From contig JAFVBB010000011.1 of the NCBI GenBank assembly GCA_017480225.1, positions 1 through 50,655 of the forward strand: DNA of 50,655 bases. Direction: 5' to 3'. The DNA is from Bacteroidales bacterium (GTDB lineage: Bacteria > Bacteroidota > Bacteroidia > Bacteroidales > P3). The notes beneath the pieces are model-generated. The model was not told where the DNA came from. It saw nothing but the letters and a program-made list of their open reading frames with translations, and made no database searches. Made by a program: the position numbers and the translations under genes. Shown here piece after piece: positions 1 through 50,655 of the stretch (position 1 is the stretch's first letter; every line of letters starts with the position of its first letter).

Positions 1-153
1 AAGTTTTGTATAGTTCTTGTACAGAATGTCGGTCTCTGTAAGCTCTAATACTTTTGCTTTGATTACGCGGCCATCTTTCTTAACAATAATGTCTTGGGCA
101 TAAATGTGTACACACAGCAGGCCGAAGACTACGAGTAAAATGACTTTTTTCAT
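1..153 (-). CDS. Secreted protein of unknown function, N-terminal part only
   Basis: The reading frame starts with ATG at 153 and runs off the left edge of the window, so only the first 51 residues are visible. It opens with a clear signal peptide: two lysines, a hydrophobic core of leucine and valine, and a cleavage site after Tyr-Ala-Gln. After that comes a segment (DIIVKKDGRVIKAKVLELTE) of a kind common in small secreted Bacteroidetes proteins of unknown role, where a short strand-rich module follows the signal peptide directly. The protein is therefore predicted to be exported to the periplasm or outer membrane. No enzymatic motif is visible in this fragment. The next leftward gene ends at 205, so the two could be cotranscribed. 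I am fairly sure that it is coding and exported; its function is unknown. Confidence 0.72.
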   Translation of the reverse strand, partial: MKKVILLVVFGLLCVHIYAQDIIVKKDGRVIKAKVLELTETDILYKNYTKL

Positions 154-183
154 ACACTTACACCTAATACGTGTCGGCAGCAT

Positions 184-219
184 CTTTTCGGGTGCCGCCT
201 ATGGTTAAAATCCAATCCT
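184..219. repeat. 36-base direct repeat, copy 1
   Basis: These 36 bases are identical to 481-516. On the minus strand the repeat covers the last codons (Arg-Ile-Gly-Phe) and the stop of the small membrane protein ending at 205, plus about 21 bases beyond the stop. Weaker similarity continues to about 255, which is matched around 552, so the shared unit is a gene 3' end of roughly 70 bases rather than a chance match. Confidence 0.85.
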
Positions 220-456
220 TCCATTCGCGATAGCAGCAGCAGCGCCGAATGATAGAAGACCTGCGAGAATCCCCCACCCCAAACCATGGCACACCCAGAC
301 CCAAACTCCAACACCAATTGCTATCAATATCCTACCCCAGCTTTTCAATGCCATGCCGAGAAGAATCGCTATCGCAACAAGTATTAGATAAATCATCGGG
401 ATTAAAAGGAAGTCCCAAATACTTAAAATCATCATGCTTATGGATATTATATGCAT
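205..456 (-). CDS. Small hydrophobic membrane protein
   Basis: 83 residues, nearly all hydrophobic, with two or three predicted membrane segments (about residues 5-35, 42-58 and 60-77), broken by a short basic and tryptophan-containing turn. A purine-rich ribosome binding site (AGGGAGAAG) lies just before the ATG at 456, which supports this start. The C-terminus (FGAAAAIANGRIGF) resembles a tail readable at 502-556 behind the neighbouring gene, and the DNA there is part of a direct repeat. I do not recognise a family; glycine-rich short membrane proteins of this kind may be toxin-like, superinfection-exclusion-like or simply structural, but nothing here decides between these. The local base composition is more AT-rich than the main part of the window, which would fit accessory DNA. 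Confidence 0.6.
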   Translation of the reverse strand: MHIISISMMILSIWDFLLIPMIYLILVAIAILLGMALKSWGRILIAIGVGVWVWVCHGLGWGILAGLLSFGAAAAIANGRIGF

Positions 457-480
457 TTCTTCTCCCTACTCTCTTGCTGG

Positions 481-516
481 CTTTTCGGGTGCCGCCTATG
501 GTTAAAATCCAATCCT
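481..516. repeat. 36-base direct repeat, copy 2
   Basis: Identical to 184-219. On the minus strand an open frame here ends with Tyr-Thr-Gly-Arg-Ile-Gly-Phe and a stop, mirroring the end of the 205-456 protein, but this frame is offset from the 557-964 gene just upstream, which stops at 557. It reads as the leftover 3' end of a second copy of the small membrane protein gene, or as a tail lost from the upstream gene through a frameshift. Confidence 0.85.
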
Positions 517-556
517 GCCAGTATAGATAGCACGAGCAAGGCCGTATGATAAATCA

Positions 557-964
557 TTATCCAATTTTTCTAAAAAATGGATCTGTTTCATAGATATCAT
601 CGTGCCCACAACGATTGCAGTGCGTCTTAATAATGTGATTTTCTTTATATTCAACAGTAAGATGTTCGTAATCACATTCTGTACAACGCAAATACGTGCT
701 TTCATCATAGCCAAATATCACATGTTCTCCACGTGGGCCATGAACATCACCATCCATGACCTTATTATATACCCACCCATATGCAACATAGAATGTCAAT
801 CCTATCCAAAAATTAAAAATCCACCAAAAAACAAGTGCCATTGCTATCGGGAAAACGACAAAAAAAATATCTGCCCATCGCCATTTATGCCGAACAAACA
901 TGTAGATAAATCCGAGTGACAGGGCTGCCACAATTGCAATAATAACTTTCACATACCAAATCAT
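557..964 (-). CDS. Membrane protein with C-terminal zinc ribbon
   Basis: 135 residues from the ATG at 964; an in-frame TTG at 994 would add ten residues, and no strong ribosome binding site decides between them. The first 75 residues or so hold three likely membrane helices (isoleucine- and tryptophan-rich). The soluble C-terminal part has two paired cysteines, Cys-Thr-Glu-Cys and Cys-Asn-Arg-Cys, spaced as in a rubredoxin-like zinc ribbon, with histidines between them. That layout, helices followed by a cytoplasmic metal knuckle, suggests a small membrane-bound regulator or assembly factor, but I do not recognise the family. The gene ends just before a sequence that encodes a tail like that of its neighbour in another frame, so the present C-terminus may have been changed by a frameshift. 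Confidence 0.65.
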   Translation of the reverse strand: MIWYVKVIIAIVAALSLGFIYMFVRHKWRWADIFFVVFPIAMALVFWWIFNFWIGLTFYVAYGWVYNKVMDGDVHGPRGEHVIFGYDESTYLRCTECDYEHLTVEYKENHIIKTHCNRCGHDDIYETDPFFRKIG

Positions 965-994
965 ATTGTTTGTATTTATGTCCCAAGTCTCCAA

Positions 995-1574
995 CGGACG
1001 GTTACAACATAAAGAAAGGCATGAGACTTATGTGCTCATGTCCGTCTACTTGTAGGTATCGCCAAACACCTTTGCTGGAACGAATCATTTTGGGAACATA
1101 TCTCACGCCTGATGGTATGCTATGGGCATAGCGTACACATTCAAGCGCAAGCATAAATGCTCATCCTCCAGCTCTAAATTTGGCGAATTTACAAGTAAGG
1201 ACACATTTAGCAATGCTTTTCTTGCTTATAGCTTTCCTTTCTCTCGAAAGCCAGTGCAAAAATACATATTTTTTTCGGATTAATATAGCGGCCTGCCAAA
1301 ATAGTTCCTAATATGCTGTATACCAATCATAGATTGACGCGTCGCGAATGCCAGTTCATTTCTTCTCGCCGAAGGATCATAGGGGATAGGCAGCCTCACG
1401 GCCTTTTCTTGCCTTTGCCAAAGGAGGCCGGCCAGGGTGAAGATATGAGCAAGTGCCCGCGGCCATCTGCTGTATGGCTTGACTGCATCTTGCAATCACG
1501 AGTTGCGTCTTGGCCTGGAACCTGCCTAAACACTCGCTCCACGCACACAAGGCTCACGCGTGAAGAAATATTTG
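995..1574. other. Intergenic stretch, no supported gene
   Basis: About 580 bases between leftward and rightward genes. Short open frames exist on both strands around 1280-1750, but they lack ribosome binding sites, have unnatural composition and overlap each other and the arsenite transporter. A minus-strand TATTTTTG (1257-1264) resembles a Bacteroidetes -7 element but has no matching -33. I see no tRNA or insertion sequence. Confidence 0.5.
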
Positions 1575-1582
1575 TATCTTTG
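1575..1582 (+). promoter_or_regulatory. -7 box (TATCTTTG) upstream of arsenite transporter
   Basis: TATCTTTG fits the Bacteroidetes -7 consensus TAnnTTTG. No good TTTG lies 19 bases upstream, so the match is partial. It would give a leader of about 70 bases before the ATG at 1660. Confidence 0.5.
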
Positions 1583-1659
1583 CACACAGAGTCCCTACTG
1601 CACAAAGCGGCCAAGCAAACGACAATACAACACATTACACACCCAATACAGCAACAGGC

Positions 1660-2724
1660 ATGGTCAACAAGGGTCATCATAATGGCATTAGCCTCTTTCA
1701 ACGCCACCTCTCCCTATGGGTGGTGCTCTGCATGGCGGTTGGCGTCGCCATAGGGCAATGGGTGCCCGCCATTCCGCAGGCGTTGAGCCGACTGGAGTAT
1801 GCCCACGTGTCGCTCCCCATGGCAGTGCTTATCTGGCTGATGGTCTACCCCATGATGCTGAAGGTGGACTTTGCCAGTGTGCGCCAGGTTGGGCGGCACC
1901 CGAAAGGGCTGGTTGTCACCTGCGTGATGAACTGGCTCGTGAAACCCTTCACCATGTTCGGCATCGCCTGGCTCTTCCTCCACGTGGTATTCAAACAATG
2001 GATAGCCGCGCCGCTTGCCGACGAGTATCTGGCCGGTGCCGTACTGCTGGGAGCCGCGCCCTGCACGGCAATGGTCTTCGTGTGGAGCCACCTGTGCAAG
2101 GGCGACGCGGCCTACACGCTGGTGCAGGTGGCCGTGAACGACCTGATACTGCTGGTGGCCTTCGCCCCCATAGTGGCGCTGCTGCTGGGCGTCGGGGGCG
2201 TGCGTCTGCCATGGGACACGCTGCTCCTCTCGGTGGGCCTGTTCGTGGTGGTGCCGCTGGCGGCAGGCATCACTACGCGCCGTGTGGTCACCCGACACCG
2301 CGGAGCCGACTACTTCAACCTGCGCTTCGTGCACCGCTTCGACAACATAACCACCATAGGCCTGCTGCTCACGCTCATCATCCTCTTCGCCTTCCAGGGA
2401 GAGACCTTGCTTCACAACCCGCTGCACATAGTGCTCATTGCCGTGCCGCTGGTGCTGCAGACCTACCTCGTCTTCGGCCTCACCTACGGATGGGCGCGCG
2501 CATGGCGCCTGCCCTACCCCATCGCCGCACCGGCCGGAATGATCGGGGCAAGCAACTTCTTCGAGCTGGCGGTGGCCGTGGCAATATCGCTCTTCGGCCT
2601 GCAGAGCGGCGCTGCCCTGGCCACGGTGGTGGGAGTGCTGGTGGAGGTGCCGGTGATGCTCTCGCTGGTTCGCTTTGCGTTGAGGCACAGGCAATCATTC
2701 GCCCGGGAGGACTCCCTCGAGTAG
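1660..2724 (+). CDS. arsB: ACR3-family arsenite efflux transporter
   Basis: 354-residue inner-membrane protein with about ten hydrophobic helices, the usual length of ACR3 transporters in the bile acid/arsenite/riboflavin (BART) superfamily. Two family signatures are visible: GAAPCTAMVFVWS, with the conserved cysteine at residue 135, and GASNFFELAVAVA near residue 300, with its conserved glutamate. The protein should export As(III), as a thiol-reactive oxyanion, driven by the proton motive force. No arsR repressor or arsC reductase is seen in this window, so the gene stands alone here and its induction is not explained locally. The ATG at 1660 leaves a short charged N-terminus before the first helix, as is usual. 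It converges on tilS, with a large palindrome between the two genes. The function call is firm; only the exact metalloid range is uncertain. Confidence 0.9.
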   Translation: MVNKGHHNGISLFQRHLSLWVVLCMAVGVAIGQWVPAIPQALSRLEYAHVSLPMAVLIWLMVYPMMLKVDFASVRQVGRHPKGLVVTCVMNWLVKPFTMFGIAWLFLHVVFKQWIAAPLADEYLAGAVLLGAAPCTAMVFVWSHLCKGDAAYTLVQVAVNDLILLVAFAPIVALLLGVGGVRLPWDTLLLSVGLFVVVPLAAGITTRRVVTRHRGADYFNLRFVHRFDNITTIGLLLTLIILFAFQGETLLHNPLHIVLIAVPLVLQTYLVFGLTYGWARAWRLPYPIAAPAGMIGASNFFELAVAVAISLFGLQSGAALATVVGVLVEVPVMLSLVRFALRHRQSFAREDSLE

Positions 2725-2883
2725 ATACACGCCACACCACCACAGGCAGGCCAACAAAGAATGCCGCCAACCGCTTGGCGTCAAAAATCTCACGCTAAAA
2801 CCATAACTCGCAGACTGTTACAGCCAAACACTCCCATAAACAACTGATAACCAACCCACAGCAGCATCAACACCGTATCAACA

Positions 2884-2986
2884 CCGTCTGTTCTTCGATT
2901 GTTCTCCGATTGTTCTTCGATTGTTCTTCGATTTAATATCGAAGAACAATCGAAGAACAATCGGAGAACAATCGAAGAACAGACGG
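2884..2986. repeat. 11-base-unit palindrome, family A, copy 1
   Basis: Perfect inverted repeat: 49-base arms (2884-2932 and 2938-2986) around a five-base loop TTAAT. Each arm is CCGTCTG followed by four units of 11 bases (TTCTTCGATTG, with the second unit TTCTCCGATTG), the last unit being cut at the loop. Just outside the left arm, ATCAACACCGT occurs twice in tandem (2866-2876, 2877-2887), so the 11-base period continues into the flank. It lies between convergent arsB and tilS. There is no T-run after either arm, so it is not a standard intrinsic terminator. Close copies lie at 34369-34460 and 43413-43515. Confidence 0.97.
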
Positions 2987-3081
2987 CCTTGGCATGGCGG
3001 CAGGACGGCTGAAATACAGTCTGGCCACGGAGGCAACCGCCACAAAACAAGAAAACCCGGCCGGAGAAGAGCCGAAGGGCA

Positions 3082-4437
3082 TCAGGAGGGGTTGAAAGAA
3101 GCCTTGAGGCTGAGGGCGCGGGTGGTGGAGGCGGTTATGCGGACGCGGTGATCAAGACGCAGCCCAACCAGCCACACCGGCCTGCCGCAGGCATCCTCGA
3201 GCATGAACAGACGCCGCTTGTCGAGCAGGCTCAGCTTCCTGTCCTTGATGAAGTCGCTCACCAGGCGCGGCCTGTCCATGCCCAGCGGCTGGAAGCGGTC
3301 GCCCCCGGCCCATGGGCGCAGGCGCAGCGGCAGCGCCACGCAGTCGGCATCGACCAGCTCGGAAAGGCACACGGGCGCGGCCTCGTGACGCAGCGGGCCC
3401 GGGGCGGCCTCGGTGACGGAAACCGAAGGGGGCGGCAGCACGCCGGAACGGCGCAACAGCAGGCGGCCACGGTCAACCACAGCCTCGTGGGTGGCGGAGG
3501 CGAAGCAGGCGCCGGTGACGGCTGTGCCAAGCCGCCGCAAAAGGTCGGCAATCTGCGCCGCGCTGAAGCCGAAGGGGGTGAGCAGCTCGTGGGCCAGCGT
3601 GAGCTGCGGGCGCAGCGCCAGCAGGCGGCCAATGTCGACAGCAGAGTAGTCGTAGCCGAAAGGCGAGCGGCAGGTGGCGACAACGGTCGGCGCCAGCTCG
3701 GCCACGCGCTCGTTGTAGAGCACCTCGGCCTCGGCCAGACGCTCCATGGTGTCGGCCAGCACCCGGTCGGCGTCGGGGTTGAGCTGGCGCAGCAACGGCA
3801 TCAACTGCAGCCTGACGCGGTTGCGCCGCACATCGGGCACTGCGTTGGTGACGTCCTCTACATAGTCAAGGCCGTTGTCGGCCACGTAGCGGTCGATGTC
3901 GGCGCGTGAAAAGGGCAGCATGGGGTGCACCACGTCGAGCCGGAGCAGGCCGCCCGAGGGCGCGGGCCAGAGCGTGCCCCTGTTTGCGGGGCGTATGCCG
4001 TGAAGCCCATGCAGGCCGGTGCCGCGCACAAGGTTGAGCAGCATCGACTCGACCGAGTCGTCGCGGTGGTGGGCGGTGGCCAGGCAAAGGTACCCACAGC
4101 GAGCCGCCAGGCCGGCGAACCAGCCATAGCGAAGGCTGCGCGCAGCCTCCTCGACGCCCATGGCGTGGGCCGAGGCAAAGGCGGAGGTGTCGAAGTCGAC
4201 AGTGTGGAACTCCACACCGAGCCTGGCGGCCAAAGCCTCAACAAAACGCTGGTCGCGGTCGCAGTCGCCCGGACGCAAATGGAAGTTGCAGTGGGCCACG
4301 GCGAAGCGGAAGCCGGCGCTGTGCATGAGGTGCGCAAGGCACACCGAGTCGCGTCCGCCGCTAACGGCGAGCAGCACCGTCTGCTCCGAAGAGAAGAGGT
4401 GCTGCCCAGCCACGAACTGCTTGAAGCGTCCGAGCAT
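3082..4437 (-). CDS. tilS: tRNA(Ile)-lysidine synthase
   Basis: 451 residues. TilS ligates lysine to the wobble cytidine of tRNA-Ile with anticodon CAU, using ATP, which changes both its decoding (AUA) and its charging; it is an essential cytoplasmic enzyme. The PP-loop ATP-pyrophosphatase signature SGGRDS sits at residues 26-31, followed by the N-terminal catalytic domain (about 20-210, with the conserved HHRDD stretch around residue 125) and the TilS substrate-binding and C-terminal domains (about 250-450). Its length is typical for the Bacteroidetes form. The start ATG at 4437 overlaps the stop codon of the giant surface protein gene by one base (TAATG), so translation is probably coupled to that gene unless an internal promoter exists in the latter's 3' end. 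No intrinsic terminator is seen behind it; the family A palindrome lies there instead. Confidence 0.95.
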   Translation of the reverse strand: MLGRFKQFVAGQHLFSSEQTVLLAVSGGRDSVCLAHLMHSAGFRFAVAHCNFHLRPGDCDRDQRFVEALAARLGVEFHTVDFDTSAFASAHAMGVEEAARSLRYGWFAGLAARCGYLCLATAHHRDDSVESMLLNLVRGTGLHGLHGIRPANRGTLWPAPSGGLLRLDVVHPMLPFSRADIDRYVADNGLDYVEDVTNAVPDVRRNRVRLQLMPLLRQLNPDADRVLADTMERLAEAEVLYNERVAELAPTVVATCRSPFGYDYSAVDIGRLLALRPQLTLAHELLTPFGFSAAQIADLLRRLGTAVTGACFASATHEAVVDRGRLLLRRSGVLPPPSVSVTEAAPGPLRHEAAPVCLSELVDADCVALPLRLRPWAGGDRFQPLGMDRPRLVSDFIKDRKLSLLDKRRLFMLEDACGRPVWLVGLRLDHRVRITASTTRALSLKASFNPS

Positions 4438-7400
4438 TACTTGACAATCATTTTCCGCATCTGCCTGATGCCGTCGACCTCGATTCCATAGTAGTAGACC
4501 CCGGCGGGATAGGCCTCGAGGTTGAGGGTGACGGTGTGGTCGCCAGCGTCAAAGTGGCGCTCGAACTGGTGCAGGGTGTGCCCCAAAGCGTCGACCACAA
4601 AGAAATGCACATCGGCAGCCACAGGCAGACTGAACGGCACGGTGGTCAATCCATGGAAGGGGTTGGGGCGGTTCTGCTCAAGGACGAAGGCGGCCTCGCG
4701 GACATTCTGTATGCCCTCGACATAGTTGACCACCTGCACCACCGACGTCATGTCGTTGACAGAGTTGGTGTCCTCCTTGATGTCGCTCACGCGGCCGGTG
4801 CCGACGTAGGTGCGCTGCAGCGACTTGGGTATGCGACGGCTGAACGGCAGGGTGTAGGTCTGCCCAACCTCGAGGCGCTGGTTGACGAGCGTGCTGACGG
4901 TGTTGCCATTGACGACAGCCTCGATAGCAAACTGACGGTTCACGAGCGGCACATTGCCGACATTGACCACCTCGAGGAAGAGGCGGCAGTCGTCGGCCGC
5001 GTTCTCCTCAACAATGACGCGCTTGACGGCGATGTCGATGTTTGGCTCGCCCAGCACATCGGTGGTGTCGTTGGCGCGGTTGTTGTCGCCTGTGATGTAG
5101 ACCATGGCCTTGATGTTGTCCGGGCGGTGGATTGTGAAGTAGTTGAAGAGGTAGTAACCCTTGTTGAGCGCCGGGAGCGGGGTGGCACGGATGTAGTCCT
5201 CGGTTATCAAGGTGGTGAGGTCGTCGTTGATCCAGTAGCCCACGATGAAGTTGTTGGCGCCGCGCGTGCCCCGGTTCTCTATCTCGACGGCGACGTGGTA
5301 TTCGCCCAAAGTCGACTCGTCGATGAAGATTGCCGTGGCGGCCAGGTCGGTCACGGCCATGATGCCGTTGATGCGCTTGAAGACCGTGTCGTTGTGGCTG
5401 TACTCGTTGCCGTCACACTCAAGGTGGCTCACGATGTCCATGGTGCCCATCGTGGCGTGGAGTTTGTGCTCGAAGGTGTAGTTGTAGTACTCCATCGACT
5501 CCAACGGCTTGCCCAGCAACTGCTCAAAGTCGAGATACTCACACACAAGGTCCTTGCCGTTGACGGAGTAGCACGCGGTGGCGGAGGAGATGGGGTTGAT
5601 ACCGAAGTTGCGCAGGCGCAGGGTGACAGGCACTGTGGTGTCGCCAGCCACAACCTTGGCGGTAGGCTCGATGAGTTCCTCGGCACTGATGTCGCCGTTG
5701 AGCGGCATGATGTGCAGAAGGCGCGTGGCGGTGTCGTTGTCGATGTAGAGGTCGCTGTTGTTGATGGTGAACGCCACAATGTAGAACGAGTCGGGATAAT
5801 CACTCGTCACCTCGAAAGCGTTGAGCAGCTCGAACTCCTGTGTCGCGTCGGGCGGAAGCTCGCACGTGAGGGTGGAGACCTTCGACAGGCCGGCTCCATA
5901 GTGAATGTAGCCGATCTGCAGGTTTCGGATGGTGTCGGTGCCGAAGTTGTGCACATCCACCTTTGGCTGGTAGGTGCGTCCGAAGCGGGGCGCGTCGGGG
6001 TAGGTGATGTTGGTGACACCCACATCGACCGCACGGCGGCCACGACCGATGTGGAAGTCGTCGATGGCACAGCCGTCGCCATAGCTGGCACTGGTGTTGT
6101 TGCCGATGGGAGTGGTGTAGACCACGCGGAACTGCAGACCCTGGCGATAGTCGGGACGCGCCTTGGTTGAGGCGGTGTAGTAGCGGGTGTAGTCGGAGAA
6201 GCTGCCCGAAGAGCCACTGAAGGCCAGGAGTTCCTCGTCGTTGTACCACGAGCTGCTGGAGTCGGTCTCAAGTTTCTGCCACTGGTTCTTAGCGTTCAAG
6301 AACTCGATGTGCATCTCGCTGCCACCGGTGAGGTTGCGCACCATGTAGAACGCGATGGTGTCTGGGCGGATGCTGGTGTTGTCGATGATCGGGCTGTAGA
6401 GGTAGCTGACGTTGCCACGGACACCGGTGTTGATGGTCTTGGTGGCGTCGGTCACCCAGGCCAGGTCGCCTGAATGCGTGCCCTTGAGAGTGTTCTTGTT
6501 GGGCTTGGCATGTTGCCAGAAGTTGCGGGAGAACTCGTTGTAGCCGCGAGGAGCATACCACAGGTCGAGGTCGTCGAAGTTGTCGTTCAGCGTCACCTCG
6601 ATCTCGTGGAAGCGGTAGTATTCGCGTTCAATCATGTTGTTGCTTGCGTCGGCATCATTTTCGAGCTCGTGCCAGATGGTGAGTGTGGTCACGCCAAGCT
6701 CAAACTGGCGCGAAGGCAGGGTGACAACGGTGCTCTGGCCACCAGGCAGGCTGCCCGTCCACAGATAGACGCCGTAGCCGGTAGTGTCGTTGATAATGGT
6801 GTCGCCAGTGATGTCATCAATTATTGTGTCGGCGGTGTTGATGATGTCCAGGAAGTTGTCGTCCTCGAAGCGGTAGTAGATTTTGAGTTCGGTGAGCTCA
6901 TCCTTGCCCTTGTTGGTCAGACGGAAGGCAATCGGGGTGGGGCTGTCGTCATTGATGCGGAAATCGCGTGGCGTAACCATCTGGGTAATGGCAATGTCCT
7001 TTGACGGCGCGTCAGCGTCGACAAAAAGCAGGAGGTCTATCACATGGCCCTCGGTGGAGGAGGGGTCGTAGCCAGACACCTGGACACGCATACGCATGTA
7101 GCCATAGGAGGCGCACTCGGGGATTGTTATCTCGGCACGGAAGACAGAGTCGTTCCAGAACGGCTCGGCATCGACAAGCCGCTCGTCGCAACCATTGGTA
7201 TCGTGCGAAAACAGGCCGTCACGGTCGAGGTCGACAGCCACGGTGGTGCGGCAGCGGAATCGCTGCGTGACCGAGGCGTTCGGGGTTACCTGGATCAGGA
7301 GGGAGTCGGTGGTACCACGACGGACATGCAGCACAGGATATTCCGGCTGGTCGTAGTTGGCCATGTCGGTGACGGTGCGGTTGAGGTAAGGTATGTCGAG

Positions 7401-10400
7401 GTCGATGGAATTGAACGAGAGTCGCGTGATGTCGAACTTGGAGACCTCGGCATCGGGTGTCCAGTCGCGGTTGTTGTAGCGGTCCTGCGACAGCGAGGTG
7501 AATGTGTGCAGGGTGTGCACAGTGTCGTTGGCCCGCGCGCCGTCATTGCTCAAATTGGTGTAGGCCCGGAGGGTGTAGGTTTGCGCGGAGGTTGGAGTTG
7601 GAATGTCGAGCAGTGTGCTGAAGGTGTACTCGTAGGTTTGATGCGAGGTGATTGATGCAGGGATGTTCTCGCTCACCTTCTGGATAAGCTCATTGCCACG
7701 GCGCAGCTCGAAGACAACAGGGACATTGCTCTGGGTCTGTGAGCCATAGTTTGCCACGCGGACACGCACCGTGTCGTTCTCCATGTAGACACGGCTGCCT
7801 ATGGGCTTAAGCACAGCCTCGCAGGCCATGTCGCGCTGCATGAGCGAGCCGACACTGACAGTCATGGCCTTGAAGTCGCTGGAGCAGCCCTTTGAGCTGA
7901 CACTTCGCAGATAGTAGGTAGAGTCGTGGAAATACTGCGGAGAATTGGTCCATACGCTTCCGGTGAAGAAAGGAGTGGCATTGGTGTCGCGATACCAGCG
8001 GACAGGCAGTCCATTGGCCTGCTCTGCCCATATCTTGCCCCAGGTGCCGTAAGCAAGCGTTGTGTCGTGCCCCTGCGGGTCGGCAGGGACGAAGTAGGAA
8101 TCCTTGATGGGAGAATAGCTTGAAGAGGTGGCAGTGGTGTCATTGCTGACAACGAGGTCGTATTGATACTTGGCCCAGCCTCGCACGCGCACCTTGATGT
8201 CGATGGCAGAATCAGTCGGGTAGAGGTTAGCCAGCTGGGTGAATGTGTATCCCAAAGTGTCGCCCACGGCAAGCGGGGCGGTCAGGGTGACTGTCTGTTC
8301 CACCTTCGAGGGCATCGTGGACACGGTGTAGTTGGCCGGGGAGGTGACGCTGGCACCATAGCCAATCTTTATCTGCGAGCCGGAAGGAATAGGCTTCATA
8401 CCCTCATTCTTGAGCTGGATGGACACCGGAGCCTTCTTAAGTCCGCACCCACTTCTTGTGCGAACAAGCTTGGCGGCAATGTTGAAGGCAGGCTTGATAT
8501 AGAATTCGACTGACGACGAGTTGTTGTTGATTACGGTGTCATCGGCGCATTCCACGAAAATCAAGACCGTCTGGTCGTAAACCAAACCACGAGGAGTCGG
8601 CATCTTGACTGTGTCGGTACGGGTCTCGAACGGAAGGAAGTTGTTCATCACCTTGTCGGCCGAGCGGGTGTCGCTCATGTTGCCGTCAACGTAGGCATAC
8701 CACTTCACGTTATTCTCGGTTACAGCACCGTTATTGTAGAAGGTCACAACAACCGAAACCGAGTCGGTCTCAATGTAGGGCGAGGCATTACCGCTGGCCA
8801 TATAGGGGGCAACAACATTGAGAATGGCTATGTCGTGCTCCTCCAAGAACATTTGCACGGCACCAACAGTAGGAGGCGGGTTCTGTCCGCGCGGGGTGTC
8901 GAAGATGTCGTCAGGCACATCGGGGTTGTACTGGCCCTTGCCAATGAAGGCCGCAATGGTCAGCCGCAGGTCATCCTCGGCCTCGAAGAAAGGCTCCTCG
9001 AAAAGGGACTGTCCGTCGTCACTGTTTGCAGCCTGGAGCGCTGCGAGAGAGCCATAGGGAGTATCTTTTATGTAGAAGGGGTTTGTCGCACTGCTGAAGT
9101 ACACGTTGTTGTTCGACGACACCACATTGTTGGCATCAAGCATGTGGTAGGCATAACCGTAGCTTGCATTGTGCAACACGTTGTTCATGACTTCAAGGTG
9201 GCTGGTGGTTGCGCCTGTGTGAAGCGCATAGGAGGCATCGCTGGCTGAGTTGTTGGTAACTGTGGTCGCATAGATGCTCACTGTGTTGAAATACACATTG
9301 ACGTAAGTAGACGCAGTGTCAATCCAAATGCCGGCAGACTTGGTCGGATTCAACCCCTTGCTGTTTGTGCTGTGCGTGCCAATCATGTTGTTAGTAATTC
9401 GAGCGGGATTGATGGCTGTAGCAACGACATTGTTCAGCTGAATGCCACGCTTGCCGCCTTGAGTGGCATCAATGAGATAGATCTGGTTTTTGCTAATGCT
9501 CAAACTGTCGGTCGACGAAGATACTTGTACTCCGGTCAAGGCTCTGTCGTTGGACGAGTTTGCGGAACGAATGACATTCTTTTCAATATTGGCAACCTCG
9601 ACGTTGCGAAGGTTGACGCCATAGTTTGCGAAATTGGTTATCTCATTGTTCTCAATGCGAACTGACTTCAATGTGCCAGCATTTCTTATTGCATAGTAAC
9701 CACTGTCCATTACGGAGTTGGTCACGCTGATATTTTCAACGTTTCCACTAAGAAACAGAGGTGAGGCATTCGCGTTGATAACGGAAGATGCAGCAACCAG
9801 GCGGACTCCATTGAGATGGATATTTCTACTGTCATCGACCACAAGCACGTTGGCAAAATTGCCGCTGGCAGGAGCAGAACGCATAGTGATGCCCTCTATG
9901 AATACATCATGCGTGCTGTCGAGCAGTACGACATAGTTGCTTGCCGACGCGGTGGCAGCCGTGATTGCAGTATTATCGTTGTCGCCCTTCAGCGTGATAG
10001 TGTTCATTGCAGAAGAGCCGAACACTTCATGTATCACCGCCTGCTCTGCATAATTGTTGTCGGGCAGATGGAAGACTACAGAACCTAATATTCCGACCTC
10101 GTGCAGAGTGTCAAGCATACCATTAATGGTGGCGAAGTCGGCATCTTGCGACTGGGACACCACGTAGTCTCCGCCGCAGAAGCGGACAACAAGGTTCCGC
10201 TCGATGGTGTCATTGCTTTTTACGGCATCACCCTCAACGCTGATATATGCCTTAACATGGTGCAGACCCGGCTTTAATATCTGTGAGAAGAGCTCCACGG
10301 AGAGGGTTTCCCCGGACGAGACCTCATCACCAACTGTCGATGCCACGGCTTCCGCTCCATCGAGAGAATAGAACACCTCGACACCTTCAAGACTTGACGT

Positions 10401-13400
10401 TCCCTGACTATGGAGCACCATGCCAACGCCAACCTCCTCGCACGAGGAGAATGTCACGGTGTCGTAGCCGTCTTCCCACGTGATGGCGGCATCAATCTCC
10501 GGGATGTTAACAGGTTGTACAGAGAACATCGCAATGGCGCCATTACAGCCCTCTATCACCTCTAACATGCGAATATTGGGCCGCTTGGCCGTGACAGTGC
10601 CGTTGCCAATTGGGTTGGGTAGCGCGGAGTTCTGCGCCTTGTACAAGGCAGATGCAGTTTTTTCGGAGTAGTAGGTACGGACACCGCTGGTGTAGGATGC
10701 ATCTAAGCTATAGTCGACTTGAACAACTATCGACGACATGCCATCCCATGCAAGCGGAGTTTCAAATGGGTGCTCAATCCAACTGTGGCTTGCCGACTTC
10801 TCGACAACAAAATGACTTGCCGTGTACACTACGTTTGTGACATTTTTCCAACTGCTTATCGAGGCAAACGAGGTGTCGCTTGTAAAGCCGACCGAGAGCG
10901 TATAGTTGTTGAGCGTCACGGAATTGCTGTTGCCGAGCACTGTGTCAAGGTAGAAAGAGACCGAGTTGATGAATCCAGGCCGCATTCCAGCTTGAAGCAG
11001 TTCGCTGGCCGTGTATATATACTGCTGGCGTGCATTCTTATAGTACGACTGATACGGCGAGGGATAACCGTTTGACTCGTTTGGCACCTGGTCTGTTCCG
11101 ATAGCATTGTCCAGCGTGTCGTTAACCAGCAGGCTCACACCTAAGCTGGTGGTCTCGTATATTATGTCTGTGATGTGGACGAAACCAGTGTCAATGGGGA
11201 TAAGGTCGCCGTTGTACCATACCGGGGAAACGCCGCTGGCGGCCGGGAACTGTATGGTGTCACGCGATCCATAGCCGGTCTCATGATCCGCAATGGCAGT
11301 TGGGGCATCTGGGGTGTACTTGGTATGTACCGTGCCTCCGATAGTGTCATTGCCATAAGCAAAGTCATCGACATTGTGGCTCACCCAAGCTGTGACTTCA
11401 ACAATCGAATCATGGCTGAACTTGAGGTCGAGTGTCTGAATGAAAGTATATAGCGTGTCTGCATTGGTGGGCAGGTCGGCATCAATATTCTCACTCACAA
11501 CCTGACTGCCTGCCATATAGTTCACCGTCATGCCATTCACCGTGTTGACACCATAGTTGGTAACCCTAATGGTAATCTCCTCATCTCCCATGTCACAGCC
11601 CCCCTCAGGCAGTATCAGCTCGTCAACCGAGAGATCAACGAGCGGCACCCCGACGGCATTTATTTTCACTTTGGCCACATCGCCCTCGCATCCCATGTCC
11701 TGATACATAATCCAGTCCTCGTCAGCTTGGCCAAGGTGCATCGGGAAGTCCTCACTCGAAAGTTCCCAGTCGTCGGCGTTACCATTGAAGGCCACACGAA
11801 TCATACCTGCCGTATTGTTCTTCATGCTTACACCGGAGCCTGACCATACATAGGAAGGGACCCCGAGGCTGGTCCATTTCACAGTCTGTGTGGAATTAGC
11901 TGTGACAACCGAGTTAACTGCCAAGGCATCTACTATTGCATTGTTGCTGATATAGACAAGACCGATATTTGAAGAGTAGCTCAACTGGGTAGGGCTGATG
12001 TCTGTGTGGAGAGTAACGGAACTGTCGGTAACAGCGCTGGCCGCAAACTGCATCACAAGGGTCTTTCCGGGCTCTATCTTTACATTGCCAAAGCGATATG
12101 CCTTATTGTTAAGGTTCGACGTCGGAGAAACCATCAGCAGCGTGTCCCCCTCCAAGTAGGCCGTAGCATCGCCGACATTGGTAATTTCAAGTGCCATGCG
12201 TCGGTTGTCACTAATCCATGAGGGCATCGGACTTGTCGGACCCGCAGCCGAGGCGGTCTTCGACATCTCCAACTGGGTAAACCGCAGCACTGGCAGTGAG
12301 CGTCGCTGGCGGATGTAGAACGTGGTGTCCTGCCTTATTTGGTCTGTAACAAATGTCTTGCCAGTCCAGAATGGCTCAGTGCTGGCCGAATCAAGATACC
12401 AGAACACTTTCGATTCAGTAAGTGGCGCGCCACTGTGATTGTACGTACTCCACTCGTCAAGGCCGTTGGTTACGGTTATCGTATCGATAGTTGCATAGTC
12501 AACCCATCTCTCTATCTCCGCGGGGGCTGCCGGATGGTAGCGACTGTACACGCGGAAGTTGACGGTATCGTTGGTCGGATTTGGGTCATCGGCAAATGAC
12601 GTCCAAAAACGGACAATATAGAGCGAGTCGTAGATGCCGTTTGGAGGCATATTGTATAGTGAGCCAGTGGAAATGTCAACTGTCCCTTCTGCATTGATCA
12701 CTTCGCTGATTTCCGCAGAATGCACCGTGCCTCCGTTCACCTGCCACGACAGCGTGAGCCTGTGTTCAGTTTCGGCAGTGTAGTCGTTAACGCCATCGTT
12801 CATCAACCTCACTTGCAACTCTACCTGTTCCGGCATCGAGCAGTTGTCTGCCTCAGGGTTGAGAAGCGCCAGCGGAGTGAAGTCGAAAGCAAGGGCAGAG
12901 AACTCGAATGCGCCAGGGCATGTGGAATCAATGCCACGCACGTTGCCGAACATGTCTTCCAACACAGTCGCGATGGGGACACCAAGCCCCATGAGCGAGC
13001 GCTTGAACGTCCGCAGATCCACAACGCCGGCATTGAGGAACACGGGATCCTCATTCACCGATGTAGTGTCGGCTGGTTCTGCCGTAATCCAGGCCGCCAT
13101 GCTCAGGCAGCTGGTACTCCCTCGACGGTTAAGTACAGACCCTTTCGAGTAATACACATTGTGATGAACCTTGTTTGTGGTGTCTGTGCCAGGCTGATAG
13201 TTCAGGGCATAGTTCACCTTGTCCATCGAGGCCACCATGTTGTTTACAAAGACGCTGTTGCTGATGCCGCTGCCTCCAAACGTGACGGCGGCCACGTTGC
13301 CGCGCGTCGGGCCATTGAGCTTTACTGAGTTGTACACCACATCGATGTACGAACCCTGTGCCACGTTCACCAGCGTGCGCATCAAACCCGCCGATCCGTC

Positions 13401-16196
13401 GTCGTCACCAACAATCATGTTGTTGGCAACCAGGACATGGTTGCCTTCCGAACCGTTTACATTGTTGAGGGCCAGTGCACTCGCTCCGTGCGAGGTGAAT
13501 ATCTTGTTGGCAACCAACCGCACATTGCCGTCAGTCGAATTGACAAGCATCACGGCATTTGCATTGCTCACCACATCGTACATCTCGTTGCCTTCCACGG
13601 TGGCATCGGTTATGTATTCCAGACGCAGGGCATTCTCATACTGGTTACGGAAAGTGCTGCCTCGCACAACGATGCCCACAGTCGGGTCGGTGGCCGAAGT
13701 GCCGCTGGCGTCAACGCCAACACGACCTCCCTCAAACAGGCAGCCGTCAACAGTCAGATTTCCTGCTGTGGTATGTATCATCGCGTTGATGCGCATGTCA
13801 GCCGAAGGATTGTCCAGACTGTCGGTGAATCGGCACTCCTCAAAGCGCATGTTCACACTCGAAGAGGCGTGCTCGACCATGTACATATTCGTCCCGTTCC
13901 TCCGCTCAAAGTCAAACCTGCGGAAGCGAATATTGTCCACATACTGCAAATCCACAGCAGCATACGATTGCGTCGAGTTAGTGTCGAAAACCACGACCGG
14001 CCGCAACAGGCTGTCCATGGATTCGAACACGATGTAATGCTCCTCACTCAGGCCGTTTACTGCCGGAATGGTGAATGGGGGATACTCACCAGGAGCCACC
14101 CTCACAATCAGACTGTCGTCGATACCGCAACGCTTGAGCGAGAAAAGGAACTCGTCTATATCGTTGTAGTCGGGCTTATCACCGCCGATGTTACGGACAC
14201 CATTGAGCGGGCCGTCGCAGATGATGAACGGCGTAGACATGGTGTCGTTGTTTGGCTCGTGGTCACGGAACTGGAATGCGCCGGAGGTCACAGTGTCCTC
14301 TACCCACACCTTGAGCACATGGAAGCCCGCCGGCATGTCTATCTCCTTGTCGGCAATCAGCACTTCTTGCTCTGCACCACCCGACAGGAAGCCGCTCCAG
14401 TCGTAGTAGCCGGTTGTCGTGTCGTCTATGCTGTACGATATTCTCACACCAGTAAGGTCGTTGGCTCCGAAGTTTTTAAGTCTGACGGTGATACTGCCGG
14501 GCCGCTGCGCCATTGCCAGGTCATAGTTTGGGTCAATCAGCTCGCTGATGCCGGCATCGTAGAGAAGGGGCATGTTTGCCTCCTCGTTGAAGAGGAATAT
14601 TGGTCTGTCGTTGAAGTTGCTGGTGGTGTTCATTCCCGACTCGGCAGTGAAGATGTCTGCGCCATAGAAAGCACTGATTTGATAGGTGCTGAGACTCTTC
14701 TTGCTGTTGGGGGTGTTGGTCATCTTCAACTGCAGGCCCTTGGGGTCGTCGTCGTTGTCGATGGTGATGAGCATCAGTATGTCATTGCCAGTGTAGTAGA
14801 ATGTGTCCTGCAACTGGAAATTGATGGTGTCGCCTGCGGTGGCGATGGGCAACGTGTATGAGTCGTCGTAGGCTATTGGCATGTAGTCTTTGTAGAAATC
14901 CCACACATAGACATTGGGGTCATGGGTGAAACTGGAAGGCACATTCTTCATCTTCACCTGCATACGCTTCATCTCTTGCGCCGAGTTGGAGCTGTTTTTC
15001 GCAATGAACTTGAATGAAGTGATTGCGCCAGGGCCATAGCCGAAGCCTCGCATTGTCGCCGAGTCGTAGAGTATCTCGCATCGCATGTCGGCACAGTCGG
15101 GGAACGGATAGGTGCCGGCACTGTTCGAGCCTGCATACACAGTCATGTTGGGCGGATTGTCGTTGTGCCGCTCAAAGCCTCGTATGTGGTGGTAGCTTAT
15201 CCAGGCGTCTCTTGCATTGGGGAAACTGGCCGCGTTGATGTTGTTGCTGTTGTCGCGCACCTCACAGCGGAAGCGCATCAGCGTGTCGTAGCCATAGAAG
15301 GGGATGAAACCCATGTAGCGGTTGGTGTAGCCTGCCACCGACTGCATCACTATGCGCTGCGGCGTGTCAGAGCTGCCGGGCAGATAGTCGATGTATATCG
15401 AGTCAGGGTTGAGACCCTGCGTCATGGTGGTCGTTGCATCCATGACAATGCGCGCGCCTCGGCTGTTTGGGTATTCGTCACAGTAGGGGTAGACCAGCAT
15501 GTTGATGCGCGGGCTGACCATCTGCTCAGCGCTGGCCGACACGCTGATGTTGTCAATCCACCACGCATAGCGATCCGGGTCGAGGGTGGTGGTGAGGTCG
15601 CGCTTCTTCAGCACAAACTTGATGATCAGCTTGCGCTGCTCGGTGGGGATGGTCGGGGTGATGACGTTGTTCAGGTTGAAGCGCTCGCTGCGCCACTGCG
15701 AGTTCTCCACGGTGGTGAAGTTTCGCCACGCGTCGTAGCTGTTCTCATTGAAGCAGAGCGTCTGCACAAATGCGCTGCTGTAAGTCTCGCCGGTCATGTC
15801 ATACTCGGTGGCGCCCATCGTCTTCCACTGGGCATCGGTCTGGTGCGCCAGCTTGTACTTGATCGTCGCAATCGTGTAGTCGCCACTCTTGTTCTTCTCC
15901 AGTATTGCCATGTGGTCGAAGCGCAGGGCGATGTAGCGCAACGAAGTGTTCTCCGTGAAGTCAAGGGTGTCGAGCACCATTTCCACGTCGCTGTCGCTCT
16001 GCTGCACCAGGTGTATGGACCTTGCGCCGCTGGTATAGAGCGTCGTTGAGTACTGCTCACCGGCGTCCGGACTGACAGTGAAGTTCGTCGCCTCGCCGCT
16101 TTCAAAGCTTTGGCTCAGCATCTGCACAATCTGTGCACGACCCACCAGGCTCCAAAGCATAAAAATGGCTCCCAAGAGTAAGGTTCTACTCTTCAT
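4437..16196 (-). CDS. Giant T9SS-exported surface protein (3,919 residues)
   Basis: A signal peptide (residues 1-22, cleaved after Arg-Ala-Gln) and a C-terminal type A sorting domain (about 3835-3919, beginning near QNRPNPF and ending in Met-Ile-Val-Lys) mark this as cargo of the type IX secretion system, to be released or anchored on the cell surface. Between them: a jelly-roll or lectin-like N-terminal domain (about 25-235, with WWIDNIS at its end); two right-handed parallel beta-helix regions (about 665-1050 and 2010-2400) rich in Asn and in 'N-x-I' ladders; a second MAM-like or adhesin-like domain near 3200-3390 (CAIDDFHIG); and at least ten CARDB-type Ig-like repeats, recognisable by 'DhAh…hxNxG' openings near 545, 1100, 1520, 1900, 2455, 2570, 2785, 3070, 3390, 3500, 3610 and 3715. 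It looks like a long fibre or adhesin, perhaps glycan-binding. No catalytic motif is visible. Confidence 0.92.
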   Translation of the reverse strand: MKSRTLLLGAIFMLWSLVGRAQIVQMLSQSFESGEATNFTVSPDAGEQYSTTLYTSGARSIHLVQQSDSDVEMVLDTLDFTENTSLRYIALRFDHMAILEKNKSGDYTIATIKYKLAHQTDAQWKTMGATEYDMTGETYSSAFVQTLCFNENSYDAWRNFTTVENSQWRSERFNLNNVITPTIPTEQRKLIIKFVLKKRDLTTTLDPDRYAWWIDNISVSASAEQMVSPRINMLVYPYCDEYPNSRGARIVMDATTTMTQGLNPDSIYIDYLPGSSDTPQRIVMQSVAGYTNRYMGFIPFYGYDTLMRFRCEVRDNSNNINAASFPNARDAWISYHHIRGFERHNDNPPNMTVYAGSNSAGTYPFPDCADMRCEILYDSATMRGFGYGPGAITSFKFIAKNSSNSAQEMKRMQVKMKNVPSSFTHDPNVYVWDFYKDYMPIAYDDSYTLPIATAGDTINFQLQDTFYYTGNDILMLITIDNDDDPKGLQLKMTNTPNSKKSLSTYQISAFYGADIFTAESGMNTTSNFNDRPIFLFNEEANMPLLYDAGISELIDPNYDLAMAQRPGSITVRLKNFGANDLTGVRISYSIDDTTTGYYDWSGFLSGGAEQEVLIADKEIDMPAGFHVLKVWVEDTVTSGAFQFRDHEPNNDTMSTPFIICDGPLNGVRNIGGDKPDYNDIDEFLFSLKRCGIDDSLIVRVAPGEYPPFTIPAVNGLSEEHYIVFESMDSLLRPVVVFDTNSTQSYAAVDLQYVDNIRFRRFDFERRNGTNMYMVEHASSSVNMRFEECRFTDSLDNPSADMRINAMIHTTAGNLTVDGCLFEGGRVGVDASGTSATDPTVGIVVRGSTFRNQYENALRLEYITDATVEGNEMYDVVSNANAVMLVNSTDGNVRLVANKIFTSHGASALALNNVNGSEGNHVLVANNMIVGDDDGSAGLMRTLVNVAQGSYIDVVYNSVKLNGPTRGNVAAVTFGGSGISNSVFVNNMVASMDKVNYALNYQPGTDTTNKVHHNVYYSKGSVLNRRGSTSCLSMAAWITAEPADTTSVNEDPVFLNAGVVDLRTFKRSLMGLGVPIATVLEDMFGNVRGIDSTCPGAFEFSALAFDFTPLALLNPEADNCSMPEQVELQVRLMNDGVNDYTAETEHRLTLSWQVNGGTVHSAEISEVINAEGTVDISTGSLYNMPPNGIYDSLYIVRFWTSFADDPNPTNDTVNFRVYSRYHPAAPAEIERWVDYATIDTITVTNGLDEWSTYNHSGAPLTESKVFWYLDSASTEPFWTGKTFVTDQIRQDTTFYIRQRRSLPVLRFTQLEMSKTASAAGPTSPMPSWISDNRRMALEITNVGDATAYLEGDTLLMVSPTSNLNNKAYRFGNVKIEPGKTLVMQFAASAVTDSSVTLHTDISPTQLSYSSNIGLVYISNNAIVDALAVNSVVTANSTQTVKWTSLGVPSYVWSGSGVSMKNNTAGMIRVAFNGNADDWELSSEDFPMHLGQADEDWIMYQDMGCEGDVAKVKINAVGVPLVDLSVDELILPEGGCDMGDEEITIRVTNYGVNTVNGMTVNYMAGSQVVSENIDADLPTNADTLYTFIQTLDLKFSHDSIVEVTAWVSHNVDDFAYGNDTIGGTVHTKYTPDAPTAIADHETGYGSRDTIQFPAASGVSPVWYNGDLIPIDTGFVHITDIIYETTSLGVSLLVNDTLDNAIGTDQVPNESNGYPSPYQSYYKNARQQYIYTASELLQAGMRPGFINSVSFYLDTVLGNSNSVTLNNYTLSVGFTSDTSFASISSWKNVTNVVYTASHFVVEKSASHSWIEHPFETPLAWDGMSSIVVQVDYSLDASYTSGVRTYYSEKTASALYKAQNSALPNPIGNGTVTAKRPNIRMLEVIEGCNGAIAMFSVQPVNIPEIDAAITWEDGYDTVTFSSCEEVGVGMVLHSQGTSSLEGVEVFYSLDGAEAVASTVGDEVSSGETLSVELFSQILKPGLHHVKAYISVEGDAVKSNDTIERNLVVRFCGGDYVVSQSQDADFATINGMLDTLHEVGILGSVVFHLPDNNYAEQAVIHEVFGSSAMNTITLKGDNDNTAITAATASASNYVVLLDSTHDVFIEGITMRSAPASGNFANVLVVDDSRNIHLNGVRLVAASSVINANASPLFLSGNVENISVTNSVMDSGYYAIRNAGTLKSVRIENNEITNFANYGVNLRNVEVANIEKNVIRSANSSNDRALTGVQVSSSTDSLSISKNQIYLIDATQGGKRGIQLNNVVATAINPARITNNMIGTHSTNSKGLNPTKSAGIWIDTASTYVNVYFNTVSIYATTVTNNSASDASYALHTGATTSHLEVMNNVLHNASYGYAYHMLDANNVVSSNNNVYFSSATNPFYIKDTPYGSLAALQAANSDDGQSLFEEPFFEAEDDLRLTIAAFIGKGQYNPDVPDDIFDTPRGQNPPPTVGAVQMFLEEHDIAILNVVAPYMASGNASPYIETDSVSVVVTFYNNGAVTENNVKWYAYVDGNMSDTRSADKVMNNFLPFETRTDTVKMPTPRGLVYDQTVLIFVECADDTVINNNSSSVEFYIKPAFNIAAKLVRTRSGCGLKKAPVSIQLKNEGMKPIPSGSQIKIGYGASVTSPANYTVSTMPSKVEQTVTLTAPLAVGDTLGYTFTQLANLYPTDSAIDIKVRVRGWAKYQYDLVVSNDTTATSSSYSPIKDSYFVPADPQGHDTTLAYGTWGKIWAEQANGLPVRWYRDTNATPFFTGSVWTNSPQYFHDSTYYLRSVSSKGCSSDFKAMTVSVGSLMQRDMACEAVLKPIGSRVYMENDTVRVRVANYGSQTQSNVPVVFELRRGNELIQKVSENIPASITSHQTYEYTFSTLLDIPTPTSAQTYTLRAYTNLSNDGARANDTVHTLHTFTSLSQDRYNNRDWTPDAEVSKFDITRLSFNSIDLDIPYLNRTVTDMANYDQPEYPVLHVRRGTTDSLLIQVTPNASVTQRFRCRTTVAVDLDRDGLFSHDTNGCDERLVDAEPFWNDSVFRAEITIPECASYGYMRMRVQVSGYDPSSTEGHVIDLLLFVDADAPSKDIAITQMVTPRDFRINDDSPTPIAFRLTNKGKDELTELKIYYRFEDDNFLDIINTADTIIDDITGDTIINDTTGYGVYLWTGSLPGGQSTVVTLPSRQFELGVTTLTIWHELENDADASNNMIEREYYRFHEIEVTLNDNFDDLDLWYAPRGYNEFSRNFWQHAKPNKNTLKGTHSGDLAWVTDATKTINTGVRGNVSYLYSPIIDNTSIRPDTIAFYMVRNLTGGSEMHIEFLNAKNQWQKLETDSSSSWYNDEELLAFSGSSGSFSDYTRYYTASTKARPDYRQGLQFRVVYTTPIGNNTSASYGDGCAIDDFHIGRGRRAVDVGVTNITYPDAPRFGRTYQPKVDVHNFGTDTIRNLQIGYIHYGAGLSKVSTLTCELPPDATQEFELLNAFEVTSDYPDSFYIVAFTINNSDLYIDNDTATRLLHIMPLNGDISAEELIEPTAKVVAGDTTVPVTLRLRNFGINPISSATACYSVNGKDLVCEYLDFEQLLGKPLESMEYYNYTFEHKLHATMGTMDIVSHLECDGNEYSHNDTVFKRINGIMAVTDLAATAIFIDESTLGEYHVAVEIENRGTRGANNFIVGYWINDDLTTLITEDYIRATPLPALNKGYYLFNYFTIHRPDNIKAMVYITGDNNRANDTTDVLGEPNIDIAVKRVIVEENAADDCRLFLEVVNVGNVPLVNRQFAIEAVVNGNTVSTLVNQRLEVGQTYTLPFSRRIPKSLQRTYVGTGRVSDIKEDTNSVNDMTSVVQVVNYVEGIQNVREAAFVLEQNRPNPFHGLTTVPFSLPVAADVHFFVVDALGHTLHQFERHFDAGDHTVTLNLEAYPAGVYYYGIEVDGIRQMRKMIVK

Positions 16197-16285
16197 ATTG
16201 CGCTTCCTTTTGTTTCTGTACTACAGTGTGTTGGGTTATATATATCAACCATTTGCCCCTCCTTTTGGGGGCAAATTCCCGATTA

Positions 16286-16315
16286 CAAAGATACGCAAAT
16301 TATCCAATATGCAAC
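16286..16315 (-). promoter_or_regulatory. Predicted promoter of the giant surface protein gene
   Basis: On the minus strand TATCTTTG (16286-16293) follows a GTTG (16312-16315) with an 18-base gap. The -7 box is a perfect consensus match and the -33 box a partial one. The transcript would start about 80 bases before the ATG at 16196. Confidence 0.6.
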
Positions 16316-16383
16316 CCACAACTGTGTTAAAAAAGATTAAATACACAGTGTTTGCAGACATACAAACACCACATTGCCAGCAA

Positions 16384-16416
16384 GAAAAGACCGCCCTCCA
16401 TGCAGGAGGACGGCCT
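16384..16416 (-). terminator. Intrinsic terminator behind rlmB
   Basis: On the minus strand a GC-rich stem (GGCCGTCCTCC pairing with GGAGGGCGGTC, with one G-U pair) and a five-base loop are followed by TTTTCTT. It lies about 30 bases after the rlmB stop and closes the hutI operon. Confidence 0.8.
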
Positions 16417-16443
16417 TGTGCACGTCACTATCGGAAGGGCGAC

Positions 16444-17169
16444 TCAGCGGCGGCGCTGCTCCAGAGCTTCGTAGAGCATCACACCAGCCGCAACACTCAC
16501 ATTGAGCGACGCCACGCTTCCCGCCATCGGCAGGCTGGCCCGCGTGTCGCACAGGCGCAGGAGTTCGGGGCTTATGCCGTTCTCCTCGTTGCCCATAATG
16601 AGCAACGTGGGCTGGCGGAAGTCAACATCCCTGTAGTGCACACTTCCCTTCTCGGTCGAGGCCACCACCTGGAAACCACTCTGCCTGGCCAGGTTTATCA
16701 CCGTCTTTAGGTTTTTCTCCCTGCACACAGGCAGCCGCAGCAATGCCCCGCTGCTGGTCTTTATTGCATCGTCGTTCATGGCCGCGCTGCCATGGTCGGG
16801 CACAATCAGGGCGTCCACACCCGTGCATTCGGCGGTGCGTGCTATGGCTCCCATGTTGCGCACGTCGGTTATGTGGTCGAGCAGCAGCACCAACGGCCTC
16901 TCTCCAAAGCCTTCAAGCATGTCTATGAAGCTGTGGTAGCGCACGGCGGCTATCGTGGCGACCACCCCCTGGTGGTTGCCGTCGGCCAGTTTGTTAAGCT
17001 TCTCGGCCGGCACATACTGGAACGGGATGCCGCGCTCGGCCAGTTTGCCCTTAAGCTCACCCAGCAGCTGTCCGCCAGCGCCGTTCTGTATCATCACGCG
17101 CTCCACCTGCAGGCCGCCGTCCACGGCCTCCATCACAGGGCGGAGCCCATACACTGTCTGTTGTTTCAT
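16444..17169 (-). CDS. rlmB: 23S rRNA 2'-O-ribose methyltransferase, RlmB type (TrmH/SpoU family)
   Basis: 241 residues, the usual RlmB length. The N-terminal substrate-binding domain (about 1-75, starting with [10 protein letters not shown]) is followed by a SpoU knot domain. The three SPOUT motifs are visible: [13 protein letters not shown] near residue 100 (with the conserved Asn and Arg), MGNEENGIS near 195 and SLNVSVAAG near 220. RlmB methylates the ribose of G2251 (E. coli numbering) in the peptidyl-transferase loop of 23S rRNA, using S-adenosylmethionine. Its ATG overlaps the stop of the preceding ABC ATPase gene by four bases (ATGA), and a terminator follows, so it is the last gene of the hutI operon. 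A related tRNA-modifying TrmH paralogue is the main alternative, but the short N-terminal domain favours RlmB. Confidence 0.88.
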
Positions 17170-17819
17170 TGGTCGTTGCGTCCGTCTTTGATTGTTATTT
17201 TTCGGTCGGCCATCTCGGCCAGTTCCTCGTTGTGGGTCACGATTATGAAGGTCTGCCCCAGCTCGTCGCGGAGGCTGAAGAAGAGGTCGTGAAGGCTGCG
17301 CGCGTGCTGCGAGTCGAGGTTGCCGCTGGGCTCGTCGGCGAGCACCACCATGGGGCTGTTCACCAGCGCCCTGGCCACCGCCACCCGCTGAGCCTCGCCA
17401 CCGCTGAGCGCTGCCGGCTTGTGGCTGGCGCGCCCGGTCAGGTTCAGCCTCTCCAGCAGGCTCATGGCACGCTGTCGTGCGGCCTCGCTCTTCTCTCCCG
17501 CAATCAGCGCCGGCAGCATGACGTTCTCCACCGCCGTGAACTCGGGCAGCAGATGGTGCGCCTGGAAGACAAACCCGATACTGCGGTTGCGGAAGGCGGC
17601 CAGCTCGCGCTCGCGCAGCGTGGTGACGTCTACGCCGTCGTAAAGCAGCGAGCCGCTGTCGGGGCGGTCGAGTGTGCCGAGGATCTGCAGCAGCGTCGTC
17701 TTGCCAGCCCCCGACGCGCCCACCACCGACACCACCTCTCCCCTCTCCACGCGCAGCGTCACATCGCGCAGCACGCGCAGCTTGCCGTAGCTTTTGTTGA
17801 TGTTGGTCGCGGCTATCAT
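17166..17819 (-). CDS. ABC transporter ATP-binding protein, LolD/MacB-like
   Basis: 217 residues from the ATG at 17819; another ATG lies two codons upstream at 17825. I prefer 17819 because it gives the four-base ATGA overlap with hutI, the same junction as at the other end of this gene. All ATPase motifs are present: Walker A GASGAGKT (about residues 34-41), Q-loop, the ABC signature [15 protein letters not shown], Walker [13 protein letters not shown] and the H-loop histidine in IIVTHN. The size, and the PSGNLD Walker B typical of the LolD/MacB/FtsE group, indicate an ATPase that powers lipoprotein release or a mechanotransmission pump. No permease gene is adjacent, so its membrane partner must be encoded elsewhere. 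It is probably the LolD of a LolCDE-type exporter, but this is inference from family and size. Confidence 0.85.
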
Positions 17820-19066
17820 TGCCATGTGGTTTCGCGGCCGTTGAGGAACACGCGGCTCACCTTGTTCTCGCCGTAGGCATAGGGCAGGTACTCGTAGCTC
17901 GGAATGGGCTTCGTGATGTAGAAGTTGGCCGTCTTCCCCACCGCTATCGTGCCCAGCGTGTTGCTCACTCCCATGGCGTAGGCCGAGTTGAGCGTCACGG
18001 CGTTGATGGCCTCCTCGGGCAGCATCCTGTAGTTTATGCAGGCCATCGACAGGATGAGCTGCATGTTTGGCGAGGGCGACGAGCCGGGGTTGCAGTCGCT
18101 GGCCATGGCCACACCCAGCCCGGCATCAATCATCTTGCGCACAGGGGCGTGCCGCATGTTGAGGAAGAAGGCGGCGCCGGGCAGCACAGTGGGCATGGTC
18201 TCCGAGCCGAGCAGCGCCTCTATCTCGGCGTCGCCGGTGAACTCCAGGTGGTCGCACGAGAGGGCGTTGTGCCTGACGGCGCACTGTATGCCGCCGCTGC
18301 AGGCCAGCTCGTTGGCGTGTATCTTGGCCCGGAGGCCATACTTCGCGGCCGCGTCGAGCATACGGTCGGTCTCCTCCACGGTGAAGAATCCCTCGTCGCA
18401 GAAGACGTCCACGAAGTCGGCCAACCCCTCCTGCGCGGCGCGCGGTATCATGTCGCGCACCACCATGTCGACATATTCGCCCTGCCGGCCGCGGTATTCC
18501 ATCGGCACCCCGTGCGCGCCGAGCAGCGTGGCCTTGATGGTGAGCGGCGAGGACTCCTTGAGCCTGCGTATCACGCGCAGCATCTTCATCTCTGCCTCCA
18601 CGGTCATGCCGTAGCCGCTCTTTATCTCCACCGCGCCGCTGCCGAAGCCTATCATCTGCCCCAATCGGCGCATGGCGTCGCGGTAGAGGTCGTCCTCCGA
18701 GGCCTCCTGCACCCGCTTGGCGCTGTTCAGGATGCCGCCGCCGCGACGGGCTATCTCCTCGTAGCTGAGGCCTCTGATCTTGTCGCAGTACTCAATCTCG
18801 CGGCTGCCCGCATACACCAGGTGGGTGTGCGAGTCGCAGAAGCTGGGCAGCACCATGCCTCCGCGTGCGTCGACCTCAAGGTCGCAGCGGCCGTCCTCCT
18901 CGTCGAGCCCGCCCATCGGGCCGAATGCGGCTATCTTTCCGTCCTCCACCAGCAGGTAAGCGTCCTTTACGGTCTCCAGACTTGCCATCTCCTTGCCCAT
19001 GGCGCGAGGCTTCGGCCGGTGCTCCACGTTCACCAGCTCGGCTATGTTCTTGATTATGGTTCGCAT
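17816..19066 (-). CDS. hutI: Imidazolonepropionase
   Basis: 416 residues. HutI opens the ring of 4-imidazolone-5-propanoate to N-formimino-L-glutamate, the third step of histidine degradation. The amidohydrolase metal motif is visible as [16 protein letters not shown] (two histidines of the zinc/iron site, near residue 80), together with KSGYGM near 150, a further metal or substrate histidine in KIHANEL near 245, and the aspartate in [11 protein letters not shown] near 320. Length and order match the bacterial HutI family. No hutH, hutU or formiminotransferase gene is in the window, so the pathway is split in this genome. It overlaps the LolD-like gene by four bases and is the first gene of that operon. 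The annotation is firm; the reason for the operon partners is not clear. Confidence 0.94.
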
Positions 19067-19134
19067 TGTTCTTGTGTTTGTTGAAGCTTTGCATCTGTCA
19101 ACGCGGCGCGCGACCCTTTTATTGTGCCGCCACC

Positions 19135-19173
19135 GACAAAAGAAAGGCGGCCGGCATCAATGCCCCGGCCGCC
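19135..19173 (-). terminator. Intrinsic terminator behind rpmF
   Basis: Perfect nine-base stem (GGCGGCCGG with CCGGCCGCC, 19146-19154 and 19165-19173) with a ten-base loop. On the minus strand the stem is followed by TTTCTTTTG. It separates the yceD-rpmF unit from hutI. Confidence 0.85.
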
Positions 19174-19201
19174 CTTGCTCTTTCTGCGCACAAGCGGGTG
19201 C

Positions 19202-19387
19202 CTACTCCTCGTTGCCGTGCTCGATGGCGAGCTTGCCGCGGTAGTAACCGCATTCGGGGCAAACGTGGTGGTACATTACTTGTGCTCCGCAATTGCTGCA
19301 TGTCGTCAGCTGTGCTTTCCCTAACGCGTCGTGCGTTCTTCTCTTGGCCGTGCGGGTCTGCGAGAATCTGTGTTTTGGATGTGGCAT
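19202..19387 (-). CDS. rpmF: 50S ribosomal protein L32
   Basis: 61 residues starting MPHPKHRFSQTRTAKRRTH, a clear L32 N-terminus. Four cysteines in two CxxC pairs (30/33 and 43/46) form the zinc ribbon, so this is the zinc-binding form. An in-frame ATG at 19447 lies in the yceD coding region and would add a non-homologous extension, so the ATG at 19387 is chosen. It follows yceD by 20 bases, the usual bacterial arrangement in which yceD and rpmF form one operon. A terminator lies immediately downstream, so plsX and fabH, often found next, are not here. Confidence 0.96.
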   Translation of the reverse strand: MPHPKHRFSQTRTAKRRTHDALGKAQLTTCSNCGAQVMYHHVCPECGYYRGKLAIEHGNEE

Positions 19388-19407
19388 ATTGTTACTTTTT
19401 TGTTTAT

Positions 19408-19908
19408 TTATTTCAGTTCTTTCAACGCTTCCCAGCGGGGGTCGCACTCACCGTCGCTCCGACTGCCGTCGGAAAGCAGGCTCACCGTCGCGGGGTCGCA
19501 TTCTCCTTCGGGGTGCGTGTGCTGCATCGGTATCCTGACCGCCACAAACTCGTAGAGCCAGGGGCTCAGGTCGAGTTCGTGCGCATCCTCGGGCAGCACC
19601 ACGGTGTTCTCGTCCTCGCTCTGCTCCGTGTCGCTGAAGCGGATGTTTAGGCTCTCCTCGCCCTCCACCTTCAGCTCCATGTCACCCAGGCAGCGGTCGC
19701 AGCGCATGCGCAGCGTGCCGCCGAAGGCGAATTCGAGCATCGTCACCCTCTCCGACCGCCTCATGCGCACCTCAAAAACCACTTTTCCTCCCTCGATTTC
19801 CTCGTTTTCGAACTCGCCGAAGAAATCGTCGCCAAGCACGATGGTATAGTCATAAGTGCCTGGTTTCACGCCAGAAAAGCGCACAATGCGGTCTTCATTC
19901 CTGCTCAT
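19408..19908 (-). CDS. YceD/DUF177 family protein
   Basis: 166 residues. DUF177 (YceD) proteins almost always precede rpmF and are linked to 23S rRNA accumulation and ribosome assembly; that arrangement holds here. The conserved cysteine pair in LRMRCDRCLGDM (about residue 70) and the C-terminal DPRWEALKEL are family hallmarks. The protein is acidic and cytoplasmic. Near the end, Gly-Glu-Cys-Asp-Pro occurs twice about 17 residues apart; the second copy is the normal conserved end and the first fits the usual cysteine region, so I do not read this as a recent duplication. A very good promoter sits just upstream. Confidence 0.9.
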   Translation of the reverse strand: MSRNEDRIVRFSGVKPGTYDYTIVLGDDFFGEFENEEIEGGKVVFEVRMRRSERVTMLEFAFGGTLRMRCDRCLGDMELKVEGEESLNIRFSDTEQSEDENTVVLPEDAHELDLSPWLYEFVAVRIPMQHTHPEGECDPATVSLLSDGSRSDGECDPRWEALKELK

Positions 19909-19929
19909 TTCGCACTCCTATTGAGTGTG

Positions 19930-19960
19930 CAAAGATACGAACATTTTCCATACCCGCAAA
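19930..19960 (-). promoter_or_regulatory. Promoter of yceD-rpmF
   Basis: Textbook Bacteroidetes promoter on the minus strand: TTTG (19957-19960), exactly 19 bases, TATCTTTG (19930-19937). The start of transcription would be near 19923, some 15 bases before the yceD ATG at 19908. Confidence 0.85.
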
Positions 19961-20080
19961 AAAAACTTTTCTCCGGCACCAGCCCCACCCCCGGCGGCAC
20001 CAGCCGAAACGTGGCGCCCCACACCACCCGGGTGTCCCACGATAGTTCAGGAAGCAAGTCGAGGCGGGGTCAAAGTGCTG

Positions 20081-20200
20081 TCAATCACTTGTCAACAGCT
20101 TGTCATCGCCTTGTTAACACCTACATAAGCAGGTCTTGACAAGGCGATGAGTAGGAGTTGAGTAGGAGTTGAGTAGGAGTTGGTCTATCTTTAGCGCTGG
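20081..20200. repeat. 11-base-unit inverted element, family B, copy 1
   Basis: Three exact tandem units GAGTAGGAGTT (20149-20159, 20160-20170, 20171-20181) are preceded by CTTGACAAGGC and GATGA, and face an inverted, diverged array (minus strand GTTAACAAGGC, GATGACAAGCT, GTTGACAAGTG) on the left. An exact 12-base stem (TCATCGCCTTGT / ACAAGGCGATGA) joins the two halves across a 24-base loop. The right end, GTTGGTCTAT followed by GCTG, is shared with the element at 49118-49236. It lies in the divergent region between yceD and the EF-G paralogue, upstream of the latter's promoter. Confidence 0.8.
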
Positions 20201-20377
20201 TTTCCAATATGTTACAACCGACACTTTTACACCCTGCAGGAAGGCCAGGCAACTCGTTCATTTGCAACGAATTGCCGCTTTGTTAGTTTTCATGGCTTCT
20301 GCCGGACAGACCAGTCTCGGCGTTGCAGCCCCGACTTCATGCACTGGCGTCGGGGCCTGTGGCGGCAGAATTTTTAT

Positions 20378-20408
20378 TTTGCCATATCGAAAACAATTCG
20401 TAACTTTG
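20378..20408 (+). promoter_or_regulatory. Promoter of the EF-G paralogue
   Basis: TTTG (20378-20381), exactly 19 bases, TAACTTTG (20401-20408): a full match to the Bacteroidetes consensus. Transcription should start about seven bases on, near 20415, giving a leader of about 90 bases. Confidence 0.85.
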
Positions 20409-20414
20409 CCGTCT

Positions 20415-20459
20415 CATACACCGCGCCGAGGGGCGTGCAGAACGCGGTGTATGTTTTTT
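20415..20459 (+). promoter_or_regulatory. Leader hairpin with U-tract (possible attenuator)
   Basis: A perfect 11-base inverted repeat (CATACACCGCG at 20415-20425, CGCGGTGTATG at 20443-20453) is followed at once by six thymines. The left arm begins at the predicted transcription start, so the RNA would open with an intrinsic-terminator-like hairpin roughly 50 bases ahead of the start codon at 20504. Premature termination would then control expression of the downstream translation factor. A simple 5' stabilising hairpin is the alternative. Confidence 0.65.
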
Positions 20460-20503
20460 ACAGTCAGCGTAATAGTGAACGACAAAATAAAATAAAGTAT
20501 ACA

Positions 20504-22636
20504 ATGAAAATCTACCAGACTAAGGACATTCGCAACATCGCCCTTGTGGGCGGCGCCAAGAGCGGCAAGACCACCATGGCCGAGGCCATGGCTTTCTGCG
20601 GAGGCCTCATCAACCGTCGCGGCACGGTTGACGGCAAGAACACAATCAGCGACTATCGCGACATCGAGCACGACCGCGGCTATTCCGTGGAGAGCAGCCT
20701 CATGTACACCGAGTTTGCCGGCAAGAAGGTGAACATTCTCGACGTGCCCGGCTTCGCCGACTACCAGGGCGAGCTTGACGCCGCCCTGAATGTGGTCGAG
20801 GCCGCCGTCGTGGTCGTCAACGCACAGAGCGGTGTCGAGGTCGGCACCGAAATCGCCAACCGCTACGCCTCCAAGCTCAACACCCCGATGATCTTCGTGG
20901 TGAACCACCTCGACGCCGAAAAAGCCAACTTCGACGACAGCGTGGCTCAGCTTAAGGACTACTTCGGCCAGAAGTGCACCGTGCTCCAGTTCCCGACCAA
21001 CGCGGGCCTGGGCTTCAACCAGGTGGTCGACATTGTGGCCAACAAGATGTACACCTTCGCCGACGGCAAGATGACCGAGGCCGACATCCCCGCCGAGTAC
21101 GCCGACCGCGCCGCCGAGATGCGCGAGGCTCTCGTCGAGGAGGCTGCCGCAGCCGACGACGCCCTGATGGAGAAGTACTTCGAGAACGGCGACCTCACCG
21201 CCGAGGAGCTCACCCAGGCCCTCAAGCTCGCCATCGACAAGCGCGACCTCTTCCCCATCCTCTGCACCAGCGCCAAGGAGAACATGGGCGTGGCCCGTCT
21301 GCTTGAGTTCGTCGCACAGAATGTGCCCGCCCCCTGCGAGGTGGCCGAGCCCAAGACGACCAAGGGCGGCAAGGCCCTGCAGTGCGACTGCGCCAACCCC
21401 ACCGTGGCCTTCGCATTCAAGAGCGCCAAGGACAAGAACCTCGGCGAAATCACCTACCTCCGCATCTACGACGGCGAGCTGGCCGAGGCGCAGGATGTGG
21501 TCAACGCCTGCAACCAGAGCAAGGAGCGCGTGAGCCAGGTGCTCGTGTGCAGCGGCAGCAACCGCCAGCGCGTCGAGAAGGCCTGCGCGGGCGACATCGT
21601 GTGCACCATCAAGCTGAAGGATGTGAAGATCAACCACACCCTCACCACCCCGAAGAACACCGACGACGTCGTGGCGGAAATCGAGTTCCCGACCCCGATC
21701 TACACCGTGGCCGTCAAGGCTGCCAACAGCAACGACGACGAGAAGGTCGGCGCCGCGCTGAAGGACCTCTGCACATACGACCGCTCGCTCACGCTGGAGA
21801 ACAGCCGCGAGCTGCGCCAGGTCATCCTCGGCTGCCAGGGCGAGCTGCACCTCAACACCATCAAGTGGTACTTCGAGAACCAGTACAAGCTCGGCGTGAA
21901 CTTCACCGCGCCCAACGTGCCCTACCGCGAGACCATCACCAAGAGCGCCGAGGCCATGTACCGCCACAAGAAGCAGAGCGGCGGCAGCGGCCAGTTCGGC
22001 GAGGTGCACATGCTCATCGAGCCCTACTACGACGGTATGCCCAACCAGACCAAGTACCCCATCCGCGACACGCAGGAGTACCCGCTCGAGTGGGGCGGCA
22101 AGCTGGTGTTCAACAACTGCATCGTCGGCGGATCTATCGACGCCCGCTTCATGCCCGCCATCCTCAAGGGCATTATGGAGAAGATGGAGCAGGGCCCGCT
22201 GACCGGCAGCTACGCACGCGACATCGTCGTCAATATCTACGACGGCAAGATGCACCCCGTGGACAGCAACGAGACGGCCTTCAAGATTGCGGGCCGCACC
22301 GCCTTCCGCGAGGCCTTCAAGCAGGCAGCGCCGAAGATCAAGGAGCCTATCTACGACGTGGCCGTCACCGTGCCCACCGAGAGCCAGGGAGGCGTGATGA
22401 CCGACCTGCAGGGCCGCCGCGCCATAGTCATGGGCATGGACGCCGAGGGCAAGTACACCACCCTCAAAGCCAAAGCCCCGCTGGCCGAGATGAACCGCTA
22501 CTGCACCGCCCTGAGCTCGCTCACCAGCGGCCGCGGCACCTTCACCATGACCTTCAGCGGCTACGAGCTCGTCCCCGCCGACGTGCAGCAGGCCCTCCTC
22601 AAAGCCTACGAGGAAGCAGCCTCGGAGGAAGAGTAA
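20504..22636 (+). CDS. fusA2: Elongation factor G paralogue (EF-G2 type), catalytic His replaced
   Basis: 710 residues with the full EF-G domain order (G domain 1-280, then domains II-V). The start is ATG at 20504, giving MKIYQTKDIRNIALVG; the frame is open farther upstream, but only into the leader and promoter. The P-loop is GGAKSGKT (16-23). The switch II motif, normally Asp-Thr-Pro-Gly-His, reads Asp-Val-Pro-Gly-Phe here (80-84), so the catalytic histidine is absent, and the G4 motif is NHLD instead of NKxD. Bacteroides EF-G2, a paralogue reported to lack GTPase activity and to support protein synthesis during nutrient limitation and gut colonisation, shows the same kind of change; the assignment to that group is by inference. 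It has its own promoter, leader hairpin and terminator. A decayed copy of its last 20 codons lies at 24281-24353. Confidence 0.92.
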   Translation: MKIYQTKDIRNIALVGGAKSGKTTMAEAMAFCGGLINRRGTVDGKNTISDYRDIEHDRGYSVESSLMYTEFAGKKVNILDVPGFADYQGELDAALNVVEAAVVVVNAQSGVEVGTEIANRYASKLNTPMIFVVNHLDAEKANFDDSVAQLKDYFGQKCTVLQFPTNAGLGFNQVVDIVANKMYTFADGKMTEADIPAEYADRAAEMREALVEEAAAADDALMEKYFENGDLTAEELTQALKLAIDKRDLFPILCTSAKENMGVARLLEFVAQNVPAPCEVAEPKTTKGGKALQCDCANPTVAFAFKSAKDKNLGEITYLRIYDGELAEAQDVVNACNQSKERVSQVLVCSGSNRQRVEKACAGDIVCTIKLKDVKINHTLTTPKNTDDVVAEIEFPTPIYTVAVKAANSNDDEKVGAALKDLCTYDRSLTLENSRELRQVILGCQGELHLNTIKWYFENQYKLGVNFTAPNVPYRETITKSAEAMYRHKKQSGGSGQFGEVHMLIEPYYDGMPNQTKYPIRDTQEYPLEWGGKLVFNNCIVGGSIDARFMPAILKGIMEKMEQGPLTGSYARDIVVNIYDGKMHPVDSNETAFKIAGRTAFREAFKQAAPKIKEPIYDVAVTVPTESQGGVMTDLQGRRAIVMGMDAEGKYTTLKAKAPLAEMNRYCTALSSLTSGRGTFTMTFSGYELVPADVQQALLKAYEEAASEEE

Positions 22637-22695
22637 AACAACGCACAGGGCAGCCTGCGTACACAGTGCACAAGCTGCCGAACTGCACACAAACC

Positions 22696-22728
22696 AAGCC
22701 GGAAGTACCGAGTGGTACTTCCGGCTTT
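22696..22728 (+). terminator. Intrinsic terminator behind the EF-G paralogue
   Basis: AAGCCGGAAGTACC, a four-base loop, and GGTACTTCCGGCTTT form a 13-14-base perfect stem ending in thymines, about 60 bases after the stop. A degraded version of the same hairpin is found in the duplicated segment at about 24412-24447. Confidence 0.88.
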
Positions 22729-22917
22729 CAATAATAGGGAATCCGAAACCGGTGGCAAGGGCATGGCCTTCGGCCTGTACCCTACGTCGCAGTTTATCCG
22801 CGATGCGAGGTTACGGCTTTTCCGCCGTTCAGTAAACCACACACTGAGGCTGCAGGGCGATAGTACTTATTGCCTTTTTGCGGTTGAGGAATAGCAACGT
22901 ATCTGAGTATCTGTTTT
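22729..22917. other. Intergenic region between convergent genes
   Basis: No gene supported. The decayed duplicate downstream (24281-24605) lacks the equivalent of about 22740-22925, which marks this piece as either inserted here or deleted there. Confidence 0.5.
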
Positions 22918-24084
22918 TTATAAGCGGATAGTGCCACGCCCGTAGCATACCCCACACCTTCCCGTACCATTGCACACTGCACAATTGTCTACATAAACAG
23001 TATATTTATACCACCCACGCCCTGCGCATCCTGTACATTTCCCAGAGCCACCACAGCCCTTGCAATTTACATATTCCTGGCGAGGACTTGAGGATTGGCT
23101 CTCGGTAGACGTATTGTTCCCAGTATTTGTAGGAAAATTCCCTCTCATTTCATACTCCAGGATGGCCGCTCTTTGTTCTCTTTTAAGTTTTTCATATTCT
23201 TCTTTGCTTATTTCTGTTGTTAAAATAAGGTCGGTTCCAGTTAGTAGACCACGACCCACAAAGGTTATTTTGCTCCAGTCTTTGGCAATAATCAATGAGG
23301 TTCCTCCGATGTCAGTAAATATCTTCCGGGGCTCTATGGGGATACGACCTCCTGAACTATAGTACTCGTTAAGATTATTAAGTGTCACGTTCACCTCCGC
23401 CATTCGAAAATAGAAGTTTTGACTGTCTTCCTTGTACAATCTATCACACCCTCCTGCTAAAACATAAAAACCACTAAACTTTGTTTTGGCATAATATACT
23501 CCATCTTCGAGATTCATTGTTAAAGATTCAAGGGCTCCGTTTCCATTTTTGAAATAGAATGTACCTACTCTCTTCCCATATTTACCAGTTCCAGAGGGAG
23601 TTTCTTTCTGCACAACAGATTGCTGTGACCCTGTGCCGGTAAAAGAAAAGTATGTCGAGTTGCCAAGCCATTTCCCATCATATGCATCTTCTTTGACATA
23701 AATTGCCACATAATACGTCTTTTTCCCCGGAGCCAACGGGATTGCCCTGACGGGCATGAATAGCCGGAAGTCTTCCCATAAGGTGGATTCGTAGGGCAGG
23801 GTAACAGTTTCTCCGACATAGGGGCTGTTATTTGTAGTAAGGTAACCCGATACCCCTCCTTTCAGAAATTTCTTGTTTTCATCGTAGAAAAAGGCATAAA
23901 CCCTGGCCTTTTTCCCTTTCATCCCGTTTATTATAACTTTGGCATGGATTCTCATGCCGGTCTCACCCCCACTTTGAACACCATGCTCAATCCACACGCC
24001 TTCTACCGTTGCACTTTGAGAATACGCGCTCCCCGAGAATACACTCAGCGCCAGCAACATCAGAATCAAGACACTCCGTTTCAT
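22918..24084 (-). CDS. Secreted protein with C-terminal DnaJ-type zinc-finger repeats
   Basis: 388 residues. A signal peptide (1-23, ending Ser-Ala-Tyr-Ser-Gln) shows export. Residues about 25-150 form a beta-rich domain of the kind seen in secreted Bacteroidetes proteins; about 170-300 is a second strand-rich domain; 300-345 is a Lys/Glu then Ser/Thr/Asn linker; and the last 50 residues carry four CxxC knuckles with CxxCxGxG character (CKGCGGSG, CTGCAGRG, CAVCNGTG, CGVCYGRG), the cysteine-rich fold of DnaJ. Such a zinc finger on an exported protein is uncommon in general but recurs in Bacteroidetes. The role could be binding unfolded or partner proteins at the cell surface; that is a guess. 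The AT content is clearly higher than in the EF-G gene before it. The gene has a consensus promoter, and its 3' end is duplicated at 24457-24605. Confidence 0.82.
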   Translation of the reverse strand: MKRSVLILMLLALSVFSGSAYSQSATVEGVWIEHGVQSGGETGMRIHAKVIINGMKGKKARVYAFFYDENKKFLKGGVSGYLTTNNSPYVGETVTLPYESTLWEDFRLFMPVRAIPLAPGKKTYYVAIYVKEDAYDGKWLGNSTYFSFTGTGSQQSVVQKETPSGTGKYGKRVGTFYFKNGNGALESLTMNLEDGVYYAKTKFSGFYVLAGGCDRLYKEDSQNFYFRMAEVNVTLNNLNEYYSSGGRIPIEPRKIFTDIGGTSLIIAKDWSKITFVGRGLLTGTDLILTTEISKEEYEKLKREQRAAILEYEMRGNFPTNTGNNTSTESQSSSPRQEYVNCKGCGGSGKCTGCAGRGWYKYTVYVDNCAVCNGTGRCGVCYGRGTIRL

Positions 24085-24182
24085 GTCATTTTACAATTTG
24101 CGCAGGTGACACCTCAGTATTTTTGTCTGTGGTGGCCTGCAGTGTTAATAATGCGAACAAGACTTCCGTCTGAAATCAGGTG

Positions 24183-24213
24183 CAAAGATACGAAGGATTC
24201 ATGAAATGGCAAA
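24183..24213 (-). promoter_or_regulatory. Promoter of the secreted zinc-finger gene
   Basis: On the minus strand TTTG (24210-24213), exactly 19 bases, TATCTTTG (24183-24190). Transcription would start near 24176, giving a leader of about 90 bases. Confidence 0.82.
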
Positions 24214-24280
24214 ATCTTTGTCAGAATACGATTTGCCGCATAAATCACAACAACCCTCTCTCACAGAGTTCTCACAACAA

Positions 24281-24353
24281 CGAGCCCGCCCCCCGCCGAC
24301 GTGCAGCAGGCCCTCCTCAAAGCCTACGAGGAAGCCGCCTCGGAGGAAGAGTA
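24281..24353 (+). pseudogene. Duplicated 3' end of the EF-G paralogue
   Basis: About 73 bases nearly identical to 22565-22636, encoding the same last residues (ADVQQALLKAYEEAASEEE, stop) with a third-position change and one inserted base near its left end. The similarity continues beyond the stop through the post-gene sequence and a damaged version of the terminator to about 24450. There is no upstream coding part, so this is a fragment left by a segmental duplication, not a gene. Confidence 0.9.
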
Positions 24354-24456
24354 AAACAACGCACAGGGCAGTCCGCGTACAAGTCGCACAAGCAGCCGAA
24401 CTGCGCCCAGCCAAAACTGGAAGCACAGAGGGGTACTTAAGGCTCCAATAATAGGA

Positions 24457-24605
24457 GCGTCGCGCCCGTAGCATACCCCACACTTTTCCTGCACCGTTGC
24501 ATACTGCACAATTGTCTAAATAATCAGTAGCCGAATAATAATTGTGATATGTATACCACCCTCGTCCTGCGCATCCTGTACATTTTCCAGAACCACCACA
24601 TCTTT
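24457..24605 (-). pseudogene. Duplicated, frameshifted 3' end of the zinc-finger gene
   Basis: This matches the 3' end of the gene at 22918-24084, about 22929-23056. In one frame it reads RCGGSGKCTGCAGRGWYTY, then about six extra residues, then LDNCAVCNGAGK; the following CGVCYGR knuckle is only readable in another frame, so a one-base shift has broken the copy. No signal peptide or N-terminal domain is present. A long open frame (24199-24726) runs through it but ends in the antisense of the EF-G fragment, so it is not a credible protein. Confidence 0.82.
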
Positions 24606-24975
24606 TCTGGCGTAAGGCAACAACTTTTGAAGTTGGGAAAAAATCATTTGTCCATAATCTATGCTTCCTTTGTGACGATACCAGCTTGTTCGTAACACAC
24701 CAATACGAAGAAAGCATTGTCTGCAACGTTTACCCTAATAATAGTGAGTAATCGACATCATTATTGTGCAACGTTTCCCTTTTTGAAACAATAACGCTGT
24801 CCCGATGCGAAGTTAACCTAATATTTGTGGTGTTGCTCTTGTTCGTGTGCAATGTATAATCTACAACAGAGGGGTGACTGTTTCTTCTGTGCAGGTTCTA
24901 CCCTACATTCTTACTTATGCCATGCATTGCAGTTCGTATTCAATATCAATCTTTGCATGTCTATCAAGAGTTGCA
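24606..24975. other. Intergenic, AT-rich
   Basis: About 370 bases between the broken duplicate and the receiver gene. I see no open frame with natural composition, no clear terminator for the receiver operon and no RNA gene. Confidence 0.5.
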
Positions 24976-25866
24976 TTATTCCATCAAATCGATGAATAGA
25001 CTTGAATATTTCAGGATGTTTTTGCGGATATCTTTGAAAAAAATATCGTCAAAATACTTATCTCCATTTTTGGTCACCAGCACTTCAACTCCATTGTGTA
25101 TTTTACTCTTACAATGCGCCAGCTCATTTCGGGGATTTATGATTGCCTCAACATATTCTTCGTAGAAGTTTTTCTCTTTATATAACTCAGGTGTTGTTTG
25201 CTCGAGAATGATTTTTAATGCACGGGCTTTCTGTGAAGAGTCCAACTGAGGGACTATCTCTTGAATACAATCACATCGCCATGACAATTTGCAATTATTG
25301 CTGCAGCTTAATGATTTTCGAAGAGACTTTTCCCTATTGGATGTGACGTGCTTATGGAACAATTCCATCATTTCTACAGTGTTAAAGTGCGATAATATGA
25401 TTCCGTCCATCATCGCATCAAGTTCACTGACCTCTGCCATAACCAGGCCACGAAGGTTGTTAAGATCTTGCACCTTTTTTAGAGTGGCATAAATAACCGC
25501 TTTGACTCTATTGACAAAGGCCGTTTCCGGAGTACGACCGCTGTAGAATACGCCTTCAAGTTCCTTATCTCGTCCTTTCGCCCGCAGTTCCTCGATTCCA
25601 CTTGCAGAATAAAAGACAACATCCGTATACACACCTAAATCCCTTATCTTTGATATCAATTCCGCTCCATTCGGTTGATCAGCAAGATTCAGGTCCATTA
25701 GAATTAAGTCGAAATCACTATAGTTAATATTTTTCTCCTCCTTGGCGACTAACATCTTCTCATACAAGAAACCCAGATCTTCAAGATAATCTTGAATTTG
25801 GTCTTCGACACTCTCCACCCAATCTTTTTCGTTTTCAATCCAAAGTATGTGATATTTTAGATTCAT
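24976..25866 (-). CDS. Receiver-domain protein with cysteine-rich C-terminal extension
   Basis: 296 residues. The first 130 or so form a CheY-like receiver: an acidic pair near residues 11-13 (ENE), the likely phosphoacceptor Asp58 in LILMDLN, and a serine in FYSAS near 90, with a 'NGAEL' turn as in response regulators. The next part contains a cysteine cluster (SCSNNCKLSWRCDC, near 180-195) that could bind zinc, and a helical C-terminus with RNELAH. No HTH or other DNA-binding output domain is recognisable, so the output is unclear. It lies 5 bases behind the dual-ATPase kinase gene and is surely its partner. It resembles the divergent 'response receiver' proteins encoded beside HATPase_c_3-type ATPases. 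The second half might be an effector domain; I cannot name it. Confidence 0.8.
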   Translation of the reverse strand: MNLKYHILWIENEKDWVESVEDQIQDYLEDLGFLYEKMLVAKEEKNINYSDFDLILMDLNLADQPNGAELISKIRDLGVYTDVVFYSASGIEELRAKGRDKELEGVFYSGRTPETAFVNRVKAVIYATLKKVQDLNNLRGLVMAEVSELDAMMDGIILSHFNTVEMMELFHKHVTSNREKSLRKSLSCSNNCKLSWRCDCIQEIVPQLDSSQKARALKIILEQTTPELYKEKNFYEEYVEAIINPRNELAHCKSKIHNGVEVLVTKNGDKYFDDIFFKDIRKNILKYSSLFIDLME

Positions 25867-25871
25867 GTCAT

Positions 25872-28280
25872 TTAGAATTTTATTCTCAGAACGAAACCCT
25901 GCATCCTTGGATCGCTTTCAACGGAAACGACACCATTCAGTACATTCTTGACAAAGGATGCAACATTATATAGTCCCAACCCAGAGCCATTGGTCGTGGT
26001 GTACCCCTTCTCCAAAATACTGCTGGGATCCGAAATGTCAGAGGACAGGCCGTCACCATCGTCAGAAACCGTCATTAGTACAGATTCGCCATCATTATCA
26101 AAAAACACATCAAAATGTTTGGCATTAGCCTTAACGGCATTGGAGACTAGATTGTCGATAAAAATACTTGCCTCCAATGGATAAAAATCCAAAATCTTTG
26201 TGCATGTGTTATTGGTGCAGTGCATTGTAAGATCTCCATAGAATTCCGGCAGCACATTATTGATGTATTCGACAATGTAGCTAATAATGTCGGCATTAAT
26301 ACTGTCAGCATTAATACTGTAGTTTGCTTTTGTGGCGAATTGGGCGATGGATGTTATTTTGTCGTTCGCACGGGAAATCCTCTCTATCAATCTCACGGTA
26401 TCTTCTGCTGACAAGGCGCCTTTGTTGGCCTTTCTCAATATTTGGCCGATGGTATTGTGTATTGTCGCTGAGTGAATACGGATATCGTGATGGTATTTTA
26501 GTATTCTGTCTGTATCAAGACTCCCAACATATTGCAAAAAAAGGGTTTGCTTTGATTTCTGTTTTAATTCTATTTCTGCTCTCTTGCGTTTTCCCTCTTC
26601 CTCCTTAGCTTTGCGTTCTGCCACTTCCTTGGCCTTACGCTCAATCTCGGCTTTACGTTCAGCCTCCTCTTTTGCCTTATGTTCTTCTTCTGCCTTGCGT
26701 TCGGCCTCCTCTTTTTGACGACGGAGCTCGTCCATGTACTTCTCAAACTCAGCAATTCTATCAAGTAAGTAGGTGTCGTCTGTCTTCTCAGCCAATTTAC
26801 GGACATCATCGATCATATGCGCCTGAATCACCTCGGAGTCCGTAGGGTCAGCTACTATATTCGCAAGATCCTCGTTATATTGTAAGACAGTTATTGATTT
26901 GTCGTTGACAATAGACTTTATAAGTTGTAGGAAATCGACCTTACTGCCGATATTTGAATATAGATGCTTTGCAGTATCAGAATCTTTATCAATCTTTTGT
27001 AATTGCTTCCTTGTATCAAGTGCAACTTGTTGGCTGACAAAATAATCTTTTCTCAGAAAACCTTCTCCCCACAATACCCCTACGACATATCTCTCCAGGC
27101 GTCTGTAAATTAACGAGAAATAATTCATCAGCTGCTGAGAGGCTTCAGTCTCAATCAATCCACCATCTCTGCTTGAAACCTCTTTTATCAAATCTGGATC
27201 ATCTGTCTCTACATCCACTCGTCCAAATAAGTTACGCGTACCAAGAAAACGATTGCGCCCCTGCTGCTGTCTACGGTTTAATCCCCAACTGTCATCGTTA
27301 GATTCCCCAAAAGGTAATATTCGGAAACCATTTCTGAAAAGGAATACATTTCCATAGCTGACGGGTTGAACCCCCATCATGGAAGTGAATGAATATTTGG
27401 CAGCGCGATTCAAGAAAAAGAGGCTGATGGAGGCCGATTCTAACTGGGAGAACTCAGTGTTTTTCTCCTTTATTTCATACATTAAGATTCCGCGATCCCT
27501 TAAAACCGTATGAATTTCTCTACCCCGAATATGACTCTCTATTTGGGTGGTTTTTAATCCTAAAACATCTGCAATGGAGTTTTCAATTACCCCATTCACT
27601 TTGTCGTGATTAGACTCAAATCGAGCATCTTCATCCTTCATCTCTGGAGCTATAATCTCAATCTGGAAATCATCATCTGTCCCAGAGAATGGATTAATCA
27701 TCTTCTCCAAAGATTTTTTGAGGCGTTTTATGTCTTCTCGTTTCCAGGGTAGATAAAGTCCGGTAAATTCTAAAATTGTGCCGGATGGAGATCCTAATGG
27801 TAGCTTTGGAACATCTTCTTTTGTCTCATGTGGAATATCAACTGTATCGAACTCGGCTTGTTTGTCCATCTCAAATACACTCCAATCCACATCAAGAATT
27901 TCTGTCTTGTTCTCTTCTGTACTTCGAGTGGTAAGGATGAGGTGGCGCGCCAACCTATCGCATGACATACGACCTATACCCTTGGCGCCTGCATAATGCC
28001 GCTTAAATTTACTCCGGTATGACTTGTCCTCAGTCCCGTCACTTTTGGCAGAGTAGGCAACAAAAAGCCATTTGTTTATTAGGTCATCTTTCGACATGCC
28101 TTTCCCATTGTCGGCAATGGACAAATAGTCATGGTCGAAAGTGATTTCTACTTTTGAAGCATGTGCATCATATGAGTTTTTAACCAGTTCAAGAATGGCA
28201 ATGTCGGGACTTGTAATCAAATCCCGACCCAAAATATTCTTTAATTCGGCACTGACACGGAATTGCAGGTTATCTTTCAT
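25872..28280 (-). CDS. Dual-ATPase sensor: N-terminal GHKL (MORC/Hsp90-like) ATPase fused to histidine kinase core
   Basis: 802 residues with two separate GHKL ATP-binding modules. Module 1 (about 1-230): ELVKNSYDA with the Mg-binding Asn35, DNGKGMS at 57-63, AGAKGIGRMSCDRLA near 97-111; it is followed by an S5-fold-like transducer domain (about 230-400) with NGFRILPFGE and GRNRFLGTRNLFGR, as in HATPase_c_3 or para-MORC proteins. Then a linker and a charged coiled coil of Lys/Glu/Ala repeats (about 515-580). Module 2 is a kinase core: an H-box-like KYHHDIRIHSATI (candidate phosphoacceptor His598), N-box VSNAVKANA (about 709), DDGDGLS (about 740) and GSGLGLYN (about 767). There is no membrane segment, so it is cytoplasmic. 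The gene overlaps the methyltransferase gene by 11 bases. Predicted role: an ATP-driven clamp that senses DNA or a DNA-bound event and passes a phosphate to the receiver. That role is inference. Confidence 0.85.
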   Translation of the reverse strand: MKDNLQFRVSAELKNILGRDLITSPDIAILELVKNSYDAHASKVEITFDHDYLSIADNGKGMSKDDLINKWLFVAYSAKSDGTEDKSYRSKFKRHYAGAKGIGRMSCDRLARHLILTTRSTEENKTEILDVDWSVFEMDKQAEFDTVDIPHETKEDVPKLPLGSPSGTILEFTGLYLPWKREDIKRLKKSLEKMINPFSGTDDDFQIEIIAPEMKDEDARFESNHDKVNGVIENSIADVLGLKTTQIESHIRGREIHTVLRDRGILMYEIKEKNTEFSQLESASISLFFLNRAAKYSFTSMMGVQPVSYGNVFLFRNGFRILPFGESNDDSWGLNRRQQQGRNRFLGTRNLFGRVDVETDDPDLIKEVSSRDGGLIETEASQQLMNYFSLIYRRLERYVVGVLWGEGFLRKDYFVSQQVALDTRKQLQKIDKDSDTAKHLYSNIGSKVDFLQLIKSIVNDKSITVLQYNEDLANIVADPTDSEVIQAHMIDDVRKLAEKTDDTYLLDRIAEFEKYMDELRRQKEEAERKAEEEHKAKEEAERKAEIERKAKEVAERKAKEEEGKRKRAEIELKQKSKQTLFLQYVGSLDTDRILKYHHDIRIHSATIHNTIGQILRKANKGALSAEDTVRLIERISRANDKITSIAQFATKANYSINADSINADIISYIVEYINNVLPEFYGDLTMHCTNNTCTKILDFYPLEASIFIDNLVSNAVKANAKHFDVFFDNDGESVLMTVSDDGDGLSSDISDPSSILEKGYTTTNGSGLGLYNVASFVKNVLNGVVSVESDPRMQGFVLRIKF

Positions 28281-29490
28281 GTTCCAACATCCTTTTTAGT
28301 ACAATACCGGCCAATTCTGCAAACAATGGGGGGATGGCATTACCTACTTGAGAATAACGAGGCACTTCAAGTTTGCGCATTTTGCCTCCTGTGGTGTATT
28401 TTGCTTTTATCTCATACCAATCGGGAAATGACTGAAGGCGGGCACATTCACGCACAGTCATAATGCGAGGCTCACAATAGTGGAGATAGTCATCGGGTTG
28501 GCCTGTAATAGTTGGAGATACGGCATTGGGGTTCAACACGGTAATGCCTCTTTGCCGTATACCCCATGGCTCGCGAGCCTTGCCGTCGATACGTTTGCCC
28601 CGAACTGGATATTCTGCCAATAGACGTTTGAAACATTCGGACTTTTCCTCTGTATGCCTGGCAAAACTATGACTATTGGGAATGTCGTGGTTTCTAGGAT
28701 AATCATCCCTTAGGTAGCGCTGGTAACTCGATAGATTCCTGTTGCCATATTTCCCAGACATGAATCCCTTTCGGTCGGGCGTTGGAACCTCTCCATTGCC
28801 GCGAAGTAAATCGGAAATGGCCTCTTTCAGCGTAACGGAGGCTTTCAATCCTTTGTTTTGGAGAAATGCATCGCGATGCTCCAATAAGAGTTGCTCGAAA
28901 TTGTCTGGACTTCCAAGCCCTTCTTGAATACCGACAAGAATGAAGCGTTTGCGGCGTTGAGGGACTCCGAAGTTGGAGAAATCAAAAACGTGGGGTTTGA
29001 CATTGTAACCCAGCCTCATCAGACCACGTATCACTTTGTGCGAGTAGGGCTCGGCATCGCTGTCATTCTTTTTGGCGAAAGCATAGGTGAAACCTTTGAC
29101 ATTCTCAAAAAGAAGCATACGGGGACGTACCAAGTCAATGAACTTTATATAAGAAAATACCAATTGGTTGCGTATATCGTCCTCGATACGTTTCCCTGCC
29201 ATGGAGAAGCCTTGACACGGAGGGCCACCTGCCACAAGATCAACAGTGCCTCGCAGGGCTTTCAGTTGATCTGAGTGTTTTTTTAGGACCTCGTCGATGT
29301 CATGATTGGTCTTGGGTAGCCAATCAGGCCAGTCAAAATGCTTTTTTTGATCGATAAGATTGTGCTTCAGCGTTTCGAACGGGAATGCGTTCTTTTCAAC
29401 GGCAAACAACCCCTGCCATCCTGCAAGATATAATCCCAAGGACAACCCACCACATCCGGCGAACAGGTCTATACATGTCGGTTTCGGCAT
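28270..29490 (-). CDS. DNA (cytosine-5) methyltransferase
   Basis: 406 residues. All diagnostic C5-methyltransferase motifs are in order: I DLFAGCGGLS near residue 10, IV GGPPCQGFS with the catalytic cysteine at about 92, VI ENVKGF near 145, VIII QRRKRF near 190, a target-recognition region about 230-330, and IX/X with QVGNAIPP near the end. I chose ATG 29490, with AAAGG five bases ahead, over a GTG two codons upstream. It starts the operon methyltransferase / dual-ATPase kinase / receiver; the overlap with the second gene implies coupled translation. No restriction nuclease or Vsr gene is adjacent, so it is either an orphan methylase or the modifying arm of the flanking unusual system. The AT-rich composition and the IS30 remnant just upstream suggest horizontal transfer. 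Recognition sequence unknown. Confidence 0.93.
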   Translation of the reverse strand: MPKPTCIDLFAGCGGLSLGLYLAGWQGLFAVEKNAFPFETLKHNLIDQKKHFDWPDWLPKTNHDIDEVLKKHSDQLKALRGTVDLVAGGPPCQGFSMAGKRIEDDIRNQLVFSYIKFIDLVRPRMLLFENVKGFTYAFAKKNDSDAEPYSHKVIRGLMRLGYNVKPHVFDFSNFGVPQRRKRFILVGIQEGLGSPDNFEQLLLEHRDAFLQNKGLKASVTLKEAISDLLRGNGEVPTPDRKGFMSGKYGNRNLSSYQRYLRDDYPRNHDIPNSHSFARHTEEKSECFKRLLAEYPVRGKRIDGKAREPWGIRQRGITVLNPNAVSPTITGQPDDYLHYCEPRIMTVRECARLQSFPDWYEIKAKYTTGGKMRKLEVPRYSQVGNAIPPLFAELAGIVLKRMLEHER

Positions 29491-29612
29491 TTTCACCTTT
29501 CCAGAGGTTAAACGCAGGACAGGGATGTTTATTGTGCAAAATAATATTTATTATTTTACTCGCATGTTTCAACTACGAAATCAACACTGCGATGCAAGGA
29601 AAAGAAGAATGT

Positions 29613-30153
29613 TTATTTTGGGGTATCGAAGTCCAAGAGTTTTCTTGAGCACTTGTTGAGTTTGGTCTGCACATGGATTATGTACACATCTGACAAAGTG
29701 GAGAAATCGGTATCCTTCGGAATGTACTGCCTAATGAGTTTATGGGTATTTCCAATAGGGCCTTTCTCCCTGAAGGAATAAGGGTATGTGATGTAGGCTT
29801 TGGCATGTGGCATTCGGGCGATATGTATGGTTGGCAGACTCGAATCCATTCGCTCAATAGAGTTGCGCGCCACGGCAGTCGGTAGTGATGGAGAGAACAA
29901 GGCGCTCGAAATGGTGCAACCTCTGTTCGACAGGACTGGCCATAGCCTTGGAATTTTCACTTTAGCGGATTTAGCCATAAGCATCCTCCTTGTGGTGCAC
30001 CCGACGATGGCGACGACATCGTCCTTGCCTATGATAGTGTCCATATCCCAGTCGTCGAAGCCATGTCCCGACGTCCACCACGGCAGGGCATTCGCCAACG
30101 TTCAGACAATCCGTTATCGGATGGTGCGAGCCCACTGGCCGACGTCGGTGCAT
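29613..30153 (-). pseudogene. Decayed IS30-family transposase
   Basis: Pieces of an IS30-type DDE transposase are readable in two frames. One frame (to about 30153) gives HRRRPVGSHHPIT and then PAVVD, the region before the catalytic core. After a frameshift near 30060 the other frame gives DDWDMDTIIGKDD, with the first catalytic Asp, then a diverged middle part, and finally YSFREKGPIG, LIRQYIPKDTDFSTLSD and the LDFDTPK end. Several normally conserved residues are lost (for example the Asp-Asn-Gly core is not recognisable, and the usual WERG is FREKG), so it is inactive. Similarity may continue a little past 29613. No terminal inverted repeats could be matched. Confidence 0.85.
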
Positions 30154-30308
30154 TATGCGGTGCGACGGGTAGGATTAGCGTAGGCAGCGGCAATGAGAGT
30201 GGAGAAAGATTAGCGGTTGCTTCCACTGCAGGGCAAATTTTCCATGCAACGCAATAAATGCAGGACATCCGGTGTTTACACGCTACTTACGATAAAACAG
30301 AAAGGCAT
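30154..30308. other. Intergenic, upstream of the universal stress protein gene
   Basis: About 150 bases with no recognisable gene. The side nearest 30153 may hold further wrecked transposase sequence. A clear consensus promoter is not visible. Confidence 0.4.
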
Positions 30309-31148
30309 ATGAGAACGATTGTAGTAGGCACCGACTTCTCGGAGGGTTCTTATCTGGCGCTTGAGCTTGCCATTGATGTTGCCAACCGTATGCGTTGCAA
30401 CATCATGCTGGTGTGGGTGAGGAGAGAAAAGGTGCTTTTCACCGGCGAACAGATGGAGATGATGACCAATCTGGCCCAGGACAAGCTGCGCGATCTGTGC
30501 GAGAGGCACCGCCCGGCGCTGACCGGCGGCAGCATAGACTGGAGGGTGGTGAACGGCAAGGTGCCGTCGGCCATTGCCAGTGTGGCAAAACTGCTTCGTG
30601 CCACCATGATAGTGATTGGCACCAACGGCGCGTCGGGTTTCGAAAAGTTTGTCATAGGAAGCCAGGCCTCGCGCATTGTACAGGAGGCACCATGCCCGGT
30701 GCTGACCATACGCAAGGGCTATAACTTCCACAAGCAGCTGGAGCGCATCGTGGTGCCGATAAGGGTGAACACCCGCTCACGCGAGAAAGTGCCACCAGCG
30801 GCCACCATGGCAAGAATATTCGGCTCAAAGGTCTATCTGCTCGGCCTGCGCGACCTGAAGGAGGAGGAGGCCACGCTGCGCACCTACCTCACACAAAGCA
30901 TCAACCTGCTTGAACGCGAGGGTGTGGCCTACCACGTGGACCTGCGGCCTTACTCATCATACAGCGAGACGGTGCTCAGCTATGCCGACGGCTTGAAGGC
31001 CGACTTGGTGGTGATAAACACCGAGCAAGATGCCATCATCTCGCAGTTCTTCCTCGGGACGAACGCGCAGCAGATTGTGCACAAGTCGCAGATACCAGTG
31101 CTGTGCATACATCCGGAAGATTTTGTCAACGTAGCCGCCAAGATCTGA
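30309..31148 (+). CDS. Universal stress protein, tandem UspA domains
   Basis: 279 residues from the ATG at 30309, which gives the classical opening MRTIVVGTDFSEGS; in-frame ATG codons upstream add no homologous sequence. There are two Usp folds: residues about 1-140 with an intact nucleotide-binding motif (GTNGASGFEKFVIGSQASRI), and about 145-279, a second, more diverged copy (LGTNAQQIV). Tandem Usp proteins bind ATP and are tied to stress survival; the partner is unknown. The stop is one base before the start of the flavoprotein gene, so the two are cotranscribed and probably translationally linked. Confidence 0.92.
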   Translation: MRTIVVGTDFSEGSYLALELAIDVANRMRCNIMLVWVRREKVLFTGEQMEMMTNLAQDKLRDLCERHRPALTGGSIDWRVVNGKVPSAIASVAKLLRATMIVIGTNGASGFEKFVIGSQASRIVQEAPCPVLTIRKGYNFHKQLERIVVPIRVNTRSREKVPPAATMARIFGSKVYLLGLRDLKEEEATLRTYLTQSINLLEREGVAYHVDLRPYSSYSETVLSYADGLKADLVVINTEQDAIISQFFLGTNAQQIVHKSQIPVLCIHPEDFVNVAAKI

Positions 31149-31149
31149 C

Positions 31150-32424
31150 ATGGAACACGACGTTGTGATAGTCGGCGGCGGAGCCGCAGGGCTCATGTGC
31201 GCCTGCGTGGCTGCCGGGCGCGGACTGCGTGTACTCCTGATTGAGAAGATGGACCAGTGCGGCCGCAAGCTGCGCATCACCGGCAAAGGCCGCTGCAACC
31301 TCACCAATACAGCATCGCTGCGCGACACGCTGCCACGCATAGGCTCGTCGACAGCAACATCCAAGCCTGGAAAAGGACAGGGCAACGGCGGGGTGTGGCT
31401 GCGCAATGCCTATGGGCGATTCTTCAACCGCGAGCTCATGGACTACTTCGAGCGGCGCGGCGTTCCTTTGACCGAGGAGCGCGGAGGTCGCGTCTTCCCG
31501 GCCAGCGGCAAGGCTCTCGACGTGTTCCTGGCCTTGATAGGCGAGCTTGAGGCCAATCCTAAAGTCACCATACGCAAAAACTGCACCGTGAAGAAGGTGG
31601 AGACCTACGAAGGCCACGTCACCGGCGTGGTGCTGCAGGACGGCAGCCGCATAGGGTGCCGCCGTGTGGTGCTTGCCACAGGCGGCATGTCGTATCCCAC
31701 CACCGGGTCGACCGGAGCCGGGCTGCGCATGGCAGCCGAGCTGGGTCACACCGTGGTGGAGGCGGTGCCGGCGCTTGTTCCGCTGCGCTGCCAGGAGCCG
31801 TTGCCGTCGGAAGTGGAAGGCTTCGTGCTGAAAAATGTCGGGCTGAGCCTACTGTTCGACGACGGCAGCCGCAGCGACTACTTCGGCGAGATGGCATTCT
31901 GCCGCGACGGCCTGGCAGGCCCCATCGCAATCAGCGCCAGCCGCGCCGCCAGCCGCAGGCTGCACAGCGGGCAGACTGTGCGCGCACTGATTGACCTGAA
32001 GCCAGCCCTCGACGCCGAACAACTCGACCGCCGCCTGCGCCTCGACATCGACCAAAACGGCAAGCGCCTCTTCAACGACGCGCTGCGCATGTGGCTGCCC
32101 GCCGAGATCGTGGGACTGGCCTTGAAGAGGCTGCACATAGAGTACTACAAGCGGCTGCACCAACTCAACGGCGACGAGCGCCGCCGTCTCGGCAAGTGGC
32201 TGAAAGGTGTGGAATTCACACTTTGCGGCACACACGACTTCAACGAGGCCATAGTGACACAGGGCGGTGTGAGCCTGACCGAGGTGAACCCGAAGACTAT
32301 GGAGAGCCTGCTGGTGGGCGGCCTGTATGTGGTGGGCGAACTGCTCGACCTCGATGCCGACACCGGCGGCTTCAACCTCCAGATAGCGTTCTCCACAGCC
32401 CACGCCGCCGCCATGGCTCTGTGA
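31150..32424 (+). CDS. NAD(P)/FAD-dependent oxidoreductase, HI0933/YhiN family
   Basis: 424 residues. The N-terminal Rossmann motif is VVIVGGGAAGLMCACVA, followed by the family marker CGRKLRITGKGRCNLTN (about 38-55), which is specific for the HI0933-like flavoproteins (YhiN, BaiN). A C-terminal FAD-binding segment is present as LYVVGELLDLDADTGGFNLQ. The length is typical. Members include the BaiN enzyme of bile acid dehydroxylation, but most have no known substrate, and I would not assign one here. It sits one base after the universal stress gene, which may point to a role in redox stress. A strong hairpin terminator follows. Confidence 0.9.
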   Translation: MEHDVVIVGGGAAGLMCACVAAGRGLRVLLIEKMDQCGRKLRITGKGRCNLTNTASLRDTLPRIGSSTATSKPGKGQGNGGVWLRNAYGRFFNRELMDYFERRGVPLTEERGGRVFPASGKALDVFLALIGELEANPKVTIRKNCTVKKVETYEGHVTGVVLQDGSRIGCRRVVLATGGMSYPTTGSTGAGLRMAAELGHTVVEAVPALVPLRCQEPLPSEVEGFVLKNVGLSLLFDDGSRSDYFGEMAFCRDGLAGPIAISASRAASRRLHSGQTVRALIDLKPALDAEQLDRRLRLDIDQNGKRLFNDALRMWLPAEIVGLALKRLHIEYYKRLHQLNGDERRRLGKWLKGVEFTLCGTHDFNEAIVTQGGVSLTEVNPKTMESLLVGGLYVVGELLDLDADTGGFNLQIAFSTAHAAAMAL

Positions 32425-32493
32425 TTTTGGCACAGCCCACGCTTCATTCACAGCGCCCCTGCCCTACCCCCGCTCTGTAGAGCAAACAAAAAA

Positions 32494-32521
32494 GATTCCC
32501 GGCCTTGGGTGGCCGGGAATC
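32494..32521. terminator. Bidirectional terminator between convergent genes
   Basis: Perfect 11-base stem GATTCCCGGCC / GGCCGGGAATC with a six-base loop. On the minus strand it is followed by TTTTTT, so it terminates the acyl-CoA dehydrogenase transcript well; on the plus strand the tail is weaker (CTCCATTTTC). Confidence 0.88.
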
Positions 32522-32540
32522 TCCATTTTCTGACCGATGG

Positions 32541-34241
32541 TCACTCGGCACGGAAGTGCGCGAGGTCGGCCTCGGTGAAGTGCATCACGTAGTAAGCCTT
32601 GGCGCAGACGTCCTCCTCGGCCATGCGCACATACACCTCGGCGCTTTTGCCGAAGAGAGCCGCGTCGCGACGGGCGTCGTCGACTATGAGCAGGCTCATG
32701 ATGAGCTCGGCCGTCATGTCGTAGAGGCGGCGCGCCAAGAAGTCGTGCGCCTCCTGGCTGCCCAGCTCCTTGACGTAGGCCACAGCCTGCCCGTAGAGGT
32801 CCACCAGCGGGCGAATGCGCTCCACCAGCGCGCCCTCCATGCCCTGCATCATGTCGCGTATGGCCTGCAGGTAGGTGCCGTTGGTGACGTAGCGTATGGC
32901 GGCCACCACCTGCAGTTGCGTGGTGCCCTCGTAGATGGAGAAGATGCGGGCGTCGCGGTAAAGGCGCTGGCTCTTGTATTCCATGATGAAGCCGCTGCCG
33001 CCGTGAATGCTGATGGCATCGTAGGCATTCTGCGAGGCATACTCGCTGTTCATGCCCTTGGCCAGCGGAGTGAAGGCATCGGCCAGCTTGCTGTACTGCT
33101 TCATCTCGGCACGCTCCTCGGGGGTGAGCTTGCGGTAGCGGGCAATGTCCTCGAGGCTCTTGTAGAGATCGACGTAGCGCGCCGTCTGGTAGAGCAGCGA
33201 GCGCCCGGCATCGAGCTTGGCCTTCATGCGTGACAGCATGTCGTAGACGGCGGGGAAGTGAATAATCTTGTCGCCGAACTGGGCGCGCTCGCGGGCGTAG
33301 GCCAGACCCTCGTTGTAGGCCTCCTGCTCCACGCCGACGCTCTGCGCGGCAATGCCAAGGCGTGCGCCGTTCATCAGCGCCATCACGTACTTTATCAAGC
33401 CCAGCTTGCGGTCACCGCAAAGCTCGGCACGGGCGTTCTTGTAGGTGAGCTCGCAGGTGGGCGAGCCGTGTATGCCGAGTTTGTGCTCGATGTGGCGCAC
33501 ATCGACGCCGCCGTCGCGCTTGTCGTAGATGAACATCGACAGGCCGCGCCCGTCCTTGGTGCCCTCCTCCGAGCGCGCCAGCACCAGGTGAATGTCCGAG
33601 TCGCCGTTGGTGATGAAGCGCTTCACGCCGTTGAGGCGCCAGCACTGATTGGCCTCGTCGTAGGTGGCCTTGAGCATCACGCGCTGCAGGTCGCTGCCCG
33701 CGTCGGGCTCGGTGAGGTCCATGCTCATCGTCTCGCCGGCGCAGATGCGGGGAATGTACTTGGCGCGCTGCTCCTCCGAGCCGAACTCGTAGAGGGTGTC
33801 GATGCAGCTCTGCAGGCTCCAGATGTTCTGGAAACCGGCGTCGGCGGCGCTAATCACCTCACTCATCATCGAGAAGACCACACTCGGCAGGTTCAGCCCG
33901 CCAAAGCGGCGCGGCATACTCACGCCGTAGAGGCCGGCCTTGCGCGTGGCGTCAAGGTTGTCGAGCGTGCGCGAGGCGTAGACCATGCGGCCGTTCTCCA
34001 GGTGCGGACCCTCAAGGTCCACACTCTCGGCGTTGGGCTCGATGACGTTGGCGGCCACGTCGCCGGTTATCTCCAGTATGCGGCGGTAGTTCTCGATGGC
34101 GTCCTCGTGGTCCACGGGGGCATAGTCGAACTCCTTCGCGTCCTTGAATCCGTCCTCTTTAAGCTCCACCAGCCGCCTCATCTGCGGATGCTCCAGATGG
34201 AACGCAATTTCCGGGTGGTCGGTATAGTAGTTTGCCATATT
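32541..34241 (-). CDS. Acyl-CoA dehydrogenase
   Basis: 566 residues from the ATG at 34241, giving MANYYTDHPEIAFHL; a longer frame upstream lacks homology. The acyl-CoA dehydrogenase fold is shown by MSMDLTEPDAGSDLQ (about 170), RLNGVKRFITNGDSD and SIYEGTTQLQ with the catalytic Glu at about 438. The protein is about 180 residues longer than short-chain enzymes because of an extra C-terminal helical region, as in the FadE-like and Bacteroidetes forms. It oxidises the alpha-beta bond of an acyl-CoA and passes electrons to ETF, whose two genes lie 4-7 kb away (38133-40184). The chain length is not predictable. It is cytoplasmic. A bidirectional terminator follows it. Confidence 0.93.
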   Translation of the reverse strand, partial: NMANYYTDHPEIAFHLEHPQMRRLVELKEDGFKDAKEFDYAPVDHEDAIENYRRILEITGDVAANVIEPNAESVDLEGPHLENGRMVYASRTLDNLDATRKAGLYGVSMPRRFGGLNLPSVVFSMMSEVISAADAGFQNIWSLQSCIDTLYEFGSEEQRAKYIPRICAGETMSMDLTEPDAGSDLQRVMLKATYDEANQCWRLNGVKRFITNGDSDIHLVLARSEEGTKDGRGLSMFIYDKRDGGVDVRHIEHKLGIHGSPTCELTYKNARAELCGDRKLGLIKYVMALMNGARLGIAAQSVGVEQEAYNEGLAYARERAQFGDKIIHFPAVYDMLSRMKAKLDAGRSLLYQTARYVDLYKSLEDIARYRKLTPEERAEMKQYSKLADAFTPLAKGMNSEYASQNAYDAISIHGGSGFIMEYKSQRLYRDARIFSIYEGTTQLQVVAAIRYVTNGTYLQAIRDMMQGMEGALVERIRPLVDLYGQAVAYVKELGSQEAHDFLARRLYDMTAELIMSLLIVDDARRDAALFGKSAEVYVRMAEEDVCAKAYYVMHFTEADLAHFRAE

Positions 34242-34273
34242 GTACCTGTGTGTTGTTCGATTGTTTGAAATTG

Positions 34274-34281
34274 CAAAGATA
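34274..34281 (-). promoter_or_regulatory. -7 box of the acyl-CoA dehydrogenase promoter
   Basis: TATCTTTG on the minus strand, 33 bases before the ATG at 34241. No TTTG occurs 19 bases upstream, so only the -7 element is supported. Family A palindrome copy 2 lies 90 bases farther upstream. Confidence 0.55.
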
Positions 34282-34368
34282 CGTCTTTTTCGCGACACGG
34301 CGCACATTTTTTTTTAATTTAACATATTGCGTCCACCCTGCCACGACGGCACAAAGTCTATGCCAAGG

Positions 34369-34460
34369 CCGTCTGTTCTTCGATTGTTCTCCGATTGTTC
34401 TTCGATATTAAATCGAAGAACAATCGAAGAACAATCGGAGAACAATCGAAGAACAGACGG
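34369..34460. repeat. 11-base-unit palindrome, family A, copy 2 (one unit short)
   Basis: Same element as at 2884-2986 but 92 bases long. The right arm has four 11-base units and the left arm only three, so exactly one unit has been lost from one arm. The loop is ATTAA, the reverse complement of the loop in copy 1. The bases just outside both ends match those of copy 1 when copy 2 is reverse-complemented (TGCCAAGGCCGTCTG and CAGACGGTGTTGA). It lies between the acyl-CoA dehydrogenase and glutathione peroxidase genes, which point the same way. Confidence 0.95.
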
Positions 34461-34537
34461 TGTTGACATGGTGCCAATACCCTCCTCGAAGGGCTCACCC
34501 GGCTTGCCTCCAAGGAGGCTGCGCCAGCGAAGCGCAC

Positions 34538-34575
34538 AAAAAAGGCAGGGACGTGGTTGAGCCACGCCCCTGCCT
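34538..34575 (-). terminator. Intrinsic terminator behind the glutathione peroxidase gene
   Basis: On the minus strand AGGCAGGGGCGTGG, a short loop, and CCACGTCCCTGCCT (a 14-base stem with one G-U pair), then TTTTTG. It lies 20 bases after the stop. Confidence 0.88.
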
Positions 34576-34595
34576 GACTGTCAGGCCTCTTAAGC

Positions 34596-35180
34596 CTATA
34601 GCTGCGCCTTGACGGCGTTCTCCAGGGCCGCCATGTTGCTGTTGGGTTCCCAGCGGCTCACCACCTGTCCGTTGCGGTCGATGATGAACTTGGTGAAGTT
34701 CCACTGTATGTTGCCCGGCTTTTTGCTGCGCAGCCAAACGTAGAGCGGGTCGGCGTTGGCGCCGTTGACGTCGATCTTGTCGAACTGCGGGAAGGTGATG
34801 TTGTACTTCGAGACACAGAAGTCGTTGATCTCCTCGTAATCGCCCGGAGCCTGCCCGCCGAACTGGTTGCAGGGGAAGTCGAGCACCGTGAAGCCCTGCT
34901 CGCGGTAGGTCTCGTAAATGCGCTCGATGTCAGCGTACTGCGGGGTGTAGCCGCACTCTGTGGCGGTGTTGATCACCATGAGCACCTGTCCGCGATACTG
35001 CTCGAGCGACACCATGTTGCCCTCGCCGTCGCGCACGCTGAACTGGTAGATGTCGTCCTTCTGCTGCTCTTCCTGTTGCTCGGGGGCGGCGGGCGAGTCG
35101 GTGGTGTCCTTCTTCTCGCATCCCGACAGCACCAAACCTGCCATCGCCAGGGCGGCCACGATAACTAATTTGCTTTTCAT
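34596..35180 (-). CDS. Glutathione peroxidase-type lipoprotein
   Basis: 194 residues. A lipoprotein signal peptide ends in Leu-Ser-Gly-Cys (Cys21), followed by a Glu/Gln/Asp-rich linker, then a thioredoxin-fold glutathione peroxidase domain (about 45-190). The peroxidatic residue is Cys76 in NTATECGY rather than selenocysteine; the rest of the tetrad is seen as Gln110 (FPCNQFGGQ) and Trp160-Asn161 (IQWNFTKF). Such non-selenium bacterial enzymes usually use thioredoxin-like donors, not glutathione. The protein should be anchored in the periplasm or outer membrane and remove peroxides there. Between the domain and the anchor is a low-complexity acidic spacer. It has its own promoter and terminator, and diverges from pepC. 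Confidence 0.92.
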   Translation of the reverse strand: MKSKLVIVAALAMAGLVLSGCEKKDTTDSPAAPEQQEEQQKDDIYQFSVRDGEGNMVSLEQYRGQVLMVINTATECGYTPQYADIERIYETYREQGFTVLDFPCNQFGGQAPGDYEEINDFCVSKYNITFPQFDKIDVNGANADPLYVWLRSKKPGNIQWNFTKFIIDRNGQVVSRWEPNSNMAALENAVKAQL

Positions 35181-35241
35181 TGTTTGTTATATGTTTGTTT
35201 TACAACTACTTGCCGCATTGCCACAGAGGCTCTGCGCGCCA

Positions 35242-35249
35242 CAAATATA
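35242..35249 (-). promoter_or_regulatory. -7 box for the glutathione peroxidase gene
   Basis: TATATTTG on the minus strand, in an AT-rich divergent region, with CTTG 18 bases upstream as a poor -33. The leader would be about 55 bases. Confidence 0.5.
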
Positions 35250-35302
35250 CAAATAAAAAACTTCCTGCAAGCAAAAATCGTCGACATGTGGAAAAAAAAG
35301 AG

Positions 35303-35310
35303 TAACTTTG
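35303..35310 (+). promoter_or_regulatory. -7 box for the aminopeptidase C gene
   Basis: TAACTTTG ends 30 bases before the ATG at 35341. The -33 box is not a clear match. Confidence 0.55.
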
Positions 35311-35340
35311 CACGCATTTTAACAAAACACAGCAACCGTT

Positions 35341-36756
35341 ATGAAGATACACAACACACTGGCGCTCACGCTGGCCGCGCTGATGGCGTGCGGCGGGGCG
35401 ATGGCGCAGAAACAGCAGCCCGGCGGCGGCATTAGCAGCGACATGCTCGGCCAGATGAGGCAGGGCTTCGGCACGAGCGCGAGCGACAAAGCCCTGCGCA
35501 ACGTGCTCGTGGCCAACGCGCCCGCCAAGCTGGCCATGAACTACGAGAACGCCACGCGCTTTGACTCGCACTTCTCGAACCGGGTGGAGAGCCGTGCCGT
35601 GACCGACCAGAAGAGCAGCGGCCGTTGCTGGATGTTCACCGGCATGAACGTGCTGCGCAACCAGGCCATACGCCACCACCACCTGCCGGCCGACTTCCAG
35701 TTCTCGCAGTCCTACCTCTTCTTCTACGACCAGCTGGAGAAGAGCAACCTCTTCCTGCAGGCCATGATAGACACCTACAAGCAGCCCATTGACGACCAGG
35801 AGGTGCAGTGGCTGTTCAAGAACCCCATTGGCGACGGCGGCCAGTTCACCGGCGTGGCCAACCTGATTGAGAAGTACGGCCTGGTGCCCGCCGACGTGAT
35901 GCCCGAAACCTACAACACCAACAACACCTCGGGCATAAGCAACCTGCTGGCGCTCAAGCTGCGCGAGTTCGGCCTCGAACTGCGCGGAATGGCCGCGCAG
36001 AAAGGCATGGCAGCCACCCGGCTGCAGCAGCGCAAGACCGAGATGCTCGGCACCATCTACCGTATGCTGGCTCTCACCATGGGCGAGCCACCGCAGCAGT
36101 TCACGTGGCAGCAGAAGAACGCCAAGGGCGAGATTGTGGCCACCGACACCTACACCCCGATGGAGTTCTACGAGAAGTTCGCCAAAACCGACTTCTCGAA
36201 GTACTACATGGTGATGAACGACCCAACGCGCGAATACTACAAGGTGTACGAGATACAGTACGACCGCCACGTCTACGACGGGCAGAACTGGCGCTACCTC
36301 AACCTGCCGATGGAGGACATTGCGCCGATGTGCATAGCCTCAATCAAGGACAGCACCATGATGTACTTCAGCTGCGACGTGGGCAAGTTCCTGGACCGCG
36401 ACAAAGGCTTCATGGACGTGAACAACTATGACTACGAGAGCCTTTTCGGCACCACATTCGGCATGGACAAGCGGCAGCGCGTGGCCACCTACGCCAGCGG
36501 CAGCAGCCACGCCATGACCCTTTGCGCCGTCGACCTCGACAAGGATGGCAAGCCACTCAAATGGATGGTGGAGAACAGCTGGGGGCCGAACTACGGCTGG
36601 CAGGGCAACCTCATCATGACCAACGACTGGTTCAACGAGTACATGTTCCGAGTGGTGCTTGAGGAGAAGTACATGCCTGCCCGCATACGCGCCATGTTCG
36701 ACCAAAAGCCTGTCATGCTCCCGGCGTGGGATCCCATGTTCGCACCCGAGGAATAG
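35341..36756 (+). CDS. pepC: Aminopeptidase C / bleomycin hydrolase family cysteine peptidase (C1B)
   Basis: 471 residues. The papain-like triad is visible: Cys96 in SSGRCWMF, His in SSHAMTLCAVD near 388 and Asn in VENSWGPNYGW near 410, each in the C1B context. Unlike the cytosolic lactic-acid-bacterial PepC, it begins with a signal peptide (residues 1-23, ending Ala-Met-Ala-Gln), so it is predicted to act in the periplasm, trimming N-terminal residues from peptides. Homohexameric assembly is known for the family, but whether the exported form does this is unknown. The downstream reductase-like gene starts 43 bases after its stop without a terminator between, so the two are probably cotranscribed. 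Confidence 0.93.
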   Translation: MKIHNTLALTLAALMACGGAMAQKQQPGGGISSDMLGQMRQGFGTSASDKALRNVLVANAPAKLAMNYENATRFDSHFSNRVESRAVTDQKSSGRCWMFTGMNVLRNQAIRHHHLPADFQFSQSYLFFYDQLEKSNLFLQAMIDTYKQPIDDQEVQWLFKNPIGDGGQFTGVANLIEKYGLVPADVMPETYNTNNTSGISNLLALKLREFGLELRGMAAQKGMAATRLQQRKTEMLGTIYRMLALTMGEPPQQFTWQQKNAKGEIVATDTYTPMEFYEKFAKTDFSKYYMVMNDPTREYYKVYEIQYDRHVYDGQNWRYLNLPMEDIAPMCIASIKDSTMMYFSCDVGKFLDRDKGFMDVNNYDYESLFGTTFGMDKRQRVATYASGSSHAMTLCAVDLDKDGKPLKWMVENSWGPNYGWQGNLIMTNDWFNEYMFRVVLEEKYMPARIRAMFDQKPVMLPAWDPMFAPEE

Positions 36757-36799
36757 CGGCCGTAGCATTCATCAAACACCAACACAGACAAAACACAGT

Positions 36800-38014
36800 A
36801 TGGGAAAAAGACCATTGATTCTGGCCGTGGCGGCGTTGCTTGCCATCGGTTGCGGCGGCAAGGGCAAGCAGAACAGCATGACCTATCGCCCGCTTGGCGC
36901 CACCGGGCTTGAGGTGAGCGAGATAAGCATCGGGTGCGGAGGCTTCGAGGGGCTGGACACGGCAGGCTCCATCCAGTTGATGCACGCCGCCCTCGACAGC
37001 GGCATGAACTACATCGACCTCTATGACGCCAACCCCAAGGTGCGCTCCAACATTGGCGCGGCCCTGAAAGGCCGTCGCGACGAGATGATTATCCAGGGCC
37101 ACATCGGCACCGTGTGGCAGGATGGGCAGTACAAGCGCACGCGCGACCTTGAGGAGACAACAAGAGGCTTCGAGGACATGCTGCAAAGGCTCGGCACAGA
37201 CCACATCGAGGTGGGCATGATACACATCACCGACAGTCCCGAAGAATGGTACGAGCTGGAGGGCAGCCCTTACCTGGACTACGTGTTCAAACTAAAGAAA
37301 GAGGGCAAGATAAAACACATCGGCTTGAGCTCGCACAACGCCGAGGTGGCCTTGATGGCCGCAAAGAGCGGATGGGTGGAGGTAATCATGTTCTCGCTCA
37401 ACCCGGCATTCGACCGTCTGCGCGGCGGAGCCACGCCGTGGACCGAGGGCGCCATGGACAACCTGCAGGGCGGCATCGACCCTGTGAGGGTGGAGTTCTA
37501 CGACTACTGCGCCACACACAAGATAGGGGTCACGGTGATGAAAACCTTCGGCGGTGGTGGACGGTTGCTCGACGAGAAGAGGTCGCCGCTGGGATTTGCC
37601 TATACACCCGAACAGTGCATAGCCTATTGCCTGGCCAAGCCATGCATCAGCACCTGCATACTGGGCATCGACAACATGGACGAGCTGCTGGCCGACCTGC
37701 ACTACCTGCACGCCACGCCGCAGGAGAAGGACTATTCCTCGGCCGGGCACAGACAGGTGGCCAGCCTGGGTGGCGACTGCACCTACTGCAACCACTGCTC
37801 GCCCTGCACGGTGGGGATTCCTATTGCACGCGTGAACGAACTGCTCGACAAGGCCGAGTCGGATGGGATGAGCGAAGAACTGCGCTCGCAGTACGCCGCC
37901 CTGCCCCACCACGCGTCGGAGTGCACCCACTGCGGCTCGTGCCTCTCGCGCTGCCCATTCGGGGTTGACATACCCGCAAGGATGGATCAGGCTGCCGCCC
38001 TGTTCGGCAGTTGA
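36800..38014 (+). CDS. Aldo/keto reductase-like 4Fe-4S lipoprotein
   Basis: 404 residues from the ATG at 36800. A lipoprotein signal (LAIGC, lipidated Cys18) precedes an aldo/keto reductase barrel (about 28-330, with RPLGATGLEVSEISIGCGGF at its start). The C-terminal 80 residues have ferredoxin-like cysteine clusters: DCTYCNHCSPC and then ECTHCGSCLSRCPFGVDIP, enough for two iron-sulfur clusters. The usual catalytic tetrad is only half kept: Asp73 and His142 are present, but the Tyr and Lys positions align with Asn78 and His101 (IIQGHIG). This matches a divergent iron-sulfur AKR subgroup and suggests that it is not a normal NAD(P)H carbonyl reductase. How a barrel of this family would be maturated and supplied with electrons outside the cytoplasm is unclear. 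It follows pepC closely. Confidence 0.87.
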   Translation: MGKRPLILAVAALLAIGCGGKGKQNSMTYRPLGATGLEVSEISIGCGGFEGLDTAGSIQLMHAALDSGMNYIDLYDANPKVRSNIGAALKGRRDEMIIQGHIGTVWQDGQYKRTRDLEETTRGFEDMLQRLGTDHIEVGMIHITDSPEEWYELEGSPYLDYVFKLKKEGKIKHIGLSSHNAEVALMAAKSGWVEVIMFSLNPAFDRLRGGATPWTEGAMDNLQGGIDPVRVEFYDYCATHKIGVTVMKTFGGGGRLLDEKRSPLGFAYTPEQCIAYCLAKPCISTCILGIDNMDELLADLHYLHATPQEKDYSSAGHRQVASLGGDCTYCNHCSPCTVGIPIARVNELLDKAESDGMSEELRSQYAALPHHASECTHCGSCLSRCPFGVDIPARMDQAAALFGS

Positions 38015-38023
38015 CAAAACAGA

Positions 38024-38064
38024 AAAGGGCTGCGGTCGTACATTGTCAGACCGCAGCCCTTCCT
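38024..38064. terminator. Bidirectional terminator between convergent genes
   Basis: Perfect 12-base stem AGGGCTGCGGTC / GACCGCAGCCCT with an 11-base loop. On the minus strand (end of etfA) it is followed by TTTTCTGTTTTG, a good U-rich tail; on the plus strand the tail is TCCTTTCC. Confidence 0.85.
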
Positions 38065-38132
38065 TTCCAATTCATTTCAAAGACCCACGACCAGTTCTCA
38101 CCGCGCTGGCCGTGGATTGTTGTTTGGGTGGT

Positions 38133-39155
38133 TTACTTGCTGTTCTGGCGGTAGTACTTGATGAGTTTGGGCACCACCTCATCCACCGAGCCAGTGATTA
38201 CGTAGTCGGCAATCTTGTTTATCGGGGCGTCGGGGTCGGTGTTGATGGAGATGATGATGCCGCTGTCCTGCATACCGGCAATGTGCTGTATCTGTCCACT
38301 GATGCCGCAGGCTATGTAAACCTTCGGGTGCACAGTGATGCCGGTCTGGCCTATCTGGCGGTCATTGTCTATCCAGCCTGCGTCGACAGCGGCGCGGCTA
38401 CCGCCGACCTCACCATGCAGCACCTTGGCCAGCTCGAACAACTGGTCAAAGCCCTCTTTCGAACCAACGCCATAGCCTCCCGCCACCACGATTGGGGCAC
38501 CCTTGAGGTTGTGCCTGGCGGCCTCAACATGGTGGTCGAGTACGCGCACCACGAAAGCCTCGGGGCCGACGTACCTGCCAACCTCTGGATAAACCACCTC
38601 TTTGCGGCACTCGCCTTCGTAGAGAGCCTTTTGCATTACACCGCTGCGCACAGTGGCCATCTGCGGGCGATGGTCAGGGTTCACAATCGTGGCCACAATG
38701 TTGCCTCCAAAGGCAGGACGTATCTGATAGAGCAGGTTCTCATACACGCGACCGCTCTTCTTGTCCTCGTATGGTCCAATCTCCAGCTGCGTGCAGTCGG
38801 CGGTGAGGCCGCTGGTGAGCGACGAAGACACGCGCGGACCCAGGTCGCGACCAATCACGGTTGCGCCCATAAGGCATATCTGAGGCTGCTCCTCGCGGAA
38901 GAGGTTCACCACGATGTCGGTGTGCGGTGACGAGGTGTAGGGGAAGAGTCCCTCTCCGTCGAAGACGAGAAGTTTGTCGACACCATAGGGCAGCACCTGC
39001 TCCTCTACCTTGCCGCGTATGCCGGTGCCGATGACGACTGCGTGCAGCTCCACGCCCAGCTGGTTGGCCAGTTTGCGCCCCTTGGTGAGCAGTTCCTGCG
39101 ACACCTCGCGCACCTCCGCGCCCTCAATCTCGATGTATACGAAAACGTTATTCAT
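38133..39155 (-). CDS. etfA: Electron transfer flavoprotein, alpha subunit
   Basis: 340 residues. The FAD-binding C-terminal domain is unmistakable: VVAGGYGVGSKEGFDQL near 220, DNDRQIGQTGITVHPKVYIA near 265, then SGQIQHIAGMQDS and INTDPDAPI. The N-terminal part is the alpha/beta domain shared with EtfB. With EtfB it accepts electrons from acyl-CoA dehydrogenase (one is encoded at 32541-34241) and passes them to the membrane or to a bifurcating partner. It lies 159 bases behind etfB in the same direction. A terminator follows. Both genes are a normal length. Confidence 0.96.
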   Translation of the reverse strand: MNNVFVYIEIEGAEVREVSQELLTKGRKLANQLGVELHAVVIGTGIRGKVEEQVLPYGVDKLLVFDGEGLFPYTSSPHTDIVVNLFREEQPQICLMGATVIGRDLGPRVSSSLTSGLTADCTQLEIGPYEDKKSGRVYENLLYQIRPAFGGNIVATIVNPDHRPQMATVRSGVMQKALYEGECRKEVVYPEVGRYVGPEAFVVRVLDHHVEAARHNLKGAPIVVAGGYGVGSKEGFDQLFELAKVLHGEVGGSRAAVDAGWIDNDRQIGQTGITVHPKVYIACGISGQIQHIAGMQDSGIIISINTDPDAPINKIADYVITGSVDEVVPKLIKYYRQNSK

Positions 39156-39314
39156 ATTGCTTGTTGTTCTTTCTTTTATAAACGTTAATTCCCGCCATTG
39201 CCGTCAACCTCCATTATTTATGCACGAATGCCGACATCATGTGAGCGGTACGTTTAGTCTTTCCTCCCCTGCATACAATCCACGCAATGCCTGCGCAAAC
39301 CGGAGGGATTGGTG

Positions 39315-40184
39315 CTACCCTATTATTTTGTCGTTCAGCAACTCGACGATAAGGCCGTTCAGGTCGGCGTCACTGGCGGAGAGGCTCTTGCTTTCCTTGG
39401 CCTGGAAGGCTATGCTCTGCACCTCTTTCACCTTGGTGGGCGAGCCGCTCATGCCGCACTGTGCCGGGTCGCCGTCAACGTCGGCCACGCTCCACTGGTT
39501 GAGCACCAGGTAGGGGCGCTCCTCACGCAGCGCACGGCGTGGGTCGTCATCGGACACCTCAAGTGGGCAGGCCGCGTGCTTGTATTTCATCACCAGTTTT
39601 GCGTTCTGCGGACGGCATTCGGCAGCGCTTCCGTTCACGGTAACCACCAGCGGCAGCGGAGCCTCTACCACCTCAACACCACCGTCAATCATGCGGCGTA
39701 TGGTGGCACGGCCATCCTCCACCTTGATAATCTCCTCGGCGTAGGTCACCTGGTTCAGACCAAGTTTCTGCGCCACCTGCGGCCCCACCTGGGCTGTGTC
39801 GCCGTCGATGGCCTGACGGCCGCCAATGACAAGGTCGACGTTGCCAATCTTCTTTATGGCCGCGCTCAAGGCATAGCTGGTGGCCAGCGTGTCGGCGCCC
39901 GCGAAGAGGCGGTCGGTGAGCAGCCAGCCGGTGTCTGCGCCACGATAAAGACCCTCGCGAATAATCTCTCCGGCGCGTGGCGGACCCATGGTCAGCACTC
40001 CCACCTCGACGTCGGGCTGGTGCTCCTTTATGCGCAGCGCCTGCTCCAGCGCGTTGAGGTCTTCAGGGTTGAAAATGGCAGGCAGGGCGGCACGGTTCAC
40101 CGTACCCTCCGGCGTCATGGCATCTTTGCCAACATTACGTGTATCAGGCACTTGCTTTGCAAGCACAACAATTCGTAGGCTCAT
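39315..40184 (-). CDS. etfB: Electron transfer flavoprotein, beta subunit
   Basis: 289 residues from the ATG at 40184, giving MSLRIVVLAKQVPDTRNVG, the standard EtfB opening; an ATG farther upstream lies in a non-homologous stretch. The segment AINPED.NA/LEQALRIKE near 40 and VGPQVAQKLGLNQVTYAEEI near 140 (with the nearby DLVIGGRQAIDGDTAQ) are typical of EtfB and place the nucleotide-binding loop. It is the first gene of etfBA and has a consensus promoter just upstream. The gap before etfA (159 bases) is larger than usual but without a terminator. Confidence 0.96.
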   Translation of the reverse strand: MSLRIVVLAKQVPDTRNVGKDAMTPEGTVNRAALPAIFNPEDLNALEQALRIKEHQPDVEVGVLTMGPPRAGEIIREGLYRGADTGWLLTDRLFAGADTLATSYALSAAIKKIGNVDLVIGGRQAIDGDTAQVGPQVAQKLGLNQVTYAEEIIKVEDGRATIRRMIDGGVEVVEAPLPLVVTVNGSAAECRPQNAKLVMKYKHAACPLEVSDDDPRRALREERPYLVLNQWSVADVDGDPAQCGMSGSPTKVKEVQSIAFQAKESKSLSASDADLNGLIVELLNDKIIG

Positions 40185-40206
40185 ATCTGCATTATTGTTT
40201 GAATTG

Positions 40207-40237
40207 CAAAAATACGTTAAATTTCCAATCTGACAAA
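40207..40237 (-). promoter_or_regulatory. Promoter of etfBA
   Basis: TTTG (40234-40237), exactly 19 bases, TATTTTTG (40207-40214) on the minus strand. This is a full consensus match; transcription would start near 40200, 16 bases before the ATG. Confidence 0.82.
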
Positions 40238-40296
40238 AAAAAAGTGAGCCTTTGCCCGCTGCAGCAGGTGAAACAGGCCACCCGCAGGTGCCCACA

Positions 40297-40338
40297 GAAA
40301 AAGGCGACCCGAGGGCCGAGGCCTACAGGTCGCCTTCC
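40297..40338 (-). terminator. Intrinsic terminator upstream of etfB
   Basis: On the minus strand AAGGCGACC and GGTCGCCTT form a nine-base stem around an 18-base loop that has its own GGCC pairing, then TTTTCTG. It ends the transcript of the membrane protein gene at 40355-40885 and isolates etfBA. Confidence 0.82.
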
Positions 40339-40354
40339 TTTTTTGAGCCATGCG

Positions 40355-40885
40355 CTATCGCCAAAGGCCCGCGGCTGCGGAGGCCGCCTTGCCCTCCAGG
40401 CACAACACATCGCTTTCCGGCACAAAGTGGCCAGTGTCAAGACTGCCTGCCTGCAGCAGGGCTACGGCACCGTCCCTGCTGCGCAGGGTGAGCAGAGCCA
40501 GATTGGAGCTGCCCACAGGATGCAGGCTCCCCAACATGGCGGCGTCGGCCCGCCCCAGCGCCTCAACGGCTATGGCATAGTCGGCAGGCGACAGGTAGAT
40601 GGTGCGGCTCGCCATACGGCTTCCGGTGGGCAGGTAGACGTAGTGCTTCACTGCGCCGCCCAGCCCCATGGCGGTGAGCACCAAACCCACAGCCAGGGCA
40701 ATGATGCCAGCGGCCAAGGCCAGCATCTGCAGGCTGTCGCCCATGCTCGCCACCCGCATGGCAGCCAGCAAGGCCACTCCTGCGGCCAGGGCGACGAGCC
40801 CTATTATCGGGAAACTGCGCTTTTGCGCTATCTTGCCGCCCATGACGGTGGCGGCGTACTCGTGTATGTTTGTCTTGTTTTCCAT
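40355..40885 (-). CDS. Small membrane protein, unknown function
   Basis: 176 residues from the ATG at 40885 (MENKTNIHEYAATVMGGKI). The longer open frame upstream is GC-driven and not credible. A cytoplasmic N-terminus is followed by two close membrane helices (about 25-48 and 53-78), then a soluble alpha/beta-looking domain of about 90 residues with no recognisable motif (LYLSPADYAI, VGSSNLALLTLRSRDG). The hydrophobic hairpin plus soluble tail recalls small inner-membrane Bacteroidetes proteins of unknown role. A good terminator follows. It is likely to be real on composition, but the function is unknown. Confidence 0.72.
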   Translation of the reverse strand: MENKTNIHEYAATVMGGKIAQKRSFPIIGLVALAAGVALLAAMRVASMGDSLQMLALAAGIIALAVGLVLTAMGLGGAVKHYVYLPTGSRMASRTIYLSPADYAIAVEALGRADAAMLGSLHPVGSSNLALLTLRSRDGAVALLQAGSLDTGHFVPESDVLCLEGKAASAAAGLWR

Positions 40886-40992
40886 TGTCTTTTTAGTTGT
40901 TTTCTCAGAATGGGAATAGCCATGCGTCAGCGTGGCCGCATTGGTCGCGGCCCGGCTGCCAGAAGATAGATGACGGGTTATATGGAAAACAA

Positions 40993-41325
40993 TCAGAGCC
41001 TGAGCCGTCGCAGCAGGTAGATGAAGCCGCCGCGGGTGTGGCTGCGTGGAGGGAAACCGTGGCTGCGGGCCGACGCGAACAGGCGCGTCAGCACCTGTGC
41101 CTGCGCCGAGCCGCCTGCCTGATTGCCTGGCAGCAGGCGCGACGTGGACGGAGGGGTGAGCGACTGGCCGCACGGCACGGCAAGCACGTCGCACATGCCC
41201 ATGTCCTCCCACGAGGGTCTCTCCACGCTTTTGCACAGGCCGGCGTCGTGCAACGCCGCCTCCGGCCCCGGGGCTCCGGGGACGATAAACGCCAGCAGCA
41301 TTGCAAACAGCGCCAGGTACTTCAT
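40993..41325 (-). CDS. Small exported protein, unknown function
   Basis: 110 residues with a signal peptide (MKYLALFAMLLAFIVPGAPG) and a basic C-terminus (GGFIYLLRRLRL). A short cysteine pair region lies near 30-52 (GLCKS…DMGMCDVLAVPC). The family is not recognised; small secreted proteins with arginine-rich tails are common in Bacteroidales. The ATG is only about 15 bases beyond the poly-T of the htpG terminator, so there is almost no room for a separate promoter and the gene would depend on read-through from htpG. This, and the short length, keep the confidence moderate. Confidence 0.5.
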   Translation of the reverse strand: MKYLALFAMLLAFIVPGAPGPEAALHDAGLCKSVERPSWEDMGMCDVLAVPCGQSLTPPSTSRLLPGNQAGGSAQAQVLTRLFASARSHGFPPRSHTRGGFIYLLRRLRL

Positions 41326-41339
41326 CGACGTGCGGGCAG

Positions 41340-41384
41340 AAAAAAACGCCCGGCCTGCGGGGCTGGTGCCGCCGGAGGCCGGGC
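41340..41384 (-). terminator. Intrinsic terminator behind htpG
   Basis: On the minus strand GCCCGGCCT, an 18-20-base loop, and AGGCCGGGC, then GTTTTTTTC. It lies about 10 bases after the htpG stop codon. A second small gene starts right after it, so partial read-through is possible. Confidence 0.85.
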
Positions 41385-41392
41385 TGTGGGGG

Positions 41393-43285
41393 TCAGATCA
41401 GTTCGGTGGAGCGCTTGAGGAACTTGCTCAAAGCCTCGCCCTTGAGCAGGCCGGCACCGAGCAGGGCCAGGTCGGCAAGCTGGCTCACAAGCTCGCGCTG
41501 GCGCGCCTCGTCGGGCTCGGCCAGCACACGCCCAATGAGCGGGTGGTTGACGTTGACCACCAGGTTGTAGCTTTCCGGCATCTCGCCGTAGAAGCCCATG
41601 CCGCCCCCGGAGGTCTGCGCCATCTCGCGGTAGCGGCGCATGAACTCGCTCTGGGTAATCTGCATCGGGGCGTCGTCGCTCTCCAGGCTCTCCATCTGCA
41701 CGGTGAAGCGGCCTGAATCAACCGCGCCCTCCACCAGCGGTTTCAGCCGCTCCTGCTCCTCTTTCGTCAGTTTTTCAGGTATCGAGTCGTCGTGCGGAAT
41801 CAGTTTCTCCACCGTGTCGCTGTCCACACGCACGAATCGGCTCTTGTCAACCTTTTGCTCAAGCAGGTTGATGAAGTGGCTCTCCAGGGGCGAGTCCATC
41901 AGCAGCACGTCGTAGCCCTTGGCCTTAGCCTTCTCTATGTAGGCGTGCTCCTCGTCGGGGTTGCTCGCGTAGAGGTAGCACACGGTCTTGTCCTTGTCGG
42001 TCTGCAGCGGCTTTATCTTCTCGCGGTAGCTGTCGAGGGTGCAATGGCTGCCGTCCACGCTTTTGAGGAGGTAGAACTTCATGGCACGCTCGCAGAACTT
42101 CTCGTCGGTCAGCATACCGTACTGCACGAAGATCTTTATGTCGTCCCACTTCTCCTCGAGGGCGCTGTGCTCCTCGTCCTCCTTCTTCCGGCTCATCTCC
42201 TCCAGCTTGTCGGCCACCTTCTTGCTGATGTGCTGCGATATCTTCTTCACGTTGCCGTCGCTCTGAAGGTAGCTGCGACTGACGTTGAGCGGTATGTCGG
42301 GCGAATCGAGCACGCCGTGCAGCAGCATCAGGTAGTCGGGCACCACACCCTCCACCTGGTCGGTCACAAACACCTGGTTGCAGTAGAGCTGTATCTTGTT
42401 GCGGTTGGGGTCGATGGTCTTGCGCACCTTCGGGAAGTAGAGTATGCCGGTGAGGTTGAAGGGGTAGTCCACGTTCAGGTGTATCTGGAACAGCGGCTCC
42501 TCGAAGTTCATCGGGAACAACTCGTGGTAGAACTTGCGGTAGTCCTCGTCGGTGAGCGACGAGGGCGACTTCTTCCAGGCGGGGTCGGGGTCGTTGACGA
42601 TGCGCGGCTGCTTCTTCTCCACGCGCTTGGGCTTGCCGTCCTTGTCGCACTCGGTCTCGCTGTCAACCCACACGCTCTCCTCGCCGAAGCGGATGCTCAC
42701 AGGCATGAAGCGGCAGTATTTCTTGAGCAGCTGCAGCACCGTGCCCTCCTCGAGGAACTCCTTGCAGTCGTCGGCGATGTGCAGCACGATGTCGGTGCCG
42801 CGCCCCTCCTTCTTGTACTCCTCCATAGTGAACTCCGGGTTGCCCTCGCACGACCAGTGCTGCGCGGGGCTGTCCTTCCAGCTCTTGGTGAAAATCTCCA
42901 CCTTGTCGCTCACCATGAAGGCGCTGTAGAAACCGAGGCCGAAGTGGCCGATGAGCGGCTCGTGGCTGTCCTTGTACTTCTCCATGAAGTCGGTCACACC
43001 GCTGAAAGCGATCTGGTTGATGTAGCGCTCCACCTCGTCGGCCGTCATGCCGATGCCACGGTCGCTCACCGTGAGCGTCTTCCGCTTCGGGTCGAGCGTC
43101 ACCTCGACGGTGAGGTCGCCCAGCTCGCCCGCAAACTCGCCACGCGTGGCAAGGGTCTTCAACTTCTGCGTGGCGTCGACGGCGTTGCTTATCAGCTCGC
43201 GCAGGAATATCTCGTGGTCCGAATAGAGGAACTTCTTGATGACCGGGAAGATGTTCTCGGTCTGTACGTTAAGCTTGCCTTGCAT
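41393..43285 (-). CDS. htpG: Molecular chaperone HtpG (Hsp90)
   Basis: 630 residues from the ATG at 43285 (MQGKLNVQTENIFPVIKKF). The GHKL ATPase motifs are ELISNAVDA (about 33), DRGIGMT (about 79) and GHFGLGFYSAFMV (about 118); the middle domain (about 220-490) carries the catalytic Arg region near NVSRSYLQSD, and the C-terminal dimerisation domain ends with the usual short tail without a eukaryotic MEEVD. It is the cytoplasmic Hsp90 for client folding under stress. A terminator follows. No heat-shock promoter signature could be seen upstream; family A palindrome copy 3 lies 130-230 bases before the start. Confidence 0.97.
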   Translation of the reverse strand: MQGKLNVQTENIFPVIKKFLYSDHEIFLRELISNAVDATQKLKTLATRGEFAGELGDLTVEVTLDPKRKTLTVSDRGIGMTADEVERYINQIAFSGVTDFMEKYKDSHEPLIGHFGLGFYSAFMVSDKVEIFTKSWKDSPAQHWSCEGNPEFTMEEYKKEGRGTDIVLHIADDCKEFLEEGTVLQLLKKYCRFMPVSIRFGEESVWVDSETECDKDGKPKRVEKKQPRIVNDPDPAWKKSPSSLTDEDYRKFYHELFPMNFEEPLFQIHLNVDYPFNLTGILYFPKVRKTIDPNRNKIQLYCNQVFVTDQVEGVVPDYLMLLHGVLDSPDIPLNVSRSYLQSDGNVKKISQHISKKVADKLEEMSRKKEDEEHSALEEKWDDIKIFVQYGMLTDEKFCERAMKFYLLKSVDGSHCTLDSYREKIKPLQTDKDKTVCYLYASNPDEEHAYIEKAKAKGYDVLLMDSPLESHFINLLEQKVDKSRFVRVDSDTVEKLIPHDDSIPEKLTKEEQERLKPLVEGAVDSGRFTVQMESLESDDAPMQITQSEFMRRYREMAQTSGGGMGFYGEMPESYNLVVNVNHPLIGRVLAEPDEARQRELVSQLADLALLGAGLLKGEALSKFLKRSTELI

Positions 43286-43412
43286 ATTCTTCAGTATCCT
43301 TTGGTTGTTGTCTTCTTTTGCGCAGTGTTCGGAGCAAGTATTGTGCCACTCCCTCCCCCACTGCCAAAATGTCAGTCGCCCCTCCCAGTGGGGCATCGAC
43401 ACCGTGCCAACA

Positions 43413-43515
43413 CCGTCTGTTCTTCGATTGTTCTCCGATTGTTCTTCGATTGTTCTTCGATATTAAATCGAAGAACAATCGAAGAACAATCGGAGAACAA
43501 TCGAAGAACAGACGG
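43413..43515. repeat. 11-base-unit palindrome, family A, copy 3
   Basis: Same 103-base element as 2884-2986, with perfect 49-base arms of CCGTCTG plus four units. The loop is ATTAA, the reverse complement of copy 1's TTAAT, although the near flanks (CAACACCGTCTG left, CAGACGGCCTT right) are in the same orientation as in copy 1. So the core is inverted relative to its flanks. It lies upstream of htpG (start 43285) and downstream of the TIGR04076 gene (stop 43575). Confidence 0.97.
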
Positions 43516-43574
43516 CCTTTGCATTGCCCCAATGCCCTTCTCAAGCGCGGCTGGCGGCAGTGCCGGCGCGGCGG

Positions 43575-43898
43575 CTATCCTATGCGCTCCAGCAGGAAAC
43601 TCACCGGGCGGAAACCGTCGTTGCAGCTGATTAGCGCGCTGCCGGGGTTCTTCATCCAGTCGCCGTAGAAGCCGCCACGGCCTGCGGCCAGCTCGGCCAC
43701 AAACCATTGCAGGGTCTCCCATGCCGTGGGGCAGAATCCATCGGGGCGCTCGCCCCGATGGCTGGTCCACGTCTGGCCTTCGTCAACGAGGCAGGCATCC
43801 TCAATCGGCTTCTCCAGCAGCTGCTGCAGGTCCTTGTAGTCGGCCTTGCGCAGCGCGGTGATCCTTACCGCGTGGGTGGTTGTGGCCTGGGCGTCCAT
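43575..43898 (-). CDS. TIGR04076 family protein
   Basis: 107 residues from the ATG at 43898 (MDAQATTTHAVRITALRKAD); the frame is open upstream only inside asnS. Hallmarks of TIGR04076 are visible: a cysteine near 36 followed by a GQ.W segment, PDGFCPTAW near 57 and CNDGFRPVSFLLERI at the end. Function is unknown for the family; conserved cysteines suggest metal or redox chemistry. It follows asnS by 17 bases, so it is probably cotranscribed with it. Not a shadow of another gene: the composition of the frame and the conserved segments support it. Confidence 0.85.
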   Translation of the reverse strand: MDAQATTTHAVRITALRKADYKDLQQLLEKPIEDACLVDEGQTWTSHRGERPDGFCPTAWETLQWFVAELAAGRGGFYGDWMKNPGSALISCNDGFRPVSFLLERIG

Positions 43899-43915
43899 TC
43901 TCTCGACTTGGCCGA

Positions 43916-45319
43916 TCAGAACTCGGCGGTCTTCGGGGTGCGGGGGAAGGGAATGACGTCGCGTATGTTGGCCATGCCGGTGACGAAGAGCATCAGCCGC
44001 TCGAAGCCGAGGCCGAATCCGGCGTGGGGGCAGGAGCCGTAGCGGCGCGTGTCGAGGTACCACCACATGTCTTTCATCGGTATGCCGAGCTCGTCGATGC
44101 GCTGCATCAGCTTGTCGTAGTTCTCCTCGCGCACCGAGCCGCCAATGATCTCGCCAATCTGCGGGAAGAGCACATCGGTGCCCTGCACCGTGCGGCCGTC
44201 GTCATTCTGCTTCATGTAGAAAGCCTTGATTTCCTTCGGGTAGTCAATCATGATGACCGGTTTCTTGAAGTGCTCCTCGACGAGGTAGCGCTCGTGCTCG
44301 GAGGCAAGGTCGGTGCCCCAGTGCACGGGGAACTCGAACTTCCTGCCATTGGCAATGGCCTCTTCCAGTATCTTGATGCCCTCGGTGTAGGGCAGGCGCA
44401 CGAAGTCGGTGTCGATGACCGAGCGCAGGCGCTCGATGAGGCCGTTGTCTATCATCTTGTTGAGGAACTCGAGGTCGTCCATGCAGTGGTCGAGCGCCCA
44501 GCGGACGCAGTATTTGATGAACTCCTCCTCCAGGGCGGTCAACTCGTCGAGCTGGTAGAAGGCCATCTCAGGCTCAATCATCCAGAACTCGGCCAGGTGG
44601 CGGGGGGTGTTGCTGTTCTCGGCACGGAAAGTGGGACCGAAGGTGTAAATCTTGCCCAGCGACGTGGCGCCGAGCTCGCCCTCAAGCTGTCCACTGACGG
44701 TCAGCGCGGTGAATTTGCCGAAGAAGTCCTGCTCCCAGTCTATGCTGCCATCCTCGCGGCGGGGCGGGTTCTCCGGGTCGAGGGTGCTCACGTGGAACAT
44801 CTCGCCCGCCCCCTCGCAGTCGCTGGCGGTGATGAGCGGCGTGTGGAAATAGAAGAAGCCGCGCTCGTGGAAGAAGGTGTGTATGGCCATGGCCATGTTG
44901 TGGCGCAGGCGCATGACGGCGCCGAAGGTGTTGGTGCGCAGGCGCAGGTGGCCTATCTCGCGCAGGAACTCCATGCTGTGGCCCTTTTTCTGAAGCGGGT
45001 AGGTGTTGGGGTCGGCCTCGCCGTACACGGTGATGCCGGTAGCCTGAACCTCCACGGCCTGGCCGCTGCCCTGGCTCTCCACCAGGGTGCCGGTCACCCC
45101 GATGCAGGCGCCTGTGCTTATGCGGCGCAGCTCCTCCTCGAACCTCGCCGGGTCGGCCACCACCTGCATGTTGTGGATTATTGAGCCGTCGTTTATGGCC
45201 AGGAAGGCCACATTCTTGTTGCCGCGCTTGGTGCGCACCCATCCCTTTACACAAATCTCGGTGCCGATGAGGGCACTCACGTCTTCTTTGAGAAGGTACT
45301 TGATCTCGTAGCGTTTCAT
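43916..45319 (-). CDS. asnS: Asparaginyl-tRNA synthetase
   Basis: 467 residues. The N-terminal OB-fold anticodon-binding domain (about 1-120, with [21 protein letters not shown]) is followed by the class II core. Motif 2 is [20 protein letters not shown] (about 225-245) and motif 3 is GFGLGFERL near 440. The segment [10 protein letters not shown] and the length distinguish it from AspRS and LysRS. It charges tRNA-Asn with asparagine using ATP. It lies in a leftward run with manC upstream and the TIGR04076 gene downstream; no terminator interrupts them, though the gap to manC is 64 bases. Confidence 0.97.
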
Positions 45320-45383
45320 GTGTATGTTGTTATCGTTTGTTGTCTTTCGTAGCGGCAGCCGGTGGCTGTCGTCGTGGCGTGCC

Positions 45384-46508
45384 TCACTTATGGTCTATCA
45401 TCTTCTTCAGTTCCACGTCGTTGGCGAACTTGAATATCAGGTCCTCACTCGAGCGCCGGCACACCATCAGCGCGTCGTCGCTTGCCGCCACAATGTAGCC
45501 GTCGAGGCCTTCCAGCACGATGGTTCTGTCGCGGTTACCCGGCATGGCCACGATGCAGTCGCGCGTGTTGTAGAGGAACACATTGTCGCTGCCCAGCATG
45601 GCATTGCCTTGCGCGTCGCGGGCAGAAACATCGTAGAGCGAGTCCCACGTCTCGACATCGCTCCATCCAAACGAAGCCTCCAGCACCTGCACATTGCCAG
45701 CCTTCTCCATCACACCATGGTCTATGGAGATGCTGTCGCACGTGGCATAGCGCGCCGCCAGCTCGTCGCGCCCCACGCTGTCGTCCACGGTCAGCAAAGC
45801 CTCGGCCACGGCTGGCAGGTGGGTGCGCAAGGCGTCGGTCAGCGTCGACAGCCGTGCCACCAATATGCCCGTGTTCCAATAGAACTCGCCGCTTGACATG
45901 AACTGGCGCGCCATCTCCATGGGTGGTTTCTCGGTGAAAGTCACGGCGCTGTGCAACGAGTCGATGCCCGGCAGTGACGGCTCCGCGCGGAACTGTATGT
46001 AACCGTAGCTGGTGTCAGGCCTGGTGGGCTGCGCGCCGAAGGTCACTATCCAGTCGTGCCCTCCAGCCGCCTCCGCGGCCTGTGCCATGTCGGCCAGAAA
46101 GCACCGCTCGTTGAAGATGGCGTGATCCGAGGGACACACCACCACCGTGGCCTCAGGGTCGCGGCGCGCTATGGCGGCAGCAGCCAGCGCGATGCACGGC
46201 GCGGTGTTGCGGCGCAGTGGCTCGCACAGCAGTTGCCACGACTCGAGTCCTGGCAGCTGCTCGCGCACCCGGTCGGCGTAATGCTCTATGCTTACCACCA
46301 GCACATGCTCCTTCGGGCAAAAGGTGAGGGCGCGCGCGTAGGTGAGTTGCAGCATGGTGCTGCCCACGCCCATCACGTCGATGAACTGCTTCGGGCAATC
46401 GACCCTGCTTATCGGCCAAAAGCGGCTGCCCAGTCCCCCGGCCATAATAACAGCCCATAGGTGGCTGCCGCCCTGCTTATTGTCAATGCTTGTGCTTGGT
46501 ATTTCCAT
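45384..46508 (-). CDS. manC: Mannose-1-phosphate guanylyltransferase
   Basis: 374 residues. The nucleotidyltransferase signature is [12 protein letters not shown] (24-35), followed by PKQF; a further VTFTEKP motif near 195 and GYIQF are typical of GDP-mannose pyrophosphorylases. The C-terminal isomerase domain of bifunctional ManC is absent, so this is the monofunctional form. It makes GDP-mannose from mannose-1-phosphate and GTP for glycans, capsules and GDP-fucose. It starts just after the restriction enzyme gene stop (3 bases) and so may be expressed with the restriction-modification pair. A start 15 or so codons downstream is possible, because the first residues (before LWAVIMAGG) are low in homology. 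Confidence 0.93.
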
Positions 46509-46511
46509 AAT

Positions 46512-47195
46512 TCAGTGTTGCGTTGAGCCAGAAACTTCAGCCACAGTGTGGCTCTCCCAATACTCCCTGACGTCGTCAAACCATCGCCTCCGTTCACCTA
46601 TTTTCCCTATCTCGTCGCAATAAAAGCGGTCTATCCTGTTGCAAAGCTCCAGCATCCATGCACGTCGGTCGGGTGTTTTGGAGAACTTTAGACGGTTTGC
46701 GTTGGCAATTTGTATCTGTCCCCACCCAAGCGCGCCGAAGGTCAGACAGTTCCACTCGAGTGCCTCGATTGGCTTGAAATGGCACTGCCGATATGATATC
46801 TGCGAATCATTCACGCTGTATTCCACAATCAAAATACAGAACGTATTGGTGTCATTTCTGTAGAAATTGGCCAATCTCTGAACAGAGATAAGGTTCGGCA
46901 TGTTGAATTCCGTGTCGATGTTGTGTGTTTTACAGTCGACAGCGAAATAAAGGTTGCCATAATAAAAGGCCATGTCCTCCATTGAGCGACGAGAGAAACC
47001 AGACTCGAACTTGCCTGCTACTATTTCCGGAAGGCATGTCTTCAAGCCGTGTTCTCCAGCCAGATACATCTGCACAGCATCGCCGACAGCACGCGGAGAG
47101 CCGAGGGCATTGACTCCCAACAATGAGGTTGCCTCACCGCGCAGTTTGTGCAGCACGTTTGAGGCTGCAATATCTAATAGTTCGGTCGTCTTCAT
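46512..47195 (-). CDS. Type II restriction endonuclease, PD-(D/E)XK type
   Basis: 227 residues. A PD-(D/E)XK nuclease core is readable: Asp74 in SMEDMAFYYG, then AVDCK (Asp87, Lys89) 13 residues on, in a beta-strand context. No other domain is visible; small size fits a classical type II restriction enzyme. Its start overlaps the stop of the DNA methyltransferase gene by four bases (ATGA), the normal tight pairing of a restriction-modification system, so methylase is made first. I do not recognise the recognition sequence. The GC content matches the neighbouring housekeeping genes, so if acquired by transfer it came from a similar genome or long ago. The nuclease identity is a motif- and context-based inference. 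Confidence 0.8.
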   Translation of the reverse strand: MKTTELLDIAASNVLHKLRGEATSLLGVNALGSPRAVGDAVQMYLAGEHGLKTCLPEIVAGKFESGFSRRSMEDMAFYYGNLYFAVDCKTHNIDTEFNMPNLISVQRLANFYRNDTNTFCILIVEYSVNDSQISYRQCHFKPIEALEWNCLTFGALGWGQIQIANANRLKFSKTPDRRAWMLELCNRIDRFYCDEIGKIGERRRWFDDVREYWESHTVAEVSGSTQH

Positions 47196-48196
47196 TGTGT
47201 GTTGAACATTGTTGTCTGCGATGTTGTCCGGCGGTCTGGCACACGACCTTTCCGCATCTGAACCGCCGCAGTGTTCCTCTCCCAGAACACGCCGTCGGCA
47301 TAGCCCTGTATCGATTTGTCGCCAGAAGCGAGTGCCAGCCTTTTCTCGGCCATGCAGCAGTACTCTGTGTCCATCTCAATCCCGCAGTACCTGCGATTAA
47401 GCTTTTTGGCCACCACACTGGTGGTGCCGCTGCCGAGGAATGGGTCAAACACGACATCGCCCGGTCGCGACGAGGCCAGTATCAACTTGGCGACAAGCTT
47501 CTCCGGCTTTTGTGTGGGGTGGTCGGTATTCTCCGGCATCGACCAAAAAGGCACGCTGATGTCGTCCCAGAAATTAGATGGGTATGTTGTCCGGTAATTG
47601 CCTCCCTCAGCCTCCTCCCAGTCTTTGGGCTTGCCGTCGACGCGATAGGGGGCAATCACCCTGCGCTTCATTTTCACTGCCTCCACGTCGAAATGATAGC
47701 GCCGCGGGTTCTTGACGGCGAACCAAATGTCCTCCATGCTGTTTTTCCAGTTTGTCGCCGCGCCACGCCCCTTCTCCCGCTGCCAGGTTATTCGGTTGAT
47801 TATGCACATGTGCCTTGAAAGGGCCTGCTGCATCGCGGCGGTGCAGTGCCAGTCGCCGCACATGTACAGGCTGCCGTCGTCTTTCAGTTTCCTTACCACG
47901 GCCGGAAGCCATTGCTCCAGATAGTCCACGTACGCACTGTCTTCCCTGGCAGCGAACTTTGTGCCGTTGAAGTCTTTCGTCAGGTTGTAAGGCGGGTCGA
48001 CGACAATCAGGTCGGCAAATGCGTCGGGCAGCATCGGCAGGGCTTCCATAAGGTCGGCATTGATTGTCCTGTCCACATAGTCCGAGCCTGCACGCAGCTG
48101 CGGCAGGGTGACCAGCTGCGCGCCGAAGCGCGCGCGGTCTTCGCTGTCGAGGGTGAGTGTGCGGTTGCGCGGGGCGCGGTCCTTGATGGCTTGCAT
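47192..48196 (-). CDS. Type II DNA methyltransferase (N6-adenine or N4-cytosine)
   Basis: 334 residues. Motif IV is DPPYNL (67-72) and motif I comes later, as VVFDPFLGSGTT near 255, so this is the beta-class order of amino-methyltransferases; the DPPY form favours N6-adenine but does not exclude N4-cytosine. The middle region (about 110-220) holds the target-recognition part. It uses S-adenosylmethionine to protect host sites from the partner nuclease encoded next to it (46512-47195). The stop of this gene is overlapped by the nuclease start. It lies 18 bases behind thyA, so the pair sits inside the thyA-manC run. No controller (C) protein gene is seen. The initial ATG at 48196 fits the homologous length. 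Confidence 0.92.
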   Translation of the reverse strand: MQAIKDRAPRNRTLTLDSEDRARFGAQLVTLPQLRAGSDYVDRTINADLMEALPMLPDAFADLIVVDPPYNLTKDFNGTKFAAREDSAYVDYLEQWLPAVVRKLKDDGSLYMCGDWHCTAAMQQALSRHMCIINRITWQREKGRGAATNWKNSMEDIWFAVKNPRRYHFDVEAVKMKRRVIAPYRVDGKPKDWEEAEGGNYRTTYPSNFWDDISVPFWSMPENTDHPTQKPEKLVAKLILASSRPGDVVFDPFLGSGTTSVVAKKLNRRYCGIEMDTEYCCMAEKRLALASGDKSIQGYADGVFWERNTAAVQMRKGRVPDRRTTSQTTMFNTQ

Positions 48197-48214
48197 GGCG
48201 GGGTGTTCTTGCGG

Positions 48215-49009
48215 TCAAACGCTTACGGCGGCCTTTATGTGGGGGTGTGGGTTGTAGTTTTCCAAGGAGAAATCCTCGTAGCGGAAGGCGAAGAGGTCGG
48301 TCACCTCAGGGTTGATGCGCATCGTGGGCAGCGGCCGCGGCTCGCGGGTGAGCTGCAGGCGTGCCTGGTCGAGGTGGTTGCTGTAGAGGTGGGCGTCACC
48401 CAGCGTGTGCACGAAGTCGCCAGGCTCAAGGCCGCACACCTGCGCCACCATCATGGTGAGCAGGGCGTAGCTGGCTATGTTGAACGGAACCCCGAGGAAG
48501 ATGTCGGCGCTGCGCTGGTAGAGCTGGCAGCTCAGCCGGCCGCCGTCCACGTAGAACTGGAACAGGCAGTGGCACGGCGGCAGGGCCATGACGGCCAGCT
48601 CGGCCGGGTTCCATGCCGTGACCACCAGCCTGCGGCTGTAGGGGTTGCGCTTGATTTCATCCACCACACCGGCAATCTGGTCTATCGTGCCGCCGCGGCC
48701 GTCGGGCCACGAGCGCCACTGCGATCCGTAGACAGGCCCGAGGTTGCCGTCGGCGTCGGCCCACTCGTCCCAAATGCTCACCCCGTTGTCGTTGAGGTAC
48801 TTTATGTTGGTGTCGCCCCGCAGGAACCACAGCAGCTCGTGGATTATCGAGCGCAGGTGCAGTTTCTTCGTAGTCAGCACTGGGAAGCCCTCGGCCAGCG
48901 GGAAACGCATCTGGTAGCCGAAGACGCCCACTGTGCCGGTGCCCGTGCGGTCGGCGCGGGTGCTGCCGTGCGAAAGCACGTGCTGAAGCAGGTCGAGGTA
49001 TTGTCTCAT
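48215..49009 (-). CDS. thyA: Thymidylate synthase
   Basis: 264 residues, the same length as the E. coli enzyme. The catalytic Cys146 is in [12 protein letters not shown]; the dUMP-binding arginines in RADRTGTGT (near 18-26) and SRRL (near 125-128), and [13 protein letters not shown] with DAHLYSNHL, are all present. It makes dTMP from dUMP using methylene-tetrahydrofolate, which becomes dihydrofolate. No dihydrofolate reductase gene follows here; instead, a restriction-modification pair is inserted directly behind it. A family B repeat lies upstream, between this gene and nadK. Confidence 0.97.
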
Positions 49010-49117
49010 AACATCACCCTAACGCTGGCGGCTGCTTTTTGTTGTGCCTTCCAAAAAATAATGGCGGCGGCGCGGCGCGCAACAGGAAGTCAGGCCAGCC
49101 GACGGCTCAAGGCCGCA

Positions 49118-49236
49118 TTAATCAGTAGACAACAACTGCTCTTCAACTACTCAACACCTACTAAAGTAAGAGCTAAGTAGTCGTTGGGTAGGAGTTGAGT
49201 AGGAGATGAGTATGAGTTGGTCTATACTTTACGCTG
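49118..49236. repeat. 11-base-unit inverted element, family B, copy 2
   Basis: Three diverged tandem units (GGGTAGGAGTT, GAGTAGGAGAT, GAGTATGAGTT at 49186-49218) then GGTCTAT, facing an inverted array on the left (minus strand GTTGAGTAGTT, GAAGAGCAGTT, GTTGTCTACTG). The inner stem pairs ACTACTCAACACCTAC with GTAGGAGTTGAGTAG with one mismatch. The outer left sequence (minus strand GTTGnCnAnTGATTnA) and the right end (GAGTTGGTCTAT) match those of the element at 20081-20200. It lies between thyA and the end of nadK. Confidence 0.78.
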
Positions 49237-49321
49237 ATTTACAGCGATTTGCGAAATACAATACTACCCCCTGCGAGCATTTCTCACAAAACAATGGTTT
49301 CCAACACATTGCATAATGATA

Positions 49322-49359
49322 CAAAAAAAGGCGGCGCGGCTTCTGCCGAGCCGCACCGT
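49322..49359 (-). terminator. Intrinsic terminator behind nadK
   Basis: On the minus strand CGGTGCGGCT and AGCCGCGCCG pair over ten bases (one G-U) with a six- or seven-base loop, then CCTTTTTTTG. It lies 30 bases after the nadK stop. Confidence 0.82.
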
Positions 49360-49388
49360 CTGGATGGAGGGTGGGTTGCGGACGAAGG

Positions 49389-50198
49389 TCAGCGCACGGC
49401 GGCGCCGGTGCCCCACATGAGCTTGTCGCGTATGGCGGTGAAGAAGGTCTGCTCGCCGATGCGCACCAACCGCAGCGTGAACGGCGCCCTGCGCAGGGCG
49501 AGCCTGTCGCCCGCGGCCAGCCGGCCGTGGGTGGAGTCGATGCCGAGGCAGCACTCGCTGTCCACGCGGAGCTCCACCACCGCGCTGTCGGGCAGGATGA
49601 TGGGGCGCAGGGTGAGTGTGTGGGCCGAGATGGGAGTCAGCGCGAGGCAACGCGAGTCGGGCGTCAGTATGGGGCCGCCGCAGCTGAGCGAATAGGCGGT
49701 CGAGCCGGTGGGTGTGGCCACGATGACACCATCGGCGGCATAGGTGGCCACGTAGTTTCCGTCGACCCACACCTCGGTGCGCAGCAGCGAGGTGTGCTCC
49801 GCGCGGTGCAGGAAGACCTCGTTGAGGGCAAAGGGGGTGGGTGCAGGGGGCGCGGCCTGAAGCAGCGTGCGCCGCTCGATAACGTAGCGTCCCTGCAGCA
49901 GGCTGTCGGCCAGAGCCTCGATGCTGTCGCGTCCGGCCGTGGTGAGGAAGCCCAAGTGGCCGAAGTTCACGCCCACCACCGGCGGAAACTCGTCGGGGCG
50001 GCCGGTGTCGACCAGTTGAAGGCTGCTCAGCAGGGTGCCGTCGCCGCCTATCGAGAAGAGGAAGTCGCAGCCGTCGGGCAGGCATCCGTCGACGACGGCC
50101 ACAGCCTCGACACCGCGCTCGGCCAGCGCCTGTTCCAGTCGAGTGTAGGCAGGAAGGTCGGCAGGCTCGATGTGGCGGTGATAAAGGGCTATCTTCAT
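49389..50198 (-). CDS. nadK: NAD kinase
   Basis: 269 residues. The ATP/NAD-kinase signature GGDGT is at 51-55 (FLFSIGGDGTLL), with NEVFLHR near 127 and the second conserved stretch DGVIVATPTGSTAYSLSCGGP near 155-175. It phosphorylates NAD to NADP using ATP; cytoplasmic. It starts ten bases after the stop of the type B sorting-domain gene and is probably cotranscribed with it. The usual short bacterial form is intact; the N-terminus begins directly at the first beta-strand. Confidence 0.96.
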   Translation of the reverse strand: MKIALYHRHIEPADLPAYTRLEQALAERGVEAVAVVDGCLPDGCDFLFSIGGDGTLLSSLQLVDTGRPDEFPPVVGVNFGHLGFLTTAGRDSIEALADSLLQGRYVIERRTLLQAAPPAPTPFALNEVFLHRAEHTSLLRTEVWVDGNYVATYAADGVIVATPTGSTAYSLSCGGPILTPDSRCLALTPISAHTLTLRPIILPDSAVVELRVDSECCLGIDSTHGRLAAGDRLALRRAPFTLRLVRIGEQTFFTAIRDKLMWGTGAAVR

Positions 50199-50208
50199 GG
50201 GAGTATGG

Positions 50209-50655
50209 TTATTTGATGAAAGTTACGGTTCCGCTGAATGTGCGGATGGTGTTGTCGTTGAATCGGCATCGGAGCGTGTAGGCATACACGCCCGCCGGGG
50301 TCGAGGCAGAGGGCGTCCACCCGGCGTGGTCGTCGGCGGTGTGGTACACCAGCCTGCCGTCGCGGCCATAGACCCAAAGGTCGTAGATGTCGCCTTTCAG
50401 CCCCTGCATGGCTGGGAGGAAGCGTCCGTTGGCCTCGTCGCCGGCCACAATGGCATTGGGGAAGAAGGCATTGGGCGCAGGCGGGTCGGGCACCACAAGG
50501 CAGGTGGTGGCAGAGTAGTGCGGGTTCTGCCCGCAGGCGTCGAACACCTGCAGCTGGTAGCAGTGCAGCGAGTCGTAGGGGTTTATGCCGCGGTCGGTGA
50601 AGGTGGCGTGGGTGTCGGCGGGCACTATCTCGCCCAGCTCGCGCCACGGCGAGCC
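50209..50655 (-). CDS. T9SS type B sorting-domain protein, C-terminal part
   Basis: The frame stays open to the right edge of the window, so only the last 148 residues are seen. The final ~85 residues are a gliding-motility-type (type B) C-terminal sorting domain: PNAFFPNAI opens it, then LKGDIYDLWVYGRDG, then a GW…TPAGVYAYTLRC segment and the end FSGTVTFIK. The protein is therefore cargo of the type IX system and is attached to or released from the cell surface. Before this domain, the Asp/Tyr-rich stretch (CYQLQVFDACGQN) is an Ig-like or fibronectin-like strand. The function of the missing N-terminal part cannot be told. Its stop is 10 bases before nadK. Confidence 0.88.
   Translation of the reverse strand, partial: GSPWRELGEIVPADTHATFTDRGINPYDSLHCYQLQVFDACGQNPHYSATTCLVVPDPPAPNAFFPNAIVAGDEANGRFLPAMQGLKGDIYDLWVYGRDGRLVYHTADDHAGWTPSASTPAGVYAYTLRCRFNDNTIRTFSGTVTFIK

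Follow-up and report, generated by a model that had tools for sequence, protein, structure and literature searches.

The genome of this Bacteroidales bacterium (G000) carries two kinds of element, A and B, each an inverted array whose units keep to an 11-bp grid, and the two are evenly spaced along the chromosome as one set (85 elements, i.e., 59 A and 26 B, in 850,655 bp, with a mean gap of 9.8 kb). The best reading of these elements, which we hold tentatively and with somewhat less than even confidence, is that they are docking arrays for a putative DNA-binding protein that have recently been respread. The elements of the window, by which we mean the whole analysed stretch of 50,655 nucleotides, are listed in Table 1.

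Table 1. Positions of A and B elements and adjoining features in the window
Feature	Position	Strand	Details
A element, copy 1	2884..2986	.	left arm 2884-2932, loop 2933-2937, right arm 2938-2986
Two outer degenerate 11-bp units adjoining A copy 1, tail side	2862..2883	-	TGTTGATACGG, TGTTGATGCTG on minus strand
B element 1, inverted 11-bp array	20077..20183	+	left units to 20124, axis 20125-20128, right units 20129-20183
B element 1, tail	20184..20237	+	ends TTTTACACCCTGC
A element, copy 2	34369..34460	.	unequal arms, 38 pairs, 16-base loop
A element, copy 3	43413..43515	.	49-bp arms, loop 43462-43466
Two outer degenerate 11-bp units adjoining A copy 3	43516..43537	+	
B element 2, inverted 11-bp array	49114..49220	+	axis 49162-49165
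B element 2, tail	49221..49274	+	contains GCTGATTTACAGC, ends CTACCCCCTGC

A preliminary description had reported three dispersed copies of a perfect palindrome (the A element), and re-reading of the sequence confirmed all three at their positions, together with the 11-base step and the anatomy of the palindrome, while independent gene calls upheld their intergenic location. The 49-base arms of copies 1 and 3 are perfect and enclose a 5-base loop, but copy 2 is not the exact mirror that had been claimed, one arm being one unit shorter, which leaves the shorter pairing and larger loop of Table 1. The count of three holds for the window and is a large understatement as a total: the wider search that had been proposed covered 850,655 bp out of 2.05 Mb and found 59 A elements (about 140 when scaled to the whole genome), and supports the view of a dispersed non-coding element. 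In the window, TTCTTCGATTG with at most one mismatch occurs 21 times (0.8 expected, maximum of 3 in 100 shuffles), while the 294 + 294 matches of an 18-mer search at 3 mismatches overcount the elements because such a query also matches internal units. The first sample contained 29 A hairpins, of which 25 had arms of 44–50 bp. The copies are near-identical and have unrelated flanks (~1.9 bits per arm base vs. ~0.1 per base outside), which implies recent spread or homogenisation; sets of copies with common arm mismatches were also seen by eye. The foot of the stem reads CCGTCTG, with the string CGTC one base in, and the inner unit, read outward, is ATCGAAGAACA. Outer units (GACGGTGTTGA, CATGGCCTTGA) replace the inner ones in the same register and resemble the B unit GTAGGAGTTGA.

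B elements are built of AGTAGGAGTTG units, and all 26 copies align gap-free over 150 columns; GTAG is present in several units, not at one end. Their conservation profile is similar in six units (mean correlation 0.41, 0/5000 permutations) and in both arms (correlation 0.83), while the arms do not covary: pairing reached 61.1% vs. 60.4% in shuffled data (90/500) and the covariation score was 0.103 vs. 0.095 (58/500). Sliding the partner by 1–3 columns lowered pairing to 30–52%, i.e., there is symmetry without covariation. Since the same per-unit core recurs in both arms and the arm positions lack covariation, it is the unit, rather than a stem, that looks selected in B, and the indel-free core suggests constraint. 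As in a tandem protein-binding array, the arrays of this genome thus have the same core in each repeat at a fixed spacing. The 11-bp register is also seen in the lengths of the A elements, which equal 4 modulo 11 in 59 out of 59; the 10-base anchor used for measuring sometimes has an inner unit as a second possible site, and the shorter lengths may thus be underestimates, with no effect on the register. Self-similarity at lag 11 was detected in 48 stretches of the first 450 kb (16 at lag 22, 0–2 at other lags) and in 35 stretches of 400 kb of new sequence (32 at lag 22, 0–1 elsewhere), and no leftover 11-bp periodicity was found in 94 spacers < 800 bp without A or B (z 0.3).

When A and B were considered as one set, the coefficient of variation (CV) of the gaps was 0.38 vs. 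0.85 in permuted data (0/5000). No gap was smaller than 4.27 kb (0 gaps < 4.2 kb vs. 19.5 permuted), and none of the 26 B elements lay within 4.2 kb of an A element (7.3 expected, 0/5000). This pattern was first noticed in 450 kb, and the 400 kb fetched later served as a check, in which the 40 A and B elements gave a CV of 0.37 (0/3000), and arrays taken by period alone one of 0.58 (2–15/3000). A looser B pattern had yielded 48 elements in the first sample, with three loci (C1 215788, C7b 5634, and C7b 29706) that were not recovered in the later collection; including them gives a CV of 0.43 and a minimum gap of 1.6 kb. Even spacing recurs in a second species, G140 (combined set, CV 0.53, 1–6/3000), and the regularity is weak in a third, G012 (CV 0.64–0.68, 112–386/3000).

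Each element is a non-coding intergenic DNA site in which two series of 11-bp units point towards each other. Under the docking model, the putative protein would occupy every unit, at steps of one helical turn, and assemble from both sides of the axis. The even spacing may then serve chromosome organisation, with approximately one platform per 10 kb, while the perfect hairpin would simply follow from the array being inverted and young, and would not be the working structure. In a bolder form, which we regard as unlikely, the arrays would be a lineage-specific chromosome ruler: one predicted DNA-binding protein family would read inverted arrays in 11-bp register about every 10 kb between genes, and whole array families would be replaced (A beside B; the 11-mers of sister species) while spacing and period persist.

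Several observations from other genomes stand against the docking model. The arrays have been seen in some members of one genus, with one related palindrome in a further Bacteroidales record, a narrow distribution that is odd for a basic chromosome function. None were found in 250 kb sampled from 20 genomes belonging to other families, a contig scan excluding near relatives gave at least two loci among the matches listed, and two viral-contig matches had no 11-bp array inside. Unit sequences turn over between species, with other 11-mers as units in sister species (the inner G140 unit, read outward by eye, is ACCGTAGAACA), so that any reader common to these species would need to change along with the units. 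The model also has to accommodate the weak regularity in G012 and the element lengths of G140, which have no single common register. Furthermore, element positions are not strictly conserved. Gene order was compared between G140 and G000 through 122 reciprocal best pairs (some < 45% identity) and 58 conserved neighbours, 17 of them with a spacer ≥ 100 bp in either genome, a comparison limited by low gene-order conservation. Two G140 elements lie inside gene pairs also adjacent in G000, and both are absent there. Elements were shared in 4/9 upstream regions vs. 5/19 controls (short spacers, 2 and 7, left out) and in 0/5 downstream regions vs. 1/12 controls (short spacers, 3 and 8, left out).

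The main rival is a selfish, non-autonomous palindromic repeat with REP- or MITE-like behaviour, copied in trans by a putative enzyme and spaced out by insertion immunity or by recombinational loss of close pairs, which we consider a real possibility, if a doubtful one. The near-identical A copies in unrelated flanks, the groups of copies with common arm mismatches (by eye), the two gene pairs filled in G140 and empty in G000, the patchiness within one genus, and the location of 78/78 lag-11 arrays of the G000 samples outside called genes are all in its favour. However, the Y1 (IS200/IS605-like) transposase PF01797 had 0 matches in this genome (97.6% complete; control matches in 5/14). With further copies outside the window and no Rfam family at the gathering score either, the conditions under which the earlier novelty claim was to fail do not apply. 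Among 10 relatives, seven were positive and G140, G014, and G016 negative, so that the transposase is missing from both G000 and G140, the genomes with most of the A-type palindromes seen, while G021, whose 40 kb sample is free of the arrays, has four PF01797 matches. Two DDE_Tnp_1 genes are located on contig C20 of the G000 genome. Target-site duplications, which had been put forward as a check, did not rise above control in A or B: flank k-mer matches equalled those of mismatched partners at k 5, 6, and 8, and the A flanks at k 4 (0.49 vs. 0.44 in the control) matched at the shared element foot, although the tail boundary is not sharp and duplications lying beyond it may have escaped notice. 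The selfish reading is further opposed by the indel-free per-unit core in B, which suggests constraint, and by the distance that A and B keep from each other despite differing inner arrays, a pattern not accounted for by recombination between like copies. A REP/RAYT-type element proper was not supported, as the arms (44–50 bp) are no short stem and PF01797 is absent from the genome.

The perfect arms could instead work through RNA, as a structured RNA or a source of double-stranded RNA, and copies 1 and 3 do fold very stably (− 88.3 and − 87.9 kcal/mol, z − 20). We regard this as very unlikely, since compensatory changes are missing from the arms both in B and in the G140 homologue (23 double changes in G140 vs. 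25.7 expected) and a long hairpin is absent from most checked loci in G001, G004, and G140, which leaves the double-stranded RNA role raised previously without backing. Strong hairpins (score ≥ 18) occurred at 1/16 array loci in G001, 0/4 in G004, 1/10 in G012, and 4/17 in G140; a separate hairpin finder reported none in G140, probably owing to its requirement for a loop ≥ 3 and near-perfect adjacent pairing. No Rfam family matched at the gathering score, and nearly all sub-threshold matches were microRNA models fitted to the perfect stem. In appearance, the element is closer to protein docking sites set in a row than to an RNA that folds. A bidirectional transcription terminator or 3′-end stabiliser is extremely unlikely: every window copy is 59–159 bp from at least one stop codon, but divergent genes flank 18/57 scored A elements, a share similar to that of the background (62/216), and 18/25 scored B elements. 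No T-run was seen by eye after any of the three window copies, and a scan for terminators in the surroundings of copy 3 was negative; on these grounds of placement and missing T-runs, an intrinsic terminator was not supported. Draft assemblies can mishandle palindromes, but an assembly artefact is scarcely credible given the unique flanks, the variation among copies, and the recurrence in other genomes with other unit sequences.

An array for a DNA-bending protein had also been suggested, and half of this is supported, in that an array of protein sites fits best. In 23 units (some related), GC or roll anisotropy per turn was not above that of shuffled units (mean z − 0.30 and − 0.07; roll values approximate), so that bending by per-turn anisotropy was not supported. 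The same result bears on a topological role, in which the elements would be strong gyrase-type wrapping sites, analogous to BIME-2, that relieve supercoiling approximately every 10 kb. According to PMC6379681, the gyrase motif of E. coli covers ~130 bp and has a GC periodicity of 10.75 bp in its two flanking parts, BIME-2 are enriched in gyrase cleavage sites, and a role in genome organisation is suggested for the sites in BIME-2. Size, two-armed symmetry, and intergenic place resemble that motif as portrayed there, but the 11-mers have no extra anisotropy and the arrays reach nearly to the centre, while the periodic parts for gyrase start ~17–20 bp from the cut, and we find this reading improbable.

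Dispersed bacterial palindromes have long been debated as selfish DNA or chromosome-organising sites, and two families with different inner arrays, one 11-bp grid, and joint even spacing make this old question testable. Sister species with a changed unit and a constant period form a natural series in which the reader protein, or the mechanism of copying, could be sought. Among known systems, the BrickBuilt MITE of Porphyromonas gingivalis is likewise a dispersed Bacteroidales element with a tandem repeat, but its minisatellite unit is ~23 bp, in contrast to 11 bp here, where a target-site duplication signal was not found. BrickBuilt is named in PMC5771137. Gyrase sites in BIME-2 share the two arms, the ~11-bp period over ~130 bp, and the intergenic place, although the period there is one of GC content over a degenerate motif and here one of a repeated unit. 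Like REP/BIME (GTAG- or CGTC-tagged palindromes, the GTAG type being linked to RAYT), the elements are many dispersed, mostly intergenic palindromes per genome, and CGTC near the foot of the A stem may recall the tag of CGTC REPs, but the stem has 49 bp, compared with 5–13 bp (GTAG) or 8–9 bp (CGTC) in PMC3733652. CGTC repeats are said there to have no dedicated transposase, so that a missing RAYT does not separate them from this element. Other differences from REP/BIME are the tandem 11-bp units and the even spacing across two families in a genome without RAYT. OmpR/PhoB-type regulators bind tandem 11-bp sites, head to tail and one per helical turn, as proposed here, with few sites at regulated promoters, unlike the approximately eight facing units at an estimated 200 places that A and B would occupy genome-wide.

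The preliminary description had reported three palindromes (family A), all of which were confirmed at their positions in the window (see table); perfect arms of 49 bp around 5 bases hold for copies 1 and 3, but the arms of copy 2 differ in unit number. Units resembling TTCTTCGATTG occurred 21 times in the window against 0.8 expected, far over chance, and no Rfam match reached the gathering score at any element there. The number three greatly understates the scale: in 850,655 bp of the own genome, G000 (2,053,254 bp in 22 contigs; sampled as the window plus two sets of twenty 20-kb stretches), 85 elements were found, namely 59 A and 26 of a second family of inverted 11-bp arrays (B), or approximately 140 A and 60 B when scaled to the genome. 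The 294 matches per strand of the motif scan are an overcount, as internal units match too. Family-blind self-comparison gave 48 stretches at lag 11, 16 at lag 22 and 0–2 at other lags in the first sample, and 35, 32 and 0–1 in new sequence. The earlier find is the tip of a larger system.

Features located in the window
Feature	Position	Strand	Remarks
A copy 1	2884-2986		
A copy 2	34369-34460		glutathione peroxidase gene on one side, acyl-CoA dehydrogenase gene on the other
A copy 3	43413-43515		next to Hsp90 (htpG) gene
B element	20077-20183		
B element	49114-49220		
ACTGnCAAAATGnCAGT-like short inverted repeat	43360-43376		upstream of Hsp90 gene
DUF805b RNA	463-498	minus	38.3 bits; sole Rfam gathering-score match in the window
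71-nt direct repeat	184-254 and 481-551		86%; flanks DUF805b match
Open reading frame	4437-16196	minus	3919 codons, last 1187 matching CARDB and GEVED domains; Por secretion tail below cut-off; predicted giant secreted or surface protein
Direct repeat pairs	22573-22726/24291-24444 and 23002-23055/24547-24600		87–91%; genes in this region poorly called; may be a decayed duplication

Between their outer anchors, A elements measured 70 (n = 3), 81 (3), 92 (8), 103 (44) or 114 bp (1), i.e., 4 mod 11 in 59/59. B has units such as GTAGGAGTTGA and a conserved tail in which GCTGATTTACAGC and TTACCCCCTGC occur; its 26 copies aligned gap-free over 150 columns. A weaker tail with GCTGGTTTTCAG lies on one side of many A copies, and by eye the two tails appear related. 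Beyond the GAACA units, A runs on in register into B-like units; the first outer unit (consensus GACGGTGTTGA) ends in TTGA in 42/59 elements and the next in 18/59, while in the sister species G001 a TTGA-ending unit occupies the corresponding outer place in 6/16 arrays. In G140, another species of the genus, element lengths are mixed and do not fall on one register (two lack anchors), which counts against a strict register rule there.

Axis-symmetric B pairs were standard in 61.1% of cells vs. 60.4% when shuffled (90 of 500), pairs changed on both sides numbered 13 vs. 15.7 (cells with such changes 50 vs. 44.8; 73 of 500), and the covariation score was 0.103 vs. 0.095 (58 of 500); pairing fell to 30–52% once the partner column was slid. 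In the G140 set (25 distinct 80-nt windows, a few out of register), 82% of cells were Watson-Crick, and double changes numbered 23 vs. 25.7 expected. The conservation profile inside the 11-bp unit repeats across units, with a mean correlation of 0.41 (0 of 5000), and the two arms agree as well (0.83). We take this to mean that selection probably acts on a repeated site, present in either orientation, and not on pairing. A strong hairpin is not a general feature of array loci (G001 1/16, G004 0/4, G012 1/10 at TTCGG-type loci, G140 4/17). G012 also has a second, palindromic family; on its contigs C8 and C1 (L251-L270) a ~95-bp palindrome of TAGTATTACGG units lies mostly between divergent genes, several copies ending CATTTTAACGG...CCGTTAAAATG.

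Placement and spacing were scored on our own hexamer-based gene calls rather than published annotation. Arrays with lag 11 fell outside called genes in 43/43 and 35/35 cases (two G000 samples), 11/12 in G140 and 23/24 in G012. For 57 of 59 A elements a gene was called on either side; these (30 co-directional, 18 divergent, 9 convergent) resemble the background (137, 62, 17), and 18 of 25 scored B elements lie between divergent genes (one-sided binomial p 9e-6).

The 85 G000 elements are evenly spaced: gaps range from 4.27 to 20.43 kb, average 9.83 kb and have a coefficient of gap-length variation (CV) of 0.38, vs. 0.85 for random intergenic regions matched for gene-orientation class (0 of 5000 permutations as low). 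Gaps under 4.2 kb numbered 0 vs. 19.5 in this null, the largest gap was 20.4 vs. 41 kb, and 0/26 B elements lay within 4.2 kb of an A (7.3 expected, 0 of 5000). A check sample, 400 kb of G000 obtained after the pattern had been noticed, gave by period alone 35 arrays with CV 0.58 (2, 5 and 15 of 3000 under three candidate definitions) and no gaps under 3 kb (5.4–7.5 expected), and for A plus B 40 elements with CV 0.37 (0 of 3000 under each definition). In G140, CV was 0.41 by period alone (12 arrays, 6–7 of 3000), 0.60 by pattern (22, 21–53) and 0.53 combined (26, 1–6); in G012 it was 0.64 and 0.68 at two settings (112–386 of 3000), with 0 gaps under 3 kb vs. 2.3–5.2 expected. Our best reading, though unproven, has the elements as putative protein docking arrays that would play a part at the scale of the chromosome, and a selfish repeat with spacing immunity comes a close second. 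Regarding mobility, Y1 transposases were present in 7/10 relatives searched and in neither G000 nor G140; G000 gave one match to RVT_1 and two to DDE_Tnp_1. Target-site duplications, proposed earlier as a mark to look for, gave no signal at the elements. By eye, A copies fall into groups with common arm variants, and therefore elements have been copied or homogenised as a whole. Every G140 element falling between a gene pair also adjacent in G000 (two cases; spacers of 234 and 134 bp in one, 621 and 545 bp in the other) has no counterpart in G000.

The element is not confined to the window: TTCTTCGATTGTTCTTCGATTG (≤ 3 mismatches) occurred in 4/61 genomes, all four within the genus; the 61 comprised the own genome, 36 others from the genus and 24 from other families. 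Elsewhere in the genus the units are different: TGTTCTACGGT and CCGTACCCGCT in G140, TAGTATTACGG and TGTTCTTTTAC in G012, and CGTTCGTTTAA and ACAACAAGCGG in G002. No 11-bp arrays were detected in 40 kb sampled from each of G014, G016 and G021, nor in 20 genomes of other families (stretches of 422–20,000 bases, 249,660 bp in total). Uncultured Bacteroidales bacterium RUG197 carries a related palindrome, the one outside record among the matches listed; a listed Sporosarcina match reads by eye as coding sequence, and two viral contigs match the 17-mer with no array in either. Around htpG, 11-bp arrays of assorted sequence were present at 11/24 loci, the best-scoring of 119 genomes searched. The ACTGnCAAAATGnCAGT-like repeat, a possible operator, also lies near the Hsp90 gene in several sister species (L110, L114, L122, L126, L127), in some with an 11-bp array beside or between two copies. 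Tandem 7-bp arrays (e.g., GAATGAG, TTGAAAA, CCTCCAA) are numerous in three sister species (L089-L099, L251-L270; G001 13 in 159 kb, G002 13 in 80 kb, G012 32 in 400 kb), with none in the G000 samples.

No 11-bp-unit palindromic array in Bacteroidales was described in the titles and abstracts from a full-text literature search, which leaves absence unproven as subscription literature lay outside its scope. The novelty lies in the unit-quantised register, in two array families that are spaced as though they were one, and in the replacement of units from species to species.
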